Assembly: GCF_036345155.1 (NCBI RefSeq)
Contig: NZ_CP107772.1
Coordinates: 10,106,001 to 10,170,000, forward strand
DNA length: 64,000 nucleotides
Source of the DNA: Streptomyces sp. NBC_00582
Lineage (GTDB): Bacteria; Actinomycetota; Actinomycetes; Streptomycetales; Streptomycetaceae
Reading direction: 5' to 3'
Shown: positions 1 through 64,000 of the stretch, piece by piece
Position numbering within the stretch: the first letter of the stretch is position 1
Layout of the letters: the number at the start of each line of letters is the position of its first letter
Program-made: the position numbers and the translations under genes
The notes under the pieces: generated by a model
Told to the model about the DNA's origin: nothing
What the model saw: the letters and a program-made list of their open reading frames with translations, nothing else
Database searches by the model: none

Positions 1-965
1 GTGAACGTCTCGACGTGGGAGGACACGAGGCCCTGCCGTGCGAGTTCGAGGATTTCCATGAGCTCGGTCCGGCTGCCCCAGTAGGGGAAGGAGGCCGACA
101 CCTCGAACGGCAGTCCGCCGCCGAAGCCGACGGCCAGAGTGCCCCCGCCGAGGCCGACGACCGTGACATCGCCCGCCACCGCCACCGCCGCGGCGGCCAC
201 CGCCAGGGTCGCCTCGGCTCCGACGAAGTCCAGGACGACCTCCGCACCCGTACCGCCGGTGAGTTCCCGGATCCGTGCGGCCGCCGCGCCGTCGGAGAGC
301 AGCGTCTCGTGGGCGCCGACCTTGCCCGCCAGGTCCAGCTTCTCCTCACTCGTGTCTAGGGCGACCACCCGGGCGGGGGTCAGCGCGCGCAGCAACTGCA
401 CGGCGAGGTGCCCCAGCCCGCCGACGCCGATCACCACCGCCGTGCTGCCGGGCAGCAGCTTCGTCAGCGACCTGCGGATCGCGTGATACGGGGTCAGCCC
501 GGCGTCGGTGAGGGGCGCCCCCTGCACGGGGTCGACCCCGTGCAGCGGGACCAGGTGGCGCGGCGAGTCCACCAGCATGTACTCCGCCAGCGCGCCGGGC
601 CGGCCGAGCCCGGGAGGCAGGATGCCCAGCCCCGCGGCGTGCGGACAGCAGTTCTCCCTGCCCTCGGCGCACTGGTGGCAGCGACCGCAGCCCCACGGGC
701 CGTACACGGCCACGGCCTCGCCCTCCGCCACGGCGGTGACGCCGGCGCCGAGTGCCGCCACCGTCCCGACACCCTCGTGACCGAGGGGCATCGGCAGGGC
801 GTAGGGGAACACCTCCTCGGGCCAGCCCATCACCGCCAGATCGGAGTGGCACAGGCCCGCCGCCGTCACCTTCAACAGCACCTGGCCGGGGCCGGGTTCG
901 GGAACCGGAACCTCCACGACCTCAGGAGCGTGCCCCACCCGCAGGTACTGAACGGCCTTCATCAT
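1..965 (-). CDS. zinc-dependent alcohol dehydrogenase, 3' end cut by window edge
   Basis: NAD(P)-dependent medium-chain alcohol dehydrogenase of the class that oxidises alcohols to aldehydes or ketones. About 321 residues are visible and the frame is still open at base 1. The N-terminal part carries GLCHSDL and GHEGVG (catalytic zinc ligands Cys and His-Glu), then the four-cysteine structural zinc loop CGRCHQCAEGRENCC, then the nucleotide-binding GVGGLGHLAVQ. The start is one of two adjacent ATGs (965 or 962), with AAGGA about 7 bases upstream. It overlaps the end of the ABC permease gene by 44 bases, so it is the last visible gene of the leftward sugar-transport operon and may oxidise the imported compound. 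Substrate unknown. Confidence 0.9.
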   Translation of the reverse strand, partial: MMKAVQYLRVGHAPEVVEVPVPEPGPGQVLLKVTAAGLCHSDLAVMGWPEEVFPYALPMPLGHEGVGTVAALGAGVTAVAEGEAVAVYGPWGCGRCHQCAEGRENCCPHAAGLGILPPGLGRPGALAEYMLVDSPRHLVPLHGVDPVQGAPLTDAGLTPYHAIRRSLTKLLPGSTAVVIGVGGLGHLAVQLLRALTPARVVALDTSEEKLDLAGKVGAHETLLSDGAAAARIRELTGGTGAEVVLDFVGAEATLAVAAAAVAVAGDVTVVGLGGGTLAVGFGGGLPFEVSASFPYWGSRTELMEILELARQGLVSSHVETF

Positions 966-1989
966 CGGATGTCCTTGCTGTAGTCGGGGCCGGACGGGTC
1001 CCCGTCCGGCGGCGTAGAACGGTGGGCAGGGCGATCCGGCCACCCGTGAGGACCAGCGCCACGATGAGGACCGAACCGGTGAACAGGCTCGCGGCCCACT
1101 GGGCGCTGGTGGCGAGCCCGAGTCCCGTGATGCCCGTGCCGAGCAGGAGGACCGCGAGGACGGTGCCCCAGGCGTTGAAGCGGCCCGCGTGGAACTGGGT
1201 CGCCCCGACGAACGCGGCGGCGTAGGCCGACAGCAGATACGGGGTGCCCGCGGTCGGCGATCCGGATCCGACCGACGACGCGAAGACGACGCCGGCGAAA
1301 CCGGAGAGCAGCGCGGAGGCCACCAGCGTCAGAAAGCGCAGCCGGTCGGTGCGCACCCCCTGCAGCCGGGCCGCGTCGGCGTTGAAACCGGTCGCGTACA
1401 ACCGGCGCCCGGTGGCGGTGTGTTCCAGCACGAACCAGATGGCGAGGGCGGCGAGCAGCAGATACAGCACCGGCAGGGTGATGCCGCCCGCGTCGAGCTG
1501 GGCGATGTCCGCGAACGGCTGGGCGAGCAGTTGCACACCGGTGATGGAGCTGTCGTTGGTGACCATGGTGATCAGGGACTGTATGAGCGCCCCGGTGGCC
1601 AGGGTGGCGATGAACGAGTCGACGCGCAGGATCACCACCACGATGGCGTTGACCACCCCGACCAGCAGGGCCGCGGTCATCGCCAGGGTGGTCGAGGCGA
1701 AGGGGCCGAGACCCGTGGAGACCAGGAAGTGTGCGGTCAGCACACTGGTGAGCGACATGGTGTAGGCGACCGACAGGTCGAAGACGCGGGCGGCCAGCGG
1801 CAGTACGACGCTGAGCGCCACCAGGCCCGCCACGGCGTTGCCGTTCAGCACCTGCTTGACCGTGATGAGGGTCGGGAACGTGTCCGGCGCCCATACGGAG
1901 AAGAGCACGACGATGACCAGCCACACGTACACGGCGCCGATGTTCCGGAACGACAGGGCGGCCGCCGCCCGGGTCGGGTTGGGCCTCAT
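922..1989 (-). CDS. ABC transporter permease, ribose/simple-sugar (RbsC-like) family
   Basis: Inner-membrane permease of the BPD_transp_2 family used by ribose, xylose, autoinducer-2 and related importers. The 355-residue protein has about ten hydrophobic segments. The conserved cytoplasmic loop and the small-residue-rich motif SVGSGSPTAGTPYLLSAYAA lie in the second half, where RbsC proteins have the G-x-P-x-x-G-x-x-Y-x-L-x-A signature. Start ATG 1989 is 1 base from the end of the ATPase gene. The C-terminal hydrophilic tail (after LPTVLRRR) runs past the start of the dehydrogenase gene. It presumably forms a channel dimer with a single permease species, since only one permease gene is present. 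The sugar is not identifiable. Confidence 0.92.
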   Translation of the reverse strand: MRPNPTRAAAALSFRNIGAVYVWLVIVVLFSVWAPDTFPTLITVKQVLNGNAVAGLVALSVVLPLAARVFDLSVAYTMSLTSVLTAHFLVSTGLGPFASTTLAMTAALLVGVVNAIVVVILRVDSFIATLATGALIQSLITMVTNDSSITGVQLLAQPFADIAQLDAGGITLPVLYLLLAALAIWFVLEHTATGRRLYATGFNADAARLQGVRTDRLRFLTLVASALLSGFAGVVFASSVGSGSPTAGTPYLLSAYAAAFVGATQFHAGRFNAWGTVLAVLLLGTGITGLGLATSAQWAASLFTGSVLIVALVLTGGRIALPTVLRRRTGTRPAPTTARTSDDEGRSVPAGGARS

Positions 1990-1990
1990 G

Positions 1991-3502
1991 TCACTCGGTT
2001 CCTTCCATGGCGTGCACGAGCGCGGGCTCGGTGATGTCCCGGCCGCTGATCTCGCGTGCGATCCGGCCGTCCCGTACCACCAGGACGCGGGTGCACAGCG
2101 CGAGCAGGTCCTGCGTGTCGGTGGAGGACACGATGACGCCCATGCCCTCGTGGGCCTGGCGCTCTATCAGGTCGTACAGCTGCAGCCGGGTGGCGATGTC
2201 CACGCCCGCCGTGGGTTCGCACAGCGTCAGCACCGGCGGGCGCTGGGCCAGACAGCGGGCCATGACGACCTTCTGCTGGTTGCCGCCGCTCAGCGTGGTG
2301 ATCCGGGCGCCGCGTCCGGCGGTACGCACGCCGACCCGCCTGATCCAGTCCTCGGCCAGGGCGGATTCGCGGCGTCGGCGCAGCCGCCCGGAACGGGCGC
2401 GCAGCCGCTCCAGGAGCGGCAGGGTGAGGTTCTCGCCGACCGAGAAGTCGCCGATCACTCCCTCGCCCGCCCGGTCGGCCGGGACCAGGGGAAGGCCCAG
2501 GCCGCCGGCGTCGCGCACCTCGGTCCACCGCTCGGAGCGTCCCGGCAGCCGCAGCCTGCCGCTCACCCGCCCGGCATGGGCCCCGCACACCGCGTACGGC
2601 ACGATCTCGTGCCCGGAGCCGGCCAGACCGGTGATGCCCAGGCGCTCGCCCCCGGCCAGGTCGAAGCCGACTCCCCGCAGGGGGCCGGCCCACAGGTCGC
2701 GTACCTCCAGCACGGGCTCGGCGAGGCCGGTGGGAGGCGCGGGACGATGGTCCGTCTCCATCTCCTCGCCCGCCATCAACTCCGCCAGCGAACGCGGAGT
2801 GAGCTCGGCGACCGGGCGCGTGGCGATCCGGCGCCCGCCGCGGATCACGGTGACCCGGTCGGCGAGCGCGAAGATCTCGTCCATCCGGTGCGAGACGTAC
2901 AGGACGCCGGCGCCGGCGTCACGGACCTCCCGCACGATGTCGAAGAGGCGGGCCACCTCGCCGGGCGGCAGCACGGCGGTGGGCTCGTCGAGCACCAGGA
3001 CACCGCGGCGGCCCTCCCAGCCCTGGAGTGCGGCGGCGATGGCCACCACCGTGCGCTGGACGGGGGTCGCCGTCGCCAGGGGCCGGCGTACGTCGATGCC
3101 GACGCCGAACCGTTCGACGAGTGCGCTCGTCCGCCGCTCCATCTCAGGCCAGCGGATGTTGCCGAGGGCCGTGCGGGCGAAGCCGTGACTCAGGGCGAGG
3201 TTGTCGATGGCGCTCAACTCGCCCACCAGTCCCAGCTCCTGGTGGACGAAGCGGAGCCGGTCATGGCGGGAGGCCGCTACCTGGCCGAGATCGAAGGGCT
3301 CACCGTCGAGTTCGGCCACGGCACCCGGCTCCGCGTGGTGGTAGCCGGCGAGGATCTTGATGAGGGTGGACTTGCCGGAGCCGTTGGGCCCGATCAGGGC
3401 GTGGATCTCGCCGGGCGAGACCTCGAGATCGACGTCCTCGAGTGCCTGGGTGCCGCCGAATCTCTTCGACAGGGCGGCCACCCGGAGCACCGGCCCGGTC
3501 AA
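1991..3502 (-). CDS. sugar ABC transporter ATP-binding protein, two-domain (RbsA-like)
   Basis: Energises the sugar importer. About 503 residues, with two fused ABC domains as in RbsA/XylG. Domain 1 has Walker A GPNGSGKST, a degenerate signature (TPVQRTVVAIAAAL) and Walker B GVLVLDEPTA. Domain 2 lacks a proper Walker A (GLAGSGHE, normal for this family) but keeps the signature LSGGNQQKVVMARCL. Start taken as TTG 3502, which overlaps the stop of the lipoprotein gene (TTGA) and has GGGGA 8 bases upstream. An in-frame GTG at 3514 is the alternative and would add four residues. Followed after 1 base by the permease. Confidence 0.93.
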   Translation of the reverse strand: MTGPVLRVAALSKRFGGTQALEDVDLEVSPGEIHALIGPNGSGKSTLIKILAGYHHAEPGAVAELDGEPFDLGQVAASRHDRLRFVHQELGLVGELSAIDNLALSHGFARTALGNIRWPEMERRTSALVERFGVGIDVRRPLATATPVQRTVVAIAAALQGWEGRRGVLVLDEPTAVLPPGEVARLFDIVREVRDAGAGVLYVSHRMDEIFALADRVTVIRGGRRIATRPVAELTPRSLAELMAGEEMETDHRPAPPTGLAEPVLEVRDLWAGPLRGVGFDLAGGERLGITGLAGSGHEIVPYAVCGAHAGRVSGRLRLPGRSERWTEVRDAGGLGLPLVPADRAGEGVIGDFSVGENLTLPLLERLRARSGRLRRRRESALAEDWIRRVGVRTAGRGARITTLSGGNQQKVVMARCLAQRPPVLTLCEPTAGVDIATRLQLYDLIERQAHEGMGVIVSSTDTQDLLALCTRVLVVRDGRIAREISGRDITEPALVHAMEGTE

Positions 3503-4641
3503 CTCAGTCCCCACAGCGCCTTGAACTGCGCCTGGTAGTCCTCGACGATCGGGAAGTCGCCGAGAGACTTCGGGAGGTTGTCCTTGGTGATCAGCATGTT
3601 GGGCAGGACCGCCTTCTGGTCCACGTCCATGGACAGGCCGGCGAAGTGGCGGGCCAGCGCGTCGACCTGGAGCCACGCGGCCTCGTGCGAGTTCAGTGCC
3701 ATCGCGGCGTCGCTGAGGCCGCTCTGGATGTACTGGTAGTTCTGCCCGTCGCCCACGTTCACGGCGATGTGCTTGCCGGTGATGCCGGCGGTCTTCAACG
3801 CGGCCGGGACACCCACGTTGAGCAGGCCGAGAGAGAAGACGACGTGGGTCACCTTCGGGTGCGAGCGGAGGTACGACACCACGCGGTCCGGCATGTCCTT
3901 GCCGATCGAGGTGATCGGCACGTCGACGGTGTCCAGCGCGCAGCCCTCGCACCACTCCTTGTACTTGGCCGCGAAGGTGTCCTTGACGGGCTTGAGGATG
4001 GTGTAGGCGGGCAGGTCGAAGTAGACGGTGTCGGCCTGGGCGTCGCTGTCGGACACCACCCATGAGGCGAGCATCTCGCCCTGGACGGCGACGTCGTCGG
4101 GCCCGTTCTTGAGCAGGGAGACGCCGTCGCCCACCACGTCGTCGGCGTTCGACTGGATGACGGGGATGCCCGCCGCCTTCAGCTGCGCCAGCTGCTTGGC
4201 GTACACCGCCCGCGGGAATCCGGAGGAGACGACGGCGTCCGGCTTGTCGCGCAGCGCCTGTTCGTAGGCGGCCTGGACGGTCTCCGGCGTGCCCTGGGTG
4301 GCGATCTGCTTGACCTGCCATCCGAGTTCGTTGGCGCCGGCGGTGAAGAAGTTGGCCAGGTCCTGGCAGGACTGCACGCCGCACAGAATGAAGTCGATCT
4401 TCTTGTCGGAGGGGATCTTCCTGCCCACCGGTTCGGTGACCGGGATCCGGTTCGGGTGCTGTGCGTACTTCTCCACGGCCTTGCGGGCGGCGATCAGTCC
4501 GGGGGAGTCCGAGGCCGCCGCTTTGGCGGAGTCGGCGGCGGGAGTCGTGCCGGGGCCGCACGCCGCCAGGGCGAGCAGGGCGGTGACGGGGACGGTCGCC
4601 GTGAGGGCGCGGCGGACCGCGCGACGGGGTCTGGAACTCAT
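3499..4641 (-). CDS. sugar ABC transporter substrate-binding lipoprotein
   Basis: Extracellular solute receptor of the Peripla_BP_4 (ribose-binding-like) type, 380 residues. The N-terminus has several arginines, a hydrophobic core and the lipobox LLALAAC, so it should be lipid-anchored after cleavage before Cys. Start ATG 4641 is preceded by GGGAG at about 10 bases. The body shows the usual two-lobe features: KIDFILCGVQSCQDLANFF near the first strand and DGQNYQYIQSG in the ligand-release half. It is the first gene of the leftward operon lipoprotein-ATPase-permease-dehydrogenase. An in-frame extension upstream to 4815 is open but has no signal-peptide logic, so I rejected it. Confidence 0.92.
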   Translation of the reverse strand: MSSRPRRAVRRALTATVPVTALLALAACGPGTTPAADSAKAAASDSPGLIAARKAVEKYAQHPNRIPVTEPVGRKIPSDKKIDFILCGVQSCQDLANFFTAGANELGWQVKQIATQGTPETVQAAYEQALRDKPDAVVSSGFPRAVYAKQLAQLKAAGIPVIQSNADDVVGDGVSLLKNGPDDVAVQGEMLASWVVSDSDAQADTVYFDLPAYTILKPVKDTFAAKYKEWCEGCALDTVDVPITSIGKDMPDRVVSYLRSHPKVTHVVFSLGLLNVGVPAALKTAGITGKHIAVNVGDGQNYQYIQSGLSDAAMALNSHEAAWLQVDALARHFAGLSMDVDQKAVLPNMLITKDNLPKSLGDFPIVEDYQAQFKALWGLS

Positions 4642-4946
4642 CGTTGAGTACTCCCGTGGTGTGTTGCCCCGGAGCGGATCGCCGCGGGGCTGTGGCCGGG
4701 AGGGCAGAGACCGTCCCGGAAGGGGGAAGACACCGAGAAACTTATGAGGCACTACAGCCTCAAGTGGGTCGGAGTGTGACATGCCCCGGCGGGCTTGGGG
4801 AGAGGGTCGCCCCAAGAAATTCCAGGCTCGCGGTCCAATCGGGGCGTGAACTGGAAAGGTGTGGGGTCGATCCGGCTGCTCGAGTGTTGCTCGTTGCCGT
4901 CAGGGGTAACTACACTCGCTCTAAAGTTTCTGCCGGAGGAGAGATG
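4642..4946. other. divergent intergenic region between sugar ABC operon and Rieske operon
   Basis: About 300 bases separate the two divergent operons. The right end holds the operator-like site at 4908-4928 and the ribosome binding site GGAGGAG at 4935-4941. I see no small gene with a credible start and no terminator-like hairpin in the rest. It must contain both promoters, but no clear -35/-10 pair can be named. Confidence 0.5.
4908..4928. promoter_or_regulatory. putative TetR-type operator, Rieske operon copy
   Basis: 21-bp dyad with half-sites AACT and AGTT at its ends, 18 bases before the Rieske start. Relative to the clearest copies (TACTG-N11-CAGTA) it keeps ACT at positions 2-4 and AGT at 18-20 with the same spacing. 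It is one of the weaker members of the seven-site set found only in the 4.9-26 kb region. Confidence 0.4.
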
Positions 4947-6353
4947 ATGGACGAAACGTCGGAGCCGGCCACTGCGCGGTGCCCCGGGCCCAGCGTCCAG
5001 GACTACCTCGACCAGGACAGCCGCCCCGTTCCCGCCGCGCTGAGGTATGAGCGCAACGACCCCCTCGGCAGCGAGGACATCGACACGGCCCGCTTCACCT
5101 CCCGCGAGTGGGCGGAACGCGAGATGCGGCAGGTGTGGCGGCGCGTCTGGCAGTTCGCCTGCCTGGAGAGCGAGATTCCCGAGGTCGGCGACCACGAGGT
5201 GTACGAGATCGGCGACGACTCCCTCATCGTCGTCCGCACCGCCCCCGACGAGATCCGTGCCTTCGTCAACGTCTGCCTGCACCGCGGACGCAAGCTGCGC
5301 ACCTCCGGCGGCAATGTCGGAGAGTTCCGCTGCTCCTTCCACGGCTTCGCCTGGAACCTCGACGGCACCTTGCAGACCCCGCCCTGCGCCTGGGACTTCC
5401 CGCACGTCACCCCGGAGAAGTTCGCCCTGCCCGAGGCCCAGGTGGCCACCTGGCGCGGCTTCGTCTTCATCAACATGGACCCGTACGCCGAGTCCTTCGA
5501 CAGCTATCGCGGCACCTTCGACGACTACTACATCTGGCCGCTGGAGAACCGGTACAAGTCACTGCACATCGGCAAGGTCCTGCCCTGCAACTGGAAGATC
5601 GCGCAGGACGCGTTCATCGAGTCCTTCCACGTGATCGCCACCCACCCGCAGATGCTGCCGTGGCTCGCCGACGCCAACTCCCAGTACGACGTCATGGCGG
5701 ACCAGCCGAACTGGAACCGGATGATCAACATCCAGGGCGCGCCCAGCCCGCACGTGGCGGACTCCGTCACGGAGGAGGACGTCCTGGAGACCTTCTACGA
5801 CTCGCGAGCCTTCTACGCCGCCGCGCAGGGACGTGACCTGGTGCGGGGGGAGGGCGACGAGCTTCCGGCCATCCCTCCCGGCGGCACCGCCCGCCAGGTC
5901 CTCGCCGAGCGGATGCGCGCGCAACTGGCGGCCACCTCGCAGCAGGACTTCTCCGCCACCCCGGACACCGAACTGCTCGACGCCATCAACTACTTGCTGT
6001 TCCCCAACTTCAACCCCTGGGGCGGCGCCAAGTCGAACATCATCTACCGCTTCCGGCCCAACGGCCTCGACCCCGACTCCTGCACCGCAGAGATCATCTT
6101 CATGTCGTCCCCGAAGCAGCCCGGTGACATCCCGCCCCCCGCGAAGATCCGCTGGGTGCCGGAGGACATGCTCTTCGCCGACATCCCCGAACTCGGCGTG
6201 CTCGGACCCGTCTTCGACCAGGACTGCGAGAACCTGCCCTACGTCCAGCAGGGCCTGAAGGCGATGCGCAAGCCGGGCATCACGCTCGCCAACTACCAGG
6301 AGAGCCGCATCCGTCACTTCAACCGCACGCTCGACCAGTGGATGGACAAGTGA
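4947..6353 (+). CDS. Rieske (2Fe-2S) ring-hydroxylating oxygenase, large subunit
   Basis: Terminal oxygenase that hydroxylates or cleaves a ring or demethylates, using electrons from a ferredoxin. About 468 residues. The N-terminal Rieske domain has CLH...CSFH, the C-x-H/C-x-x-H ligands of the cluster. The C-terminal catalytic domain has the mononuclear iron motif around DAFIESFHVIATHPQ. Start: two adjacent ATGs (4944, 4947) follow GGAGGAG at 4935-4941; spacing favours 4947. No small (beta) subunit gene follows, so it is likely an alpha-only (alpha3) oxygenase. Its stop overlaps the ferredoxin start (GTGA). Substrate unknown. Confidence 0.92.
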   Translation: MDETSEPATARCPGPSVQDYLDQDSRPVPAALRYERNDPLGSEDIDTARFTSREWAEREMRQVWRRVWQFACLESEIPEVGDHEVYEIGDDSLIVVRTAPDEIRAFVNVCLHRGRKLRTSGGNVGEFRCSFHGFAWNLDGTLQTPPCAWDFPHVTPEKFALPEAQVATWRGFVFINMDPYAESFDSYRGTFDDYYIWPLENRYKSLHIGKVLPCNWKIAQDAFIESFHVIATHPQMLPWLADANSQYDVMADQPNWNRMINIQGAPSPHVADSVTEEDVLETFYDSRAFYAAAQGRDLVRGEGDELPAIPPGGTARQVLAERMRAQLAATSQQDFSATPDTELLDAINYLLFPNFNPWGGAKSNIIYRFRPNGLDPDSCTAEIIFMSSPKQPGDIPPPAKIRWVPEDMLFADIPELGVLGPVFDQDCENLPYVQQGLKAMRKPGITLANYQESRIRHFNRTLDQWMDK

Positions 6354-6664
6354 CCCACCGGGTCGCGCTCGGGCCCCTGGGCGTCGAGATCGAAGTCCTC
6401 GACGGCGAGGACCTGTTCACCGCGGCCCGGCGGCTCGGCTACCGCTGGCCCACGGTCTGCGGCGGCAAGGGCACCTGCCGCACCTGCTTCGTCCAGGTGG
6501 AGGAGGGCGCCGAGAACTGTTCCCCGGTGGGCCCGCTGGAACGCGAGGGCATCGAGGCCCTGCGCAGGCCGGTGGACGGTCTGACCCGGCTCGCCTGCCT
6601 GCTCCGGGTCGAGGGCCCGGTGACCGTGACCAAGCGCGGCGTGCGCCGCCGAGTGCAGGAGTGA
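6350..6664 (+). CDS. 2Fe-2S ferredoxin partner of the Rieske oxygenase
   Basis: Small electron carrier, 104 residues. The cluster cysteines are C-x5-C-x2-C (CGGKGTCRTC) followed by a distal Cys in RLACLL, the adrenodoxin/plant-type beta-grasp pattern. Start GTG 6350 overlaps the oxygenase stop codon (GTGA), which argues for translational coupling and a 1:1 supply of electrons to that oxygenase. No dedicated reductase is encoded next to it; the next oxidoreductase is an NADPH-type MDR enzyme without flavin. A reductase must come from elsewhere, for example the one at 59486-60778. Confidence 0.9.
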   Translation: MTHRVALGPLGVEIEVLDGEDLFTAARRLGYRWPTVCGGKGTCRTCFVQVEEGAENCSPVGPLEREGIEALRRPVDGLTRLACLLRVEGPVTVTKRGVRRRVQE

Positions 6665-6671
6665 GGGCCCC

Positions 6672-6887
6672 ATGGCCAAGCAAGTGATCCACCCACTGAC
6701 CGGGCATGTGTACCGGCTCACCGAGGACGGACTGGTCGAGGTGACCGACCCCAGGACGGGAGCGCGGGGCGTCTTCGACTTCCAGGCCCGGTGGCAGTCG
6801 GGCGAACTGCGCCACGCCGACCTCCAGATGGCCGGCTGGGTCGGCCGCCTCGCCCTGCGGCGTACGACCCGGCAGCCGGAGCAGTGA
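6672..6887 (+). CDS. small protein of unknown function in the Rieske operon
   Basis: 71 residues, soluble, no cysteine and no signal peptide. It begins MAKQVIHPLTGHVYRLTEDG and is rich in short beta-prone stretches (VYRLTEDGLVEVTD) followed by a basic tail. It starts 7 bases after the ferredoxin stop and is followed 4 bases later by the reductase, so it is co-transcribed with both. I do not recognise the family. The position between ferredoxin and reductase suggests a role in the oxygenase system, for example an assembly factor, but this is inference only. Confidence 0.7.
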   Translation: MAKQVIHPLTGHVYRLTEDGLVEVTDPRTGARGVFDFQARWQSGELRHADLQMAGWVGRLALRRTTRQPEQ

Positions 6888-6891
6888 CCCC

Positions 6892-7914
<1,023 letters not shown>

Positions 7915-7932
<18 letters not shown>

Positions 7933-8241
7933 CGAGGCCACGGTGTGTGCCTGCAAGGAGACCCCGACGCGCGTCAAACCGGCCACCGCCGCCCGGAAGT
8001 CCTTGATGTGCGGGGTGGTGAAATGCTCGTCGAGGGCTTCCTGGGAGACCCACCGCTCATACACCCGGATCCGCTGTTCGTCGCCCGGGTCCGCGGTCAT
8101 CGCGTAGTCCAGGCAGCCCGGCTCCTCCGCACGGGTCCGGTGTCCCAGTACGACCAGGTGTTCCAGCATCCTGTCGCGGTCGCCGGGCGCGTAGTCCATC
8201 CAGCCGGCGACGATGATCTCCTGTGCGTTTTCCTCTGGCAC
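7915..8241 (-). CDS. antibiotic-biosynthesis-monooxygenase (ABM) domain protein
   Basis: 108-residue ferredoxin-like alpha/beta dimer fold of the ABM/quinol monooxygenase group. Recognised by the N-terminal VAGWMDYAPGDRDRMLEHL, the central EEPGCLDYAMTADPGD and RVYERWVSQEALDEHFTTPH, which is the canonical E-x-W-x-S-x-x-A-x-x-x-H motif. Such proteins act as cofactor-free oxygenases or as degradation-side quinone enzymes. Convergent with, and overlapping, the reductase gene. Just upstream lies the 8268-8306 hairpin that terminates the preceding leftward gene, so its own promoter must be very short or it depends on read-through. Confidence 0.85.
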
Positions 8242-8267
8242 TGCGTGTTCCCTTCGCGATCATGGCC

Positions 8268-8306
8268 GTGGGCCCGCCGCCCCGTCGGGGGGAGCGGCGG
8301 GCCCAC
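8268..8306 (-). terminator. strong hairpin after the PEP-utilising protein gene
   Basis: Perfect 13-bp inverted repeat: GTGGGCCCGCCGC at 8268-8280 and its complement at 8294-8306, loop 13 bases. It starts 20 bases after the stop of the leftward gene at 8326 and lies only 27 bases before the start of the leftward ABM gene, so it separates or attenuates the two. Confidence 0.75.
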
Positions 8307-8325
8307 GCGTTTCTGGGACCTTCTC

Positions 8326-10062
8326 TCAGACGCCGAGCGATGCCGGCACGCTGTCCACGGTGACCGTGCCCTTCTCGCCGTCGACCGTGATCACCATCCC
8401 GTCCCGCAGCCGTCGCGTCCCGCCCTCGACGGAGATCACGGCCGGGATGCCCAGCTCACGGCAGACCACCACGGCGTGGCTGTTGAGCGCGCCCACATCC
8501 ACGACCGCCGCTCCCGCGACCAGGAACAGGGGGGTCCAGGCCGCGTCCGTGATCGGCGCGACCAGCACCTCGCCGGGCTCCAGCGCCTCGCACGACGCCG
8601 GGTCGGTGACCACCCGCACGGTGCCGGTGTACGTGCCATGACTGCCGCCCACACCCCCGAGCACATCACCCTCGACGGCCGCCGTTGTCCGCTCCTCGGC
8701 GCGTCGCAGCCAGGAGTCGACCTCGGTCTGCGTGTCGTCGGCGACGAAGAACGGCGGCTCCAGGTCGTGCAGGCCCGCGTACTCCTCCAGCCGCCGCGCG
8801 ATGACGGGACCGAAGGACTCCGGGGCGGCGACGTACTCGTCGAGTTCGGTGTCCAGGAGCATCATCACGTCCTCCGGCCGGGCGAACAGCCCCGCCTCGA
8901 CGCCCCGGCGGCCGAGCTCCCGTACGGCCATGCGGATCTCGTTGACGACGGTGACGCAGTTCGCCTTGGTGCGCTCGCGGGCCGGGATCCACACCTGGGA
9001 GGCGTGCAGGCCGGCGTCGAACATGGCCCGGGTCTCCTCGGGCAGCGCGGCCCGGATCTCCCGGGCCGTCCGCTCACGCCCCTCCGTCAGCCGCCTCCGT
9101 CGGGCGGCCGGGGAGTCGTCGTCGGGGCTGTGCCGGATCCGGTCGACCAGGGCCAGTGCCTGGACGGGCGCCGCCTCCCAGGACAGCGCGTGGATGTCCC
9201 ACTCGTTGGGGCCGCGGTCGCCGGACTCCGCCAGGAACTCCTCGAAGGAGTCACGGAACGCCTTCACGTCCCCGGCGGCCCCGTCGAGCGCCTGCTCCAC
9301 CGCGGCCGGACCCCGGTCGAACAGCGCGCTCAGCTCCGCCGAGGCCGCCACCTGGCGGGACAGCGTCCACAGCCCGGTCGAGGGGGAGGCGGAGTCGACG
9401 TCGCCGAGCCCGCCGATCAGGTCGAGCATGGCGCCGGGGCGGTCCACGCTCGCGCACAGCGGGCCGAGGATCGCCGGTCCGACGGAGGCGGGCAGCGACG
9501 ACTCGACGTGTCGCCGGAAGGTGGTCTCCACCTCGTCCAGCAACGACCGTGCGTGCGCGATCAGTTCCGCGTCGGACAGCTGGGCCAGGTCGGGTCGCGC
9601 GCGGCGCAGGGCGCGCAGCCGTTCCCGGTCGGCGTCGGCCTCCGGGAAGCCGGTCTGGCCGAGCATCCGCTGCAGCGTCGCGCCCGCCTTGGCGGTCAGC
9701 TCCTCGTCCCGGTCGTCCGGGTGCGCCACGTACACCGGCGTGTCGGAGCGCTGACCGACGAAGGCGGCGTCGATCTGGTCCGCCGTCTGGCCCATCCGGA
9801 TGCCGAACAGCCGCATGTGCGACAGATTGAGGTAGAAGTGGCCGCCGAACATGCCGACGAACGGCGGGCGGGGGCCGGCCACCTCCTCCTCGCGGTAGAT
9901 GCCGAACCCGACGAAGCCGTTGCGCCAGCCCTGCAGGCCCCGCCCCCAGACCAGGGTCCAGCCCAGCGGGCTGGCGGGGTCCGGCAGGGTCTCGCCCGCG
10001 TTGGCGCGGGTGTAGTGCGGCAGCCGCTCACTGCGCTGCCAGTCCGTGATCCAGCTCTTCAT
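8326..10062 (-). CDS. PEP-utilising swivel-domain protein without ATP-grasp (phosphotransferase-like)
   Basis: 578 residues. The C-terminal ~90 residues are the phosphohistidine swivel domain of PEP synthase, PPDK and rifampin phosphotransferase: VGALNSHAVVVCRELGIPAV with the phospho-accepting His near residue 529. The first ~450 residues resemble the acceptor-side region of rifampin phosphotransferases (TRANAGETLPDPASPLGWTL, FYLNLSHMR). The ATP-grasp domain those enzymes have in front is completely absent. Phenylphosphate synthase and the CreH/CreI 4-cresol kinase are known split versions with the same layout, so I infer transfer of phosphate to a small hydroxylated substrate. ATG 10062 has GGGAG upstream. 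Confidence 0.85.
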   Translation of the reverse strand: MKSWITDWQRSERLPHYTRANAGETLPDPASPLGWTLVWGRGLQGWRNGFVGFGIYREEEVAGPRPPFVGMFGGHFYLNLSHMRLFGIRMGQTADQIDAAFVGQRSDTPVYVAHPDDRDEELTAKAGATLQRMLGQTGFPEADADRERLRALRRARPDLAQLSDAELIAHARSLLDEVETTFRRHVESSLPASVGPAILGPLCASVDRPGAMLDLIGGLGDVDSASPSTGLWTLSRQVAASAELSALFDRGPAAVEQALDGAAGDVKAFRDSFEEFLAESGDRGPNEWDIHALSWEAAPVQALALVDRIRHSPDDDSPAARRRRLTEGRERTAREIRAALPEETRAMFDAGLHASQVWIPARERTKANCVTVVNEIRMAVRELGRRGVEAGLFARPEDVMMLLDTELDEYVAAPESFGPVIARRLEEYAGLHDLEPPFFVADDTQTEVDSWLRRAEERTTAAVEGDVLGGVGGSHGTYTGTVRVVTDPASCEALEPGEVLVAPITDAAWTPLFLVAGAAVVDVGALNSHAVVVCRELGIPAVISVEGGTRRLRDGMVITVDGEKGTVTVDSVPASLGV

Positions 10063-10114
10063 GACCGAGGTCTCCCGCTGTCCGTACCCGTGCCTGCCCC
10101 TGTCCGTCCCCGGC

Positions 10115-10906
10115 CTACCACTGCGCCGTTCCGCCGTCCACGCTGATCAGCGCGCCGGTGATACCCGCACCGGCCTCGCTCGCGAGCAGCGAGGCGACGG
10201 CCGCGATCTGCTCCACCGTGGTGATCTGCTTCGTGGCGGCATGCTCGGCGAACCGGCCCAGCCATTCCTCGTAACTGATGCCCTCGGCCTCCGCCGCGGC
10301 GGGACCCGCGGCCCGCATGAGGTCGGTGTCGACGGCGCCGGGGCAGATGGCGTTGCAGGTGATGCCCTGGGTGCCGTACTCGAACGCGGTCGCCTTGGTC
10401 AGGCCGTGGATGGCGTGCTTGTTGGTGATGTAGTGGCTGATCGCGGGCTTGTTGGCCTGCTTGCCCTCCACCGACGAGATGTTGATGATGCGGCCCCAGC
10501 CGCCTTCCAGCATCTTCGGCAGCGCCCGGCGGGTGCCGTAGAAGTAGTTGTTGACGTTCAGGTTGAGGGCGTCGTGCCACGCCTCGTCGCTGAGCTGGTG
10601 GATCGGGGCGAAGCCGGAGCTGCCGCCCACGTTGTTGACCCAGATGTCGAGCCTGCCGAAGCGCTCGGCGGCGAAGTCGGCGAGGCCCTCGATGTCCTGT
10701 TGGCTGCCCGCGTCACAGGGGTGGAAGACGGCCCGGTCCCCGGCGCCCATCTCCTCCAGGGCCTGCTTGCCCTTGACCTCGCTGCGGCCGCTGACGACGA
10801 CCGTGGCGCCGTCGGCGAGGAAGGCCTCGGCGATGGCGCGGCCGATGCTGCGCGTGCTGCCCGTGATCACCGCGACACGCCCGTCGAGGCTGCCCGTTGC
10901 CACCAT
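10115..10906 (-). CDS. short-chain dehydrogenase/reductase (SDR)
   Basis: 263-residue classical SDR. The nucleotide-binding motif is TGSTRSIGRAIAEAF (T-G-x3-[S/G]-x-G), followed by NNVGG in the NNAG position, then the catalytic Ser in INISSVEGK and Tyr-x3-Lys as YITNK. Asp-type NAD(H) preference cannot be read with certainty. Start ATG 10906 has GGGAG about 9 bases upstream. It lies between the second Rieske oxygenase (30 bases upstream) and the swivel protein, all leftward, so it probably oxidises or reduces an alcohol intermediate of the same pathway. Confidence 0.92.
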   Translation of the reverse strand: MVATGSLDGRVAVITGSTRSIGRAIAEAFLADGATVVVSGRSEVKGKQALEEMGAGDRAVFHPCDAGSQQDIEGLADFAAERFGRLDIWVNNVGGSSGFAPIHQLSDEAWHDALNLNVNNYFYGTRRALPKMLEGGWGRIINISSVEGKQANKPAISHYITNKHAIHGLTKATAFEYGTQGITCNAICPGAVDTDLMRAAGPAAAEAEGISYEEWLGRFAEHAATKQITTVEQIAAVASLLASEAGAGITGALISVDGGTAQW

Positions 10907-10935
10907 GGTGTTCTCCCGCGAGTGTTGTTGGTTGC

Positions 10936-12243
10936 TCACCTGGCGGCTCTGGGGGCTGCTGTGGCGCCACTGTCCAGGTGTCGGTGAATGGTGCGGTGGA
11001 AGTGCTGGAGCCCGGGCTCGTTGCGTCCGAAGACGAAGTCGGTCCCGTCGAGGGCCTTCAGACCCTGCTGGACTCCGTAGGTGGTCGCGTAGTCCTCGTC
11101 GCGGACCACCTCGTGGAACCACGCGCCGAACCGGTCGGCGGCTTGGCGCTCCTCCTCGGTGACCGCCGGTTCCCGCAGCAGGATGATCTGCTGCGTCACC
11201 GACTCGGTCGGCGTCCGGGGGAGCACCAGGGAGACGGCGATCTTCTGGCGCCAGCCGCCGGCGATCGCGAGGCCCGGGAAGAGCCAGTAGATGGGCCCGA
11301 CACAGTCCCCGGGGTCACGCCGGTCCGGCGGCAGCTCGACCGCCTGCGCGATGGGGCGCAGGGCCGGCGCGATGCGCTGGTGGGGGCCCCAGGTGTCGTG
11401 GGCCATCATGTTCGAGAGGTTCGTCTCGAACACCGTCTTCGGGTGCAGCGAGGCGAAGTGGTACGTCTCCAGATACCCGTCGAGGGTGACCTTCCAGTTG
11501 GGACTGGTCAGTTCGCCGGTGGAGTAGTGGTGGCACTCCGCCAGCCGGAGGCCCTCCAGCAGGGGCTGCAGATCGCCCAGCCACGCGTCCAGGTCGGGCT
11601 CGGCCGCCGGGTCCAGCGAGACGAAGACGATGCCCGCGCGTTCCCCGGCCGGGAGTCCGACGAGGCTGCGCCCCCCGCGCGCAACCTCGCCGAAGGTCTT
11701 CTCGGCGTACACGCCCCGCAGCTCCCCGGCCAGGTCGTAGGACCAGGAGTGGTACGGACAGGTGAGCCGTTTCGCCACCCCGCAACCGGCTTCGAGGAGC
11801 TTGGCCCCCCGGTGCCGGCACGCGTTGATCATCGCGTGCACGGTGCCCTGTCGGTCACGCGTGATCAGCACGGGGATGCCGAGCACGTCGATCGCCTTGT
11901 AGGTGTTCGGCCCCGGAAGCTCGCAGGACATGGCGAGCGGCAGCGGCACGCTCCGGTGGACGGTGTCGATCTCGCGCTGCCAGCGGTCGGCGTCGAGGTA
12001 GTTGGCCACGGGTTCCGTCCACTGGCCGTCCGCCTCGTGCGTCGTGCTGTCGCGGTAGTGCGCCATCACCCGCTCGACGAGTTCGGCCGCTTCCCGCCGC
12101 ATCGTCACGGACGCCGCGTCGGTGGACCGGTCCCGGCTGATCCACGACGCGTATTCCGGGGTGGCGGGGGCGGAGGGGGCCGCGACCGGCGCCCTGCCCT
12201 CGGCGTCCGTCTCCCGAATCTCCGGCGAACTGGTCTGGACCAC
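10936..12243 (-). CDS. second Rieske (2Fe-2S) oxygenase, large subunit
   Basis: About 435 residues. Rieske ligands are CRH...CPYH; the catalytic-domain iron motif is DGYLETYHFASLHP. Sequence around the Rieske loop differs clearly from the enzyme at 4947, so this is not a recent duplicate. Start chosen as GTG 12243 with AGGA 5 bases upstream; an in-frame ATG at 12345 would add 34 residues lacking family resemblance and would run through the operator-like site at 12330. No ferredoxin gene is adjacent, so it may share the carrier at 6350-6664. First gene of the leftward run oxygenase-SDR-swivel protein. Confidence 0.9.
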   Translation of the reverse strand: MVQTSSPEIRETDAEGRAPVAAPSAPATPEYASWISRDRSTDAASVTMRREAAELVERVMAHYRDSTTHEADGQWTEPVANYLDADRWQREIDTVHRSVPLPLAMSCELPGPNTYKAIDVLGIPVLITRDRQGTVHAMINACRHRGAKLLEAGCGVAKRLTCPYHSWSYDLAGELRGVYAEKTFGEVARGGRSLVGLPAGERAGIVFVSLDPAAEPDLDAWLGDLQPLLEGLRLAECHHYSTGELTSPNWKVTLDGYLETYHFASLHPKTVFETNLSNMMAHDTWGPHQRIAPALRPIAQAVELPPDRRDPGDCVGPIYWLFPGLAIAGGWRQKIAVSLVLPRTPTESVTQQIILLREPAVTEEERQAADRFGAWFHEVVRDEDYATTYGVQQGLKALDGTDFVFGRNEPGLQHFHRTIHRHLDSGATAAPRAAR

Positions 12244-12329
12244 GATGTCCTCACAATCCTCCCAGCCGCGAGCCGGTGACCGGCTTCGAAACGCGACGGC
12301 TGGGTCGTGTCCGAAACGACAACAGGACT

Positions 12330-12350
12330 TAGTGTGGTCTGTCAATAGAA
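12330..12350. promoter_or_regulatory. putative TetR-type operator, Rieske 2 / VOC copy
   Basis: TAGTG-N11-TAGAA, 21 bp, in the 149-bp gap between the divergent second Rieske gene and the VOC gene. Left half and spacing match the region-wide consensus TA[C/G]TG-N11-[C/A/T]AG. It could control both directions. Confidence 0.4.
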
Positions 12351-12392
12351 AGTGTCGAAGTCACCGCTCGGTGTCCCCTGGGGGTGGGTGTG

Positions 12393-12854
12393 ATGGTCAT
12401 GACGCGGCCGTTCGAGGTGGGGGTGGTGGTGCGGGACCTGGCGCTGATGGAGCGCTTCTACGGCGACGTGCTCGGCTGTCGCGCCGAGCACCGCTCGCGC
12501 GTACCGGAGTCCATCGGGGGTCCGGCCGGGCTCGGCGGCGAGCTGGTGGTCGTCTGGCTGCGGGTGCCCTCCGGGGGGTGCGTCAAGCTGATCCTTCCCC
12601 TGTCGGAGCCGGTGGCGGCGCATGCGGTGCCCTGCTCGGCCGGGCGCGCGGGCCTGTCGTATCTCACCTTCCATCTCGACGACATGGAGCCGGTGGTGGC
12701 GGCGCTGCCGGCCGCGGGTGCCCGGCCCCTGTCGAACCCCGTCGTCGTCCGGGTGCGCGGCCGGCGGATCAGCTTCTGGACGGATCCGGAGGGCAACGTC
12801 GTGGAGTTGGTGGACGCACGGGGCGGCGAGCCGGGTCCGGGGCGTAGTAATTAG
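12393..12854 (+). CDS. VOC-superfamily protein (glyoxalase/extradiol-dioxygenase fold)
   Basis: About 153 residues forming two beta-alpha-beta3 modules. Module 1 begins FEVGVVVRDLALMERFYGDVLGC, module 2 contains LTFHLDDMEPVVAALPAAG and ends with SFWTDPEGNVVELVD, the typical metal-ligand Glu strand. Functions in this fold include lyases, epimerases, dioxygenases and resistance proteins, and the sequence alone does not decide. ATG 12393 was chosen over the GTG at 12384 because of a G-rich Shine-Dalgarno upstream; ATG 12399 is also possible. It precedes the E1-alpha gene by 96 bases that hold two operator-like sites. Confidence 0.8.
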   Translation: MVMTRPFEVGVVVRDLALMERFYGDVLGCRAEHRSRVPESIGGPAGLGGELVVVWLRVPSGGCVKLILPLSEPVAAHAVPCSAGRAGLSYLTFHLDDMEPVVAALPAAGARPLSNPVVVRVRGRRISFWTDPEGNVVELVDARGGEPGPGRSN

Positions 12855-12869
12855 AGACGCTGTTCAGTA
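12849..12869. promoter_or_regulatory. putative TetR-type operator, weak copy upstream of E1-alpha
   Basis: The right half-site CAGTA is intact but the left half (AATTA) is poor. The inner AGACGCT is identical to the copy at 25628-25648 in the same register, which is why I list it. It lies 38 bases (centre to centre) from the stronger site at 12887-12907. Confidence 0.3.
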
Positions 12870-12886
12870 AGGTGCCCCGTGCTGGT

Positions 12887-12907
12887 TACTGTAGACCGGC
12901 ATAAGTA
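12887..12907. promoter_or_regulatory. putative TetR-type operator upstream of E1-alpha
   Basis: TACTG-N11-AAGTA, extended by one base on each side to TTACTG/AAGTAA. It lies 43 bases before the ATG of the E1-alpha gene, a normal position for repression of the dehydrogenase operon. Confidence 0.5.
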
Positions 12908-12950
12908 AGTCCGATTGCTTGGCAACCTCCCTCGGACGAAGGGGCGGACG

Positions 12951-13967
12951 ATGGCTCAACGAGCGTCAACGACGTCGAAGAAATCCCCGCAGGTCAGCAC
13001 CCAGGTCAGCCCGCCGGTCGTGAAGGACCTGCACGAGCGCATGGTCCGCATACGGCTCTTCGAGACCGAGGCGGGAAGACTCATGGAGGCGGGCAAACTG
13101 CCCGGCTTCCTGCATCTGTATGTCGGCCAGGAAGCCGTGGCCGCCGGCGTCATGGCGGCCCTGCGCGACGACGACCAGATCACCTCCACCCACCGAGGCC
13201 ACGGACACGCCGTGGCCAAGGGGGTCGGCTTCCGCGAGATGTACTCCGAGCTGTACGGCCGGGTCACCGGCGCGTGCCTCGGCCGCGGCGGAAGCATGCA
13301 CATCAACGACCTCACCCGCGGCATGCTCGGCGCCAACGGCATCGTCGGCGCGGGCGTCCCGATCGCCGTCGGCGCCGCCTTCGCCGCCCGGTACAAGGGC
13401 GAGGACAGCGTCGCCGTGACCTTCTTCGGCGACGGCGCCACCAACATCGGCGCCTTCCACGAGGGCGCCAACATGGCCGCGATCCTCGGGCTGCCGGTGG
13501 TCTTCGTCTGCGAGAACAACGGCTACGCGGAGTTCACCCCGCAGTCCGGGCACATGCTGCTCACCGACGTCGCCGACCGGGCCGCCGCCTACGGCATGCC
13601 CAGTGTGATCGTCGACGGCATGGACGCGATCGCCGTCCACCGCGCCGCCACCGAAGCCGTCGAACGGGCCCGGGCCGGCGCGGGCCCGATGATGATCGAG
13701 GCCAAGACCTACCGCTACTTCGACCACCAGGGCGTCAAGGGCCTGCGGCACCCCTACCGCTCGGACGAGGAGGTCGCCGAGTGGAAGTCCCGCGACCCCG
13801 TCGACCTGATCGAGGCCCGGGCGGTCGCCGACGGCAGCGCGACCCGCGCGGAACTGGACGACGTATGGCGGCGCACGCGCGAGGAGATCGCCGAGGCCAT
13901 CGCGTACGCCGAGGCGAGCCCGCTGCCCGACCCCGCCGACCTGCTGCTCAACGTCTACTCGGGATGA
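12951..13967 (+). CDS. 2-oxoacid/acetoin-type dehydrogenase E1 component, alpha subunit
   Basis: Thiamine-diphosphate subunit of a multienzyme dehydrogenase complex that cleaves a 2-oxoacid or a diketone/acetoin to an acyl-CoA. 338 residues. The ThDP motif runs from GDGATNIGAFHEG to ENNGYAEFTP (GDG-x~27-N). HRGHGHAVAKG and the GGSMHI loop are typical of the short E1-alpha found in acetoin and pyruvate complexes. The substrate cannot be fixed from sequence. Start ATG 12951 has only a weak GGGG upstream. Operon E1-alpha, E1-beta, E2 with 4-base overlaps; no E3 (lipoamide dehydrogenase) gene in the window. Confidence 0.92.
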   Translation: MAQRASTTSKKSPQVSTQVSPPVVKDLHERMVRIRLFETEAGRLMEAGKLPGFLHLYVGQEAVAAGVMAALRDDDQITSTHRGHGHAVAKGVGFREMYSELYGRVTGACLGRGGSMHINDLTRGMLGANGIVGAGVPIAVGAAFAARYKGEDSVAVTFFGDGATNIGAFHEGANMAAILGLPVVFVCENNGYAEFTPQSGHMLLTDVADRAAAYGMPSVIVDGMDAIAVHRAATEAVERARAGAGPMMIEAKTYRYFDHQGVKGLRHPYRSDEEVAEWKSRDPVDLIEARAVADGSATRAELDDVWRRTREEIAEAIAYAEASPLPDPADLLLNVYSG

Positions 13968-14998
13968 CCGCCATGACCACCACCACTGAAGCGTCCGCCG
14001 TCACCCCGGTCGTCGCCACGCGGAAACTCACCTACGTCAAGGCCTTCAACGAGGGACTCGCCCAGGCCATGCGCGAGGACGAGAACGTCTTCGTCGCCGG
14101 CGAGGACGTGGCCGGATACGGCGGCGTGTTCCGTATGTTCGACAACCTGCTCGACGAGTTCGGCCCCCGCCGCATGATCGACACCCCGATCTCCGAAGCC
14201 GCTCTGGTCGGCCTCGGCGTGGGAGCCGCCGCCCGGGGGCTGCGCCCCGTCGTCGACCTGATGTTCATGGACTTCATCGGCGTCTGCCTCGATCAGATCG
14301 TCAACCAGGCGGCGAAGATGAAGTACATGTTCGGCGGCGCGCTGTCCGTGCCGCTCACCATCACCACCGCCTCCGGAGCGGGCCTGGGCGCCGCGGCACA
14401 GCACAGCCAGAGCCTGGAGGCCTGGCTGGCCCACGTGCCCGGCCTCAAGGTCGTCATGCCGTGCGACGCCTACACCGCCAAGGGCCTGACCGTCTCGGCC
14501 ATCCGGGACGACAACCCGGTCGTCGTCATGCTCAACAAGGTCCTGCTCGGCAGCGCCGGCGAGGTGCCCGAGGAGATCTACGGCATCCCGCTGGGCCGGG
14601 CGCACACCGCGCGACAGGGCTCCGACGTCACCGTGATAGCCCTCGGCCGCATGGTGGGGGAAGCCCTCGCGGCGGCCGACGAGCTCTCCGCCGAGGGCGT
14701 GGAGATCGAGGTGATCGACCCCCGCACCGTGCAGCCCCTGGACACCGAGACGATGTTCGCCTCCGTCCGCCGCACCAACCGGGTGCTCGTCGTGCACGAG
14801 GCCGTCACCTTCGGCGGGCTCGGAGCGGAGATCGCCGCGCAGATCCAGGACACCGTCTTCGACTACCTGGACGCGCCGGTCCTGCGCATCGGCGCCCCCT
14901 TCTCGCCGGTGCCCTTCTCCCCGGTCCTGGAGAAGGCGTACGTCCCCGATCGCGCCCGCATCGCCCAGGGCTGCCGGCGCCTCCTCGAAAGGTCGTGA
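13964..14998 (+). CDS. 2-oxoacid/acetoin-type dehydrogenase E1 component, beta subunit
   Basis: About 344 residues, forms the alpha2beta2 E1 with the preceding product. N-terminal transketolase pyrimidine-binding part: GEDVAGYGGVFRMF, DTPISEAALVG and DLMFMDFIGVCLDQIVNQAAK, all diagnostic for E1-beta. C-terminal transketolase_C part: VEVIDPRTVQPLD-like EVIDPRTVQPLDTETM and VHEAVTFGGLGAEIAA. Start ATG 13964 overlaps the E1-alpha stop (ATGA); ATG 13973 is three codons further in and equally possible. The stop overlaps the E2 start (GTGA). Confidence 0.93.
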   Translation: MTAMTTTTEASAVTPVVATRKLTYVKAFNEGLAQAMREDENVFVAGEDVAGYGGVFRMFDNLLDEFGPRRMIDTPISEAALVGLGVGAAARGLRPVVDLMFMDFIGVCLDQIVNQAAKMKYMFGGALSVPLTITTASGAGLGAAAQHSQSLEAWLAHVPGLKVVMPCDAYTAKGLTVSAIRDDNPVVVMLNKVLLGSAGEVPEEIYGIPLGRAHTARQGSDVTVIALGRMVGEALAAADELSAEGVEIEVIDPRTVQPLDTETMFASVRRTNRVLVVHEAVTFGGLGAEIAAQIQDTVFDYLDAPVLRIGAPFSPVPFSPVLEKAYVPDRARIAQGCRRLLERS

Positions 14999-16350
14999 GC
15001 GACGTGGCGGTCGAGGTTCTGCTGCCGAAGATCGGCCTGACCATGCAGGAAGGCACGATCGACGAGTGGCTGGTGCCCACCGGTGCCGCCGTCGCGGAGG
15101 GCGACGCGCTGCTGCGGCTGGCCACCGACAAGGTCGACGTGGACGTCGAGGCGGAGGCCGCGGGCCTGTTCCACCCCCTGGTCCCGGCGGGGGCCACCGT
15201 GCCGGCCGGGGCCCTCATCGGCTGGCTGCTGGCCGAGGGCGAGCAGCCGCCGACGCCGGCCGGCTCCGGGATCGGCGCGGACACGGCCGCCGCGCCCGCC
15301 CTCGACGGCGACGGTGCCGCCGCGCCCCCCACCGTCAACGGCAGCGGTGACCGGCTGCTGTCCTCACCCAACGCCCGGCGGGTCGCCGCGGCCGCCGACG
15401 TCGACCTCACCGCCGTACGCGGTACGGGGCCGGGTGGCCGGATCGTGTCCGAGGACGTGGAGGAGTACCTCGCGTCCCGCCCCGGCGGCCTCCTCACGCC
15501 ACTTCCGCCGGGCGGCACCCCCTCCTCGCCGCTGGTCCGCAAGCTGGCGAAGGAACGGGGCATCGACCTTTCCGAGGTGAGCGGCAGCGGGCCGGGCGGC
15601 CGGATCCGCAGGGCGGACCTGGAGGAAGTCGCTCCGGCAGCCGGACCCACCCACGTGCGAACCAGTGATGTCATCCCGCTCACCGGGATGCGCGGCACCA
15701 TCGCCCGCCGGATGCACGCCAGCCTCCAGGAGATGGCGCAGCTGACGCACGGCTACGAGGTGCGAATGGACGCCGTGGTGTCCCTGCGGGACCGGCTCAA
15801 GGAGGAGTGCGCCGACAGCGACCTGCCGGTTCCCAGCCTCAACGACTTCCTGCTGAAGGCCTCGGCCCTCGCCCTGCGCCGGCACCCACTGCTCAACGCG
15901 ACGGTGCGGCAGGACGGCGTCCATCTGCTCGACGGCATCCACCTCGGCTTCGCGGTGGCCGTCCCGGGCGGCCTCATGGTCCCCGTGATCGAGGACGCGG
16001 TGGCGCTGCCGCTGACCGAGATCGCCCGCCGGTCGAGGGCACTCGCCCAAGCAGCGCGCGAGGGGCGTATCTCTCCCGCGCAGTTGGAGGGGGCCACCTT
16101 CACGGTCACCTCGCTCGGCGGATACGGCGTCGACTTCTTCACCCCCGTGATCAACCCCGGCAATGTCGCGATCCTCGGGGTGGGCAGACTCAGGGACGGA
16201 GTCGAGTGGGCGGAGGACAGGCCGCTGCGGACACGCGTGCTCACCCTGAGTCTCACCTTCGACCACCGTGCCGTCGACGGGGCACCCGCCGCCGACTATC
16301 TGCGCACGGTCGGAGAGCTGCTGAGCAAGCCCCTGCGCCTGCTGCTCTGA
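14995..16350 (+). CDS. dihydrolipoamide acyltransferase (E2) with two peripheral-subunit-binding domains
   Basis: 451 residues. Lipoyl domain at ~1-80 with the lipoylated Lys in ATDKVDV (about residue 46). An Ala/Pro-rich linker, then two E3/E1-binding domains in tandem: SSPNARRVAAAADVDL...GTGPGGRIV (~121-157) and SSPLVRKLAKERGIDL...GSGPGGRIRRADL (~177-211). The catalytic CAT domain ends with FDHRAVDGAP, the H-x3-D-G active site (His about 424). Most E2s carry a single binding domain, so the duplication is unusual. Start GTG 14995 overlaps the E1-beta stop. Followed by a strong terminator 10 bases downstream. Confidence 0.95.
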   Translation: MSDVAVEVLLPKIGLTMQEGTIDEWLVPTGAAVAEGDALLRLATDKVDVDVEAEAAGLFHPLVPAGATVPAGALIGWLLAEGEQPPTPAGSGIGADTAAAPALDGDGAAAPPTVNGSGDRLLSSPNARRVAAAADVDLTAVRGTGPGGRIVSEDVEEYLASRPGGLLTPLPPGGTPSSPLVRKLAKERGIDLSEVSGSGPGGRIRRADLEEVAPAAGPTHVRTSDVIPLTGMRGTIARRMHASLQEMAQLTHGYEVRMDAVVSLRDRLKEECADSDLPVPSLNDFLLKASALALRRHPLLNATVRQDGVHLLDGIHLGFAVAVPGGLMVPVIEDAVALPLTEIARRSRALAQAAREGRISPAQLEGATFTVTSLGGYGVDFFTPVINPGNVAILGVGRLRDGVEWAEDRPLRTRVLTLSLTFDHRAVDGAPAADYLRTVGELLSKPLRLLL

Positions 16351-16360
16351 CCGGATCTCC

Positions 16361-16416
16361 AGTGCCCCGGCAGGCAACGTTTGCCCCGTCGGGCAAACGT
16401 TGCCTGCCGCGGCACT
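16361..16416 (+). terminator. intrinsic terminator of the E1-E2 operon
   Basis: Perfect 18-bp stem, GGCAGGCAACGTTTGCCC at 16369-16386 with its complement at 16391-16408, 4-base loop CGTC. Two mismatched bases follow on each side, then an outer 6-bp pair AGTGCC/GGCACT. Begins 10 bases after the E2 stop. Symmetric, so it can also serve the convergent TetR gene. Confidence 0.85.
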
Positions 16417-16417
16417 A

Positions 16418-16590
16418 GGCCGTGTCTGACAATTCCCGTCGTCGCCCGGAGGGCGGCCTGGCGGCGTCAGGTGCGTGCTCTCGGCGTGCCGGGCGTAGAC
16501 CCTCGTACTGGGCGTACTCGGGTCTGCGCCCGGTGCGCCGAGAGTGCGTGCATGGCGTCGCGAGGCAGACGGGAATTGTCAGACACGGCC
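16418..16590. mobile_element. 173-bp MITE-like element with perfect 23-bp terminal inverted repeats
   Basis: The left end (16418-16440) starts GGCCGTGTCTGACAATTCCC and the right end (16568-16590) is its exact 23-bp complement. The element is flanked by TA on both sides (16416-16417 and 16591-16592), within C-TA-G, consistent with a 2-bp target duplication. The centre is itself a long imperfect palindrome (CTCTCGGCG... against ...CGCCGAGAG), so the whole element can fold into one hairpin. It contains no transposase gene. TA duplication inside YTAR is known for the IS427 group of the IS5 family; assignment to that group is inference. Its last base is part of the tetR stop codon. Confidence 0.8.
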
Positions 16591-17195
16591 TAGGAGGCCG
16601 GGTCGGCGATCCGCTCCGCGAGGTCGCCGACCTCGCGGACGAAGGAGCGGTGCCCCAGCGACCGGTAGACGTCGTCGCCGCGGACCTGTGAGATCGCCGC
16701 GGTCTCCAGCAGCGCCAGCAGACCCAGGCCGATCACCGCCGCCTCGGCGTCGGAGACGGACGTACGGGCCTTGCGGATCAACCGCACCAACTCGTCCAGC
16801 AACTCCGTCCGGCTCTCCTGGCGCCGCGCCTCCGCGTCCTGGCTCATGCCGGCCGACGACACGAAGAACACCGTGGCGGCCGACCGGTGCTCGCCCATCC
16901 AGGCCAGCAGCGAGGTGACGGCCGCTCCGGTGTCCGCGCCCGGTTCGTGGGCCTGCGTGATCGCCTGCAACTGCTCGCGCAGCGCGGCGGCGAACGCCCG
17001 CATGGCCTCCGCCAGGATCTGGTCCTTGGAGGAGAAGTGGTAGTACACGGCTGCCGAGGTCATCTCCGCACGAGCGGCGATGTCGGCCACCGTCACCTCG
17101 TCCGGCGGCTGCGTGGCGAACAACTCCGTGGCTGCCTCGACCACCCACTGCTTGCGCGAGGGACGGTGAGCGGCGCGGGTTCCGGATGTCGTCAT
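16590..17195 (-). CDS. TetR-family transcriptional regulator
   Basis: 201 residues. N-terminal helix-turn-helix: TVADIAARAEMTSAAVYYHFSSKDQIL, the TetR_N signature with the YYHF recognition helix. The C-terminal ligand domain is helical and unassigned. Divergent from a second TetR gene (17336), with the best operator copy between them, so either protein may own the site. The TAG stop (16590-16592) lies exactly on the edge of the MITE-like element; the stop would be TAG with or without the insertion because the target is CTAG. Confidence 0.92.
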   Translation of the reverse strand: MTTSGTRAAHRPSRKQWVVEAATELFATQPPDEVTVADIAARAEMTSAAVYYHFSSKDQILAEAMRAFAAALREQLQAITQAHEPGADTGAAVTSLLAWMGEHRSAATVFFVSSAGMSQDAEARRQESRTELLDELVRLIRKARTSVSDAEAAVIGLGLLALLETAAISQVRGDDVYRSLGHRSFVREVGDLAERIADPAS

Positions 17196-17271
17196 GCTGT
17201 CAAGTATGCCGGGACCTCGATGCCTCGGAGGCCAACGCGCAGCAGGAGTTTTACGGACGGACGGTGGGAGT

Positions 17272-17292
17272 TACTGGATACAATGGTCAGTA
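17272..17292. promoter_or_regulatory. best copy of the putative TetR-type operator
   Basis: Perfect 5-bp half-sites TACTG and CAGTA separated by 11 bases, in the 140-bp gap between the two divergent TetR genes and 44 bases before the ATG at 17336. TetR proteins usually regulate themselves, so this copy is the natural anchor for the motif. The sequence TACAAT within it could be a -10 element. Confidence 0.55.
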
Positions 17293-17335
17293 CGCAGGGT
17301 CCACGGACGCGGGCTCGAGGCAGCGGGCAGGGAGC

Positions 17336-17983
17336 ATGATGGCCACCACGAAGAACGGCAAGCAGCCCGCCCACCGGCCCTCGCGGCGGCAGCACATCAT
17401 CACCGCCGCAGTGAGGGTGTTCGGCCGCAACGGCTTCGCGGAGACCAGCATCCAGGACATCGCCGACGAGGCCCAGGTGGTCCCCACGGCCGTCTACTAC
17501 CACTTCGACGGCAAGGAAGAGCTGCTCGAACTCGCCATGCGCCGGGTCTTCGACCAGTTGAACGCGGTCGTGGAGGCGGCCCGGCCGGAGTCCGAACCCG
17601 GTGACGCGGAAGGCCTGGTCCGTGTCATCGACGCCGTGTGGGACTGGGTGGAGCAGAACCCGGACGAGGCCCGGCTGTACCAGGTGCAGGTCGCCTCCGC
17701 CAACGGCAACGTCAAGGTACTGAGGGACGAGTTCGAACAGCGACACATCCAGCGTGGCTACGACTATCTGCCCGAGGGCACCACGCGCAGCCCCCGCGCG
17801 GCCAAGGCCCGGCACGCGACACAGGCCCTCGCGGTCCGCACGCTGATCAGTACGACCATGCTCGTCACCGCACTGCGGGCGGAGGGAGGACCGCTGTCCC
17901 AGCTGCCCTCCCGGTCCGTGCTGGAGGCGGTCAGGGCGCTGGCGCTGCGCATCGTCGCCGCCGAGCAGAAGCCGGCCGACTGA
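17336..17983 (+). CDS. TetR-family transcriptional regulator, likely regulon controller
   Basis: 215 residues. The helix-turn-helix is TSIQDIADEAQVVPTAVYYHFDGKEELL; the preceding basic segment is HRPSRRQHIITAAVRVFGRNGF. The C-terminal half (FDQLNAVVEAARPESEPGD to the end) is the ligand-binding dimerisation domain. Related to regulators of fatty-acid/acyl-CoA catabolism by context only. Start ATG 17336 with GGGAG upstream, chosen over upstream in-frame codons that would run through the operator. The neighbouring operator at 17272-17292 recurs in the promoters of the oxygenase, dehydrogenase and acyl-CoA genes. Confidence 0.92.
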   Translation: MMATTKNGKQPAHRPSRRQHIITAAVRVFGRNGFAETSIQDIADEAQVVPTAVYYHFDGKEELLELAMRRVFDQLNAVVEAARPESEPGDAEGLVRVIDAVWDWVEQNPDEARLYQVQVASANGNVKVLRDEFEQRHIQRGYDYLPEGTTRSPRAAKARHATQALAVRTLISTTMLVTALRAEGGPLSQLPSRSVLEAVRALALRIVAAEQKPAD

Positions 17984-18009
17984 GGCCCCTCACCCCCGCA
18001 GTGGCCTGC

Positions 18010-18714
18010 TCACCAGGGCAGTGGCCTGCGATCGGCGAACAGCCCGCCCGTCGTCCCGTCGCCCACGGGAAGCGTCGCCAGCCAGACCGGCGTGTCCGCA
18101 CCCTCCTCCGGCCCGCGCGGGGCGGACGGGCCGCCCATGCCGCTGCGGGTCCAGCCGGGGTCGGCGGCGTTGACCAGGACGCCCGTGCCGGCCACCTCGG
18201 CCGCGAGCATCCGGGTGAGGGCGTTGAGCGCCGCCTTGGAGATCCGGTAGGCGGGGTGGCGGCCGGAGTCCATCAGCGTCAGTGAACCGTAGGAGCTGGT
18301 GACGTTCACCACCCGGCCGTAGCCGGCTGTCACCATGCCCGGCACGACGGCCTCGGCCACGCGCCAGGCGCCGGCGAGATTGGTGTCCAGCGTCGCGCGC
18401 AGGATGTCCTCGTCGATGTACGGAGGCCGTAGTCCCCCGTCCAGGGACACTCCGGCGTTGTTCACCAGGACGTCGATCCCGCCGACCAGGTCCCGTGCCT
18501 TGCCGACCGCTTCCGCGACGCTCTTCGCGGAGGTCACGTCCAGCGCCAGCGGCACCGCCGCCGGGCCGATGGCGCGACACGCCTCCTCGGCCGCCTCCGG
18601 TCGTCGTGCCCCGACCAGGACCCGTAGTCCCCGGTCCGCGAGCTGCTGGCCGATCTCCAGGCCGATGCCGCGTGCCCCGCCGGTCACCAGCGCCGTTCTG
18701 CCGTCCCGCCCCAT
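18010..18714 (-). CDS. short-chain dehydrogenase/reductase (SDR)
   Basis: 234 residues. TGGARGIGLEIGQQL is the nucleotide-binding motif (T-G-x3-G-x-G), NNAGV follows, catalytic Ser in VTSSYG and Tyr-x3-Lys as YRISK. The C-terminus is short after ADPGWTRSGMGG, as in carbonyl-reductase-like SDRs that work as monomers. It is the last gene of a leftward operon: small unknown protein, PPDK-like, acyl-CoA dehydrogenase, DUF35, thiolase, SDR. It ends close to the convergent TetR gene (27 bases apart), with no clear terminator between. Confidence 0.9.
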   Translation of the reverse strand: MGRDGRTALVTGGARGIGLEIGQQLADRGLRVLVGARRPEAAEEACRAIGPAAVPLALDVTSAKSVAEAVGKARDLVGGIDVLVNNAGVSLDGGLRPPYIDEDILRATLDTNLAGAWRVAEAVVPGMVTAGYGRVVNVTSSYGSLTLMDSGRHPAYRISKAALNALTRMLAAEVAGTGVLVNAADPGWTRSGMGGPSAPRGPEEGADTPVWLATLPVGDGTTGGLFADRRPLPW

Positions 18715-18731
18715 GACCTGCCCGCCGCCTC

Positions 18732-19886
18732 TCACACCGTCAGGACCGAGCACGCGCTGATCCCGGGCGCCCCGTAGACATGGGTGAAGCCCACCCGGGG
18801 GTCGCCCGGCACCTGCACACCGGGCGCCCGGCCCTGCAACTGTCGTACGACCTCGTGGAACTGCCGCAGCCCGGAGGCGCCGACGGGCTCCCCGCCGGCC
18901 AGGCAGCCGCCGTCGGTGTTGACCGGTATCCGGCCCGTGGGATCGGTGGCGCCGTCGGTCAGCAGCTCCTCCTGCTCGCCGTGGCCGCACAGTCCGGTCT
19001 CGGCCAGGTGGATCAGCTCCGAGCCGCTGTCCGTGTCCTGCAACTGGGCGACCTGTACGTCGGCGGGCCGCACCCCCGCCGCGCGGAAGACCGCCTCCGC
19101 GGCGTCCACGCTGGGGCTGCGGTGCGGTCCCGGCGGCAGCCACGGCGAGAACACCTCGAACGAACCGAACCGCCGGGTCCGGAAGGCCAACGACGCCAGC
19201 CTCACCGGACGTTCGCACAGGTCGAACGCGCGGTCGCCCAGGGCGAGGACCAAGGCCGCCGCGCCCTGACCGGGAGAACAGAACATGTACTGGGTGAGCG
19301 GGGGACTGACCTCGGCGGAGTCGAGGATCTCCTGCTCCGTCAGCGGCTTGCGCCGCCAGGCCAGGGGATGGTGCGAGCCGTTGCGGAAGGCCCGCGCGGC
19401 GACCTTTGCCAGCGCCCGCTCGGAGATGCCGTGCTCGTACAGGTACCGCTGCGTCTTCAGCGCGAAGAACTGGGTCGTGAGCATCATGCCGGTCTCGGCG
19501 TACCAGTCGCCCAGGCCGTAGCGGGCGGCGGAGACGTGGAAGGCACCGCGCTCGTGCTTGTCGAACCCCACCGCCAGCCCCAGCGAGGCCTCACCCGCGC
19601 GCAGCGCGCTGGCCACCGCGAGCACGGTCGAGGCGCCGGTCGCGCAGCCGTTCTGCACATTGACGAACGGCACTCCGGTCAGGCCCAGTCGGCCCACCAG
19701 CGTGTCGGGCTTGCCGGACACGTCGGAGCCGCCGGCCGCGTAGCCGATCTCCTCCCAGGCGACACCGGCGTCCGCCAGAGCCTCGCGTACGGCACGCGCG
19801 GCCATGTCCATGCCGCTCACGCTCTCGTCGCGGCCGAAGGGGTGCATCCCGCATCCGACCACATAGACGTCGTCGGGCCGGCTCAT
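18732..19886 (-). CDS. thiolase-superfamily protein (SCP2-thiolase type), possible aldolase
   Basis: 384 residues. The N-terminal nucleophile region reads FVNVQNGCATGAST (Cys retained). The second catalytic motif is GGCLAGGEPVGASG, where the usual G-H-P histidine is replaced by Glu, and the C-terminal Cys region is YGAPGISACSVLTV. It starts with a 4-base overlap with a DUF35 gene. Known thiolase/DUF35 pairs include SCPx-type thiolases and the retro-aldolase Ltp2-ChsH2 of steroid side-chain breakdown, so cleavage of a branched or cyclic acyl-CoA by thiolysis or retro-aldol reaction are both possible. The changed GHP motif makes ordinary thiolysis less certain. Confidence 0.85.
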   Translation of the reverse strand: MSRPDDVYVVGCGMHPFGRDESVSGMDMAARAVREALADAGVAWEEIGYAAGGSDVSGKPDTLVGRLGLTGVPFVNVQNGCATGASTVLAVASALRAGEASLGLAVGFDKHERGAFHVSAARYGLGDWYAETGMMLTTQFFALKTQRYLYEHGISERALAKVAARAFRNGSHHPLAWRRKPLTEQEILDSAEVSPPLTQYMFCSPGQGAAALVLALGDRAFDLCERPVRLASLAFRTRRFGSFEVFSPWLPPGPHRSPSVDAAEAVFRAAGVRPADVQVAQLQDTDSGSELIHLAETGLCGHGEQEELLTDGATDPTGRIPVNTDGGCLAGGEPVGASGLRQFHEVVRQLQGRAPGVQVPGDPRVGFTHVYGAPGISACSVLTV

Positions 19887-20335
19887 CGCTCCCCGTCCCG
19901 CTCCGGGCGGAAGGCGAACGTCGCCACCTCGGTCCCGTCCTCGTCCCGGTAGGCGGGCACCGAGGTGAGCCGGACCGGCAGACCGATCCGGATCTCCGCG
20001 CGGCTCACCGCGAGGCGCGCCTCGACGAGCACCTCACCGAGGTCCACATAGCCCACGTGGTACGGCCGGTGGCCGCCGGCCGGCGGCCGGTACGGCGGTT
20101 TCGGCGGGAACGCCTGGAGCGTCCACGACCACACGTGCCCGCTCACCGGCAGCACATGCGCGGACATCGCCTCGTCCGAACACCGGGGGCACGAGGCCTG
20201 CCGGGGGAAGACGACGGTGCCGCACCCGGAGCACCGGGCGCCCACGAGAGGCGGTGGATCCCCGTCGTCGAATTCCCGGGTCCCCCGGGTCTCCCCGCTT
20301 TCGAACAGCGACTCGTCTATGAGTCTGGTGGTCAC
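19883..20335 (-). CDS. OB-fold zinc-ribbon protein (DUF35), thiolase partner
   Basis: 150 residues. An N-terminal rubredoxin-like zinc ribbon CSGCGTVVFPRQASCPRC (C-x2-C-x10-C-x2-C) is followed by an OB fold (GHVWSWTLQAFPPKPPY, PYHVGYVDLGEVLVEARL). DUF35 proteins bind acyl-CoA and form obligate complexes with thiolase-like or hydratase subunits. Start GTG 20335 has GGAGGA about 10 bases upstream; the stop overlaps the thiolase ATG. It sits between acyl-CoA dehydrogenase and thiolase genes, as expected for a beta-oxidation-like module. Confidence 0.88.
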   Translation of the reverse strand: MTTRLIDESLFESGETRGTREFDDGDPPPLVGARCSGCGTVVFPRQASCPRCSDEAMSAHVLPVSGHVWSWTLQAFPPKPPYRPPAGGHRPYHVGYVDLGEVLVEARLAVSRAEIRIGLPVRLTSVPAYRDEDGTEVATFAFRPERDGER

Positions 20336-20360
20336 GTTCCGTCCTCCTTCCACGTCCACG

Positions 20361-21479
20361 TCACCAGCCCAGCAGCCCGGCCAGCCGTTCCCGATGGTGT
20401 GCGGCTCCGCCCAGCAACACCGCGTCGGACAGGGCGCGCCGGAAGTAGAGGTGCGCGTCGTGCTCCCAGGTGAAGCCCATCCCCCCGTGGAGCTGCACGC
20501 ACTCGGCGGTGACGGAGGCGAACGCCTCGCCGCACCACGCCTGGGCCACCGCTGCCGCCTCGGCCAGCGCCTCCGGCGAGCCGTCCGCGCGGACCGCGCG
20601 CACCACGGCCGACCGTGCGGCCTCGACCTGGAGCAGCATGTCGGCACAGGCGTGCTTGACAGCCTGGAAGCCGCCGAGCGCCCTGCCGAACTGGGTACGG
20701 TCGCGCACATGGGCCACCGTCATGTCCAAGGCGGCCTGTGCCCCGCCCAGTTGCTCGGCGGCCAGCGCCACCAGGGCCACGTCCAGGGCGCGGGAGACGA
20801 CGTCCGCCCCCTCGCCGCCGGCGGTGAGCGCCCGGACCCGGGCACCGGAGAAGGAGACCACCGCCTGGCCCCGGCTGAGGTCCAGCGTGGGCACCCGGCG
20901 CACCGTGACCCCCGGTTCGCGCGGCTCGGCCAGGAAGAGGTCGACGCCGTCGGTTCCGACCGCGGCCACCACCAGCGCCTCGGCGTCGGCGCCGTCGAGG
21001 ACGTACGGCGCGGTGCCGTCGAGCAGGGGGACACTGCCCTGCCATGAGACGGCCACCGGCACGGCGTCGGCCCGCCACGTCCCGTCGAGCGCGACCACCG
21101 CCAGGGCGTGCACCGCGCCCTCGGCCAGCTTCGCCAGCGCCCTGTCGGCCGTACCACAGCCGGCCAGCACCTGCCCGGCCAGCACGGTGGAGGTCAGCAG
21201 CGGGACCGGTGCCAGGGTCCTGCCCAACTCCTCACAGACGACGGCGATCTCGGCGAGGCCGCCGATGCCGCCCGCCGACTCCGGGAGGCCGAGGGCCGCG
21301 AGGCCGACCTGCCGGCCGAGGGCGTCCCACAGCCCGGCGTCGATGCCGGGGGCGTCCTCGGACAGCCGGCGTACCGCGGCGGTGCCGCCGGCGTCCGCGC
21401 ACACCGACCGTACGGTCTCGCGCAGGTCCTCCAGCTCGGTTTCCGACAGGGTCGTGTCGGCGGTCGCGGTGGTCGTCAT
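20361..21479 (-). CDS. acyl-CoA dehydrogenase family protein
   Basis: 372-residue flavoprotein of the ACAD fold. The C-terminal helical part has RTQFGRALGGFQAVKHACADM and VQLHGGMGFTWEHDAHLYFRRA, typical of the family. The region where most ACADs have the catalytic Glu ends instead with DAVLLGGAAHHRERL, so the usual base is missing here. That is typical of the non-catalytic or alternative subunit of alpha2beta2 ACADs acting on steroid-like CoA esters. A catalytic partner could be the ACAD at 25700. Its start overlaps the PPDK-like stop (ATGA). Confidence 0.85.
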   Translation of the reverse strand: MTTTATADTTLSETELEDLRETVRSVCADAGGTAAVRRLSEDAPGIDAGLWDALGRQVGLAALGLPESAGGIGGLAEIAVVCEELGRTLAPVPLLTSTVLAGQVLAGCGTADRALAKLAEGAVHALAVVALDGTWRADAVPVAVSWQGSVPLLDGTAPYVLDGADAEALVVAAVGTDGVDLFLAEPREPGVTVRRVPTLDLSRGQAVVSFSGARVRALTAGGEGADVVSRALDVALVALAAEQLGGAQAALDMTVAHVRDRTQFGRALGGFQAVKHACADMLLQVEAARSAVVRAVRADGSPEALAEAAAVAQAWCGEAFASVTAECVQLHGGMGFTWEHDAHLYFRRALSDAVLLGGAAHHRERLAGLLGW

Positions 21480-24058
21480 CGTGCGCTCCCGGTCTCTTCG
21501 CGCGGCTGCAGGGCACTGTGCGCGGCCGCCATCCGGGCCACCGGCACGCGGTGCGCGGAACAGGAGACGTAGTCGAGACCGAGGTCGTCGCAGAACGCGA
21601 TCGACTCGGGGTCCCCGCCGTGCTCACCGCAGACGCCCAGCTTGATTCCGGGCCGTACCTCCCGTGCCCGCTCGGCCGCCAGGCGGACCAGGGAACCCAC
21701 GCCGTGCGGGTCGAGCCGGGCGAACGGGCTGGCGGTCAGGAATCCGCGCTCCTGGTAGGAGGTGAGCACCTGGCGCTCGACGTCGTCCCGGGAGAACCCG
21801 TAGGTGAGCTGGGTGAGGTCGTTGGTGCCGAAGGAGAAGAACTCGGCGTGCTCGGCGAGTTCGCCGGCCAGCAGCGCGGCCCGAGGGGTCTCGATCATCG
21901 TGCCGAGCCGGTACGGGACCTCCACGCCGGTGCGGGCGGCGACCGCGTCGGCGGCCGCCCGTACGTACGCGGCCGCGGCCGCCAGTTCCTCCGGCAGGCT
22001 GACGAGCGGGATCATCACCTCCAGCTCAGGCCGGATTCCGGTGGCCGCCACATCGGCCCAGGCGGTGAAGAGCGCCTCGGCCTGCGCCGGGTAGAGCCTC
22101 TCGTGCAGCAGCGCCAGTCGTACGCCGCGCAGCCCGAGCATGGGGTTCGCCTCGCGCAGCGCGGCGGCCCGCTGCTCCTCTGCCGCGTCCAGGGACTGTC
22201 CGGGGGCGGGCAGGAACTCGTGCAGCGGGGCGTCCAACAGGCGCACGGTCACCGGGCGGTTCCCCACGGCGGCCAGCAGTGCGCGGAAGTCCTCGTGCTG
22301 GGCGCGTTCCAGCGCCACCAGCGCCTCGTCGCGGGCGGCCGGGTCCGCGGCCAGGAGCACCCGGCGGATCAGCGGCAGCCGTCCGCCGAGGAACTGGTGT
22401 TCCGTACGGCACAGCCCCACGCCCTCCGCGCCCAGGGCGAGGGCGGTCTCCACCTCGGCGGCCGTGTCGGCGTTGACCCGCACACCCAGTCGGCGCACGC
22501 CGTCCGCCCACTCCAGCACGGTGGACAGCTCGGGTGGCGGTCCGGCCACACTGACGCTCAGCGTCCCCGCGTAGACGGCGCCGGTACGGCCGTCCAGCGA
22601 GACGGGGTCGCCCTCCCGCACGACCCGCTCGCCGAAGTGCACGGTCCCGGCGGCCGGGTCCACGCGCAGCCCCTCGGCGCCGCACACCGCGGGCTTGCCG
22701 GCGCCCCGCGCCACCACGGCGGCATGCGAGGCGATGCCGCCGCTGCCGGTCAGCACGGCGGCGGACGCCAGCATCCCGGGGACGTCCGCCGGGGTCGTCT
22801 CGGTAGCCACGAGCACCACCCGAGTACCGTCCGCGGCCAGTTCGAGGGCACGTTCACTGGACAGCACGACCGCTCCGGTCGCCGCGCCCGGCGAGGCGGG
22901 CAGCCCCTTCACCAGGAGTTCCTCCCCGCCGGTGAGCCGAAGCTGCGGGTGCAGCAGTTCCTGCACCTGCGCGGGCGTGATCCGCTGGACGGCCTCCGCA
23001 CGGCCGAGCGCCCCGTCCCGGGCCAGGTCCGCCGCCAGACACACCGAGGCGCGAAGCGGTGGGCGGAGTTGCGCCGTGGCGGAGAGCAGGGAGATCTCGT
23101 CGTCGCGCACCTCGAAGTCGACCGACACCGGCGCGCGCAGATGGCGTTCCAGGGTGAGCAGGGAGTGTTCGAGAAGGGCGGTGCCGCCCGCGAGCCGGTC
23201 CAGCGGTTCGCCGGTGTGCGGCGGCGGGGCGCTGCGGCGCACACCCCGGAAGAAGGAGCCCTGGGGGGAGAGACGCCCGGTCTCGGGATCCCGGCTGACC
23301 GCCGTGCCGTAGCCCGAGTGGTCCGCCGGGCCGATGCGCAAGGCCTGCACATGCAGGGCGACGGCCAGGTCGGCGGGGAGCCGCTGGGCCCGGCGGGCCC
23401 TTCTCGCACGAGGCGAGTCCCAGCGGCCGAGGAGGGCGCGGGCGGCCAGCGCGAGCTGCTGAGCCGGGTCGTCGGGGAAGGGCCGGGAGCCGTGCTCCGC
23501 CACCAGGGACAGCAGCACCTCCACCCGGTCCCGCGGTCCGGGCGTGTCCAGAAGGGCGTCGTCGAGCACCGCGGCGGGCACGTCGAGGGCGTACTCGGCG
23601 ATCATGCGCACGGTGGTGGCCCACACGTCGTACAGCGCGTCCGCACGGCCGATGACGGCGCACAGGTCGTCGAGACGGCCGCGGGCGACGCCGAGACAGG
23701 CCAGGTCGGGCGGCAGTCCGGCGATCTCGGTCGGCGCGCTCGCCGACAGGCGCAGCAGCAGGGGCCGGGCCGCGTCCCCGATGTGCCGCCCCGAGAGCTG
23801 TTCGACCAGGTCCACGGCGGCTTCTGCGGTGCCGGGTTCGCGCAGCGACGCGGCGGCGCCCGTCGGCACGGTGAGCCCGGGCACGACCGGCAGCCCGAGG
23901 GCCACCAGCCGGTCCATCGCCGCGCCGTGCGCGCCGAGCTCGTCGGCGTCGAGGCCCCGGATCCGTCCCTGCCCGTAGGGCACCAGGATGCGGCCGGGGC
24001 TCGCGGAGGCCGTCCCGGCCGGTGCGAGCGGGCCCGTCTCGCGGTCGGTGACGCTCAA
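21476..24058 (-). CDS. pyruvate-phosphate-dikinase-like protein with degenerate ATP-grasp domain
   Basis: 860 residues, the full length of PPDK. The swivel His is intact (GGIASHAAVVARG, about residue 445) and so is the PEP/pyruvate TIM barrel: VRVNADT, VRLLDAPLHEF, GTMIETPRA, SFGTNDLTQ, CGEHGGDP and the catalytic Cys in YVSCSAHRVP (about 833). By contrast the ATP-grasp residues known from Clostridium PPDK are lost: GGKG is GAHG, the V-R-S-G-A-R arginines read LSASAP, and the Q-T-R of the adenine/phosphate site reads SAT. So it should take phosphate from PEP but not from ATP. Start TTG 24058 overlaps the preceding stop (TTGA), with GGAG upstream. Confidence 0.88.
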   Translation of the reverse strand: MSVTDRETGPLAPAGTASASPGRILVPYGQGRIRGLDADELGAHGAAMDRLVALGLPVVPGLTVPTGAAASLREPGTAEAAVDLVEQLSGRHIGDAARPLLLRLSASAPTEIAGLPPDLACLGVARGRLDDLCAVIGRADALYDVWATTVRMIAEYALDVPAAVLDDALLDTPGPRDRVEVLLSLVAEHGSRPFPDDPAQQLALAARALLGRWDSPRARRARRAQRLPADLAVALHVQALRIGPADHSGYGTAVSRDPETGRLSPQGSFFRGVRRSAPPPHTGEPLDRLAGGTALLEHSLLTLERHLRAPVSVDFEVRDDEISLLSATAQLRPPLRASVCLAADLARDGALGRAEAVQRITPAQVQELLHPQLRLTGGEELLVKGLPASPGAATGAVVLSSERALELAADGTRVVLVATETTPADVPGMLASAAVLTGSGGIASHAAVVARGAGKPAVCGAEGLRVDPAAGTVHFGERVVREGDPVSLDGRTGAVYAGTLSVSVAGPPPELSTVLEWADGVRRLGVRVNADTAAEVETALALGAEGVGLCRTEHQFLGGRLPLIRRVLLAADPAARDEALVALERAQHEDFRALLAAVGNRPVTVRLLDAPLHEFLPAPGQSLDAAEEQRAAALREANPMLGLRGVRLALLHERLYPAQAEALFTAWADVAATGIRPELEVMIPLVSLPEELAAAAAYVRAAADAVAARTGVEVPYRLGTMIETPRAALLAGELAEHAEFFSFGTNDLTQLTYGFSRDDVERQVLTSYQERGFLTASPFARLDPHGVGSLVRLAAERAREVRPGIKLGVCGEHGGDPESIAFCDDLGLDYVSCSAHRVPVARMAAAHSALQPREETGSAR

Positions 24059-24687
24059 CCCCGGCTCCTCGTGACCAGCTCCTCTTCCCGGGCCTCGTCC
24101 TCGGCCCGGCTGATTCCGAGCACGAGCAGCAGCTCCTGGTGCAGCCGCATCCACACGGTGTGGTACGAGTCGCACAGCGGCGAGGCCAGCCACGCCGGCG
24201 CGCCGTCGTCGAAGCGGTCGAGCGCGTCCTCCAGCGCCGTCAGGTACCGCCCGCTGCCCGCGAGCACTTGGTCCAGCCGGCGCAGCACGGGCTGGATGGC
24301 CTCGTGCACGTCCTCCAGCGACTCGCGCACCGCGGCGTCGTAGACATCGTCCGAGTGGTCGTTGGCGGTGCCGTCGGGGCGGCACTGCCATGCCGTGCAC
24401 ACATCCCGGATCTTCCGGTTGACCGGCAGGAACGCCTCGTAGGCCGCGATGATCCGCTCCTCCTGCTCGGAGCCGGCGGGAACCCGAAGAATCCGCGCGG
24501 CGGCCGCCTTGGCCCGCTCGGTCGGCAGCACCACCGGCCCCTTCACCATCGCCAGTCCGGCGTCGACCAGTGGACGGTGCTCGGACTCCGGCCGACCGCG
24601 CCACATCCCACGCAGAACGAGGTCGACGACGGCTTCGCTGAGGGGCTCGTCGGGTGCGTCCGGAAGGTTTACGGCAGCAGATTGCAT
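24055..24687 (-). CDS. unknown helical protein coupled to the PPDK-like gene
   Basis: 210 residues (212 if GTG 24693 is used). Mostly alpha-helical, charged, no membrane segment. It has two notable blocks: GPVVLPTERAKAAAARILRV, which could be a winged-helix-like start, and NRKIRDVCTAWQCRPDG, with two cysteines five residues apart. The C-terminal half (ESLEDVHEAIQPVLRRLDQVL...LDRFDDGAPAWL) is predicted coiled helices. I do not recognise the family. Its stop overlaps the PPDK-like start (TTGA), so the two are translated together. A regulatory or acceptor-carrier role in phosphotransfer is plausible but unproven. Confidence 0.75.
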   Translation of the reverse strand: MQSAAVNLPDAPDEPLSEAVVDLVLRGMWRGRPESEHRPLVDAGLAMVKGPVVLPTERAKAAAARILRVPAGSEQEERIIAAYEAFLPVNRKIRDVCTAWQCRPDGTANDHSDDVYDAAVRESLEDVHEAIQPVLRRLDQVLAGSGRYLTALEDALDRFDDGAPAWLASPLCDSYHTVWMRLHQELLLVLGISRAEDEAREEELVTRSRG

Positions 24688-24767
24688 CGCCACACCTTTT
24701 CCCCGGTTCTGTGGTGACCGGTTCCTCGGTTCTGTGTTGCCCGGAGGTTACGCCCCGGCAGGCAGGT

Positions 24768-24788
24768 TAGTGAAGAGGGTCTCAAGAA
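24768..24788. promoter_or_regulatory. putative TetR-type operator upstream of the PPDK-like operon
   Basis: TAGTG-N11-AAGAA, 81 bases before the first gene of the leftward operon, overlapping the last codons of the crotonase gene. Same spacing as the other copies; the right half deviates at one position. Confidence 0.35.
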
Positions 24789-25570
24789 ACACTTCGTGTG
24801 GCGAGGAACGACGCCATGCGGTCCTGTGCCTCCCGGCCGTCCGCCAGGGCGGCGATCGACCGCGCCTCTTCGGCGAGGTGGCGGCGCAGGTCGTCACCGG
24901 CGCCGACGCGCAGCAGATCCTTCGCGGCGCGCAACGCGCCGACGGCGCCGCCGGCCAGACCGGATGCGGTCCGGTGGGCCGCGTCGTCCAGTTCGCCGTC
25001 GTCCACGGACCGGGAGACCAATCCCCAACGTTCGGCGTCGTCGCCGCTCAGGACCCGATTGGTCAGGATCAGCTCCGCCGCCCTGCGGGGACCCACCAGA
25101 CGCGGAAGGAACCAGGACGCCCCGCAGTCCGGCGTGAGCCCGATCGCCGTGTACGCCAGCCGGAATCGCGCGGACCGGGCCGCCAGGACGATGTCTCCCA
25201 CGAGGGCGAGACCGATCCCGCCGCCCGCGGCCGCACCGCGTACGGCGGTCACCAGCGGCACCGGCAGTTCGTACAGAGCCTGGATCGCGGCGTGCGCGGA
25301 GCTCGCCACGGCGTGCACATAGGCGCCGGTCTCCGTCCCGCGACCGGCGAATGCGCGCAGGTCACCGCCTACGCAGAAACGTCCGCCCGCCGCCCGCAGC
25401 AGCACCGCGCCGCCAGGGTCCGCGGCCACTTCGCGCACCCTGTCCCGCAGCGCCTCGGCAGTCCTGAGGTCCAGAGCGTTTCCCCGCCCGGGATCGTCCA
25501 GTCTGAGCTCGACGACTCCGTCGGCGTGGCGGACGATCCGGACCGGCTCGGTGCTCACGGGGAGGCTCAT
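24782..25570 (-). CDS. enoyl-CoA hydratase/isomerase (crotonase, PaaG-like)
   Basis: 262 residues. Oxyanion-hole motifs are RFCVGGDLRAF and AAAGGGIGLAL; the active-site segment is GLTPDCGASWFLPRLVG. In hydratases a Glu sits where this protein has Asp-Cys, and an Asp at this place is found in PaaG-type isomerases that move a double bond or open an epoxide ring. Start ATG 25570 with AGGAG 9 bases upstream. Divergent from the ACAD at 25700, with an operator-like site between them, so the two genes are probably co-regulated. Confidence 0.88.
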   Translation of the reverse strand: MSLPVSTEPVRIVRHADGVVELRLDDPGRGNALDLRTAEALRDRVREVAADPGGAVLLRAAGGRFCVGGDLRAFAGRGTETGAYVHAVASSAHAAIQALYELPVPLVTAVRGAAAGGGIGLALVGDIVLAARSARFRLAYTAIGLTPDCGASWFLPRLVGPRRAAELILTNRVLSGDDAERWGLVSRSVDDGELDDAAHRTASGLAGGAVGALRAAKDLLRVGAGDDLRRHLAEEARSIAALADGREAQDRMASFLATRSVS

Positions 25571-25627
25571 GGCAGTGCTCCTGTCGTCTTCCCGTCGCCG
25601 GGTGCGTCCCGGTGCTTCCCGGCAAGA

Positions 25628-25648
25628 TACTGAAGACGCTATACAGTT
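25628..25648. promoter_or_regulatory. putative TetR-type operator, crotonase / ACAD copy
   Basis: TACTG-N11-CAGTT in the 129-bp gap between the divergent crotonase and acyl-CoA dehydrogenase genes. Inner bases AGACGCT match those of the site at 12849-12869. Confidence 0.5.
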
Positions 25649-25699
25649 TCTAGAACGCGACGGGAGTCGATGCCCGTACGCCCGTCGGCGGGAGGTCCC

Positions 25700-26911
25700 A
25701 TGCCCATCCAGTTCGATGTCGATCCGGCTGTCGCGCAACTGGCCGCGTCCACCGCCGAGTTCGTGCGGGAGGTGGTCATCCCGGCCGAACGGGAGTGCGG
25801 CGGTTCGGTGCACGACGCTCCCGAGGCACTGAGGGAAACCCTCCAGAAAGCCGCCCGCGAGGCGGGCGTGTTCGCCCCCCACGTACCGACACGGTGGGGT
25901 GGACACGGGCTCGACCTGCGGGGCCAGGCGGTGGTGTTCGAAGCGGCGGGCTATTCGCTGCTCGGACCGCTGGCGCTGAACTGCGCGGCCCCCGACGAGG
26001 GCAACATGCACCTGCTGGAGAAGGTGGCCACGGAAGAGCAGAAGCAGAAGTACCTGCGTCCGCTCGCCGCAGGCGGGACGCGGTCCTGCTTCGCCATGAC
26101 CGAACCCGCGCCGGGAGCGGGCGCCGACCCCCGCTCCCTGCGGACCACCGCGACCCGGGTTCCCGGCGGCTGGCGCATCGACGGCCACAAGTGGTTCATC
26201 ACGGGGGCGGACGGCGCGGGCTTCGCCATCGTGATGGCCCGCACCTCCGGCAACCCCGGCGACCCGGGCGGCGCGACCATGTTCCTGGTCGACGCCGACA
26301 CCCCGGGTATGCGCCTCGTCCGCACGATCGAGACCCTCGACGAGTCGCTCTTCGCGGGGCACAGCGAGATCGTCTTCGAGGAGTGCGTGGTGGGGGACGA
26401 GCAGGTGCTCGGAGCGGTGGACCGAGGCTTCGAAGGCGCCCAGGTCCGGCTCGGTCCCGCCCGGATGACCCACTGCATGCGCTGGCTCGGAGCGGCCCGC
26501 CGCGCCCAGGACGTCGCGCTGGAGCGGGCGGGGAGCCGGCTGGCGTTCGGCTCGGCGCTGGGAGACCTCGGCATGGTCCAGCAGATGCTGGCCGACTCCG
26601 AGATCGACATCGAGGCGAGCCGCGCCCTGATCCTGCGCACCGCCTGGGAGCTGGACACCGACTCCGCAGCCGCCTCGCAACTCACCTCGGTGTCCAAGAC
26701 CTTCGTGGCGGAGGCGGTGAACCGGGTGGTCGACCGGGCGGTGCAGATCTGCGGAGCCCTCGGCATCTCGGCCGCCGATGCCCCACTGGCCCGCCTGTTC
26801 CGAGAGGTACGGCCGTTCCGGATCTACGACGGCCCGTCGGAGACACACCGCTTCGCCATAGCACGCCGGGCGGTGCGGCCCTACCGACAGCCCCGTACGA
26901 GTGCGAGCTGA
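25700..26911 (+). CDS. acyl-CoA dehydrogenase (ACAD10/11-like)
   Basis: 403 residues. FAD-domain motifs are CFAMTEPAPGAGADP and KWFITGADGAGFAIVM. The C-terminal RIYDGPSETHRFAIARRAV is the R-x-Y-D-G-P-x-E-x-H-R form seen in ACAD10/11-type enzymes, where an Asp serves as catalytic base. This makes it a good catalytic ACAD for the pathway. ATG 25700 is preceded by GGGAGG with short spacing; an in-frame ATG at 25670 would add ten residues and cannot be ruled out. It is a single-gene rightward unit sharing a control region with the crotonase. Confidence 0.9.
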   Translation: MPIQFDVDPAVAQLAASTAEFVREVVIPAERECGGSVHDAPEALRETLQKAAREAGVFAPHVPTRWGGHGLDLRGQAVVFEAAGYSLLGPLALNCAAPDEGNMHLLEKVATEEQKQKYLRPLAAGGTRSCFAMTEPAPGAGADPRSLRTTATRVPGGWRIDGHKWFITGADGAGFAIVMARTSGNPGDPGGATMFLVDADTPGMRLVRTIETLDESLFAGHSEIVFEECVVGDEQVLGAVDRGFEGAQVRLGPARMTHCMRWLGAARRAQDVALERAGSRLAFGSALGDLGMVQQMLADSEIDIEASRALILRTAWELDTDSAAASQLTSVSKTFVAEAVNRVVDRAVQICGALGISAADAPLARLFREVRPFRIYDGPSETHRFAIARRAVRPYRQPRTSAS

Positions 26912-27058
26912 TCCCGACGGAGTCTCGGCTGTCGCCGAGGAGGCCCACCATCGGCGCCTGGAAGGTGATTCGGATGGGAGTCGAGCCGAGCCGGTGCGCA
27001 GAAAACGTGCCTGAGAGGCAGCCGATGGGGAGACGGCAGCCGGAAATGCCGTCGCCGC

Positions 27059-27418
27059 TCAGTCACTTCCGCCGGCGCAGTGCTTCAGCAGGTCGGCGGT
27101 GACCGGGTCGATGATCCGGTAGCGGACCACGCGCCCGTCCTTCTCGCCCGCCACGACGCCGGCGGCGCGCAGAAGCCGCAGGGCCTGGGACACGGCGGGG
27201 TCGTTCATACCGGTCGCGATGGCGAGGTCGGAGACAGCGAGCGGACCCGTCTGGCGCAGAGCCATCAGGAGGGCGAGGCGCCCGGGATCCGAGAGCAGGG
27301 AGAACCGCTCCGCCCAGGCGCGGACATGGTCGGGCTCGCCGATGGCGGCGACGGCGTCGCAGACCCGGTGGCCGTCTATGGTGCGGCGGTCTGCGCGTTC
27401 GGCGGGGACGAGATGCAT
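27059..27418 (-). CDS. ArsR/SmtB-family metal-responsive repressor
   Basis: 119-residue winged-helix protein. The DNA-binding part is SDPGRLALLMALRQTGPLAVSDLAIATGMNDPAVSQALRLLRAAG, ending with the wing GRVVRYRI. N-terminal MHLVPAERAD and C-terminal LLKHCAGGSD each carry His or Cys that could bind metal, as in NmtR/KmtR nickel-cobalt sensors. It faces the nickel/cobalt permease gene and a perfect 8-bp inverted repeat lies 35 bases upstream of its start, so it probably represses itself and the permease. Start ATG 27418 chosen at the conserved N-terminus; the ORF is open further upstream. Confidence 0.88.
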   Translation of the reverse strand: MHLVPAERADRRTIDGHRVCDAVAAIGEPDHVRAWAERFSLLSDPGRLALLMALRQTGPLAVSDLAIATGMNDPAVSQALRLLRAAGVVAGEKDGRVVRYRIIDPVTADLLKHCAGGSD

Positions 27419-27452
27419 GGAAGCATGCTCGCAGGTGGCGGTGTGATCTTGG

Positions 27453-27476
27453 ATACCTGCGTAGCTGTGCAGGTAT
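27453..27476. promoter_or_regulatory. ArsR operator candidate
   Basis: Perfect inverted repeat ATACCTGC-N8-GCAGGTAT between the ArsR gene and the transporter. Size and symmetry fit ArsR/SmtB sites. It lies just upstream of the riboswitch, where the rightward promoter should be. Confidence 0.65.
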
Positions 27477-27510
27477 GCAGGGGTGACCGGTCGCACGTAC
27501 CGTGGGCGGG

Positions 27511-27690
27511 CCGTGGTGTTCGGGAAGACCGGTGACAGCCCTTCGTGGTTCGAGGGGTTCAGGCCGGAGCGGCCCTCGCCACTGTGATCGGGGAGTCTTC
27601 GTCCCAGTTGTGCACGGTCACTGTTCGCCCCCGGGCGGACGGGAAGGCCGGGACGCAGACGCGCGCACCCGTAAGCCAGGAGACCGGCCA
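27511..27690 (+). ncRNA. cobalamin riboswitch in the transporter leader
   Basis: Conserved pieces appear in the right order: CGGGAAGACCGGTGAC (27521-27536), CGCCACTGTGATCGGGGAG near 27580-27598, GGTCACTG then CGGGAAGGCCGGG (27615-27652), and the B12 box AAGCCAGGAGACCGGCC at 27673-27689. This is the adenosylcobalamin riboswitch pattern. A 6-bp hairpin CACTTC/GAAGTG (27694-27707) follows and lies just before the ribosome binding site, so ligand binding probably blocks translation or transcription of the permease. Confidence 0.85.
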
Positions 27691-27734
27691 CGGCACTTCA
27701 CGAAGTGATCCACGAGGTGCTGGAGCGTGACCGT

Positions 27735-28835
27735 ATGACCCTGCCCACCGGGCCCCACGTGCCCACCGCTTTTCGTTGGCGGCGCGAGGACACCGTCCGT
27801 ACCGCCGGTCTGCTGGCGGTGATCGCCGCGCTGCACGTGCTGGCGTTCGGGATCCTTTTCCTGCTGGTGGTGCCCGGGCACTACGAGGTCGGCTCCAAGG
27901 CCTTCGGGATCGGTCTCGGGGTGACCGCGTACACGCTCGGTATGCGGCACGCGTTCGACGCCGATCACATCGCCGCGATCGACAACACCACCCGCAAGCT
28001 GATGGCCGACGGCAAGCGGCCGGTGTCGGTCGGGTTCTGGTTCGCGCTCGGCCATTCCAGCGTGGTGGTCGCGATGGCCGCCCTGGTCGCGGGAGGCGCG
28101 CAGTTCGCCGGCACGCTGATGAACGACGACTCCCGTACTCACCAGACCCTCGGTGTCGTCGGCACGACTGTCTCCGGGACCTTCCTCTACCTCATCGCGG
28201 CGCTCAACCTCGTGGCGCTCGCCGGCATCCTGCGGGTCTTCCGGGCCATGCGCTCCGGCACGTACGACGAGGCCGCCCTGGAACAGCACCTGGACTCGCG
28301 GGGGTTCATGAACCGCGTCCTGGGCCGCTTCACCAGGTCGATCACCCGGCCCGGGCAGATGTTCCCGCTGGGCTTCCTCTTCGGCCTGGGCTTCGACACC
28401 GCGACGGAGGTCACCCTGATGGTGATGGCGGGCAGCGGCGCCGCGGCCGGGCTGCCGTGGTACGCGATCCTGTGCCTGCCGCTGCTGTTCGCCGCGGGGA
28501 TGAGCCTGTTCGACACCCTCGACGGCACGTTCATGAACTTCGCCTACCAGTGGGCCTTCTCCAACCCGGTCCGCAAGGTGTTCTACAACCTCGCCATCAC
28601 CGGCCTGTCCATCGCGGTCGCCTTCCTGATCGGCACCATCGAACTGGTCGGGGTGCTGCACGAGAAGCTCGGTCTGCGCGACGCGCTGACCGGCTGGATC
28701 GCCGGCCTGGACCTGGACAGCGTCGGTTACATCATCGCCGGTCTGTTCGTGGTCGTGTGGGCGGTGGCGCTGGCCTACTGGCGGCTGGCCAAGGTGGAAC
28801 AGAGGTGGGCCGCCCGTCTCGCCGAGGGCGGCTGA
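27735..28835 (+). CDS. nickel/cobalt permease, NiCoT family (probably cobalt)
   Basis: 366-residue membrane protein with eight hydrophobic segments. The family signature H-x4-D-H occurs as RHAFDADHIAAIDN in TM2, and the other NiCoT motifs are FALGHSSVVV and GLGFDTATEVTLM. It imports Ni(II) or Co(II). The cobalamin riboswitch in its leader argues for cobalt supply to B12 synthesis; the downstream urea transporter would fit nickel for urease, but no urease gene is in the window. ATG 27735 has GGAG 9 bases upstream. A GTG at 27705 would lie directly after the riboswitch hairpin and was rejected. Confidence 0.93.
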   Translation: MTLPTGPHVPTAFRWRREDTVRTAGLLAVIAALHVLAFGILFLLVVPGHYEVGSKAFGIGLGVTAYTLGMRHAFDADHIAAIDNTTRKLMADGKRPVSVGFWFALGHSSVVVAMAALVAGGAQFAGTLMNDDSRTHQTLGVVGTTVSGTFLYLIAALNLVALAGILRVFRAMRSGTYDEAALEQHLDSRGFMNRVLGRFTRSITRPGQMFPLGFLFGLGFDTATEVTLMVMAGSGAAAGLPWYAILCLPLLFAAGMSLFDTLDGTFMNFAYQWAFSNPVRKVFYNLAITGLSIAVAFLIGTIELVGVLHEKLGLRDALTGWIAGLDLDSVGYIIAGLFVVVWAVALAYWRLAKVEQRWAARLAEGG

Positions 28836-29205
28836 CACCACACCGGGAGCGCCCAGCCTCCGGTGCCCCCGGTGTTTCGGCCACCGTGCCACAGCCGGGG
28901 GAACGGGACGGCGCCCGCGCCTGACTGCGGGTGTTCCTGCCGAGGCGAGGGAGGAGGTCCTTCGGCCGCATGGCAGCATCGGGCGCAGGGGTGCGTCCCC
29001 GGCGGTTCGGAGCCTGCGCGCGACGGTGTTCGCCACGTTGGCCGGCAACCCGGTGCGGATTCCGGCGGCCGAGTGAGTGCTGCCGGGCAAGAACACGCCG
29101 TCCGAGCCCCCTGCCGGGCCGCGCGCTCGCCTCCGCATGCCTACGAATCGGTTGCGATCCCGGCCGATGCTTGGGCGCTGATCGCCGCGGGGCAATCATG
29201 GGGAC
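28836..29205. other. intergenic region after the permease, no gene seen
   Basis: 370 bases. Both strands are open in several frames because of the GC content, but no frame has a family-like protein or a convincing start. A GC-rich inverted stretch just after the permease stop (around 28850-28890, CACCGGGAG / CCCCCGGTG) could terminate it. The promoter of the AmiC-like gene must be in the right half. Confidence 0.4.
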
Positions 29206-30324
29206 ATGCGCCGGCCGCTTCACCTCCACACCCCTGAGTGGTTCACGGCCGACGATTCGACCCTGAACGTCGCGCTCGTGTACCCGATGCAGGGGCCTGC
29301 CGGGATCTTCGGTCCCGCCTGTGAGGCGTGCGCGCGGTTGGCCGCCGAGGAGATCAACGAGGCCGGCGGCGTGCTCGGCAAGGAGCTGCGGCTGCTGGAG
29401 GTCGATGGCGGAGCCGACCCGCAGAAGGTCGCCGAGGAGGTCGGGGCCCTGGTCGCGACCGGAGTGGTGCACGGGGTCACCGGCTGGCACATCTCCTCGG
29501 TCCGACAGGCGGTGGCGCCGCGCATCGCGCACCGGGTGCCGTACGTGTACACCGCCCTGTACGAGGGCGGGGAGCGCACGGACGGAGTCTTCATGACCAG
29601 CGAGACCCCTGACTGGCAACTGCTCCCCGCCATGCGGCTGCTCGCCGAGACGCGGCGGGTACGCCGCTGGTTCGTCGTCGGCAACAACTACGTCTGGCCC
29701 CGCCACACCGCGCGCGCCGCCCGCCGCTACGCCCGCACGCTGCGCGGTGGACGGGTCTGCGGCGAGGCGTATCTGCCACTGGGCACGGAGGACTTCGCCG
29801 ACGTGCTGCGGCGCATCGAGCACGCGGACGCGGACGGTGTGCTGATGCTGCTGGTCGGCAGTGACGCGGTCCGTTTCAACCGGGCCTTCGCCGCCTCAGG
29901 GCTCGACCAGCGGTGTCTCAGGCTGAGCACGCTGATGGACGAGAACATGCTGATGGCGAGCGGTCCGGAGACGACCGGCGACCTGTTCAGTACGGCCGGC
30001 TTCTTCGCCTCGCTCGCCAACCAGGACACCCTGGACTTCCACGGCCGGTACGCCGACCGCTTCGGCTGCGAGGCACCGCCCCCCGGCAGCCTCGGAGAGT
30101 CGTGCTACGAGGGGGTGCTGCTGCTCGCCTCGCTCATCGAGCGGGCCCGCACCCTGGACGTCTCAGCGATCTCCGCCGCCGCCGAGACCGTCTCCTACGA
30201 GGGCCCGCGCGGCCTGCTCCACCTGCGTGACCGGCATGTCCGCCAGCGCATCTACCTGGCGGAGGCGGACGGGCTCGACTTCAACGTGCTTGCCCAACTG
30301 CCTTCCCCGCACGACCTGTTGTGA
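29206..30324 (+). CDS. AmiC-like cytosolic amide/urea-binding sensor
   Basis: 372 residues of the type-I periplasmic-binding fold (Peripla_BP_6), close to UrtA/AmiC: VALVYPMQGPAGIFGPACEACARLAAEEINEAGG, then VTGWHISSVRQAV in place of UrtA GCWTSASR, and VVGNNYVWPRHTARAARRYA. There is no signal peptide or lipobox, so unlike UrtA it stays in the cytoplasm. AmiC of Pseudomonas is such a cytosolic sensor and acts on the ANTAR antiterminator AmiR. No ANTAR gene is adjacent (one lies at 40635), but a MarR gene converges with a 44-base overlap. I infer a regulatory role for urea/amide uptake. Confidence 0.82.
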   Translation: MRRPLHLHTPEWFTADDSTLNVALVYPMQGPAGIFGPACEACARLAAEEINEAGGVLGKELRLLEVDGGADPQKVAEEVGALVATGVVHGVTGWHISSVRQAVAPRIAHRVPYVYTALYEGGERTDGVFMTSETPDWQLLPAMRLLAETRRVRRWFVVGNNYVWPRHTARAARRYARTLRGGRVCGEAYLPLGTEDFADVLRRIEHADADGVLMLLVGSDAVRFNRAFAASGLDQRCLRLSTLMDENMLMASGPETTGDLFSTAGFFASLANQDTLDFHGRYADRFGCEAPPPGSLGESCYEGVLLLASLIERARTLDVSAISAAAETVSYEGPRGLLHLRDRHVRQRIYLAEADGLDFNVLAQLPSPHDLL

Positions 30325-30763
30325 GGTGTGCCGGGCCGGTCGTGAGCCGTCCTTCCAGAGCCTCGGCCAGCTGTGTGAGCAGGCCGTCGAGCTCCTCGCC
30401 CGCAGGTAGATTCTCCAAGTCCTTCCAGTCGGCACGCACTTCACGTGCCAGCAACTGCCACCGCTGCTTGCCCCGCGGGGTGAGGTGGGCCAGAACGCGG
30501 CGCCGATCGGCCGGGTCGACACGGCGGTAGACCAGGTTCTGGTCGACGAGTTGGTCCATCAGCTTGGTGAGGCTCGGAGCCGGCAGGAAGGCGTGGTCGG
30601 CGAGGGCCGTCATGTTGTGGCCCTGCCCGTCGGAGAGCAGGTCGAGCACCCGCCACGCCTCCACGGAGCAGTCGAACTCGTCGAGGACGGACTGCACTCG
30701 GCGCACGGCGAGACGTTCGGCCCGCGTGAGCAGGTGGAGCAGTTCCTGGGGCCGTCTTGCCAT
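30281..30763 (-). CDS. MarR-family transcriptional regulator
   Basis: 160 residues. Winged-helix core: CSVEAWRVLDLLSDGQGHNMTALADHAFLPAPSLTKLMDQLVDQNLVYRRVDPADRRRVLAHLTPRGKQ, including the D-x-R-D-R/R-R-V-x-x-x-L-T wing (DPADRRRVLAHLT). The C-terminus is basic and short. ATG 30763 has GGAG about 9 bases upstream. It is divergent from urtA (396 bases apart) and overlaps the 3' end of the AmiC-like gene, so it is a candidate regulator of either. Confidence 0.9.
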   Translation of the reverse strand: MARRPQELLHLLTRAERLAVRRVQSVLDEFDCSVEAWRVLDLLSDGQGHNMTALADHAFLPAPSLTKLMDQLVDQNLVYRRVDPADRRRVLAHLTPRGKQRWQLLAREVRADWKDLENLPAGEELDGLLTQLAEALEGRLTTGPAHLTTGRAGKAVGQAR

Positions 30764-31159
30764 CGCGCTTCTCCAACTCGTGCTCGCCGACCGGCGCCTG
30801 AGCCTACCGCCGATCACCTGGTCCTTGACAAGGGGGATCGGGAAAACCGATCCTTTCCACAGGAAGCATTGATCGCCGTTGCTGTGATGCCCTCGACGGG
30901 GCGTATGCGGCAGCGGCTTCTTCCGTTTTGACGGCCACGTTAATTCCTCTGGAAACTGTTCTTCAATTGCTCCGAAACGGAGTTGAAACAGTTTCCCCGC
31001 AGGCTGTGGTCGCACTTCAGCGACCAGCCCGGACGCCACCCCGGAACGGCTGGGGAACCCGTGCGTCGACGCCGCCGCCCCTGAAGCGCCTTCCCCTCAT
31101 TCCCTCCCCAGAGTCTTTCCGCTCTCTTCGTATCGCCCTTCGGGGCAAGGAGGTTGTGC
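30764..31159. other. long leader/control region of the urea transporter operon
   Basis: 396 bases between the MarR gene and urtA. It holds the phased GAAAC boxes and stem at 30951-30996 and ends with AAGGAGG (31147-31153), a near-perfect ribosome binding site for urtA. No small gene is credible. More than 150 bases lie between the boxes and urtA, so a long untranslated leader is possible. Confidence 0.5.
30951..30996 (+). promoter_or_regulatory. 11-bp-phased GAAAC boxes (GlnR-like) within an inverted repeat
   Basis: GAAAC occurs at 30952, 30974 and 30985, offsets of exactly 22 and 11 bases. GlnR of Streptomyces binds gTnAC-n6-GaAAC repeats with this 11-bp phase and controls nitrogen genes. 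The outer ends GGAAACTGTT and AACAGTTTCC are a perfect 10-bp inverted repeat, and the inner CTCCG/CGGAG also pair, so the same stretch can form an RNA hairpin. Confidence 0.5.
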
Positions 31160-32413
31160 ATGTCCGGGTTCAGCATCAGCAGACGCGGTCTTTTGGCCGG
31201 TATATCGGCAGTCGGCGCATCCGCCGCCCTCAGCGCGTGCGGTGCCAAGACGGGCGACAGCACGTCCACCGGGTCCGGCGCCAAGGCCGACACGTCCGGC
31301 GACACGGTCAAGGTCGGTCTGCTGAACTCGCTCTCGGGCACCATGGCGATCAGTGAAGTCACCGTCCACAACGCACTGTTGCTCGCGGTGAAGGAGATCA
31401 ATGCCGCCGGTGGCGTGCTGGGCAAGAAGCTCGAGGCCGTCAGCCAGGACGGTGCCTCCGACTGGCCGACCTTCGCCGAGAAGGCCGAGACCCTCATCAA
31501 GGACGACAAGGTCGTGGCCACCTTCGGCTGCTGGACCTCGGCCAGCCGCAAGGCCGTCAAGCCGGTCTTCGAGCGGTACAAGTCGCTGCTGTTCTACCCC
31601 GTGCAGTACGAGGGCCTGGAGCAGTCGCCGTACATCTTCTACATCGGCGCCACCACCAACCAGCAGATCGTGCCGGCTCTCGACTACCTCAAGAAGCAGG
31701 GCCTGACCAAGCTCTACCTGGTCGGCAGCGACTACGTCTTCCCGCGCACCGCCAACAAGATCATCAAGGCGTACGCGAAGGCCAACGGCATGGAGGTCGT
31801 CGGCGAGGACTACGCGCCGCTGGGCTCCACGGAGTTCGGCACCATCGTCAACAAGGTCAAGGGCGCCGGCGCGGACGCCGTGTTCAACACCCTCAACGGC
31901 GACTCCAACGTGGCCTTCTTCAAGGAGTACAAGTCCGCGGGCCTGACCGCGAAGAGCCTGCCGGTGCTCTCCGTCTCCATCGCCGAGGAGGAGGTCAAGA
32001 GCATCGGCACCCAGTACCTGGACGGCCAGCTCACGGCCTGGAACTACTACGAGACCACCCCGGGCGCGGCCAACACGAAGTTCGTCGCGGCGTACCAGGC
32101 GGCGTACGGCAAGGACAAGCCGACCAGCGACCCGATGGAGGCCGCCTACATCTCCGTCTACCTGTGGAAGGAGATGGTCGAGAAGGCCGGCTCCTTCGAC
32201 GTGGCGAAGGTGAAGGCCGCCTCCGACGGCATCGCACTCGACGCCCCCGAGGGCAAGGTCACCGTCGACGGCGCCACCCAGCACGTGTACAAGACCGCCC
32301 GAATCGGCAAGGTCGGCTCCGACGGCCTGATCACCGAGGTCTGGAACTCCGGCAAGCCGATCAAGCCGGACCCGTACCTCAAGGGCTACACCTGGGCCTC
32401 CGGACTCTCCTGA
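31160..32413 (+). CDS. urtA: urea ABC transporter substrate-binding protein UrtA
   Basis: 417 residues. N-terminal twin-arginine-like lipoprotein signal [21 protein letters not shown] with lipobox ALSAC. The mature part carries the UrtA hallmarks [34 protein letters not shown] and [15 protein letters not shown], which distinguish urea binders from branched-chain amino acid binders. It captures urea outside the membrane for UrtBCDE. ATG 31160 is 6 bases after AAGGAGG. First gene of a five-gene operon; a hairpin after its stop probably lets it be made in excess. Confidence 0.96.
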
Positions 32414-32436
32414 GCCACACCCAGCCCGGTGCCGGA

Positions 32437-32460
32437 GCCGGCCCTCTCGCGGGGGCCGGT
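32437..32460 (+). terminator. intercistronic hairpin between urtA and urtB
   Basis: CCGGCCC at 32438-32444 pairs with GGGCCGG at 32453-32459. It is 24 bases after the urtA stop in the only sizeable gap (105 bases) of the operon. Such hairpins commonly stabilise the binding-protein mRNA or reduce read-through into the permease genes. Confidence 0.5.
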
Positions 32461-32518
32461 CCGCGCCCATGGCGCATGCGCACACCCGCACCTCCGTCCC
32501 CGACCCGGAGCCGATCCC

Positions 32519-33406
32519 ATGACGGTCATCCTCAACCAGTCCTTCACCGGCATCAGCATCGGTGCCGTCCTGCTGCTCATCGCGCTCGGCCTGACCCTGA
32601 CCTTCGGCCAGATGGGCGTCATCAACATGGCGCACGGCGAGTTCATCATGGCCGGCGCCTACACCACATACGTCCTGCAGAAGTCCATCAGCAGCGCGGG
32701 CGTCTCCCTGCTCGTCGCGCTGCCTGTGGCCTTCCTGGTCGCGGGAGCGATGGGCGCGCTGCTCGAATGGCTGCTCATCCGCCGCCTCTACACACGCCCG
32801 CTGGACACGCTGCTCGTGACCTGGGGCGTTTCGCTGATGCTCCAGCAGCTCGCCCGCGACGTCTTCGGCGCCCCCAACGTGCAGACTGCCGCGCCCGACA
32901 TCCTCACCGGCAACATCTCCCTGGGCGGCGGGATCACCTTCGCCAACAACCGGCTGTTCATCCTCGGCCTCGCCCTGCTCAGCGTCCTCGCCCTCACCCT
33001 CATCCTGAAGCTCACGCCACTCGGCCGCCGTATCCGCGCCGTCGTCCAGAACCGCGACCTGGCAGAGGTCTCCGGCATCGCCACCGGCCAGGTCGACCGC
33101 ATCACGTTCTTCATCGGCTCGGGCCTCGCGGGCGTGGCCGGCGTCGCCCTCACCCTGGTCGGCCCCATCGGTCCGACGATGGGCACCAACTACATCGTCG
33201 ACGCCTTCCTCGTCGTCGTGGTGGGCGGCATCGGGCAGCTCAAGGGCAGCGTCATCACCGCCTTCGCGCTGGGCGTCCTCCAGGCGGTCCTCGAATACTC
33301 GACGACGGTCAGCGTCGCCAAGGTCATCGTGCTCATCGCGATCGTCGCCTTCCTGCAGTGGCGACCCCAGGGCCTGTACACCCTGCGAACCCGGAGCCTG
33401 GCATGA
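32519..33406 (+). CDS. urtB: urea ABC transporter permease UrtB
   Basis: 295-residue membrane permease of the LivH type. It begins NQSFTGISIGAVLLLIALGLTLTFGQMGVINMAHGEF, the segment shared by UrtB and LivH, and ends VLQAVLEYSTTVSVAKVIVLIAIVAFLQWRPQGLY. The cytoplasmic loop contains AVVQNRDLAEVSGIA, the ATPase-contact EAA-like region. It pairs with UrtC to form the urea channel. ATG 32519 with GGAG upstream; the stop overlaps the urtC start (ATGA). Confidence 0.95.
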   Translation: MTVILNQSFTGISIGAVLLLIALGLTLTFGQMGVINMAHGEFIMAGAYTTYVLQKSISSAGVSLLVALPVAFLVAGAMGALLEWLLIRRLYTRPLDTLLVTWGVSLMLQQLARDVFGAPNVQTAAPDILTGNISLGGGITFANNRLFILGLALLSVLALTLILKLTPLGRRIRAVVQNRDLAEVSGIATGQVDRITFFIGSGLAGVAGVALTLVGPIGPTMGTNYIVDAFLVVVVGGIGQLKGSVITAFALGVLQAVLEYSTTVSVAKVIVLIAIVAFLQWRPQGLYTLRTRSLA

Positions 33407-34524
33407 CGACTACCACACCCACCCCTACCGTGGTGACCCCGCCGTCCCCACCTTTCCTGGAGAGGTTCCGCGCCCCCGCCGCCTTCCTCCTCGGCGCTGT
33501 CCTCCTGCTCGGTGCGGCGCCGGTCGTACTCTCCGACTTCCGCCTCAACCTGCTGGCCAAGTACCTGTGTTACGCGATCGTCGCGGTCGGCGTCAGCCTC
33601 GCCTGGGGCCGCGGCGGGCTCATGGTCCTCGGCCAGGGAGTCTTCTTCGGCCTCGGCGGCTACGCCATGGCCATGCACCTCAAGCTCACTGACGCCGCGG
33701 CGACCGGCGAGACCCTGCCCGACTTCATGCAGCTCTACGGCACCGGGGACGCCCTGCCCTGGTGGTGGAAGCCGTTCGCGAACCCGGCGTTCGCCCTCGC
33801 CATGACCGTGCTGCTGCCCATGGCGGTCGCCGCCGTCCTCGGGTTCCTCGTCTTCCGCCGCCGGGTGAAGGGCGCGTACTTCGCCATCCTGAGCCAGGCA
33901 CTGGCGGCCGCCCTGTCCATCTGGCTGATCGGCCAACAGGCCACCACCGGCGGCACCAACGGCCTGACCGACATCCAGGGCTTCTTCGGCTACTCCCTCG
34001 ACGACCCGGTCAACCAGCGGATGGTGTACTTCGTCATCGCCGCCGTCCTGCTGCTCCTGATGATCGGCGCCCGCCAGCTGTTCGTCAGCCGCTACGGCGA
34101 ACTCCTTGTCGCCGTACGGGACTCCGAGGAGCGAGTGCGCTTCCTCGGCTACAACCCGGCGAATGTCAAGCTCGTCGCGTACGTCCTCGCGGCCGGCGCG
34201 GCCGGGCTGGCCGGCGCGCTGTTCGTCCCCGCCGTCGGCATCATCTCCCCGGCACTGATCGGCATCGTCCCGTCCATCGGCTTCGTCATCGGCGCGGCGG
34301 TCGGCGGACGGGCCTCACTGGTCGGAGCGGTGCTCGGCGCGATCGCCGTGGCCTGGGCGCAGAGCACGCTCTCCGACGCCTTCCCCGCCGCCTGGACGTA
34401 CCTCCAGGGCCTGCTGTTTGTCGTGGCGGTCGGTTTCCTGCCCGGCGGGCTCGCCTCTGTGGGCGTCGTCCTGCGCAGGCGCCGTACCGCTGCCCCTACT
34501 CGGACGACGGGAGAGACGGCATGA
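33403..34524 (+). CDS. urtC: urea ABC transporter permease UrtC
   Basis: 373-residue LivM-type permease. After a Thr/Pro-rich N-terminus comes CYAIVAVGVSLAWGRGGLMVLGQGVFFGLGGYAMAMHL, characteristic of UrtC, then TTGGTNGLTDIQGFFGY and the loop VAVRDSEERVRFLGYNPANVKL. The coding order and 4-base overlaps with urtB and urtD (ATGA on both sides) indicate coupled translation. Partner of UrtB in the inner membrane. Confidence 0.95.
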   Translation: MTTTTPTPTVVTPPSPPFLERFRAPAAFLLGAVLLLGAAPVVLSDFRLNLLAKYLCYAIVAVGVSLAWGRGGLMVLGQGVFFGLGGYAMAMHLKLTDAAATGETLPDFMQLYGTGDALPWWWKPFANPAFALAMTVLLPMAVAAVLGFLVFRRRVKGAYFAILSQALAAALSIWLIGQQATTGGTNGLTDIQGFFGYSLDDPVNQRMVYFVIAAVLLLLMIGARQLFVSRYGELLVAVRDSEERVRFLGYNPANVKLVAYVLAAGAAGLAGALFVPAVGIISPALIGIVPSIGFVIGAAVGGRASLVGAVLGAIAVAWAQSTLSDAFPAAWTYLQGLLFVVAVGFLPGGLASVGVVLRRRRTAAPTRTTGETA

Positions 34525-35309
34525 GCGGCGAGGGACTGACCGTCCGCGACCTGCGGGTCACCTTCGACGGCTTTACCGCCGTCGACGGCGTCGACCTGGA
34601 CATCCACCCCGGCGACCTGCGCTTCCTCATCGGCCCGAACGGCGCCGGCAAGACCACCCTGGTCGACGCCGTCACCGGCCTGGTGAAGGCCACCGGATCG
34701 GTCCGCTTCGGCGACCAGGACCTGCTGGGCAAGCCGGTGCAGAAGATCGCCCGCATGGGGATCGGGCGTACGTTCCAGACGGCCACGGTCTTCGAGGAAC
34801 TGACCGTCCTGCAGAACCTCGACATCGCGGCAGGCGCGGGACGGGGCGTGTGGACGATGCTCCGCCGCCGCAAGGTCATTCCTGAACCCGTCGCGAAGGC
34901 CCTGGAGACCACCGGCCTGACCGACCTGCACGACCGCCCGGCCGGCGCCCTCGCCCACGGACAGAAACAGTGGCTGGAGATCGGCATGCTGCTCGTCCAG
35001 GACGTGAGGCTGCTGCTGCTCGACGAGCCCGTCGCCGGCATGAGCCACGACGAGCGCGAGGCCACGGGCGCGCTGCTCCAGCGGATCAGCACGGACCACA
35101 CCGTCGTCGTCATCGAGCACGACATGGACTTCATGCGCTCCTTCGCCCGCAGCGTCAGCGTCCTGCACGCCGGCAAGGTCCTCAGCGAGGGCACCGTCGC
35201 CGAGGTCCAGGCCGACGCCAAGGTCCAAGAGGTCTACCTCGGCCGCGCCGCAGAACCAGAACCCGGGCCCGCACCCGCCACTCCCGTGGCCGTCGCCGAG
35301 GAGGCGTGA
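34521..35309 (+). CDS. urtD: urea ABC transporter ATP-binding protein UrtD
   Basis: 262-residue LivG-type ATPase. Walker A GPNGAGKTTL, Q-loop region GIGRTFQTATVFEELTV, signature LAHGQKQWLEIGMLL (the AHGQ form is typical of UrtD), Walker B LLLLDEPVAG and switch His in VIEHDMDFM. The C-terminal tail is Pro/Glu/Ala-rich and longer than usual by about 20 residues. ATG 34521 follows GGGAGAGACGGC. Confidence 0.95.
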   Translation: MSGEGLTVRDLRVTFDGFTAVDGVDLDIHPGDLRFLIGPNGAGKTTLVDAVTGLVKATGSVRFGDQDLLGKPVQKIARMGIGRTFQTATVFEELTVLQNLDIAAGAGRGVWTMLRRRKVIPEPVAKALETTGLTDLHDRPAGALAHGQKQWLEIGMLLVQDVRLLLLDEPVAGMSHDEREATGALLQRISTDHTVVVIEHDMDFMRSFARSVSVLHAGKVLSEGTVAEVQADAKVQEVYLGRAAEPEPGPAPATPVAVAEEA

Positions 35310-35314
35310 GACCC

Positions 35315-36007
35315 ATGCTGGAGATCAGCTCCGTCCAGGCCGGCTACGACCGCACCACGGTCCTGCACGGCGTCACGGTCTCGGTCCCGAAGGACGGTGT
35401 CGCCACCGTCCTCGGCCACAACGGCGCCGGCAAGAGCACCTTGCTGCGCGCCGCCATGGGCCTGATCAAGGCCAAGAGCGGCACCGTCCGGCTCGACGGC
35501 GAGGACATCACCCACCTCTCCCCGCACCAGCGGGTCGCCCGCGGCATGGCGTACGTCCCTCAGGGCCAGCAGTCCTTTCCTCACCTCACCACCGCCGAGA
35601 ACCTCCAACTCGTCGCCGACGGCCGCCCCCACGGAAAGGAGGCCGTCGCCGAGGCACTGGACCTCTTCCCGGTCCTGCGCGAACTGTCCGGCCGCCGTGC
35701 CGGCCTGCTCTCCGGCGGCCAGCGCCAGCAACTCGCCCTCGCCCGAGCCTTGATCACCCGCCCCAGACTCCTGCTGCTCGACGAGCCGACGGAGGGTATC
35801 CAGCCGTCGATCGTCGCCGAGATCGAGGAGACGATCCTCGCCCTCACCCGGCGCGGCGGACTCTCCGTCCTCCTCGTCGAACAGCACGTCGGCTTCGCCA
35901 TGCGTGCCGCCCAGCACTACTACGTCCTGGAGGCCGGACGGGTGACGTCCTCGGGCGAGGGCGGAACGGCCGCCGAACAGACCGTGCGAGCGGCGCTCAG
36001 CGTGTGA
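35315..36007 (+). CDS. urtE: urea ABC transporter ATP-binding protein UrtE
   Basis: 230-residue LivF-type ATPase. Walker A GHNGAGKSTLL, signature LSGGQRQQLALARAL, Walker B LLLLDEPTEG and switch His in LVEQHVGFAMR. QGQQSFPHLTTAENL is the LivF/UrtE-type Q-loop. Start ATG 35315 is 5 bases after the urtD stop with GGAGG further upstream. Last gene of the operon, followed 13 bases on by a strong hairpin. Confidence 0.95.
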   Translation: MLEISSVQAGYDRTTVLHGVTVSVPKDGVATVLGHNGAGKSTLLRAAMGLIKAKSGTVRLDGEDITHLSPHQRVARGMAYVPQGQQSFPHLTTAENLQLVADGRPHGKEAVAEALDLFPVLRELSGRRAGLLSGGQRQQLALARALITRPRLLLLDEPTEGIQPSIVAEIEETILALTRRGGLSVLLVEQHVGFAMRAAQHYYVLEAGRVTSSGEGGTAAEQTVRAALSV

Positions 36008-36019
36008 AGGCCGGTTCTT

Positions 36020-36067
36020 GAGCGGGCCCTCGACCGCGAGACATCCGTCTCCGTCAAGGGCCCGCTC
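36020..36067 (+). terminator. terminator after urtE
   Basis: 11-bp perfect stem, GAGCGGGCCCT at 36020-36030 and AGGGCCCGCTC at 36057-36067, with a smaller hairpin (GAGAC/GTCTC) in the loop. It closes the urt operon and can also stop the convergent hemerythrin-like gene. Confidence 0.8.
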
Positions 36068-36103
36068 GATGTTCTGGCACGGCCCCTACGCCACCCCGCC
36101 CGA

Positions 36104-36532
36104 TCACCCGGCGCTGTCCGCGCTCGCGACCGCCATGAGCCGCACCCTGCAACGCCCGGACCGCGCATCCGCAACGGCGGTGGAGCAACCGGGGGAGCAG
36201 GAGATCTTCCTCGTCCCTGATGTCCTGCACTCGATGTCCGCGACGAGATCGTTGATCTGCTGGTGTTCCGCCTCCACCCGGGCCGTCAGTTCCTCGCCGT
36301 CCCGGACCGAGGCCCGTACGGCGGGCCACAGCACCGTCTCCTCCGCGAAGGCATGGCTGAAGACCAGCTGCACCACCTGCTTCAGGACGCGTTCCCGCTG
36401 GTGGAGGTCGTCAAGGGTCAGGTACTGATCCATCAGCCGGTCCATCTCCTGGTGCTCACGACGTTGCCGCACCAGGATGCTGCCGGTTCCGCCGAGCTGC
36501 TCGACGGTCTGGTCCTTGATGGTCTTCGTCAT
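36104..36532 (-). pseudogene. hemerythrin-like (HHE domain) gene with internal deletion and frameshift
   Basis: The first ~100 residues are a normal HHE cation-binding domain: VRQRREHQEMDRLMDQYL, VFSHAFAEETVLWPAVRA, EAEHQQINDLVADIE. The reading frame then turns into an unrelated basic/Ser-rich tail. In another frame immediately after, DIRDEEDLLLPRL appears, which is the expected fourth-helix motif. The sequence GATGTCC occurs at 36219-36225 and 36233-36239 at the break, suggesting a deletion between short direct repeats. The family normally has some 40 more residues here. The start (ATG 36532, GGGAG upstream) is intact, so a truncated protein may still be made. Confidence 0.6.
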
Positions 36533-36574
36533 GGGTCGCTCCCGTGCGTGCGCCGGAGACGGGCCGCGACGCTT

Positions 36575-36745
36575 TCAGCCGGGGCCCTCCTCGGACTCGG
36601 CTCGTTCCTTCAGGGCCTCGTCGGTGGCCTCCCCGGACGTGTCCGGCTCGGGGCGTCCTTCCTCCTCCGGGTGGACGTCCCGCTCGTTGGTCTCCCGCTC
36701 CAAAGGCGACGCGGGCTCGCGCTTCGCTTCTCCGGAACTGCTCAT
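36575..36745 (-). CDS. small acidic hydrophilic protein
   Basis: 56 residues, strongly charged (Glu, Arg, Pro-rich), no hydrophobic segment: MSSSGEAKREPASPLERETN at the start and EATDEALKERAESEEGPG at the end. Probably disordered. A good ribosome binding site (GGGAGG) precedes ATG 36745. It lies 42 bases before the hemerythrin-like gene in the same direction. No function can be assigned; such peptides are common near stress proteins in Streptomyces. Confidence 0.5.
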   Translation of the reverse strand: MSSSGEAKREPASPLERETNERDVHPEEEGRPEPDTSGEATDEALKERAESEEGPG

Positions 36746-36911
36746 GGCTGCCTCCCTCAGGACGCCGCGGGATGTAACGAGTTCCCCGGACCGGATCCTG
36801 AAACAAGTCTCGGCCAGGCTGCCGCTGAGACCGCACGCTGGTGGTCGAGATTCCACCGCGGACCGCCCCCGCTCCTGTTTCCCGTCTGCGCAGGTGGGGA
36901 CCCGGCCGACC

Positions 36912-37880
36912 ATGAGTACTACGCCACGCCGCCACCCCCGGATCCGGCAGAGCCGCGTCCTGTGGCTGTTGGACCGCCTGGAGCGGGAGCCCAGGGCCGA
37001 CGCGGTCATCGACGCGCTCCGCAAGGGGGTACGGGCCTTGCCGCTCGGCGAGGGCCGGGACTTCCTGCACGGCAGGTGGCTCGGGCACCCGCTGCATCCG
37101 CTGATGGTGCAGCTGCCGATCGGCAGCTGGCTGTCGGCGGCGGTACTGGACCTGTATCCCGGCCGCTCCCGCGAGGCGGGCCTCCTCGTCGGCGTCGGCC
37201 TGGCCTCCGCCGCCCCCGCGGCCCTGGCGGGCTGGGTCGACTGGGCGGATCTGCACCGCCAGCAGCAGCGCGTCGGCCTCGTGCACGCCCTCGCGAACTC
37301 GGCGGCTGTCGGCCTGTACGCCGCCTCGCTCACCTCCCGCGTCAAGGGACGCGGCGCAGCGGGCCGGGCCTACGGCTTCCTGGGGCTGTCGGCGGTCGCG
37401 CTCGGCGGCATGCTGGGCGGCCACCTTGCCTACCGCCAGGCATCCGGCGCGAACCACGCCGAAGAGGTCCCGCATGTCGTCACCGAGGGCTGGCACCGGA
37501 TCGGAGCCGTGGCCGAGTTCCCGGTCGACCGGCCGGTGCGGCGCAGCGTGGACGACGTTCCGGTCCTGGTCCTCCGGGAGACGGGAGGGGCGATCCATAC
37601 CCTGGCCGAGCGGTGCAGCCATCTCGCCGGGCCACTGTCCGAGGGCACGGTCAGTGACGGATGCGTCCAGTGCCCGTGGCACGGGAGCGTCTTCCGGCTC
37701 TCGGACGGCTGGAACGTCCGCGGCCCGGCCACCGCGCCCCAGCCGGCGTTCGACACGCGGATCACCGACGGCCATGTCGAGATACGCCTGCGCCGACAGG
37801 ACCGGGACGGGCAGGTGCCGGACGAGGCCGAAGCGGGGCAGCGACGCACGGAAACGGGATCGTATGAACACGGCAGCTGA
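36912..37880 (+). CDS. DUF2231 membrane domain fused to a Rieske (2Fe-2S) domain
   Basis: 322 residues. Residues ~55-190 are DUF2231: GHPLHPLMVQLPIGSWLSA followed by four transmembrane segments and GGMLGGHLAYRQASGAN. Residues ~195-300 are a Rieske domain with CSHLAGPL and CPWHGSVF as cluster ligands. The arrangement puts a redox cluster at the membrane surface, so it may pass electrons in a small respiratory or detoxifying chain; no partner oxidase is adjacent. ATG 36912. The 3' end overlaps the next gene by 17 bases. Confidence 0.9.
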   Translation: MSTTPRRHPRIRQSRVLWLLDRLEREPRADAVIDALRKGVRALPLGEGRDFLHGRWLGHPLHPLMVQLPIGSWLSAAVLDLYPGRSREAGLLVGVGLASAAPAALAGWVDWADLHRQQQRVGLVHALANSAAVGLYAASLTSRVKGRGAAGRAYGFLGLSAVALGGMLGGHLAYRQASGANHAEEVPHVVTEGWHRIGAVAEFPVDRPVRRSVDDVPVLVLRETGGAIHTLAERCSHLAGPLSEGTVSDGCVQCPWHGSVFRLSDGWNVRGPATAPQPAFDTRITDGHVEIRLRRQDRDGQVPDEAEAGQRRTETGSYEHGS

Positions 37881-38403
37881 CCACCGCCTCGCACGACGCC
37901 TGCACGGGCTGCTGCAGCGGACCGGAAGGCAGTACGCGGCCGGGCACGACCGGCCGCTGGGCGGCTACCTCGCAGCCATGGCGGGCTTCACCGCGTATAC
38001 GACGGCCTGGGCCACCGCCGCTCGGCTTCGCGGACGGCCGTTGCCCGACCGGCCCGAGCCGTGGGACCTGGTCCTGACCTCGGTCGCCACCTTCCGGCTC
38101 AGTCGGCTGCTGACCAAGGCGTCGGTCACCAGCCCGCTGCGCGCCCCCTTCACCAGGTACGTAGCCCCGCAGGGCCCGGCCGAACTGCACGAGGAGGCAC
38201 GGCCCGAGGACGCCAAGCACACCGTCGGAGAACTCGCCACCTGCCCCTTCTGCATGAGCGTCTGGGTGGTCTGCACCCTGACCGCCGGCCAGCTTCTCTG
38301 GCCGCGTGCGACACGCACCGCCATGGGTGCGCTCGCCGCTCTGGCCGGTGCGGACACGCTTCAACTGGCGTACAGCACGCTGGAGAAGACAGCCGACGAG
38401 TGA
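37864..38403 (+). CDS. DUF1360 membrane protein
   Basis: 179 residues. Family motifs: WDLVLTSVATFRLSRLLTKASVTSPLRAPFTRY and GELATCPFCMSVWV, with two or three hydrophobic helices. DUF1360 proteins are found in spore-forming bacteria and actinomycetes and have no established biochemical role. The gene starts inside the end of the DUF2231-Rieske gene (ATG 37864), so they are probably translated together. Confidence 0.85.
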   Translation: MNTAADHRLARRLHGLLQRTGRQYAAGHDRPLGGYLAAMAGFTAYTTAWATAARLRGRPLPDRPEPWDLVLTSVATFRLSRLLTKASVTSPLRAPFTRYVAPQGPAELHEEARPEDAKHTVGELATCPFCMSVWVVCTLTAGQLLWPRATRTAMGALAALAGADTLQLAYSTLEKTADE

Positions 38404-38671
38404 CCGCCGGCGGCGGTCGGAAAGGCCGGGGTGCGGGGCTGGTGGTGGCGCGGTCCAGGCACATGTGCTGCCCAGCACCTGAGGGGAGACTGCTTTCGTC
38501 GGCCGCCGCCACCGCTTTGCCCCACATCGCCGCGCGCACGGCTACCGAGTGCATGCCTCGGACGAGTGCCAGAGCGAGGCCGGGCCGGTCCGGTGGTTCC
38601 CCTGGCGTACCGTCGTGCGGGCGCACCCGACCGCGCGGGTAAAGGCGGTGGCAGAGGGTACCCGCCGGGGC

Positions 38672-39214
38672 ATGCTCAAGCGCGCGCTGTGGCAGGGACT
38701 GCTCGCCGGCACCGCCGGAGGAGTCGCGATGACTTTCGGTGAGAAGCTCGAGCAGGCCGTCACCGGCCGGCCCGACTCCCATGTGCCCGCGCGTGTTCTC
38801 CAGCGGCTGACCGGCCTGCCCGAACACCCCGGCACACAGCCGCTGCCGGTCAATTGGGCCATGCACTACGGCCAGGCCGCCCTACTCGGAGTGCTGCGGT
38901 CGATCATGGCCCAGGCCGGACTGCGCGGCCCGGTCGCCTCCGCCAAGTTCACCGTCGTCCGCCTCACCAACGACCAGATCCTCGAAAACGCGACAGGCGT
39001 CGGCGCCCCACCGGCCACCTGGCCCCGCCAAGAGCTCGCCGTGGATCTGCTCCACAAGGCCGTCTACGCCTTCACCACCGGCGCCGTCGCCGACGCCCTC
39101 GCCGCCCGCCGTGGGCCCGGCCCCGGGCAGCGCCACGCTGCCGCGCGCCCCGGCCGCCACGCCCACTTCCGCCCCCTGGCCCGCGGGCGCGCCTACGGAC
39201 CCGGGGGCGGATGA
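38672..39214 (+). CDS. unknown protein with a hydrophobic N-terminus
   Basis: 180 residues from ATG 38672 (an ATG at 38549 would add 41 residues of low-complexity sequence). The start KRALWQGLLAGTAGGVAMTF is a hydrophobic, glycine-rich segment; the centre has NWAMHYGQAALLGVLRSIM and DLLHKAVYAFTTGAVADAL, two further possible membrane helices. The C-terminal 40 residues are Arg/Gly/Pro-rich. Similar small membrane proteins occur in Streptomyces but I cannot name a family. Coding evidence is moderate. Confidence 0.6.
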   Translation: MLKRALWQGLLAGTAGGVAMTFGEKLEQAVTGRPDSHVPARVLQRLTGLPEHPGTQPLPVNWAMHYGQAALLGVLRSIMAQAGLRGPVASAKFTVVRLTNDQILENATGVGAPPATWPRQELAVDLLHKAVYAFTTGAVADALAARRGPGPGQRHAAARPGRHAHFRPLARGRAYGPGGG

Positions 39215-39313
39215 GGAGTGTGCCCCGGTTGACTCACCGAGCATCCGGCGGCGTCCGCTCGTGCCCGTCCACGTGACCTGCGGCCCCTTTGCCCAGTACA
39301 GGTTCACCGGGAG

Positions 39314-40048
39314 TCAGGCAGGCTGACGGACACGCCATGGGGCGCAGGGCATGGTGAGCCCGATCCGTACCTGCCTGACGCCTTCCGAGAAGTGCACCAA
39401 GGGCTCGCCGAGCGGCGCCTCACCGAGGCCCGCGGCGGTGGTCAGTGTCTCCTTCAGCACGTCGACGGTGGCGTGGGCCAGCGGCCACGGCTCGTGCTCG
39501 ACGGGCGTCTCCCAGAGCATGCCGAGCCGGCGGGTGTACGCCCGCCAGCGCGAGGTCAGCCACACGTCGCGCTCCGTCGGCTCGATCGGGTCGCCGCGCC
39601 GGACGTGCAGGCGGTAGGAGGCGTCGCGCCTCCATCGCGAGCCGGAGTACGAGAAGGTGTCCCCGTCCGTGGAGACGCTGAGGCTGCCCGGGCTGTACGG
39701 CGCACCGATGGCGCGGGCCGCCAGCATCGGGGGGAAGGCCACCTCGATGGACAGGAACCACAGTCCGTCGCGCCCGTCACGGTACCGGACGTAGGTCCGC
39801 AGGTTGGTCTCCGGGAACGTCGGGAGGCCGGGCAGCCCGGCGGGGACGCCGTGCGGGCGTACGTCGGTCATGACGAAGGGCGTCAGTCCCACCCATGCGG
39901 CGCCGTCATACTCGTCCACCACCAGTTCCTCGGGCAGGAGCGCCTGTACCGCATCCGGCCGGAAGGGCCAGTGGACGAACGTCTGCGTCATCCAGCCGGC
40001 CCGCAATGCGGGCAGGACCACCCGCTGCTCCGCTTCGTATGCCACCAC
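39314..40048 (-). CDS. DUF2071 (YqjF-like) protein
   Basis: About 244 residues. Family motifs in order: MTQTFVHWPFRPDAVQALLP, DGAAWVGLTPFVMTDVRPHG, FPETNLRTYVRYRDGRDGLWFLSIE, YRLHVRRG, LTSRWRAYTRR, and the end VRQVRIGLTMPCAPWRV. The fold is acetoacetate-decarboxylase-like and the function is unknown. Start uncertain: GTG 40048 has GGGGA upstream; ATG at the MTQTF motif or the GTG at 40096 are alternatives. Stands alone, convergent to the gene at 38672. Confidence 0.85.
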   Translation of the reverse strand: MVAYEAEQRVVLPALRAGWMTQTFVHWPFRPDAVQALLPEELVVDEYDGAAWVGLTPFVMTDVRPHGVPAGLPGLPTFPETNLRTYVRYRDGRDGLWFLSIEVAFPPMLAARAIGAPYSPGSLSVSTDGDTFSYSGSRWRRDASYRLHVRRGDPIEPTERDVWLTSRWRAYTRRLGMLWETPVEHEPWPLAHATVDVLKETLTTAAGLGEAPLGEPLVHFSEGVRQVRIGLTMPCAPWRVRQPA

Positions 40049-40634
40049 ACGCGGTGAGTCCCCGCACAAGGACGAGGAAAACGCACGGGCAGGCACCTGA
40101 AGGGGCCGCGACAGGTCAGGCCATGGGGCTCCAGCCGATGATCAGGCCGGTGCGGGCGGGCAGGCCGTCTCCGGCCAGGGCGGCGCGTTGCCGGTCGGCG
40201 TCGCCGCCGCCCTGCAGGAGCCGGTGGACCAGGGCCGTCATCTGCCGGCGGGACGGCCTTTGGCCGGCCACGCCGACCGCCACCAGGTCAGCCTCGCAGC
40301 CACCGCTCAATCCCCGGCGTCCTCGGCTCGTCCGGCCGAACGGAGGGAGCCTCGCGCTGATGGGCTTCCGGGAACCGATCTCCGCGTGCACGGGGAAGCC
40401 GCCGTTGGGCAGCGGCGTCGGAAGGGCCTTCGGTGCCACAGGCTGTGGTGCCGGCCGGCGTGGCCGCCGCGCCGCAGGGTATGGCCCGCCGTCGAGCGTT
40501 CCTGATCGAGTGATCATCCCTGAACGGCGGCTGATCCGCGAGGTCTCTGGGTAGGAGTGGTGGTGTCGTCCTCACCGTCCCGGCCCCGGGCCAGGCACAG
40601 CCAGGGCCCGGATTCGCTTTCTGGAGTGATAACG
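40049..40634. other. 586-bp region with no credible gene
   Basis: The only long leftward frame (40116-40517) is Arg/Pro/Ala-rich with no recognisable domain, and rightward frames look like shadows. The composition resembles degraded coding sequence rather than a regulatory region. The last ~40 bases contain the ribosome binding site of the ANTAR gene (GGAG at 40623-40626). Confidence 0.4.
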
Positions 40635-40997
40635 ATGGGTTTCGCGCACAACGGCCGTCCTGAGCCGACGGGAGTGCGCCAGCCGCAGGAGCCGGACGAT
40701 CTGGCCGCCACGATCGTCGACCTGCAGCGGGACAACGACCAGCTGCAGACGGCCGTCACCTCACACGCCGTGATCGATCAGGCAGTCGGCGTCGTCATCG
40801 CCCTCGGCGGACTGCGTCCTCAGCAGGGCTTCTGTGTCCTCACAGAGGTCTCCCAGCACACCAACATCAAACTGCGTGAGATCGCCGCTCTCCTCGTCGA
40901 CTGGGTGAGCGGTCAGCAACTGCCCGACGACGTCCAGCGAGCCCTCAACGCCGCACTGAAGAGGGCACGGGATGACTCTTCGGACTGCGGCCGCTGA
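40635..40997 (+). CDS. ANTAR-domain RNA-binding protein
   Basis: 120 residues. After ~30 disordered residues comes a coiled-coil (LAATIVDLQRDNDQLQTAV) and the ANTAR helices SHAVIDQAVGVVIALGGLRPQQGFCVLTEVSQHTNIKLREIAALLVDWV. ANTAR proteins bind tandem stem-loops in nascent RNA and prevent termination. There is no GAF or receiver domain here, so its input is unknown. ATG 40635 with GGAG 8 bases upstream. It is the only ANTAR protein in the window and so a possible, but distant, partner of the AmiC-like sensor at 29206. Confidence 0.85.
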   Translation: MGFAHNGRPEPTGVRQPQEPDDLAATIVDLQRDNDQLQTAVTSHAVIDQAVGVVIALGGLRPQQGFCVLTEVSQHTNIKLREIAALLVDWVSGQQLPDDVQRALNAALKRARDDSSDCGR

Positions 40998-41076
40998 CCG
41001 AGGAGGGCGTGACGGTCGCCGCGGCGCTGCCGCACATCGGTGACGAGGGCGCGTACGGCATCCCCTTGCAGACTCG

Positions 41077-41292
41077 TCAGCGACTGCCGGCGCACGGCGC
41101 GCGGTGGTCCGCCCTGGCGTGCCCCACACCGGAGGTGGAGCGGTCGTAGAAGTGGTGCCAGTGCGAGATCTGGTGGAAGACGATCTCGTCCCCGGCGGCC
41201 ATGAGCGCGGCACCCGACAGGGCACCCACGAGCATCGACCGCCGCGGCTCGCGCTGCTCCGCGCCCACACCCTGGTCAGCCCTGTCGGCCAT
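41077..41292 (-). pseudogene. truncated DUF2243 gene fragment
   Basis: 71 residues, of which SMLVGALSGAALMAAGDEIVFHQISHWHHFYDRST matches the first transmembrane segment and the H-Q-I-x-x-W-H-H motif of DUF2243. The family normally has about 150 residues with three more membrane helices; here the sequence leaves the family after ~50 residues and stops. The rest of the gene is not found in another frame nearby, so this looks like a remnant, though a small membrane peptide cannot be excluded. It sits 14 bases downstream of the hemerythrin gene in the same direction. Confidence 0.6.
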
Positions 41293-41306
41293 CGACGTCG
41301 GTCGGT

Positions 41307-41897
41307 TCAGCCGTTGCCCATGGCCTTGCGGACGGCGTCCTTGGTGCGGTCCATGAGGGCGGCGACGGGGCCGAGGGTCACGTTGGCGGCACCGGACTCG
41401 ACGCCGGGGTGGGGGCGCGTCGGGGCCATGGCCTCGGCGGCCTTCACGGCCTTGGCCATGGCGGCGAGGTTGGTGACGTCCGTGCTGCGGCGGATGTGTG
41501 TGAACTCGTAGCGCTCCTCGGCGCGTGCGTGTTCCTGCACCTCGGTGCGCAGTTTCATCAGCTGCGGCATGAACTTCGGGTCGTCGGTGTCCATCTCGTC
41601 CAGGGCGGCGAGGGTGTCCTTGGCCGCCCGTTCCTCGGCGAGGCGGTCCTCGACGACCTGCTCACCGCCCGGCAGGGCGCGCCGGGCAAAGGGGTGGACG
41701 ACCTCCTCCTCGGCCGTCTCGTGCACGGCGAGCAGCCGCACCAGACGCCGGAAGGCGTCGCGGCGTTCCTCGCCCTCGCTCTGCTCGACCTCGTCGAACA
41801 GGTTGCGGATGTCGCCGTGCTGGCGCATCAGGAGTGCGACGACGTCGTTGTCCTTGGCCCGGTCGTCGCCGGCCTGGGGGGTGCGCAGTTCGGACAT
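41307..41897 (-). CDS. hemerythrin-like HHE cation-binding protein
   Basis: 196 residues. Diiron-ligand helices: VALLMRQHGDIRNLFDEV, RLLAVHETAEEEVVHPF, LAALDEMDTDDPKFMPQL, EVQEHARAEERYEF. Intact four-helix bundle plus a C-terminal extension APTRPHPGVESG and a last amphipathic helix. Such proteins bind oxygen or iron and are linked to redox and dehydration stress. ATG 41897 with GAGG 9 bases upstream; only 11 bases after the ferritin-like gene, so the two form an operon. Confidence 0.9.
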   Translation of the reverse strand: MSELRTPQAGDDRAKDNDVVALLMRQHGDIRNLFDEVEQSEGEERRDAFRRLVRLLAVHETAEEEVVHPFARRALPGGEQVVEDRLAEERAAKDTLAALDEMDTDDPKFMPQLMKLRTEVQEHARAEERYEFTHIRRSTDVTNLAAMAKAVKAAEAMAPTRPHPGVESGAANVTLGPVAALMDRTKDAVRKAMGNG

Positions 41898-41908
41898 GAC
41901 CGGTCGCC

Positions 41909-43108
41909 TCACTTCTCGCGCATCGCGGGATCGGGGTGCTCGCCCTCGGACTGCACGCGGTACTCACGGCCGAACATCTCGTCGTGTTCCGCCATGACCC
42001 GCTCACTCGGCGGCTCCTCGCCGCCGTGGATCTGCTCCTGCATCTTCTCGAACCGCTCATGGGCCTCACGCACATAGCCCGCGCCGAGCGTGGTCAGGTC
42101 CATCTGCGTGTCCAGCAGCTCGCGCAGATAGTGCTTGTTCGGCTCGAAGGTGAGCACGTTCGGCAGTTCCGGCGCCAGGACCTCCTGCGGCTCCCGGCCG
42201 TCGTGACGGCGCATCAGGTCGCAGGCGGTGTGCAGGTGCTCCAGCTCCATGTTCAGATGCAGTTCCCAGATCGCCTTGACCTTCGGGTCGCTCTCCTGCT
42301 CCATGAAGGAGTAGTACAGGTAGCACTCGTTGTACTCGTGGTTGACGAGCTGCTCCCACCATGTCTCTCCCGGGTCGACCAGCGACTCGTAGTGGGTGAC
42401 GTGCTCCTCCTCGATGAGCCCGATCTCCTGGTACAGCTGCCGGGCGATCGGCTCCATGTAGGTGGGGCCGGTGTTCATGTAGAAGTTCATCGTCTGCTGC
42501 TCCGCCGACATGATCGTCAGCGCGTGCAGCTTGGACAGCGGGTTCGTCTCGTCCTTGGCGTACGGGTCGCGGACGTTGTCGACCGGGTCGCGGTGGTGGA
42601 ACCTCGTGGGCCTGCCCGGCATGACCTCGGTGAGGTTGTCGACGATCGACTCCGCCTTGCGGTGCTCGATCATCTCGTACAGGTTCGCGTACCGGTACAG
42701 GTGATCGAAGTCCTCCAGCACGCCGAACTGGTACGCCTGCTGCAGATACGGATCCGGCTCCATCCGCGCCACCCACGCCGTCAGGTCCACCGCGACCTGC
42801 TCGTAGGCGATGGTCGTCTCCAGTACGGAGGACACGCCCGGCAGCAGCCAGTTCACCACCTTCTGCTGCTGCGCCTCGATGTAGCGGGTGCGGGCGAGCT
42901 GCCGCTTGACCTCGGGATCGACGGTGTTGCGGGCGAGCTGATGGCTGAACATGATCGCCTCCACCTCGATCCCGTTCATTGTGATGATCCGGCACCGGGT
43001 GTACGGATCGCAGCGGTCCGGATCGATGGGCTGTACGTTCAGCTCCCGCCAACTGCGCAGCTGACGGTCCAGCGGGATACCCCGCTGCTCCAGAGGGTTG
43101 AAGGTCAT
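41909..43108 (-). CDS. ferritin-like diiron-fold protein of unknown function
   Basis: 399 residues, rich in Glu/His/Tyr helices: EVEAIMFSHQLARNT, FGVLEDFDHLYRYANLYEMIEHRKAE, YQEIGLIEEEHVTHYESLVD, HLNMELEHLHTACDLMRRHD. These E-x-x-H pairs look like diiron ligands of a duplicated ferritin-like bundle. No signal peptide. I know the type from Streptomyces genomes but not a function; iron handling or oxidative stress is likely given the hemerythrin gene downstream. ATG 43108 is preceded by GGAGACCCCCC. Confidence 0.85.
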   Translation of the reverse strand: MTFNPLEQRGIPLDRQLRSWRELNVQPIDPDRCDPYTRCRIITMNGIEVEAIMFSHQLARNTVDPEVKRQLARTRYIEAQQQKVVNWLLPGVSSVLETTIAYEQVAVDLTAWVARMEPDPYLQQAYQFGVLEDFDHLYRYANLYEMIEHRKAESIVDNLTEVMPGRPTRFHHRDPVDNVRDPYAKDETNPLSKLHALTIMSAEQQTMNFYMNTGPTYMEPIARQLYQEIGLIEEEHVTHYESLVDPGETWWEQLVNHEYNECYLYYSFMEQESDPKVKAIWELHLNMELEHLHTACDLMRRHDGREPQEVLAPELPNVLTFEPNKHYLRELLDTQMDLTTLGAGYVREAHERFEKMQEQIHGGEEPPSERVMAEHDEMFGREYRVQSEGEHPDPAMREK

Positions 43109-43622
43109 GGGGGGTCTCCTGGGGGCAGGGGGCGGCTCGTGGGCCGGCGGGTACCCCGCCGTGGACGGCGGGCACGGACCTCTCACCGAGTCTGTCCACG
43201 GCAGGCGTGTTCCGGCCACCGCTGACGGCTGGGGACCACAGTGGTTCCCCCTGCTGGGTCAGCCGGAATGCCATGTGGCTCGACATATGACATGGCCGGA
43301 TCGGTACGACCCGTCGCGTACCTTCCGGCACGCGGGGTAGCGGTGCCCTGCGGCCGGCCAGGTCCAGCTCCTCGGCGGACGGCACCGCGCGATCAGCCGG
43401 TCGATCGTGCTGGTGGCCGAGGGCGACGCCTCGACTGCATGTCGGGCACCTCTGACGCGTGGCACGGTCGCATCGGCGGCCCCGGCGATGTCACCGGCGG
43501 CAGCCGGGTGGCGGCCGATCGGCTCCTCAGAGAAAGCGGCGGTGGTTCGGGAGAGTGGCCGAGCGGGGGGTACCCGGGCCCTCAGCGGGACACACGGACG
43601 TGGCCCTGACCAGGAGGCGATC
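43109..43622. other. divergent control region, no gene seen
   Basis: 514 bases between the ferritin-like gene and the SPW gene. No frame carries a recognisable domain. It contains the ribosome binding site AGGAGG before 43623 and a GGGTAC element at 43568-43573 that resembles a SigB-type -10, but the expected GTTT at 14-16 bases upstream is missing. A segment near 43550-43566 looks like the 5' end of a serine tRNA but nothing after it folds. Confidence 0.4.
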
Positions 43623-44096
43623 ATGACCGACCGGACTCATACGACCATGGAGTCGCACCCGGACATACTCGAGATGCGGGAGCGTCACGCGCTGGCCGAG
43701 CGCGCGGTGACCACCCAGCAAGGGCAGGCCGTCGAGGCGCTCGCTCTCGTCACCGGGCTGTACCTCGCCGCATCCCCCTGGATCGCGGGCTTCAACGGCT
43801 TCACCACCCTGGCTGTCAACAACCTCATCGCCGGGATCGCCTACGCCCTGCTCCTGGGCGGCTTCGGGCACGCCTACGAGCGCACCCATGCCCGGGCGTG
43901 GGCCGCCGCCGTGATCGGTGTGTGGACCATCATCGCGCCATGGGCGGTGGCGGGGAACGTCGACACCACCCGCACCGTAGTCAACAACGTCATCGTCGGC
44001 GCCATCGCGCTGCTGCTCGCGCTGGCTGCGGGCTCGGCGGCGGGTGACACCGACCGGAGCGGCCGCGGCCGCCGCTCGATGGGGACGGCACGCTGA
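43623..44096 (+). CDS. SPW-repeat membrane protein
   Basis: 157 residues, four hydrophobic helices arranged as two repeats with the Ser-Pro-Trp type motif: YLAASPWIAGFN and WTIIAPWAVAGN. The N-terminal ~45 residues are hydrophilic (HPDILEMRERHALAERAV) and are commonly present in the Streptomyces members. Function unknown, often near stress genes. ATG 43623 with AGGAGG 6 bases upstream. A strong terminator follows. Confidence 0.9.
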   Translation: MTDRTHTTMESHPDILEMRERHALAERAVTTQQGQAVEALALVTGLYLAASPWIAGFNGFTTLAVNNLIAGIAYALLLGGFGHAYERTHARAWAAAVIGVWTIIAPWAVAGNVDTTRTVVNNVIVGAIALLLALAAGSAAGDTDRSGRGRRSMGTAR

Positions 44097-44112
44097 TGGG
44101 GGTCTGTGGGTC

Positions 44113-44140
44113 GCCACGGCCGCGGTCCGGCGGCCGTGGC
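44113..44140. terminator. bidirectional terminator
   Basis: Perfect 11-bp stem GCCACGGCCGC / GCGGCCGTGGC, loop GGTCCG, followed by GGTCTTT. It lies 17 bases after the SPW gene and 69 bases beyond the stop of the convergent acyl-CoA dehydrogenase gene. Confidence 0.8.
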
Positions 44141-44208
44141 GGTCTTTCGCGAGCAGACACCGTCACAGGCCGATGCCCCGACGGACGAGTACGGCGGCCC
44201 CGACGAGG

Positions 44209-45399
44209 TCACCGGAACGCCGCCTGGCCCGTCAGTGCCTGCCCGATCACCAGGGTGTGCATCTCGACCGTGCCCTCGTAGGTGAGGATCGACTCCAGGT
44301 TGTTGGCGTGCCGGATGACCGGGTATTCGAGGGAGATGCCGTTGGCGCCCAGGATCGTGCGCGCGGTGCGGCAGATCTCCAGTGCCGCCCGGGTGTTGTT
44401 GAGTTTGCCGTAGCTGACCTGTTCGGGGCGCAGGCCCCGGTCGTCCTTGGTGCGGCCGAGGTGCAGGGCCAGCAGGACGCCCTTGTTCAGCTCCAGGGAC
44501 ATGTCGGTCAGTTTGGCCTGGGTGAGCTGGAAGGAGCTGATCGGACGGTCGAACTGGACCCGGTCGCCCGCGTAGGCCAGCGCCGCCCGGAAGGCGGAGC
44601 GGGCGGCGCCCATCGCGCCCCAGGCGATGCCGTAGCGGGCCTCGCTCAGGCAGGACAGGGGGCCGCGCAGTCCCCGTACGCCGGGCAGCACGGCGCTGCC
44701 CGGCAGCCGTACGCGGTCCAGGACCAGTTCGCTGGTCACCGAGGCCCGCAGGGACATCTTGTGCTTGATCGCGGACGCCGAGAAGCCGGGCGTGTCGGTG
44801 GGGACGACGAACCCGCGGATGCCGTCGTCGGTTTTCGCCCAGACCACGGCGACATCGGCGACCGAACCGTTGGTGATCCACATCTTGCGGCCGTCGAGGA
44901 TCCAGTCGTCGCCGTCCCTGCGGGCGGCGGTGCGCATGCTGCCCGGGTCGGAGCCGGAGTCGGGCTCGGTCAGACCGAAGCAGCCGATCGCCGTGCCCGC
45001 CGCCATCCTCGGCAGCCACTCGCGCTTGTGCTCCTCGGAGCCGAACGCGTGCAGCGCGTACATGGCCAAAGAGCCCTGCACCGACACCAGGGACCGCAGA
45101 CCGGAATCGGTCGCCTCCAGCTCCAGACAGGCCAGACCGTAGTCGACCGCGCTCATGCCGGCGCAGCCGTAGCCCTCCAGGTGCATGCCCAGCAGGCCCA
45201 GTTCGCCGAGTTCCTTGGTCAGACCCCGGATGTCCTCGATCCCGCCCTGCTCGAACCACTCGGCGATGTACGGATCGACGCGCCGCTCGCAGAAGGTGCG
45301 CACGGTGTCGCGCACCGCGCGCTCGTCCGGGCCGAGCAGACTGTCGAGTTCCAGGAGGTCGAGGGGATCGGCGGGACGTGGTGCGTGTGCTGCGTGCAT
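44209..45399 (-). CDS. gcdH: glutaryl-CoA dehydrogenase-like acyl-CoA dehydrogenase
   Basis: 396 residues. LTEPDSGSDPGSMRTAA, KMWITNGSVADVAVVWAKT, ILGANGISLEYPVIRHANNLESILTYEGTVEMHTLVIGQALTG are the glutaryl-CoA dehydrogenase pattern; the catalytic Glu is in TYEGT. GCDH converts glutaryl-CoA to crotonyl-CoA with loss of CO2. A decarboxylating role is likely but not certain, since close paralogues act on other CoA esters. ATG 45399 with GGAGACATCTG before it. Third gene of the leftward operon P450-cupin-ACAD. Confidence 0.85.
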   Translation of the reverse strand: MHAAHAPRPADPLDLLELDSLLGPDERAVRDTVRTFCERRVDPYIAEWFEQGGIEDIRGLTKELGELGLLGMHLEGYGCAGMSAVDYGLACLELEATDSGLRSLVSVQGSLAMYALHAFGSEEHKREWLPRMAAGTAIGCFGLTEPDSGSDPGSMRTAARRDGDDWILDGRKMWITNGSVADVAVVWAKTDDGIRGFVVPTDTPGFSASAIKHKMSLRASVTSELVLDRVRLPGSAVLPGVRGLRGPLSCLSEARYGIAWGAMGAARSAFRAALAYAGDRVQFDRPISSFQLTQAKLTDMSLELNKGVLLALHLGRTKDDRGLRPEQVSYGKLNNTRAALEICRTARTILGANGISLEYPVIRHANNLESILTYEGTVEMHTLVIGQALTGQAAFR

Positions 45400-45503
45400 C
45401 AGATGTCTCCAGGGGCGAGAGGAGGAAGCAAGGGGTTGTCGGCCAGGGGAGAACTGACGGCCCCGGCTTCGAGGCGTACCGCCCGACGTGACGCGAAGAA
45501 GGG

Positions 45504-46040
45504 TCAGTCCGCGTCCGGAACACCGATGAGGACGAAGGCGAGAGTGACGGGCCGGTCGCTGTGGTTGCGCCAGCCGTGCCGGGTGCCGTTCTGAATGACG
45601 ATGTCGCCGGCGGACAGCTTGGTGAGGGCGCCGTCGTCGAGTTCGAGGGTGACCTCGCCGTTCAGGACGATGCCGTAGTCGATCGTGGGAGTGGTGTGCA
45701 TTCCCGGGTTCTCGATCTCCATGAGCTCGGCGATGCCGGGGGACTCGGCGAGCTGCTCCTGGCCGAAGGCGACGGGGTCGAAGGCGGGGTCGGCCATCGC
45801 GGTGGCGGGCGGCAGGGTCAGGACGATGAAGCGGGTGCCGCCCGGCCCCGGGACGAAGTTCGTGACCTCGGGGGTCGGGTCCTCGCCGGTGCGGCTCGCG
45901 GGTCGGCCGGCCTCTGTGGCCCAGGGCAGGGCGGAGACCCAGCCCGGGAGGCTGGTGAACGCGTGACTGCGGGGGATGGGCCCGTCGCTGATGACGACCG
46001 ACGTTCCGTGTTCGTCGTGGCCGGTGACGATTCTGCGCAT
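45504..46040 (-). CDS. cupin-domain protein
   Basis: 178 residues. An N-terminal ~75 residue extension (RRIVTGHDEHGTSVVISDG) is followed by one cupin barrel: GMHTTPTIDYGIVLNGEVTLELDDGALTKLSAGDIVIQNGTRHGWRNHSDRP. Metal-ligand positions are H, Y-I-V and H in this order, so one usual ligand pair is altered. Resembles small-molecule-binding cupins of aromatic and lactone catabolism; enzyme or sensor cannot be decided. ATG 46040, AGGA upstream, 58 bases after the P450 gene. Confidence 0.85.
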   Translation of the reverse strand: MRRIVTGHDEHGTSVVISDGPIPRSHAFTSLPGWVSALPWATEAGRPASRTGEDPTPEVTNFVPGPGGTRFIVLTLPPATAMADPAFDPVAFGQEQLAESPGIAELMEIENPGMHTTPTIDYGIVLNGEVTLELDDGALTKLSAGDIVIQNGTRHGWRNHSDRPVTLAFVLIGVPDAD

Positions 46041-46098
46041 GGCGGATTCCTGCTTTCACGTCGGGAAGGGGAGGGAAGCGGTTGTGGGGTTGCGGTCG

Positions 46099-47280
46099 TC
46101 ATACGTCCCAGGCGGCCGGGAGCCGCAGAGGGCCGCGGAACACCCAACCGCCGAAGGGGATCTCGGTCTCGGTGAGACGGAGCCCGGACAGCTTCCGGAA
46201 GAGGAGAGGAAGGCCGATCTGTCCGACCCCGGCGCGGGACACCCAGGTCCCCAGGCAGAAGTGGGGGCCGCCGCCGAAGGCGACGTGGCTGGTGTCGGTG
46301 CGGTGGATGTCGAAGGCGTCCGGGCGGGCGAAGATCCGCTCGTCGCGATTGCCGGAGGCGACGACGACGCCGAGCTTGTCGCCCGGCTCCAGCACACGCC
46401 CCGCGAGTTCGGTCCGCTCGGCGACCCGCCGGGGGTACATGCCGATCGGGGAGACCCAGCGGACGGCCTCCTCGAAGACCCGCTTCCACAGCGCGGGGTC
46501 CGCCTCGACGTCCCGGCGCTGGTCGTCATGGGTGAGCAGCGCGTAGGCGGCTGCCGCCATGGAATCCCGGGGTTCGTTCAACCCACCGCCGAGAAAGACG
46601 CGGACGTTGGTCCGTATCTCGTCCTCGGTCAGCGGATCGTCGGCGTGCAGCATGGACGAGATCACCGAGTGGTCGGGGGCGCGGCGCAGGACGGGAAGGA
46701 CGTCGTCCATCGCGGTGTCGAGGTCGGACACGGCGCGGGCGCACCGCGCCCAGATCTCCGGGTCCTCCCCGTAGTTCCCGCCCGCGTCGATGATCGCCTG
46801 GGACCACTCCTGCATCTCCGTGTCCCCGACCCCGCGCAGCCCCAGCAAGGCGGCGAGATTGCGGGCGGCGAACGGCCCTGCGACGTCCCTGAAGAGGTCC
46901 CCCTCGCCGCGTTCGGCGACGGTGGCGAGGATGTCCTCGGCGTGGCGCCGGAAGACCGGCAGCCAGTGCTCCTTGACGATCCGCGGACGCAGCGGGCCCT
47001 CGGCGGCACGCCGCAGCCGCCGGTGGGCCGCTCCGTCCTGGCGCAGCAGGGTCTCGCCGATCGAGCGGGTCATCAGGGAGGGGTTCTCCGAGGACAGGTA
47101 TGTCTCGGGATGCCGTTCCACGTGCATGATGTCCTCGAACCGCGTGACCAGGTACCGGCCCGCCTCCGGCACCCAGGCCACGGGGTCGTGCTCACGGAGG
47201 TACCGGTATGCGGGATAGGGATCGCGCCACAGTTCGGCCAGACGGATGTGCTCGGGGGGTTGACTGACGCTCGTAGCCAC
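46099..47280 (-). CDS. cytochrome P450
   Basis: 393 residues. Heme-binding loop FGGGPHFCLG (Cys about 342), E-x-x-R as EEAVR (about 270-274). The I helix reads FLGGGLNEPRDSM (about 229), where most P450s have A-G-x-[D/E]-T; the acid-alcohol pair is replaced by Asn-Glu-Pro. Similar Glu-Pro I helices occur in P450s that demethylate small aromatic ethers (CYP255-like), which is a possible activity. Needs a ferredoxin and reductase; the pair at 59166-60778 is a candidate. GTG 47280 with AGAAGGGA upstream. Confidence 0.9.
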   Translation of the reverse strand: MATSVSQPPEHIRLAELWRDPYPAYRYLREHDPVAWVPEAGRYLVTRFEDIMHVERHPETYLSSENPSLMTRSIGETLLRQDGAAHRRLRRAAEGPLRPRIVKEHWLPVFRRHAEDILATVAERGEGDLFRDVAGPFAARNLAALLGLRGVGDTEMQEWSQAIIDAGGNYGEDPEIWARCARAVSDLDTAMDDVLPVLRRAPDHSVISSMLHADDPLTEDEIRTNVRVFLGGGLNEPRDSMAAAAYALLTHDDQRRDVEADPALWKRVFEEAVRWVSPIGMYPRRVAERTELAGRVLEPGDKLGVVVASGNRDERIFARPDAFDIHRTDTSHVAFGGGPHFCLGTWVSRAGVGQIGLPLLFRKLSGLRLTETEIPFGGWVFRGPLRLPAAWDV

Positions 47281-47367
47281 GACGGTGTCCCTTCTGGACC
47301 GGCCTCGGTTCACGGAGCCGACTGTGGCTGAGGACGGCGGCCGTGTTAAGCCGCGGGAAACGCGGAA

Positions 47368-47393
47368 TTTCCGATGTGGTTCCTCAGGACTCC
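47368..47393. repeat. 26-bp direct repeat, copy 1 (P450/LysR promoter region)
   Basis: TTTCCGATGTGGTTCCTCAG and six more bases, matching 48408-48433 at 22 of 26 positions in the same orientation. Lies between the divergent P450 and LysR genes and contains TCCT-C-AGGA, a small dyad. Likely a LysR binding site or core promoter. Confidence 0.55.
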
Positions 47394-47444
47394 AGCACGT
47401 GCACGCCAAGGACTTCGCGGACCTCGACGGATGAGGGAGAGAAC

Positions 47445-48398
47445 GTGAGCGCCGATTTCTCGCTCAGGCAGCTGGAGTACTTCGTGGCTGTGGCCGGCAC
47501 GGGTTCCATCAGCGGGGCCGCCGTGCAGTGTCATGCGTCTCAGGCGGGAATCTCCACCGCGATCAGCGATCTGGAGCGCCGCCTGGGGGTTCAGCTGCTG
47601 GTCAGGAGGCGGGCCAAGGGTGTCTTCCTGACCGAGGCGGGCACCCGCGTCCTGGACCACGCGCAGGCCATTCTGGCCAGGGCCGAGGACCTCACGGCCG
47701 GTGCCAGAGCGGAGAAGGGGCGGCTCGCGGGCAGGCTGACGATCGGCTGCTACGCCACCCTCTCGCCGTTCCTGATCCCCCCGCTGGTGGACGGGTTCAC
47801 CCGCGGCCATCCCGACGTCGATCTCCAGTTCATCGACGGCTCGCAGGAAGAGATCCGCCAGGCGCTCCTGGAAGGCGCCTGCGACCTGGCCTTCCTGTAT
47901 GAGACCGGTGCGGAGGCGGGCTTGACGTGCGCGACGGTGCGGAACTGCCCGCCCTATGTGATCCTCTCCGCCGACCACCCGCTGGCCGGAGGAGAGGCGG
48001 TGTCCCTGGCCGAACTCGCGGACGAGCCGCTGATCGTCTATGCGTCTCCTCCGGCGCCGAGCAACGCCGAACGGTGGCTGCACAGCGCCGGCGTCAAGCC
48101 GGACATCCGGTACCGGACCTCCAGCATCGAGGCGGTACGCAGCCTGGTGGCACGCGGCATGGGCTACTCCATACTGCTCCAGCGGTGGCCCAGTGACACC
48201 AGCTTCGAGGGTCTGCCCCTCGTTCCGATGCCGATCACCGACCCGCTGGAGGCGGTCAGGGTCGTGATCGCGCACGCTTCGAGCGTCACGCCCACGCACC
48301 GGGCGCGGGCCTTCGCCCAGTACGCGCGTGAAGCCCTCGCCGCCCCGTTCCCGTCGCCGCCCCGGTCCGCTGAGGCGTCGCCTTCAACCGACACGTGA
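47445..48398 (+). CDS. LysR-family transcriptional regulator
   Basis: 317 residues. N-terminal helix-turn-helix FSLRQLEYFVAVAGTGSISGAAVQCHASQAGISTAISDLERRLGVQLLVRR. The C-terminal effector domain has LTIGCYATLSPFLIPPLVDGF and DLAFLYETGAEAGL. LysR proteins activate a divergent operon in response to a pathway metabolite, here the P450-cupin-ACAD operon. GTG 47445 with GAGGGAGAGAAC in front. A 26-bp repeat before and after the gene suggests it also controls the rightward operon at 48789. Confidence 0.92.
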   Translation: MSADFSLRQLEYFVAVAGTGSISGAAVQCHASQAGISTAISDLERRLGVQLLVRRRAKGVFLTEAGTRVLDHAQAILARAEDLTAGARAEKGRLAGRLTIGCYATLSPFLIPPLVDGFTRGHPDVDLQFIDGSQEEIRQALLEGACDLAFLYETGAEAGLTCATVRNCPPYVILSADHPLAGGEAVSLAELADEPLIVYASPPAPSNAERWLHSAGVKPDIRYRTSSIEAVRSLVARGMGYSILLQRWPSDTSFEGLPLVPMPITDPLEAVRVVIAHASSVTPTHRARAFAQYAREALAAPFPSPPRSAEASPSTDT

Positions 48399-48407
48399 AG
48401 CCCGGGT

Positions 48408-48433
48408 TTTCCGAAGTGCTTCTTCAGGATTCC
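48408..48433. repeat. 26-bp direct repeat, copy 2 (operon leader)
   Basis: Begins TTTCCGAAGTGCTTCTTCAG; 22 of 26 positions equal the copy at 47368-47393. It contains GAAG-TG-CTTC. Ten bases after the LysR stop and 356 bases before the aldehyde dehydrogenase gene. Confidence 0.55.
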
Positions 48434-48452
48434 ACGCCGTCTCCTCCATTGC

Positions 48453-48464
48453 GCTATCGATAGC
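48453..48464. promoter_or_regulatory. LacI-type operator candidate
   Basis: Perfect palindrome GCTATCGATAGC with a central CG. Written around that centre it gives xG-x2-A-x-CG-x-T-x2-CA, which matches the LacI-family consensus TG-x2-A-x-CG-x-T-x2-CA at all positions but one. A LacI regulator is the second gene of the operon downstream. Confidence 0.45.
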
Positions 48465-48788
48465 ACCTGCCGATAGTCGGAGGCGGTCGTACACGAGGCG
48501 TTCCCCGCCCCACCGGGAGCCGCGTGCAGGTGCTGGGTGCAACGCACCCGAGCTTTCCCCTTGTCCGGCGGCCAGGCCCTCGTCCCCGCGCTCAGTCGTT
48601 CGGGTGCGGCCTGGTCCGGCGCATCCACTGGGAGATCACGTGTCCATGAGGTACTTGCCACGGATTGCGGCGGTGGGCTCCGCCTGCGTACCGGCCCCGT
48701 CGGCCAAACCACTCGACCGTGGGTACACGCCACGAGGTCCGGCCGTGCGGCCGCGGCGGCGCCTTCCCGGTGAGCAGGGGAGCGCCGC

Positions 48789-50018
48789 GTGACCCACCGC
48801 AACCTCATCGACGGCCACTGGCAGGAAGCCACGGCCACCACCGGGAACGTGAACCCGTCCGACGCGGGAGACGTCCTCGGGACCTACGCCCTGGCCGACG
48901 CGGAGCAGGCGCGCACCGCAGTCGAGGCGGCTGCCGCCGCCGCGCCCGGCTGGGCCCGTACCACCGGCGCGGCCCGCGCGGAGATCCTCGACCGCGCCGG
49001 GGACGAACTCCTGCGCCGCCGCGACGAGTTGGGAGACCGGTTGGCCCGGGAGGAGGGCGAGACCCTCCCGGAGGCGGTGTCCGAGGTGGTTCGGGCCGGC
49101 CAGATCGCCCCGGCCCTGGCCTACGGGAACACCGTGGTCTTCAAGCCCGCCGAACCCGTGCCGGGCAGCGCCTGGGCCCTGGACGAGGCGCCGCACCGCG
49201 CCGGGTTGCCGGCCGGGGTGCTGAACCTGGTGATGGGGCGTGGCCGGGAGATCGGCGACGTCATCACCGGCGCCCCGGAGGTGGCGGCTGTCTCCTTCAC
49301 CGGCGCGACGGCGACCTGCGAGCGGGTGCTGCGGGCCGCCCAGACGCACCGGGCGCGGGTGCAGTCGGAGAGGGGAGGCAAGAGCCCGCTGGTCGTCGCC
49401 GACGACGCCGATCTCGATCTGACGGTCGACGTGGCTCTGGAGGGCTCCTTCGGGTCGACCGGCCAGCGCTGTACGGCCTCCTCCCGGCTGGTCGTGATGG
49501 ACGCCGTCCACGCTGCCTTCGTCGAACGGCTCACCACGGCGACGCGGGCACTGACCGTCGACGACGCACGCAAGCCGGGCACCGGCATGGGCCCCGTGGT
49601 CGACGCTGCCCAGCTCGACCAGAACCTGCCGCACGGGGCTGTCGCGGCGGGCGAAGGGGCCGGCGTGAGGGGTGGGGAACGCCTGGAGCGCTGCGCCGAG
49701 GGCTTCCACCTGGCGCCCGCGCCGGCCGTCGGCACCCGGCTCCACGACACCGTGAACCGGGAGGAGGTCTGCGGGCCGCCGGCCTCGGTGATCCGCGTCG
49801 CGGACTACGACGAGACGGTGCCGGTGGCCGACGACAGCGGGTACGGACTGACCGCCGGCCTGGTCACCACCTCGCTGGCCCGCGCCGCGGACTCCCGTCG
49901 CCGCTCCACAGCGGGCATGGTGATGATCAGCGTGCCCACGGCCGGGGAAGGCACCGCCGCCTGCGAGTTCTCCACGACCACGAAGACGTCGTACGTCGCC
50001 GGAGGCCCGTGGGGATGA
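48789..50018 (+). CDS. aldehyde dehydrogenase family protein with internal deletions (probably inactive)
   Basis: 409 residues, about 70-80 shorter than 2,5-dioxovalerate/ketoglutarate-semialdehyde dehydrogenases, which it resembles: NLIDGHWQEA at the start, ALAYGNTVVFKPAEPVPGSAWAL, ERGGKSPLVVADDADLD, catalytic Cys in GSTGQRCTASSR, NREEVCGP. But VRAGQ runs directly into IAPALAYGN, so ~50 residues with the catalytic Asn of TPWNFP are missing, and near the end PTAGEG joins ACEFSTTTKTSY without the F-G-G-x-K segment. All changes are in frame. Either a decayed enzyme or one with a different role. GTG 48789, GGGGAG upstream; stop overlaps the LacI start. Confidence 0.8.
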   Translation: MTHRNLIDGHWQEATATTGNVNPSDAGDVLGTYALADAEQARTAVEAAAAAAPGWARTTGAARAEILDRAGDELLRRRDELGDRLAREEGETLPEAVSEVVRAGQIAPALAYGNTVVFKPAEPVPGSAWALDEAPHRAGLPAGVLNLVMGRGREIGDVITGAPEVAAVSFTGATATCERVLRAAQTHRARVQSERGGKSPLVVADDADLDLTVDVALEGSFGSTGQRCTASSRLVVMDAVHAAFVERLTTATRALTVDDARKPGTGMGPVVDAAQLDQNLPHGAVAAGEGAGVRGGERLERCAEGFHLAPAPAVGTRLHDTVNREEVCGPPASVIRVADYDETVPVADDSGYGLTAGLVTTSLARAADSRRRSTAGMVMISVPTAGEGTAACEFSTTTKTSYVAGGPWG

Positions 50019-51076
50019 TCACCACCAGGGACATCGCCGAACGCCTCGACCTGTCCGTCTCCACCGTCGGCCGCGCCCTCGCCGACGACCCGAGGATCTC
50101 CGAGGAGACCAAGCTCCGGGTCCGCGAGGCCGCAGCCGAGATGGGTTACGTCGCCAACCGGGCGGCCCGCATGATGCGTGGCGTCGCCAGCAACGTCGTC
50201 GGGCTGGTGATCCCCGACATCCGCAACAGCTTCTACTCCACCATCGCCCACGAACTGTCCGGGAACATGGAGGCCCGGGACCACCAGCTCATCCTCTCCG
50301 AGACCGACGACGACCCGGTGCGGGAGCTGCGCCATCTCAGGGAGCTGTCCGCCAGCCGGGTGGCCGGTGTCATCATCGTGCCCACCGCCCGCCCGCACCA
50401 CGACTCGGTCCGGCTCCTCGCCGCGCTCCCGCACGTCCAACTCCTGCGCCGGCACCCCGCACTCGGCGCCCAGTGGTTCGGCATCGACGACTTCCAGGTT
50501 CTCCAGCGGTCCACCGCCCATCTGCTGGCGCACGGCCACTCGCGGATCGGCTACGTCGGCGGTCCATCTGAACTTCGGACCGGCGCCGAGCGTCTGCGTG
50601 GCTTCCGCAGCGCGCTGGAGCAGGCGGGACTGCGCGAGGAGGACGGGTTGGCCGTGCTCGGGAAGCCCTCCTCCGTCGCCCACGGCCGCCGGGCCGCCCG
50701 TCGGCTGCTGGACGACGCCGCGCCACCGACCGCCCTGGTCACCGGATCCGTCCCGCTCACCCTGGGGGTGCTGGAGGAACTGACCTCCCGAGGCGTCCGT
50801 ACCCCCGAGGAGCTGTCGGTCGTCGGCTTCGGCGACGAACCGGGCTTCTCCTGGTGGGGCCCGGGCCTGACCACCGCACGCCTGCCGGTGACGGAGATGG
50901 CCACCGACTGTGCCCTGTGGCTGCTGCACCGCCTCACCACGAAACCCCACCGTGACACCGCGTACACCTCGGTCTCGACCGGCTCACTGATCGTCCGGGG
51001 CAGCACGGCGCCCCCGGCGAGGAGCGGTCGTCTGCCGGGGGAACGAGCCGCCCAGCGAACCAGGAGGTCCCGATGA
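50015..51076 (+). CDS. LacI-family transcriptional regulator
   Basis: 353 residues. N-terminal helix-turn-helix and hinge: TTRDIAERLDLSVSTVGRAL, ISEETKLRVREAAAEMGYVANRAARMM. The ribose-binding-fold effector domain follows (NVVGLVIPDIRNSFYSTIAHE, ELSVVGFGDEP). ATG 50015 overlaps the aldehyde dehydrogenase stop and its own stop overlaps the next gene (ATGA), so it is part of the operon it probably controls. The palindrome at 48453-48464 is its most likely operator. The effector is unknown, perhaps a sugar acid or hydroxy acid. Confidence 0.92.
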   Translation: MITTRDIAERLDLSVSTVGRALADDPRISEETKLRVREAAAEMGYVANRAARMMRGVASNVVGLVIPDIRNSFYSTIAHELSGNMEARDHQLILSETDDDPVRELRHLRELSASRVAGVIIVPTARPHHDSVRLLAALPHVQLLRRHPALGAQWFGIDDFQVLQRSTAHLLAHGHSRIGYVGGPSELRTGAERLRGFRSALEQAGLREEDGLAVLGKPSSVAHGRRAARRLLDDAAPPTALVTGSVPLTLGVLEELTSRGVRTPEELSVVGFGDEPGFSWWGPGLTTARLPVTEMATDCALWLLHRLTTKPHRDTAYTSVSTGSLIVRGSTAPPARSGRLPGERAAQRTRRSR

Positions 51077-51633
51077 CCACGGCCGTGAGGCCCCACCTCA
51101 CCCACATGGGTATCAACGTCTACGACATCAAGAAGATGGAGGAGTTCTACACCCGGGTTCTCGGTCTGGTCGTCACCGACCGGGGACGGGGCAAGAACTT
51201 CAAGGCCGACCTGGTCTTCATGAGCGTCGACCCGCACACCCACCACCAGGTCGCGCTCGCCAGCGGACGCGACCCCGACTCGCCCCGCAGCACCATCAAC
51301 CAGATCTCCTTCCACCTCGACACCCTCGACGAGCTGCGGGTGATGTACCGCCGCGTGAAGGAACACGGAGTCGAGGGGCTCAAGCCCCTGAACCACGGGG
51401 TCTCCTGGTCGGTCTACTTCTTCGACCCGGAGGGCAACACGGTGGAGCTGTACGTGGACAGCCCCTGGTACATAGCCCAACCGCACGGCGACCCGTTCGA
51501 CCCCGAACTGTCCACCGAGCGGATCACGGCCGACACCCTGGAGATGTGCCGGCACGACGAGAAGTTCATGCCCATCGAGGAGTTCCGCGCTTCCGTGCAG
51601 GCCCGGCTCGACGCGCCGGAGGCCACCGCATGA
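51073..51633 (+). CDS. VOC-superfamily protein, extradiol-dioxygenase-like
   Basis: 186 residues. MGINVYDIKKMEEFYTRVLGL (first metal His near LTHMG), then INQISFHLDTLDELRVMYRRVK and SVYFFDPEGNTVELYVDSPWY, the second-module His and Glu ligands. A C-terminal ~45-residue extension with DFPDPEL-type sequence DPFDPELSTERITAD and helix is seen in catechol-dioxygenase-like VOC enzymes. A ring- or bond-cleaving oxygenase, lyase or isomerase is possible. Overlaps both neighbours by 4 bases. Confidence 0.85.
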   Translation: MTTAVRPHLTHMGINVYDIKKMEEFYTRVLGLVVTDRGRGKNFKADLVFMSVDPHTHHQVALASGRDPDSPRSTINQISFHLDTLDELRVMYRRVKEHGVEGLKPLNHGVSWSVYFFDPEGNTVELYVDSPWYIAQPHGDPFDPELSTERITADTLEMCRHDEKFMPIEEFRASVQARLDAPEATA

Positions 51634-52208
51634 CCCTCGTCGACATCCGTAAGACCTCCCTCGTGGTCGAGACGATCCATCATGAGGGCGGCCCCCGAGT
51701 CGCCGAACCGGTGCGGGTGGCCGCGGCGGCGGCGGTGGTCCGCAACCCCTTCGCCGGACGCCATGAACCCGACCTGACGGGTTTCCAGAGCGAACTTCGT
51801 GCTCTCGGGGTCCAGTTGGCGACGGAACTCGTCGACGCCCTCGATGCGAAGAACGTCCAGGCGTACGGCAAGGGCGCGATCGTCGGCGTCAACGGCGAGC
51901 TGGAGCACGGCGCCGTGTGGCATGAGGCGGGAGGCTGGGCCATGCGTGCGGTCCTCGGTGAACCCAAGGCCATCGTCCCGTCCACCAAGGCCGTGGCGGC
52001 CACCGGGTACCGGCTGCTGATCCCGCTCCACCACATCGAAGCCGCCTACGTCCGCAGCCACTTCAACACCGTCGAGGTCGGCGTCCAGGACGCCCCCCGC
52101 CCCGACGAGATCCTCTACGCCCTCGCCATGGCGACCGGCGGCCGGGTGCACGCCCGCGTCGGCGGGCTGACCGCCGACCAGATCTCCGTACACGACGGCA
52201 ACCGATGA
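51630..52208 (+). CDS. DUF1185 (amino-acid-synthesis-family) protein
   Basis: 192 residues. Characteristic sequence: IRKTSLVVETIHHEGG, AAAAVVRNPFAGRH, VQAYGKGAIVGVNGELEHGAVWHEAGGWAMR and PDEILYALAMATGGRVHARVGG. The family is annotated as amino-acid synthesis but no reaction is established; it is often found in catabolic clusters near oxygenases and hydrolases. ATG 51630 overlaps the VOC stop. A gap of 19 bases follows before the dehydrogenase. Confidence 0.85.
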   Translation: MTLVDIRKTSLVVETIHHEGGPRVAEPVRVAAAAAVVRNPFAGRHEPDLTGFQSELRALGVQLATELVDALDAKNVQAYGKGAIVGVNGELEHGAVWHEAGGWAMRAVLGEPKAIVPSTKAVAATGYRLLIPLHHIEAAYVRSHFNTVEVGVQDAPRPDEILYALAMATGGRVHARVGGLTADQISVHDGNR

Positions 52209-52227
52209 CCCCCACGAGGAGGGACGC

Positions 52228-53205
52228 ATGAGTACGACAGGCAAGGTCCTGCTCACCGACCACGCCTGGCCCGACGACAGCGTCGAGCGGGCCGTGTTGG
52301 AGGCCGCGGGGCTGACCCTGGTGACCGGGCCCGCCGATCCGGCGCCGGCCGCCGCCATCGAGGCCCTGGTCCGGGAGCACCGTCCCGACGCCGTCCTGAC
52401 CTGCTGGGCCCCGGTGACCGCCGCCGCCGTCACGGCCTGCCCGGACCTGCGGATCGTCGCCCGCCTCGGGGTCGGCCTCGACAACATCGCCGTCGAGACG
52501 GCCGCCGAGCAAGGGGTGTGGGTCACCAACGTCCCCGACTACTGCGTCGAGGAGGTCTCCGACCACGCCGTCGGCATGGTGCTGGCCTGGGCGCGGGGCC
52601 TGGCCGCCTTCGACCGCGACGTACGAGCCGGGAAGTGGCGTCCCGCCGCCGCGAAACTGCGCCGGATGGCCACGCTGACCTGCGGGATCGTCGGCTACGG
52701 CAGGATCGGGCGGGCCACCGCCCGCAAGCTCGCGGCCTTCGGCTGCCGTGTCCTCGCCCACGACCCGTATCCGCCCGACCGGGCCCCCGGAGTCGAGCTG
52801 ACCACGTTCGAGGAACTTCTCGGCGCCAGCGACGTGGTGGTCCTTCATGTCCCGCTCACCGAGAACACCCGCCATCTCGTCGGCGCCAAGGAACTCGCCC
52901 TGATGAAACCGGGCGCGCTCCTGGTCAACGTCAGCCGGGGCGGCCTCGTCGACACGGACGCCCTGATCGAGGCCCTGGCCTCCGGCCTGGTCGACGGCGC
53001 CGGGCTCGACGTGCTGGAGAGCGAGCCCGAGGTGCCGTCCGCACTGCTGGAGCGGCCCGGCGTCCTCGTGACCCCGCACATCGCCTTCTCCTCCACCGCC
53101 TCCGTCGAGGAGCTGCGCCGCCGCGCGGCCCAGGAGGTCGTGCGGGTCCTGGCCGGCGAACCCCCGGCGTATCCCTGCAACAAGCCCCGAGGAGTACGGC
53201 CATGA
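52228..53205 (+). CDS. D-2-hydroxyacid dehydrogenase, phosphoglycerate-dehydrogenase-like
   Basis: 325 residues. NAD-binding GIVGYGRIGRATARKL, catalytic Arg in NVSRGGLVD, Glu in VLESEPEVP and His in TPHIAFSS, i.e. the R-E-H triad of the family. Related to CtBP/SerA-like proteins (RLGVGLDNIAVETA). Oxidises a D-2-hydroxy acid or its phosphate. No regulatory ACT domain, so not a serine-biosynthesis SerA. RBS GAGGAGGGACGC before ATG 52228; its stop overlaps the enolase-like start. The combination with an enolase-like protein and a kinase is unusual. Confidence 0.92.
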   Translation: MSTTGKVLLTDHAWPDDSVERAVLEAAGLTLVTGPADPAPAAAIEALVREHRPDAVLTCWAPVTAAAVTACPDLRIVARLGVGLDNIAVETAAEQGVWVTNVPDYCVEEVSDHAVGMVLAWARGLAAFDRDVRAGKWRPAAAKLRRMATLTCGIVGYGRIGRATARKLAAFGCRVLAHDPYPPDRAPGVELTTFEELLGASDVVVLHVPLTENTRHLVGAKELALMKPGALLVNVSRGGLVDTDALIEALASGLVDGAGLDVLESEPEVPSALLERPGVLVTPHIAFSSTASVEELRRRAAQEVVRVLAGEPPAYPCNKPRGVRP

Positions 53206-54506
53206 AGCGCATCGCATCCCTGAAGGGCCGTCAGATCCTCGACTCGCGCGGTCGCCCGACCGTCGAGGTGGACATCCTCCTCGACGACGGCTCCCTCGGT
53301 CGCGCGGCCGTTCCCTCCGGCGCCTCGACCGGCAGCAACGAGGCCCACGAACTGCGTGACGGAGACGCCGAGCGGTTCGCCGGCCTGGGGGTCGGCAAGG
53401 CGGTTGCGCACGTGGGCGGTGAGATCGCCGACGCCCTGCGCGGCCGCGACGCCCTCGATCAGCGCGGCATCGACGCCCTGCTGCGAGAGCTGGACGGCAC
53501 CCCGCAGCTGACCCGGCTCGGCGCCAACGCCGTACTCGGCGCCTCGCTGGCCGTCTGCCGGGCCGCCGCGATCGCGACCGGACGCCCGCTGTACCGGCGG
53601 ATCGCCGAACTCGCCGGCGTCGACACCCCGAGCCTGCCGCTGCCCATGGTCAACATCCTCAGCGGGGGACTGCACGCCGGACGCGGTATGGACGTCCAGG
53701 ACTTCCTCGCCGTACCGGTCGCAGCGGATTCGACCGAGGAGGCGATCCAGCTCGTCTCCCGGGTCCGCACGGCCGCCGCCGAGGTGATGGCCGCCCGGGG
53801 CCTGACCACCCTCCTCGCGGACGAGGGCGGCCTGAGCCCGGGGCTGCGCACGGCTGACGAGGCCCTGGCCCTGCTGGTCGAGGCATGCGAGCACGCCGGA
53901 CTGCGGCCAGGGACCGATATCGCGATCGCCGTCGACGTGGCCGCGCACTCCCTGTACGACCCGGAGCGCGGCGACTACGACCTCGCGCGCGAGGGACGTC
54001 GGGCCACCGGGGCGGAGATGGCCGACATGGTCGCCGCCTGGGTGCGCGACCACCCGGTGGTGTCCGTCGAGGACGCCCTCGACGAGGACGACTGGGCGGG
54101 CTGGCGGAAGCTGACCGACCGGCTCGGCGACCGCGTGCGGCTGATCGGCGACGACTTCTTCACCACCCACCCCGAGCGACTGGCCCGGGGCATCACGGAG
54201 GGCTGCGCCAACGGTGTCCTGGTCAAGGTGAACCAGAACGGCACCCTCACCGGCACGCTCGACGTGGTGACCGCCGCCCGGGCCGCGGGCTACGCGCCGG
54301 TCATCTCCGCACGGTCCGGCGAGACCGAGGACTCCTTCATCGCCGACCTCGCGGTCGGTACCGCCGCCGGGCAGATCAAGATCGGCTCCGTCCGCTGCTC
54401 GGACCGGCTGGCCAAGTACAACCAGCTGCTGCGGATCGCCGAGGACGACAGCCTGCCGTTCGCCGGCACCTCGGAGCTGGTTCTTCCGGAGGCGGTGGGG
54501 GCGTGA
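53202..54506 (+). CDS. enolase-family protein with a changed active-site histidine
   Basis: 434 residues, full enolase length. Metal ligands are present: Asp in AVDVAAHSLY, Glu in SVEDALDEDDW, Asp in LIGDDFF; the catalytic Lys in LVKVNQNGTLTGT, the general-acid region ADEGGLSP and IKIGS are also kept. The substrate-binding loop normally reads S-H-R-S-G-E-T; here it is SARSGETED, so the histidine that contacts the phosphate/carboxylate of 2-phosphoglycerate is Ala (about 370). The loop SGGLHAGRGMDVQDF is also divergent (usually G-G-x-H-A-x-N). I infer dehydration of another phosphorylated hydroxy acid rather than glycolytic enolase. RBS GAGGAG; overlaps both neighbours. Confidence 0.88.
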   Translation: MKRIASLKGRQILDSRGRPTVEVDILLDDGSLGRAAVPSGASTGSNEAHELRDGDAERFAGLGVGKAVAHVGGEIADALRGRDALDQRGIDALLRELDGTPQLTRLGANAVLGASLAVCRAAAIATGRPLYRRIAELAGVDTPSLPLPMVNILSGGLHAGRGMDVQDFLAVPVAADSTEEAIQLVSRVRTAAAEVMAARGLTTLLADEGGLSPGLRTADEALALLVEACEHAGLRPGTDIAIAVDVAAHSLYDPERGDYDLAREGRRATGAEMADMVAAWVRDHPVVSVEDALDEDDWAGWRKLTDRLGDRVRLIGDDFFTTHPERLARGITEGCANGVLVKVNQNGTLTGTLDVVTAARAAGYAPVISARSGETEDSFIADLAVGTAAGQIKIGSVRCSDRLAKYNQLLRIAEDDSLPFAGTSELVLPEAVGA

Positions 54507-55513
54507 ACCGCACCGCCGTCGACCCCGCGGTCGTCGACTTCCTGCTCCGCGAGGGACTGGCTGCGAGCGGAGAGGAATCCCGCTGGACCCCGCTGACCGG
54601 CGGCGTCTCCTCCGACCTGTGGCGGGTCGACCTGCCGGGACGGTCGATCTGCGTCAAGCGCGCCCGGGAACGGCTCAGGGTGGCCGCCGACTGGCACGCC
54701 CCGGTCTCCCGCAACGCCCATGAGTGGGCCTGGCTGGAGTTCGCAGCCCGCCACCGCCCCGCAAACGTGCCCGTCCCGCTCGCCCACGACCCGGCCGCCG
54801 GGCTGTTCGCGATGAGCTACCTTCCGCCCGAGCACCATCCCGTCTGGAAGGGGCAACTGCTGAGCGGAAAGGTGGACGAGGACACCGCCCGGGCCGTGGG
54901 GGACGTGCTCGGCAGACTGCACCGGGCGAGCACGGGCGACCCGGACCTGGCACGGGAGTTCGCGACCGACGACACCTTCCATGCCCTGCGTCTGGAGCCG
55001 TACCTGCTCGCCACGGCCACCGCGCATCCCCGACTCGGCCGAAAGCTGCGGGAGTTGGCCGACCGCACGGCCGGGACCCGGCTGGCGCTGGCGCACGGGG
55101 ACGTCAGCCCGAAGAACATCCTGGCCGGTCCGGCCGGGCCCGTCCTGCTGGACGCCGAGTGCGCCTGGTACGGCGACCCGGCCTTCGACCTCGCCTTCTG
55201 CCTCAACCACCTGCTGCTGAAGTGCCTGGTCCGCCCCGAGGCGACCGAGTCCCTCCTGGACTCGGCGAAAGCCCTGGCGCTCGGCTACTTCGCACACGTC
55301 GACTGGGAACCCAGGCAGGCGCTGGAGTACCGGGCCGCCACGCTGCTTCCGGCCCTGCTGCTCGCCAGAGTGGACGGCAAGTCCCCGGTGGAGTACCTGG
55401 ACGGCCCGGCACCACGGGATCTGGTCCGCCGTGTCGCCACCCGCCTGCTGCTCATGCCCGCCGGCACGCTGCTCCCGGTGCTGACCGCCTGGCGACGGGC
55501 TCTGCCCGCCTGA
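54503..55513 (+). CDS. small-molecule kinase of the APH/choline-kinase fold
   Basis: 336 residues. GGVSSDLWRVD and CVKRA form the glycine-rich loop and ATP-binding Lys. The Brenner motif is LAHGDVSPKNIL (H-G-D-x4-N) and the metal Asp-x-Glu is LLDAECAWYGDP. It should phosphorylate a hydroxyl group using ATP. Placed right after the enolase-like gene (GTGA overlap), it is the natural source of the phosphorylated substrate for that enzyme. Substrate unknown. Confidence 0.9.
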   Translation: MNRTAVDPAVVDFLLREGLAASGEESRWTPLTGGVSSDLWRVDLPGRSICVKRARERLRVAADWHAPVSRNAHEWAWLEFAARHRPANVPVPLAHDPAAGLFAMSYLPPEHHPVWKGQLLSGKVDEDTARAVGDVLGRLHRASTGDPDLAREFATDDTFHALRLEPYLLATATAHPRLGRKLRELADRTAGTRLALAHGDVSPKNILAGPAGPVLLDAECAWYGDPAFDLAFCLNHLLLKCLVRPEATESLLDSAKALALGYFAHVDWEPRQALEYRAATLLPALLLARVDGKSPVEYLDGPAPRDLVRRVATRLLLMPAGTLLPVLTAWRRALPA

Positions 55514-55554
55514 CTTCCCGAAAGAACCGTTTCCGACATCAGGAGAACCCCACC

Positions 55555-56484
55555 ATGACCTTCTCACTGGCCACCTGGCGCATCGACGACCGGCCGACCC
55601 CCGTCCTGACCGTCGGAGACCGCTCCTGGGCTCTCGCGGACGTGGCGCCTGAGGCCCTGCAACCGGAACCGGCGCGTGGACTGATGAACGTCTTCGACCA
55701 CTGGGAGCGCACCGAGCCGCTCCTCGTGGCGGCGGCCGAGCGGCTGGCCGACGGCACCGACACCACCGCGCCCCGGCCCGCCCCGTCGAGGCTCGAAGAC
55801 ATCCTCACCCCGCTCCAGTACCCGCGGAAGATCGTCCTGACGGGCGCGAACTACTACGACCACATGAAGAACGACGGCGGCCACACCGACTGGGAGAAGG
55901 ACAAGAAGATCCCCGTCTTCTTCCTCAAGCCGCCCACCACCTCCCTGGTCGGCAGCGGCAAAGCCGTGCGCTACCCGGAACAGTCGGAGAAGTTCGACTA
56001 CGAACTCGAACTCGCCGTCGTCATCGGCAAGCGCGCCCGCCGGCTCACCCTCGACAACGCCATGGAGCACGTCGCCGGCTACACGATCGCGATCGACCTG
56101 TCCGCGCGGGACTGGCAGCGCCACCCCAAGCATCTGGTCAAGTTCGACCTGTTCGGCGGCAAGGCGTTCGACGACAGCTGCCCCGTGGGCCCCGCGATCG
56201 TCCCGGCCCGGTACGTCGACGAGGACGACCTGCAGCTGGAGTTCCGGCTCAACGGCGAGCTGAAGCAGAACGCCAACACCCGCGACATGATCTGGTCGAT
56301 CCCGGAGCAGCTCGTCAAGATCACCGAACACGTGACCCTCGAACCCGGCGACATCGTCTCCACCGGAACCCCGGCCGGCGTCGGCCTCGGCACCGGGCAG
56401 TGGATACAGCCCGGCGACCTCCTCGAAGGCGACATCACCGGTCTCGGCCGCCTCACCGTCGAGATCATCAAGGAAGGAAACTGA
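55555..56484 (+). CDS. fumarylacetoacetate-hydrolase (FAH) family enzyme
   Basis: 309 residues. Metal ligands appear as DYELELAVVIGK (E-x-E) and IAIDLSARDWQ, with KFDLFGGKAFDDSCPVGP and DIVSTGTPAGVGLG, the FAH core. N-terminal part GANYYDHMKNDGG is typical of the catabolic subset (2-hydroxyhepta-2,4-dienedioate isomerase, acylpyruvate hydrolase, ketopantoate-like hydratases). It probably hydrolyses, decarboxylates or isomerises a 2-keto/enol acid. ATG 55555 with AGGAGA 9 bases upstream; 41 bases after the kinase. Confidence 0.92.
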   Translation: MTFSLATWRIDDRPTPVLTVGDRSWALADVAPEALQPEPARGLMNVFDHWERTEPLLVAAAERLADGTDTTAPRPAPSRLEDILTPLQYPRKIVLTGANYYDHMKNDGGHTDWEKDKKIPVFFLKPPTTSLVGSGKAVRYPEQSEKFDYELELAVVIGKRARRLTLDNAMEHVAGYTIAIDLSARDWQRHPKHLVKFDLFGGKAFDDSCPVGPAIVPARYVDEDDLQLEFRLNGELKQNANTRDMIWSIPEQLVKITEHVTLEPGDIVSTGTPAGVGLGTGQWIQPGDLLEGDITGLGRLTVEIIKEGN

Positions 56485-56486
56485 CC

Positions 56487-56864
56487 ATGAGCGACGCCAC
56501 CACCATCCTCGAGCTGGACCGCACACGCCAGGAGGCGATGATCCGCGCCGACGTGGACGCCCTCGGCGAACTCCTCGCGGACGACGTGATGTGGATCCAC
56601 GCCACGGCCCGGATCGACACCAAGGAGGGACTGCTCGGCTCGGTCGCCTCCGGCAGGACGAAGTACCTCGCCATCGAGTGCTCCGACGAGACCGTCCGCT
56701 TCCACGGCGGCATCGCCTTCCTCAGCGGCGTGGCCGACATGAAGGCCGAGATCGCGGGCGAGACACGGGACATCCAGAACCGGTACACGATCGTCTACGC
56801 CCCGGCGGGCGACGGCTGGAAGGTCGTCAACTGGCAGTCCACCTCCGTGCGCAAGCCCTCCTGA
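56487..56864 (+). CDS. SnoaL/NTF2-like (DUF4440-type) protein
   Basis: 125 residues of the cone-shaped NTF2 fold: TILELDRTRQEAMIRADVDALGELLADDVMWIHATARIDTKEG, then FHGGIAFLSGVADMKAE and IVYAPAGDGWKVVNWQSTSV. Such proteins can be isomerases, dehydratases or ligand binders. It starts 2 bases after the FAH gene and its stop shares one base with the next start, so it is certainly in the operon. Role unknown, possibly isomerisation of an intermediate. Confidence 0.85.
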   Translation: MSDATTILELDRTRQEAMIRADVDALGELLADDVMWIHATARIDTKEGLLGSVASGRTKYLAIECSDETVRFHGGIAFLSGVADMKAEIAGETRDIQNRYTIVYAPAGDGWKVVNWQSTSVRKPS

Positions 56865-57985
56865 TGACGGCCTCGCTCGAGGGGCTGCGGATCGCGGACT
56901 TCTCCCGCGTCCTCGCCGGCCCCTACGCGACGATGCTGCTCGCCGACCTGGGCGCCGAGGTCGTCAAGGTGGAACGTCCCGGAGCCGGCGACGAGACCCG
57001 CTCCTGGCGGCCGCCCGTCGACGCGGGCGGCACCTCGACGTACTTCCTCGGCGTCAACCGCAACAAACGATCCGTGGCCCTCGACCTCGCCACCGACGAG
57101 GGACGGGAGAGGGCCCGCGCCCTGATCGCCGACTCCGACGTGGTGGTGGAGAACTTCCGCCCCGGGACGATGCGCAGGCTGGGACTCGGGGCGGAGGAAC
57201 TGCTCGCCGAGCACCCACGGCTCGTCCACTGCTCCATCACCGGGTTCGGCCCGGACACGGGCGGCGGCCTGCCCGGCTACGACCTGCTCGTGCAGGCCGT
57301 GGGCGGACTGATGAGCGTCACCGGCGAACCCGACGGACCGCCGGTGAAGGCGGGAGTGGCCCTCGTCGACGTCATCACCGGCCTGCACGCCTCGCTCGGC
57401 ATCCTGGCCGCCCTCAGGCACCGGGACCGCACCGGCGAAGGCCAGCTGGTGGAGGTCAGCCTGCTCGGCTCGCTGCTGTCGGCGCTGGTCAACCAGGCCT
57501 CCGGCTATGTGGCCGGGGGAGTGGTGCCGGGGCGGCTCGGCAACGCCCACCCGAGCATCGCCCCGTACGAGACCTTCGACACCGCCGACCGGCCCCTGGC
57601 GCTCGCCGTGGGCAACGACCGCCAGTTCGCCGCCCTGACCGCGCTCCTCGGGCGCCCCGAACTGGCGGACGACGAGCGCTTTCGCACCAACCCGGACCGG
57701 GTCGCCCACCGCGCCGAGCTACGAGCCCTACTGGAGAAGGAACTCGGGAGGCAGACGGCGGACCACTGGGCGGTCGTCCTGCCCGCGGCCGGAGTACCGG
57801 CCGGGCCGGTCAACGGAATCGACGAAGCCTTCGCGTACGCCCGCCGACTGGGCCTGGCCGCCGAGGTCGACGCCGGCGGCGTCCGCCAGGTGGCACACCC
57901 CGTCCGCCTGAGCGCCACACCCGCCGAATACCGGCTCCCACCGCCGGAGTTGGGAGAGCACACCGCAGAGATCTTCCCGGTGTGA
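56864..57985 (+). CDS. CaiB/BaiF (class III) CoA-transferase
   Basis: 373 residues. RIADFSRVLAGPYATMLLADLGAEVVKVERP, VNRNKRSVALDL and the catalytic Asp in GYDLLVQAVGGLMSVTG are family hallmarks. These enzymes move CoA between carboxylic acids via an aspartyl-CoA thioester. Here it may activate the acid produced by the upstream enzymes, possibly for the beta-oxidation-like genes elsewhere. ATG 56864 overlaps the preceding stop (TGATG). A 45-base gap follows. Confidence 0.93.
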   Translation: MTASLEGLRIADFSRVLAGPYATMLLADLGAEVVKVERPGAGDETRSWRPPVDAGGTSTYFLGVNRNKRSVALDLATDEGRERARALIADSDVVVENFRPGTMRRLGLGAEELLAEHPRLVHCSITGFGPDTGGGLPGYDLLVQAVGGLMSVTGEPDGPPVKAGVALVDVITGLHASLGILAALRHRDRTGEGQLVEVSLLGSLLSALVNQASGYVAGGVVPGRLGNAHPSIAPYETFDTADRPLALAVGNDRQFAALTALLGRPELADDERFRTNPDRVAHRAELRALLEKELGRQTADHWAVVLPAAGVPAGPVNGIDEAFAYARRLGLAAEVDAGGVRQVAHPVRLSATPAEYRLPPPELGEHTAEIFPV

Positions 57986-58030
57986 CCCCACCACCCCTCC
58001 GATCCACCCATCACCCGAACGGAGACGACA

Positions 58031-59146
58031 ATGACGTCGACCACCATGCGCGCCGCCCGGATGCACGCCGTGGGGCAGCCCCTGACCATCGACGAGGTCG
58101 AGCGGCCCCGGCCGCGCCCCACGGACGTGCTCGTGGAGGTGCGGGCCTGCGGGATCGTGCCCAACCTCGGAAATGTCCTGCACCACCTCCAGGAGTGGTT
58201 CCCGCACCTCTACCTGCCGAAGCTGCCGGCGATCTTCGGCCTCGACGCGACCGGCGTGGTGGTGGAGAAGGGCGAGCAGGTCCACGGCATCGGCATCGGC
58301 GACCGGGTGTATGTCAACCCGGCCCGCTATTGCGGTAGTTGCCGCAAGTGCCGACTGGGCGAGACCACCGCGTGCCGTGCGTACGCCTTCAACGGCTACT
58401 TCGGCTTCAGCCCGTACTCCCAGCAACTCTTCGAGGACTACCCCTACGGCGGCCTCGCCGAGTACATGACCGCCCCGCAGTACAGCCTCGTGGTCCTCCC
58501 GGACAACGTCTCCCACGAGACGGCCGCCCGCTGGGGCTACCTCGGCACCGGGTACCGCGCGCTGCGCCGCGGCGGCGTCGGTCCGAGCAGCACGGTCCTG
58601 ATCAACGGCATCAGCGGCACCCTCGGGCTCGGCGTCGCTCTGTTCGCCCTCGCCCTGGGGGCGCGCAAGGTGCTGGGCACCGCCCGCGACCATGACCTGC
58701 TGGCCCGGGTGAAGGCGATCGCCCCGGAGCGCGTCGAGGTGCACAGCCTCGACGACGAGCCGTCGGTGGGGGAGTGGGCCCGGAGCCTGACGGACGGCGC
58801 CGGCGTGGACGTGGCCATCGACGCCCTCGGCCCGGGAGCGCCGCACGACAGCTTCCTGTCCGGCGTCGACGCCCTCGGGCGCGGCGGCCACCACGTGAAC
58901 ATCGGCGCCGTGGCGGGGGACGTGCCCGTGCACCTCCACAAGATCATGGACATCGACGCCCGGCTCAGCGGCTCCGCCTGGTTCAGCACCGCCGAGGGCC
59001 AGGAGATGGCGGACCTCGCCGAGAGCGGCATGGTCGACCTGTCGGTGTTCGAGCACGAGGTGTTCAAGCTGCACGACGTCAACACGGCGCTGTCGGTGCT
59101 GAAGAACCGCAACGGCGGGTTCAGCAACTACGTCATCTGCCCCTGA
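58031..59146 (+). CDS. medium-chain dehydrogenase with structural zinc but altered catalytic site
   Basis: 371 residues. The structural zinc loop is intact (CGSCRKCRLGETTAC) and the cofactor motif is INGISGTLGLGVALFAL. The usual catalytic zinc ligands C...GHE are not conserved: the region reads ACGIVPNLGNVLHHLQ and IFGLDATG, with Asp where His-Glu is expected. This resembles zinc-site variants that act as reductases or lyase-like MDR proteins. RBS GGAGACGACA before ATG 58031. It probably handles an alcohol, aldehyde or enoyl intermediate of the operon. Confidence 0.88.
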   Translation: MTSTTMRAARMHAVGQPLTIDEVERPRPRPTDVLVEVRACGIVPNLGNVLHHLQEWFPHLYLPKLPAIFGLDATGVVVEKGEQVHGIGIGDRVYVNPARYCGSCRKCRLGETTACRAYAFNGYFGFSPYSQQLFEDYPYGGLAEYMTAPQYSLVVLPDNVSHETAARWGYLGTGYRALRRGGVGPSSTVLINGISGTLGLGVALFALALGARKVLGTARDHDLLARVKAIAPERVEVHSLDDEPSVGEWARSLTDGAGVDVAIDALGPGAPHDSFLSGVDALGRGGHHVNIGAVAGDVPVHLHKIMDIDARLSGSAWFSTAEGQEMADLAESGMVDLSVFEHEVFKLHDVNTALSVLKNRNGGFSNYVICP

Positions 59147-59165
59147 GGCCGAGGAGGAGTACGCC

Positions 59166-59489
59166 ATGCCCAAGGTGACCTTCGTCCAGCCGGACGGCGT
59201 CGAAACCGTGCTCGACCTGCCCGCCGGAAGCACCGTCATGCGGGGCGCCGTGGCGGCCGGGGTGCGGGGTGTCGTCGCGGAGTGCGGCGGCAACCTGATG
59301 TGCGCCACCTGCCATGTGTACACGGTGGACGGCGCCGGGGACGTCTTCGCGGCCATGACCGACGACGAGGACGAACTCCTCGACTGCACCGCGGCCCCGC
59401 GCCGGGACACCAGTCGGCTGAGCTGCCAACTCGGCCTCACCGAGGGCATGGACGAGCTGGTCGTCCATGTTCCGGGAGCCCAGACATGA
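59166..59489 (+). CDS. 2Fe-2S ferredoxin, adrenodoxin-type
   Basis: 107 residues. Cluster motif ECGGNLMCATCHVYT (C-x5-C-x2-C) with the last Cys in LSCQLGL; C-terminal TEGMDELVVHVP is typical of bacterial class-I P450 ferredoxins such as putidaredoxin. Its stop overlaps the reductase start (ATGA). No oxygenase is in this operon apart from a VOC protein, so the P450 at 46099 and perhaps the Rieske enzymes are the likely acceptors. Confidence 0.93.
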   Translation: MPKVTFVQPDGVETVLDLPAGSTVMRGAVAAGVRGVVAECGGNLMCATCHVYTVDGAGDVFAAMTDDEDELLDCTAAPRRDTSRLSCQLGLTEGMDELVVHVPGAQT

Positions 59490-60778
59490 GTCCCGGATCC
59501 GGCGTGGTCGTGGTGGGCGCGGGCCAGGCCGCCGTACAGCTGGCGGAGTCGCTGCGCGAGGCCGGCTTCACCGGCCCGGTCACGCTCGTGGGGGAGGAGC
59601 CCCGACCGCCCTACCAGCGGCCGCCGTTGTCCAAGGAATACCTTGCCGGGAAGGTGACGCCGGAGGATCTCGTCCTGCGCGGCGAGTGGTTCTACGCCGA
59701 CCGGGGCGTCGAGCTGCTCGTCGGCCGCCGCGCCGTCCACCTCGACCGCGCGGGGCGGCGGCTGACCCTGGACGACGGCGCCGTACTGTCCTACGGACAT
59801 CTGGTCCTGGCCACCGGCGCCCGCCCCCGCCCGCTGCCGATACCGGGTGCCGACCTGGACGGCGTCGGTAACCTCCATACCCTCGGTGACGCCCAGGAGT
59901 TGCGGGAGCGCATGGAGTCCGCGCGGGACGTCGTGGTGATCGGCGCCGGGTTCATCGGCCTGGAGTTCGCCGCGGCCTGCGGGGCGCGCGGAGTCAGCCC
60001 GGTCGTGCTCGACGTCGCCGGCCAGGTGATGGGCCGGGCGGTGTCCGCGCCCGTCGCCGCGCACTTCGCCGAACGGCACCAGCGGAACGGCACACGGCTT
60101 TTGTTGGGCCGCACTCCGGTCGAACTGACAGGCCGCGGGGGCAAGGTCGGTGCCATGCGGCTGGCCGACGGCGAGAGCCTCCCGGCCGACATGGTGGTCA
60201 CCGGCATCGGGGTGCTCCCGAACGTCGAACTGGCTGAGGCGGCCGGGCTGGAGACGGCGGACGGCATCGTCGTGGACCAGTACCTGAGGACGGCGGACCC
60301 GGCCGTCTCGGCGATCGGGGACTGTGCGGCGTTCCCCGACCCGCGCGGGGTGGGCCGAATCCGGCTGGAGTCCGTCCAGAACGCCGCCGACCAGGCCCGT
60401 TGCCTGGCCGCCGCGCTCACCGGCACAGCCCGCCCCTACACCACGCTCCCCTGGTTCTGGAGCTACCAGGGAGACCTCAGACTCCAGATCGCCGGACTGT
60501 CCACCGGACACGACCACACCGTCGTACGAGGAGAACCGGACGAGGGCTTCTCGGTCTTCTGCTTCCGCGAAGGGTCCCTGGTGGCCGTCGAATCCGTCAA
60601 CCGCGCACCCGACCACATGGCGGCCCGCCGACTCCTCACCGCGGGCATCCGGGTCACCCCCGACGACCTCTCCGACCCCGGCTTCAGCCTGCGCACCCAG
60701 CTCACGCGGGCGGCCGCCGCCCCGGCCCGCCACCAGCCGAGAAACCGCGGCACCCCCTCAGGTACAGGTGCTGCATGA
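59486..60778 (+). CDS. ferredoxin reductase, FAD- and NAD(P)H-dependent
   Basis: 430 residues, two Rossmann folds. FAD motif VVVVGAGQAAVQLAESL and PPYQRPPLSKEYL; NAD motif VVVIGAGFIGLEFAA; second FAD motif TADPAVSAIGDCAAF. This is the putidaredoxin/BphA4 reductase family that feeds P450s or Rieske oxygenases through a 2Fe-2S ferredoxin. It is coupled to the ferredoxin gene. C-terminal RHQPRNRGTPSGTGAA is a short disordered tail. Followed by a strong terminator. Confidence 0.95.
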   Translation: MSPGSGVVVVGAGQAAVQLAESLREAGFTGPVTLVGEEPRPPYQRPPLSKEYLAGKVTPEDLVLRGEWFYADRGVELLVGRRAVHLDRAGRRLTLDDGAVLSYGHLVLATGARPRPLPIPGADLDGVGNLHTLGDAQELRERMESARDVVVIGAGFIGLEFAAACGARGVSPVVLDVAGQVMGRAVSAPVAAHFAERHQRNGTRLLLGRTPVELTGRGGKVGAMRLADGESLPADMVVTGIGVLPNVELAEAAGLETADGIVVDQYLRTADPAVSAIGDCAAFPDPRGVGRIRLESVQNAADQARCLAAALTGTARPYTTLPWFWSYQGDLRLQIAGLSTGHDHTVVRGEPDEGFSVFCFREGSLVAVESVNRAPDHMAARRLLTAGIRVTPDDLSDPGFSLRTQLTRAAAAPARHQPRNRGTPSGTGAA

Positions 60779-60779
60779 A

Positions 60780-60823
60780 GCCGGGCCCGTCCGGCATCGA
60801 GATCGATGCCCGGCAGGCCCGGC
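60780..60823. terminator. terminator between convergent operons
   Basis: Stem GCCGGGCC (60780-60787) and GGCCCGGC (60816-60823), extended by an inner pair CCGGCATCGA/TCGATGCC. Directly after the ferredoxin reductase stop; also 6 bases beyond the end of the leftward operon, so it likely serves both. Confidence 0.85.
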
Positions 60824-60828
60824 CGACG

Positions 60829-60924
60829 TCACGGGGAGACCGCGTCTTCGCGGTGGTCGGAGGCCGGGACGTCGCCGCTGAAATCGTCGTAGGTCTGCTC
60901 GATGGCCCGGTCCGTCAGGGACAT
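60829..60924 (-). CDS. possible 31-residue small protein ending the sugar-acid operon
   Basis: Reads MSLTDRAIEQTYDDFSGDVP then an acidic end. ATG 60924 has AGGTG about 5 bases upstream, the gap to the preceding aldo-keto reductase is 41 bases, and the terminator follows 5 bases after the stop. Acidic, soluble and unlike shadow frames in composition. No family known and it may be chance. Confidence 0.35.
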   Translation of the reverse strand: MSLTDRAIEQTYDDFSGDVPASDHREDAVSP

Positions 60925-60965
60925 CGCGCACCTCTTCCGTCTCCGTGACTGTCGCCCGCGCCGCT

Positions 60966-61946
60966 TTACGAGGGTACGTCCGGCCTGATCAGGCCCTGGG
61001 CGCGAAGCTCCTTCCAAAGGTCTTCGGGGGCCTGCCGACGGTGGAGTTCCACATTGCGCCCGACCTGCTCGCCGTTCCGCATGCCGAGAGTCACGTTGAT
61101 GACACTGGGGTGGCTGAAGGGGAACGCCATCGCCGCGGCGGGCAGGGTGGTGCCGTGACGTTCGCAGACCTCGGCGATCGCCAGGGCACGGGCGACAAGG
61201 TCCGGCGGGGCGTCCGCGTAGTCGTACTTCATGCCCGGAGTGGGGCGGTCCCGGGAAAGCAGGCCCGAGTTGAAGACACCGACCGCCACCACACTCTTGC
61301 CGTGCTCGCGCGCCGCGGGCAGCACGTCGTCCAGCGCCGACTGGTCGAGGAGCGTGTACCGCCCGGCCAGCATCACCACGTCGGCGGCCGTCTCGCGCAG
61401 GAAGCGGGCGAGCATGGCCGACTGGTTCATGCCGGCGCCGATCGCGCCGATCACCCCTTGGCCGCGCAGATCCGCCAGCGCGGGCAGGGCCTCCTCGGCC
61501 GCCTGCCGCCAGTGGTCGTCGGGGTCGTGCACGTAGACGACGTCCAGGCGGTCGAGACCCGTGCGCTCAAGGGTGGCGTCGATGGAGCGGAGTACGCCGT
61601 CCCGGCTGAAGTCCCACTGTCGGCGCAGGTCGTCACGGACGACGAACCCCTCACTGTCGACGCCCCGCGGCTGCTCGTTGGGCACGAGCAGGCGGCCCAC
61701 CTTGGAGGAGACGACGTACTGCTCGCGGGGGCGGTCGCGCAGGGCGGCCCCCAGGCGCCGCTCGGAGAGGCCGAGCCCGTAGTGGGGCGCGGTGTCGAAG
61801 TACCGGACGCCGTTGTCCCAGGCCGTGTCGATCGCGTCCGTCGCGTCCTGGGCCGGGGTGACCCGGTAGAGGTTGCCGATGACGGAGGCCCCGAAGCCCA
61901 GCTCGGTGACTTCGACGGCGGTGTTCGTGATCTTCCGGTGCCGCAA
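60966..61946 (-). CDS. aldo-keto reductase (aldose dehydrogenase-like)
   Basis: 326 residues. Catalytic tetrad: YFDTAPHYG (Asp, Tyr), SSKVG (Lys), VYVHDPDD (His). The fold and VEVTELGFGASVIGNLY match D-threo-aldose/L-fucose dehydrogenases, which oxidise a sugar to its lactone. Start TTG 61946 has GAGGAG 9 bases upstream and places the start at the family N-terminus; a GTG at 62003 overlapping the kinase stop (GTGA) would add 19 residues. Follows the KDG kinase gene; supplies sugar acids to it by inference. Confidence 0.9.
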   Translation of the reverse strand: MRHRKITNTAVEVTELGFGASVIGNLYRVTPAQDATDAIDTAWDNGVRYFDTAPHYGLGLSERRLGAALRDRPREQYVVSSKVGRLLVPNEQPRGVDSEGFVVRDDLRRQWDFSRDGVLRSIDATLERTGLDRLDVVYVHDPDDHWRQAAEEALPALADLRGQGVIGAIGAGMNQSAMLARFLRETAADVVMLAGRYTLLDQSALDDVLPAAREHGKSVVAVGVFNSGLLSRDRPTPGMKYDYADAPPDLVARALAIAEVCERHGTTLPAAAMAFPFSHPSVINVTLGMRNGEQVGRNVELHRRQAPEDLWKELRAQGLIRPDVPS

Positions 61947-61999
61947 GACGTGCTCCTCGGGTACTGCGCGGTTGCTAAAGGCGGGGCGGTAAGCGCCGG

Positions 62000-63103
62000 T
62001 CACCGTCTGACGGCGGCCGAGCCGCCCGCCATGAGGGCCTCCACCTCGGTGAGGGAGGCCATCGAGACGTCGCCGGGTGTGGTCATGGCTAGGGCGCCGT
62101 GAGCCGTGCCGTAGGCCAGGGCGCGCTTCAGACGGGCGCCGGTGAGCGGGCCACCGACCGGCTCCCCATCACTGAGCAGGCCACCGTTCGGCTCGGGAGG
62201 CGTGAGCAGCCCGTAGATCAGTCCGGCCGCGAAGGCATCGCCCGAGCCGATGCGGTCCAGGACGTGCAGGCCGGGCAGGTCGGGGCCCGCGACGAAGCCG
62301 GTCGCCGGTGCCCAGGCCGCCGACGACCAGTCGTTCACCCCGGCCGAGGGCACGTCGCGGAGTGTCGTGGCCAGCACCTGGGCCGTGGGCAGCCGGTCGG
62401 CGACCTCTGCGAACGCGTCCGGCGCGTCGTCCGCGCGGACGCGCAGCGCTCCGGGGTACGGTCCGGCCAGGCCGAGGGCGCCCACCACCACGTCCGCGTG
62501 CCGGGCGAGCCGCAGGTCGACCTCGCGGGCCCGCTCGGGACCACCCCGGTCGGCCCAGAGGCTGGGGCGGTAGTTGGGGTCGTAGGAGACCATGACGCCG
62601 TGCCGCCGTGCCGCGGCCATCGCCTCCTCCGCCACGTCCACCGTGGTGTCCGACAGGCCGGCGAAGATGCCGCCCGTGTGGAACCAGCGCGGTCCCGCGG
62701 CGAAGACCGAGTCCCAGTCGACGTCCCCTTTCCGCAGCTGGGACACCGCCGTGTTCGCGCGGTCGCTGACGCCCAGCGCGCCCCGGATGCCGAAGCCCCG
62801 TTCCACGAAGTTCAGCCCGTTGCGGGCGCTGCGGCCGATGCCGTCGCCGGGCACCCAGCGGATCAGTGACGTGTCGACTCCGCCCTGGAGGACGAGGTCC
62901 TCGGCCAACCGCCCCACGGCGTTGTCGACCAGGGCGGTCACCACGGCCGCACGGAGGCCGAAGCAGCGCCGCAGTCCGCGTACGACGTTGTACTCGCCGC
63001 CGCCCTCCCAGACCTGGAAGGTGCGGGCGGTGCGGATACGGCCCTCGCCGGGGTCGAAGCGCAGCATGACCTCGCCCAGCGCGATCACCTCGGGCCCGGT
63101 CAC
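62000..63103 (-). CDS. kdgK: 2-keto-3-deoxygluconate kinase (PfkB family)
   Basis: 367 residues. VIALGEVMLRFDPGEGRIRTA at the start and the PfkB signature DRIGSGDAFAAGLIYGLL at the end are diagnostic; FQVWEGGGEYNVVRGL is the KDG-kinase substrate loop. Phosphorylates 2-keto-3-deoxygluconate (or a stereoisomer) to KDPG. Its GTG start (63103) overlaps the KDPG aldolase stop (GTGA), which supports the pathway assignment. Confidence 0.92.
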   Translation of the reverse strand: MTGPEVIALGEVMLRFDPGEGRIRTARTFQVWEGGGEYNVVRGLRRCFGLRAAVVTALVDNAVGRLAEDLVLQGGVDTSLIRWVPGDGIGRSARNGLNFVERGFGIRGALGVSDRANTAVSQLRKGDVDWDSVFAAGPRWFHTGGIFAGLSDTTVDVAEEAMAAARRHGVMVSYDPNYRPSLWADRGGPERAREVDLRLARHADVVVGALGLAGPYPGALRVRADDAPDAFAEVADRLPTAQVLATTLRDVPSAGVNDWSSAAWAPATGFVAGPDLPGLHVLDRIGSGDAFAAGLIYGLLTPPEPNGGLLSDGEPVGGPLTGARLKRALAYGTAHGALAMTTPGDVSMASLTEVEALMAGGSAAVRR

Positions 63104-63729
63104 CGCGTGCTCCCCGCCACGGCTTCGGCGGTCAGCCGCCGTATCTCCGCGTACTCCCCGCGCTCCAGGTGGCCGGCGGTCGCCATCCAGCTGCCGCCGA
63201 CGGAGAGGACCGCCGGGTGGCGGACATAGACGGGTAGCTGCAGGGGGCCGATGCCGCCGGTGGGTACGAAGCGTGCCGGGGGGAACGGGGCCGCGAGCGC
63301 CTTGAGCATCCCGATGCCGCCGAGGGGCTCGGCGGGGAACAGTTTGACGGTGTCGAGGCCCTCGCGCAGGACACGCATCAGCTCCGTCGCGGTGCCGACG
63401 CCCGGTACGACGGGCACCTGCAACTCCCGGCACTTCCGCACGACTTCGGCGTCGAAGCCGGGTGACACGACGAAACGGGCGCCGGCCGCCACGGCCCGCT
63501 CCGCCTGCTCGGGAGTGAGGACCGTGCCGGCGCCGACGGTCAGCCCGCCGTGCGCCGCCATCGCCTTGACCACCCGCTCGGCGTCCGGGGTGCGGAAGGT
63601 GACCTCGGCGCACCGGGCACCGCCCCGCGCCAGCGCGTCGGCCAGCGGTGCGGCCGTGGCGACGTCGGGCACGGTCAGCACCGGCATGATCCGGGCGCCG
63701 GCCAGCACCGAGGCCAGATCGGCGGTCAT
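63100..63729 (-). CDS. eda: 2-keto-3-deoxy-6-phosphogluconate aldolase
   Basis: 209 residues. Schiff-base Lys in TVKLFPAEPLGG and the catalytic Glu in CAEVTFRTPDAE, with GAGTVLTPEQAERAV and TGGIGPLQLPVYV; all are KDPG/KHG aldolase motifs. Cleaves KDPG to pyruvate and glyceraldehyde 3-phosphate. ATG 63729 overlaps the stop of the preceding SDR (ATGA). Confidence 0.93.
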   Translation of the reverse strand: MTADLASVLAGARIMPVLTVPDVATAAPLADALARGGARCAEVTFRTPDAERVVKAMAAHGGLTVGAGTVLTPEQAERAVAAGARFVVSPGFDAEVVRKCRELQVPVVPGVGTATELMRVLREGLDTVKLFPAEPLGGIGMLKALAAPFPPARFVPTGGIGPLQLPVYVRHPAVLSVGGSWMATAGHLERGEYAEIRRLTAEAVAGSTR

Positions 63730-64000
63730 CGGCCCAGCCACCCGCCGTCGACCGGCAGAACGGTGCCGTGGATGTAGGCGGCCGCGTCCGAGGCGAGGAA
63801 CACGGTGGCTCCCGCGAGGTCGTCCGCGCCGCCCCAGCGTCCGGCGGGGATGCGGTCCAGGATCGCCCTGCTGCGGGCCGGGTCGTCCTGCAGTGCCTGG
63901 GTGTTGTCGGTGGCGATGTAGCCGGGGGCGATGGCGTTGACGTTGACGCCGTGCGGGGCCCACTCGTTGGCCAGCGCCTTGGTCAGTCCCGCGATGCCGT
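63726..64000 (-). CDS. kduD: SDR, 2-keto-3-deoxygluconate/gluconate 5-dehydrogenase-like, 5' end beyond window
   Basis: Only the last ~91 residues are visible. GLTKALANEWAPHGVNVNAIAPGYIATDNTQAL and LASDAAAYIHGTVLPVDGGWLGR match the C-terminal part of KduD/gluconate-5-dehydrogenase SDRs (D-x-T-x-A-L is typical). It interconverts diketo- and keto-deoxy sugar acids, feeding the kinase and aldolase that follow. The catalytic Ser-Tyr-Lys is outside the window, so the family call rests on the C-terminus and the operon. Confidence 0.8.
   Translation of the reverse strand, partial: GIAGLTKALANEWAPHGVNVNAIAPGYIATDNTQALQDDPARSRAILDRIPAGRWGGADDLAGATVFLASDAAAYIHGTVLPVDGGWLGR

What the first reader, a model, noticed from the sequence alone, without database searches (positions are those of the whole stretch)
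8326..24687. Possible split PEP-dependent phosphotransfer system inside an oxygenase/acyl-CoA cluster
Seen: a swivel-histidine protein with no ATP-grasp (8326-10062), a PPDK-like protein whose PEP domain and His/Cys are intact but whose known ATP-binding residues are replaced (21476-24058), and a coupled 210-residue unknown (24055-24687). Known: split PPDK/PEP-synthase parts phosphorylate phenol (phenylphosphate synthase) and 4-cresol (CreH/CreI), but these use ATP. Inference: here PEP would charge the PPDK-like His and phosphate would pass to a small substrate or to the other swivel protein, making it analogous to PTS enzyme I but for a catabolic substrate. I know of no described system with this set.
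Basis: partly seen in the sequence, partly recalled or inferred. Interest (0 to 1): 0.85.

Follow-up and report, generated by a model that had tools for sequence, protein, structure and literature searches.

The report
PEP-charged phosphate relay for catabolism
A Streptomyces gene cluster for breaking down an unknown compound encodes what looks like a dedicated phosphate relay fed by phosphoenolpyruvate instead of ATP, laid out like the sugar phosphotransferase system but built from other parts; the chemistry has not been tested.

Summary
On the minus strand lie an HpeH/RPH-type swivel-histidine protein without ATP-grasp ("SWIV", 8326-10062), a full-length PPDK homologue ("PPDKL", 21476-24058) and a coupled 210-aa protein ("U210", 24055-24687). 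ATP-site residues K22, R92, D321, Q335 and R337 are kept in 0 of 45 PPDKL; five PEP-site residues and the swivel His in 45 of 45. SWIV accompanies U210 in 13 of 13 tier-1 U210 genomes of a 394-genome class sample and 20 of 20 in Streptomyces. Of 17 PPDKL genomes searched, G316 has no PPDK_N ATP-grasp and five have only ordinary PPDK. Distant U210 relatives mostly sit beside mirror-image partners, ATP site intact and PEP domain absent (15 of 20 loci), the VadK type. Best reading: PEP charges PPDKL His445 and, with or through U210, SWIV His529, which phosphorylates a hydroxyl of a catabolic substrate. PEP use, relay order and substrate are inferred. The named literature searches found no description of this set. 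Nearest known: VadK, HpeHI, PTS.

The parts
8326..10062 (-). SWIV: HpeH/RPH-type substrate domain plus swivel domain with His529, no ATP-grasp (578 aa)
10115..10900 (-). SDR1: short-chain dehydrogenase (start approximate)
   Evidence: PF13561/PF00106; beside SWIV in relatives
10936..12345 (-). Rieske-type ring-hydroxylating oxygenase alpha subunit (start approximate)
   Evidence: PF00848, PF00355
12384..12854 (+). VOC/glyoxalase-fold protein
   Evidence: PF13669, PF00903
12915..13967 (+). 2-oxoacid dehydrogenase E1 alpha
   Evidence: PF00676; TIGR03182 below its cut-off
13964..14998 (+). 2-oxoacid dehydrogenase E1 beta
   Evidence: PF02779, PF02780; NF006667 over its cut-off
14995..16350 (+). 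2-oxoacid dehydrogenase E2
   Evidence: PF00198, PF02817, PF00364
16590..17195 (-). TetR-family regulator
   Evidence: PF00440
17186..17983 (+). TetR-family regulator
   Evidence: PF00440
18010..18730 (-). SDR2: short-chain dehydrogenase (start approximate)
   Evidence: PF00106
18732..19886 (-). SCP2-type thiolase
   Evidence: PF22691, PF00108
19883..20332 (-). ChsH2-like zinc-ribbon/OB-fold protein (start approximate)
   Evidence: PF01796, PF12172
20361..21479 (-). ACAD1: acyl-CoA dehydrogenase, IpdE2-like
   Evidence: PF00441; NF050027 below its cut-off
21476..24058 (-). PPDKL: PPDK homologue with degenerate ATP-grasp (about 27-360), swivel His445, intact PEP domain (513-848)
24055..24687 (-). 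U210: winged-helix-like N terminus plus four-helix bundle; F88, N92, Y150, G164, H178, W181, H185, L188, R196 in 103 of 103 distinct sequences (212-aa numbering)
24782..25570 (-). Crotonase-family (enoyl-CoA hydratase-like) protein upstream of U210, same direction
   Evidence: codon-position substitution pattern, translation, NF046063 and NF005700 below cut-off
25670..26911 (+). ACAD2: acyl-CoA dehydrogenase
   Evidence: PF00441, PF02770, PF02771
6892..7932 (+). Zinc-type NADP oxidoreductase; 61-64% identical relatives near SWIV in L119/L158/L168
   Evidence: PF16884, PF00107

Best explanation
A dedicated PEP:small-molecule phosphotransfer system inside a catabolic cluster. PPDKL takes phosphate from PEP onto His445 and releases pyruvate (inferred from the intact PEP site and the lost ATP site). 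The phosphate then passes, with or through U210, to His529 of SWIV, whose RPH-like substrate domain phosphorylates a hydroxyl of the pathway substrate (inferred). One PPDKL can serve several SWIV proteins, as one PTS enzyme I serves several sugar-specific enzymes. The anatomy, conservation and co-occurrence are shown; PEP use, transfer order and substrate are not.
For: ATP site lost, PEP site and His kept, 45 of 45; PPDKL one group, 100/100. SWIV matches RPH without its ATP-grasp. Tier-1 U210 and full-length SWIV: 13 of 13 in 394 class genomes; the 5 further SWIV genomes all carry tier-2 U210. Within Streptomyces 20 of 20, 13-16 kb apart; the one extra SWIV genome (G542) has tier-2 U210 beside a half-PPDK. 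Of 17 PPDKL genomes searched, G316 has no PF01326 match, and G207, G322, G222, G009, G657 only one frame of ordinary PPDK size. HpeI-like stand-alone ATP-grasps in G000, G306, G227, G542 sit beside their own HpeH-like protein, outside the SWIV group, 100/100. The second Gly of the His loop is kept in 2 of 36 SWIV rows and in 4 of 4 HpeI-paired proteins. G306, G227 and G115 each have at least 4 SWIV and 1 PPDKL.
Against: No biochemistry. PPDKL keeps its own swivel domain, so SWIV must be charged His-to-His or visit the PEP domain itself; I know of neither for swivel domains (recalled). U210 has a winged-helix-like end and some tier-2 relatives are named MarR-like. The own genome has HpeI-like and ordinary PPDK proteins that could in principle charge SWIV. 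SWIV relatives also occur without PPDKL, in 5 of 18 class genomes and in G542, so PEP is not their only possible source. In two Frankia genomes the window-type SWIV and PPDKL are on different contigs. The co-occurrence counts share ancestry, most of all within Streptomyces.
Confidence: 0.6

Rival explanations
1. PPDKL with U210 is a PEP-sensing regulatory phosphotransferase: it autophosphorylates with PEP and controls the cluster's enzymes or transcription, as proposed for VadK with ATP. SWIV is a separate kinase.
For: U210 has a winged-helix-like end and some relatives named MarR-like; VadK is described as regulatory and as interacting with methylcitrate-cycle enzymes (PMC13400623); U210-family hits occur without full-length SWIV in 60 of 78 class genomes with such a hit.
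Against: Full-length SWIV was not found without a U210-family hit: 18 of 18 genomes, and G542. Two TetR regulators are already present. SWIV would then have no known charger in G316.
Confidence: 0.2
2. U210 carries the small-molecule site itself: PPDKL phosphorylates a compound held by U210, and SWIV acts on another compound with phosphate from elsewhere.
For: U210 relatives partner ATP-grasp-plus-swivel proteins in which no acceptor domain was seen, 18 of 20 tier-2 loci; invariant polar residues.
Against: Does not explain the SWIV link or the lack of another charger in G316.
Confidence: 0.12
3. SWIV is charged by ATP from an ordinary PPDK, RPH-like or HpeI-like ATP-grasp elsewhere in the genome; PPDKL is a relic or moonlighting protein.
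For: A PF01326 match exists in 16 of 17 PPDKL genomes examined, ordinary PPDK included.
Against: None in G316; PEP site under full constraint; SWIV group apart from HpeI-paired proteins.
Confidence: 0.08

Closest known systems
VadK (Rv1127c) with operonic partner Rv1126c, Mycobacterium (PMC13400623: abstract, sections 16-18 and passages read)
   Same: PPDK-derived swivel-His protein encoded beside a partner gene; U210 tier-2 relatives sit beside half-PPDKs, also in mycobacteria
   Different: VadK keeps the ATP site and lacks the PEP domain, and is charged by ATP; PPDKL is the mirror image. Rv1126c itself was not compared.
HpeHI, with CreHI and PpsAB, two-component small-molecule dikinases (PMC12167813: abstract, sections 8 and 10, passages read)
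   Same: SWIV has HpeH anatomy: substrate domain plus swivel, no ATP-grasp, in a catabolic cluster
   Different: No HpeI ATP-grasp beside it; a PEP-site protein is its constant companion; GG loop changed. No HpeH sequence was compared directly.
Rifampin phosphotransferase (RPH)
   Same: SWIV model aligns to RPH 314-867
   Different: RPH has its own ATP-grasp domain before residue 314; SWIV has none
PEP:sugar phosphotransferase system (enzyme I, HPr, EII) and DhaKLM (both recalled)
   Same: PEP to His to further proteins to substrate; one charger for several acceptors
   Different: PPDKL is PPDK-derived and its match to the EI profile starts at 148 of 565; no transporter part was recognised among the three proteins. 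PTS EI alone phosphorylated rifampicin in vitro (PMC13099321, abstract only), a chemical precedent.

Membership tests
Pyruvate, phosphate dikinase (TIGR01828) | ATP-grasp residues K22, R92, D321, Q335, R337 | tested here: not met
   0 of 45 PPDKL keep any of the five
Pyruvate, phosphate dikinase (TIGR01828) | PEP-site residues and swivel His | tested here: met
   45 of 45
Pyruvate, phosphate dikinase (TIGR01828) | score over curated cut-off | tested here: not met
   689.6 against 843.45 bits
VadK type | intact ATP site, PEP domain absent | tested here: not met
   PPDKL has the opposite on both counts; half-PPDKs beside U210 relatives keep K22, R92, E323, Q335, R337 in 15 of 15
VadK type | adjacent Rv1126c-type partner | tested here: inconclusive
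   U210 family partners half-PPDKs, also in mycobacteria; Rv1126c itself not fetched
PTS enzyme I (TIGR01417) | curated score and EI N-terminal part | tested here: not met
   111 against 341.7 bits; profile matched only from 148 of 565
PTS enzyme I (TIGR01417) | PEP-dependent autophosphorylation | not testable with these tools
   bench assay needed
Two-component small-molecule dikinase (HpeHI) | HpeH-type protein: RIF-binding-like plus swivel, no ATP-grasp | tested here: met
Two-component small-molecule dikinase (HpeHI) | partner ATP-grasp protein HpeI beside it | tested here: not met
   no PPDK_N-like hit beside SWIV in the window or in the 20-kb contexts except a half-PPDK in L164; no PF01326 in G316
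Two-component small-molecule dikinase (HpeHI) | T/SxxGGxxxH loop (motif from PMC12167813) | tested here: not met
   His in 36 of 36, second Gly in 2 of 36 SWIV rows; 4 of 4 HpeI-paired proteins keep GG
Rifampin phosphotransferase | own ATP-grasp domain | tested here: not met
   model matches RPH from residue 314 on

The most novel reading that the evidence does not exclude
A further kind of PEP-driven phosphotransfer chain beside the sugar and nitrogen PTS: PEP to PPDKL-His445 to a histidine of U210 (H178 and H185 in 103 of 103 sequences, H113 in 102) to SWIV-His529 to a catabolic hydroxyl. U210 would be an HPr-like carrier without the HPr fold that works with interchangeable chargers (PEP-fed PPDKL, ATP-fed half-PPDK, ATP-fed half-PEP-synthase) and interchangeable substrate kinases.
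Probability: 0.3. Interest if true: 0.9.

Novelty: new variant of a known kind. Interest (0 to 1): 0.72.

Why it matters
If true, PEP-driven phosphorylation of catabolic substrates arose a second time from PPDK- and RPH-type parts, at one phosphate bond per substrate against two for ATP-to-AMP dikinases (recalled). It would also give a role to the U210 partner family, for which I found no assigned function, and predicts an acceptor for VadK-type kinases. The parts look soluble and the prediction is testable with purified Streptomyces proteins.

Tried and rejected
Searches read the genes on the wrong strand. The frames called orfA, orfB, orfC were antisense of the true E1 beta and E2 genes; the frame 24449-25633(+) was rejected for the crotonase gene 24782-25570(-) on codon-position substitutions.

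Full report

ATP site gone, PEP site intact. On an alignment of 45 PPDKL (4 of the 47 loci left out: two short frames, one cut, one with unread letters) and 20 ordinary PPDKs, K22, R92, D321, Q335 and R337 are kept in 0 of 45 and in 19-20 of 20; E323 is kept in 1 of 45, D in 43. R561, R617, E745, N768 and C831 are kept in 45 of 45 and 20 of 20; P621 is Ala in all 45. The swivel His is kept in 45 of 45, and the Thr two before it is Ala in 44 and Ser in 1. Seven PPDKL form one group, 100/100. The first 360 residues are still 35-63% identical between the window and L066, L067, L070, so this is a kept domain, not a decaying one.

Conserved context. In all 47 loci U210 is followed by PPDKL (L068 and L070 are cut, L037 and L038 broken). 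Streptomyces and Lentzea mostly keep the order U210, PPDKL, ACAD1, ChsH2-like protein, thiolase, TetR pair and on to the E1/E2 genes, with SDR2 missing in some. The two Frankia loci have SDR1, Rieske oxygenase, U210, PPDKL and ACAD1. Two uncultured Actinomycetes have SWIV, Rieske, a second SWIV, U210 and PPDKL within about 13 kb on one strand (L066, L068). Parts recurring in distant families are SWIV, SDR1, Rieske oxygenase, zinc ADH, E1 alpha/beta and E2, U210 and PPDKL, not all in every genome.

Co-occurrence. In 394 genomes of the class, U210-family hits are in 78; tier-1 hits (E below 1e-57) in 13. Full-length SWIV (E below 1e-100) is in 18, which are those 13 plus 5 genomes with tier-2 U210. 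In 343 genomes of the genus, U210 (E up to 1e-40) is in 20 and SWIV (E up to 1e-60) in 21; 20 are shared, with the genes 13.3-15.8 kb apart (21 pairs, one genome having two copies). The odd one, G542, has only 39-40% SWIV relatives, and carries tier-2 U210 beside a half-PPDK, and an HpeI-like pair. These counts are not independent of ancestry; the independent weight comes from four families (f1, f6, f20, f36) with different gene orders.

No ATP-charger of its own. PF01326 was sought in 17 PPDKL genomes (13, 4). It hits no PPDKL. G316 (100% complete by the table, 40 contigs) has no hit at all; G207, G322, G222, G009 and G657 have one frame of ordinary PPDK size each (the PEP domain of the G657 one was not sought). 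The other 11 have further matches, among them frames of RPH size that were not examined. The same search does find stand-alone HpeI-like proteins in G000, G306, G227 and G542 (frames of 368, 384 and 356 aa in L170, L173, L175; L174 not resolved), and each sits beside its own HpeH-like protein. Those HpeH-like proteins lie outside the SWIV group on a branch supported 100/100 (several long branches, so the inner order is unsure) and keep the GG loop in 4 of 4, against 2 of 36 SWIV rows, of which two rows are only 28% identical.

Mirror-image partners. Of 20 fetched tier-2 U210 loci, 15 have beside U210 a half-PPDK: ATP residues K22, R92, E323, Q335, R337 kept in 15 of 15, swivel His in 15 of 15, no match to the PEP domain; D321 is kept in only 6 of 15 (a 16th row, L164, was a 21-residue scrap and counts as a gap). 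Three (L105, L109, L110) have an ATP-grasp-plus-swivel protein of the PEP-synthase/RPH type instead. Two (L092, L111) show no charger nearby; L111 has also lost the W102/N111/H113 part of the otherwise near-invariant set. So U210 mostly goes with a swivel phosphocarrier, however that is charged. The half-PPDK type is VadK, which autophosphorylates with ATP and whose operonic partner Rv1126c improves its solubility and is washed off with 2 M NaCl (PMC13400623, passages). That Rv1126c belongs to the U210 family is inferred from gene order and mycobacterial relatives, not compared directly.

How it most likely works. PEP phosphorylates PPDKL His445; pyruvate leaves. Both charger types keep their own swivel domain, unlike HpeI, which suggests that the charger's phosphohistidine is itself an intermediate and that the phosphate goes on to another protein. 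U210, with H178 and H185 in 103 of 103 and H113 in 102 of 103 distinct sequences, is the obvious candidate carrier or docking subunit, and SWIV His529 the terminal carrier. G306, G227 and G115 have at least four SWIV and one PPDKL each, as expected of a shared charger; the Streptomyces genomes have one SWIV each at E up to 1e-60, G647 two. All steps after the residue and gene counts are inference. The substrate is unknown; Rieske oxygenase, thiolase, ChsH2-like, acyl-CoA dehydrogenase and crotonase genes point to a ring or side-chain that ends as acyl-CoA, and the E1/E2 genes to a 2-oxoacid or acyloin intermediate.

Comparison. Works like: PTS (shared PEP charger, several acceptors) and HpeHI (small-molecule dikinase). 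Member of: neither, by the tests listed. Literature searches named in Tried and rejected gave no such set.

Noticed in passing
L105, L109, L110: U210 relatives beside roughly 400-aa frames with intact PEP-synthase-type ATP-grasp plus swivel and nothing else: a further stand-alone phosphocarrier type.
   Followed up: partly
L170 (own genome C1:973000-980000): The same genome has an HpeHI-like pair: an HpeH-like frame followed by a 368-aa ATP-grasp frame.
   Followed up: partly
G647:C1:647790 and 10892403: One Streptomyces genome carries two equal-scoring, inverted copies of U210 and SWIV near both ends of an 11.5 Mb genome, probably in terminal inverted repeats.
   Followed up: no
L112, L117, L119: In distant relatives the system sits with ribose-type ABC transporter genes, ThuA, molybdopterin oxidoreductase or a xylose-isomerase-like protein, which may hint at a polyhydroxylated substrate there.
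   Followed up: no
window 27059-32413: ArsR-type regulator, NicO nickel transporter and two periplasmic binding proteins beside the cluster.
   Followed up: no
SWIV relatives P0127-P0246: All 120 listed SWIV relatives carry precomputed PF27448.1, a Pfam domain that did not show in the scan of the window protein here; its definition was not seen.
   Followed up: no
L037, L038: PPDKL and other frames are broken at several places in two draft Streptomyces records; probably assembly quality.
   Followed up: no
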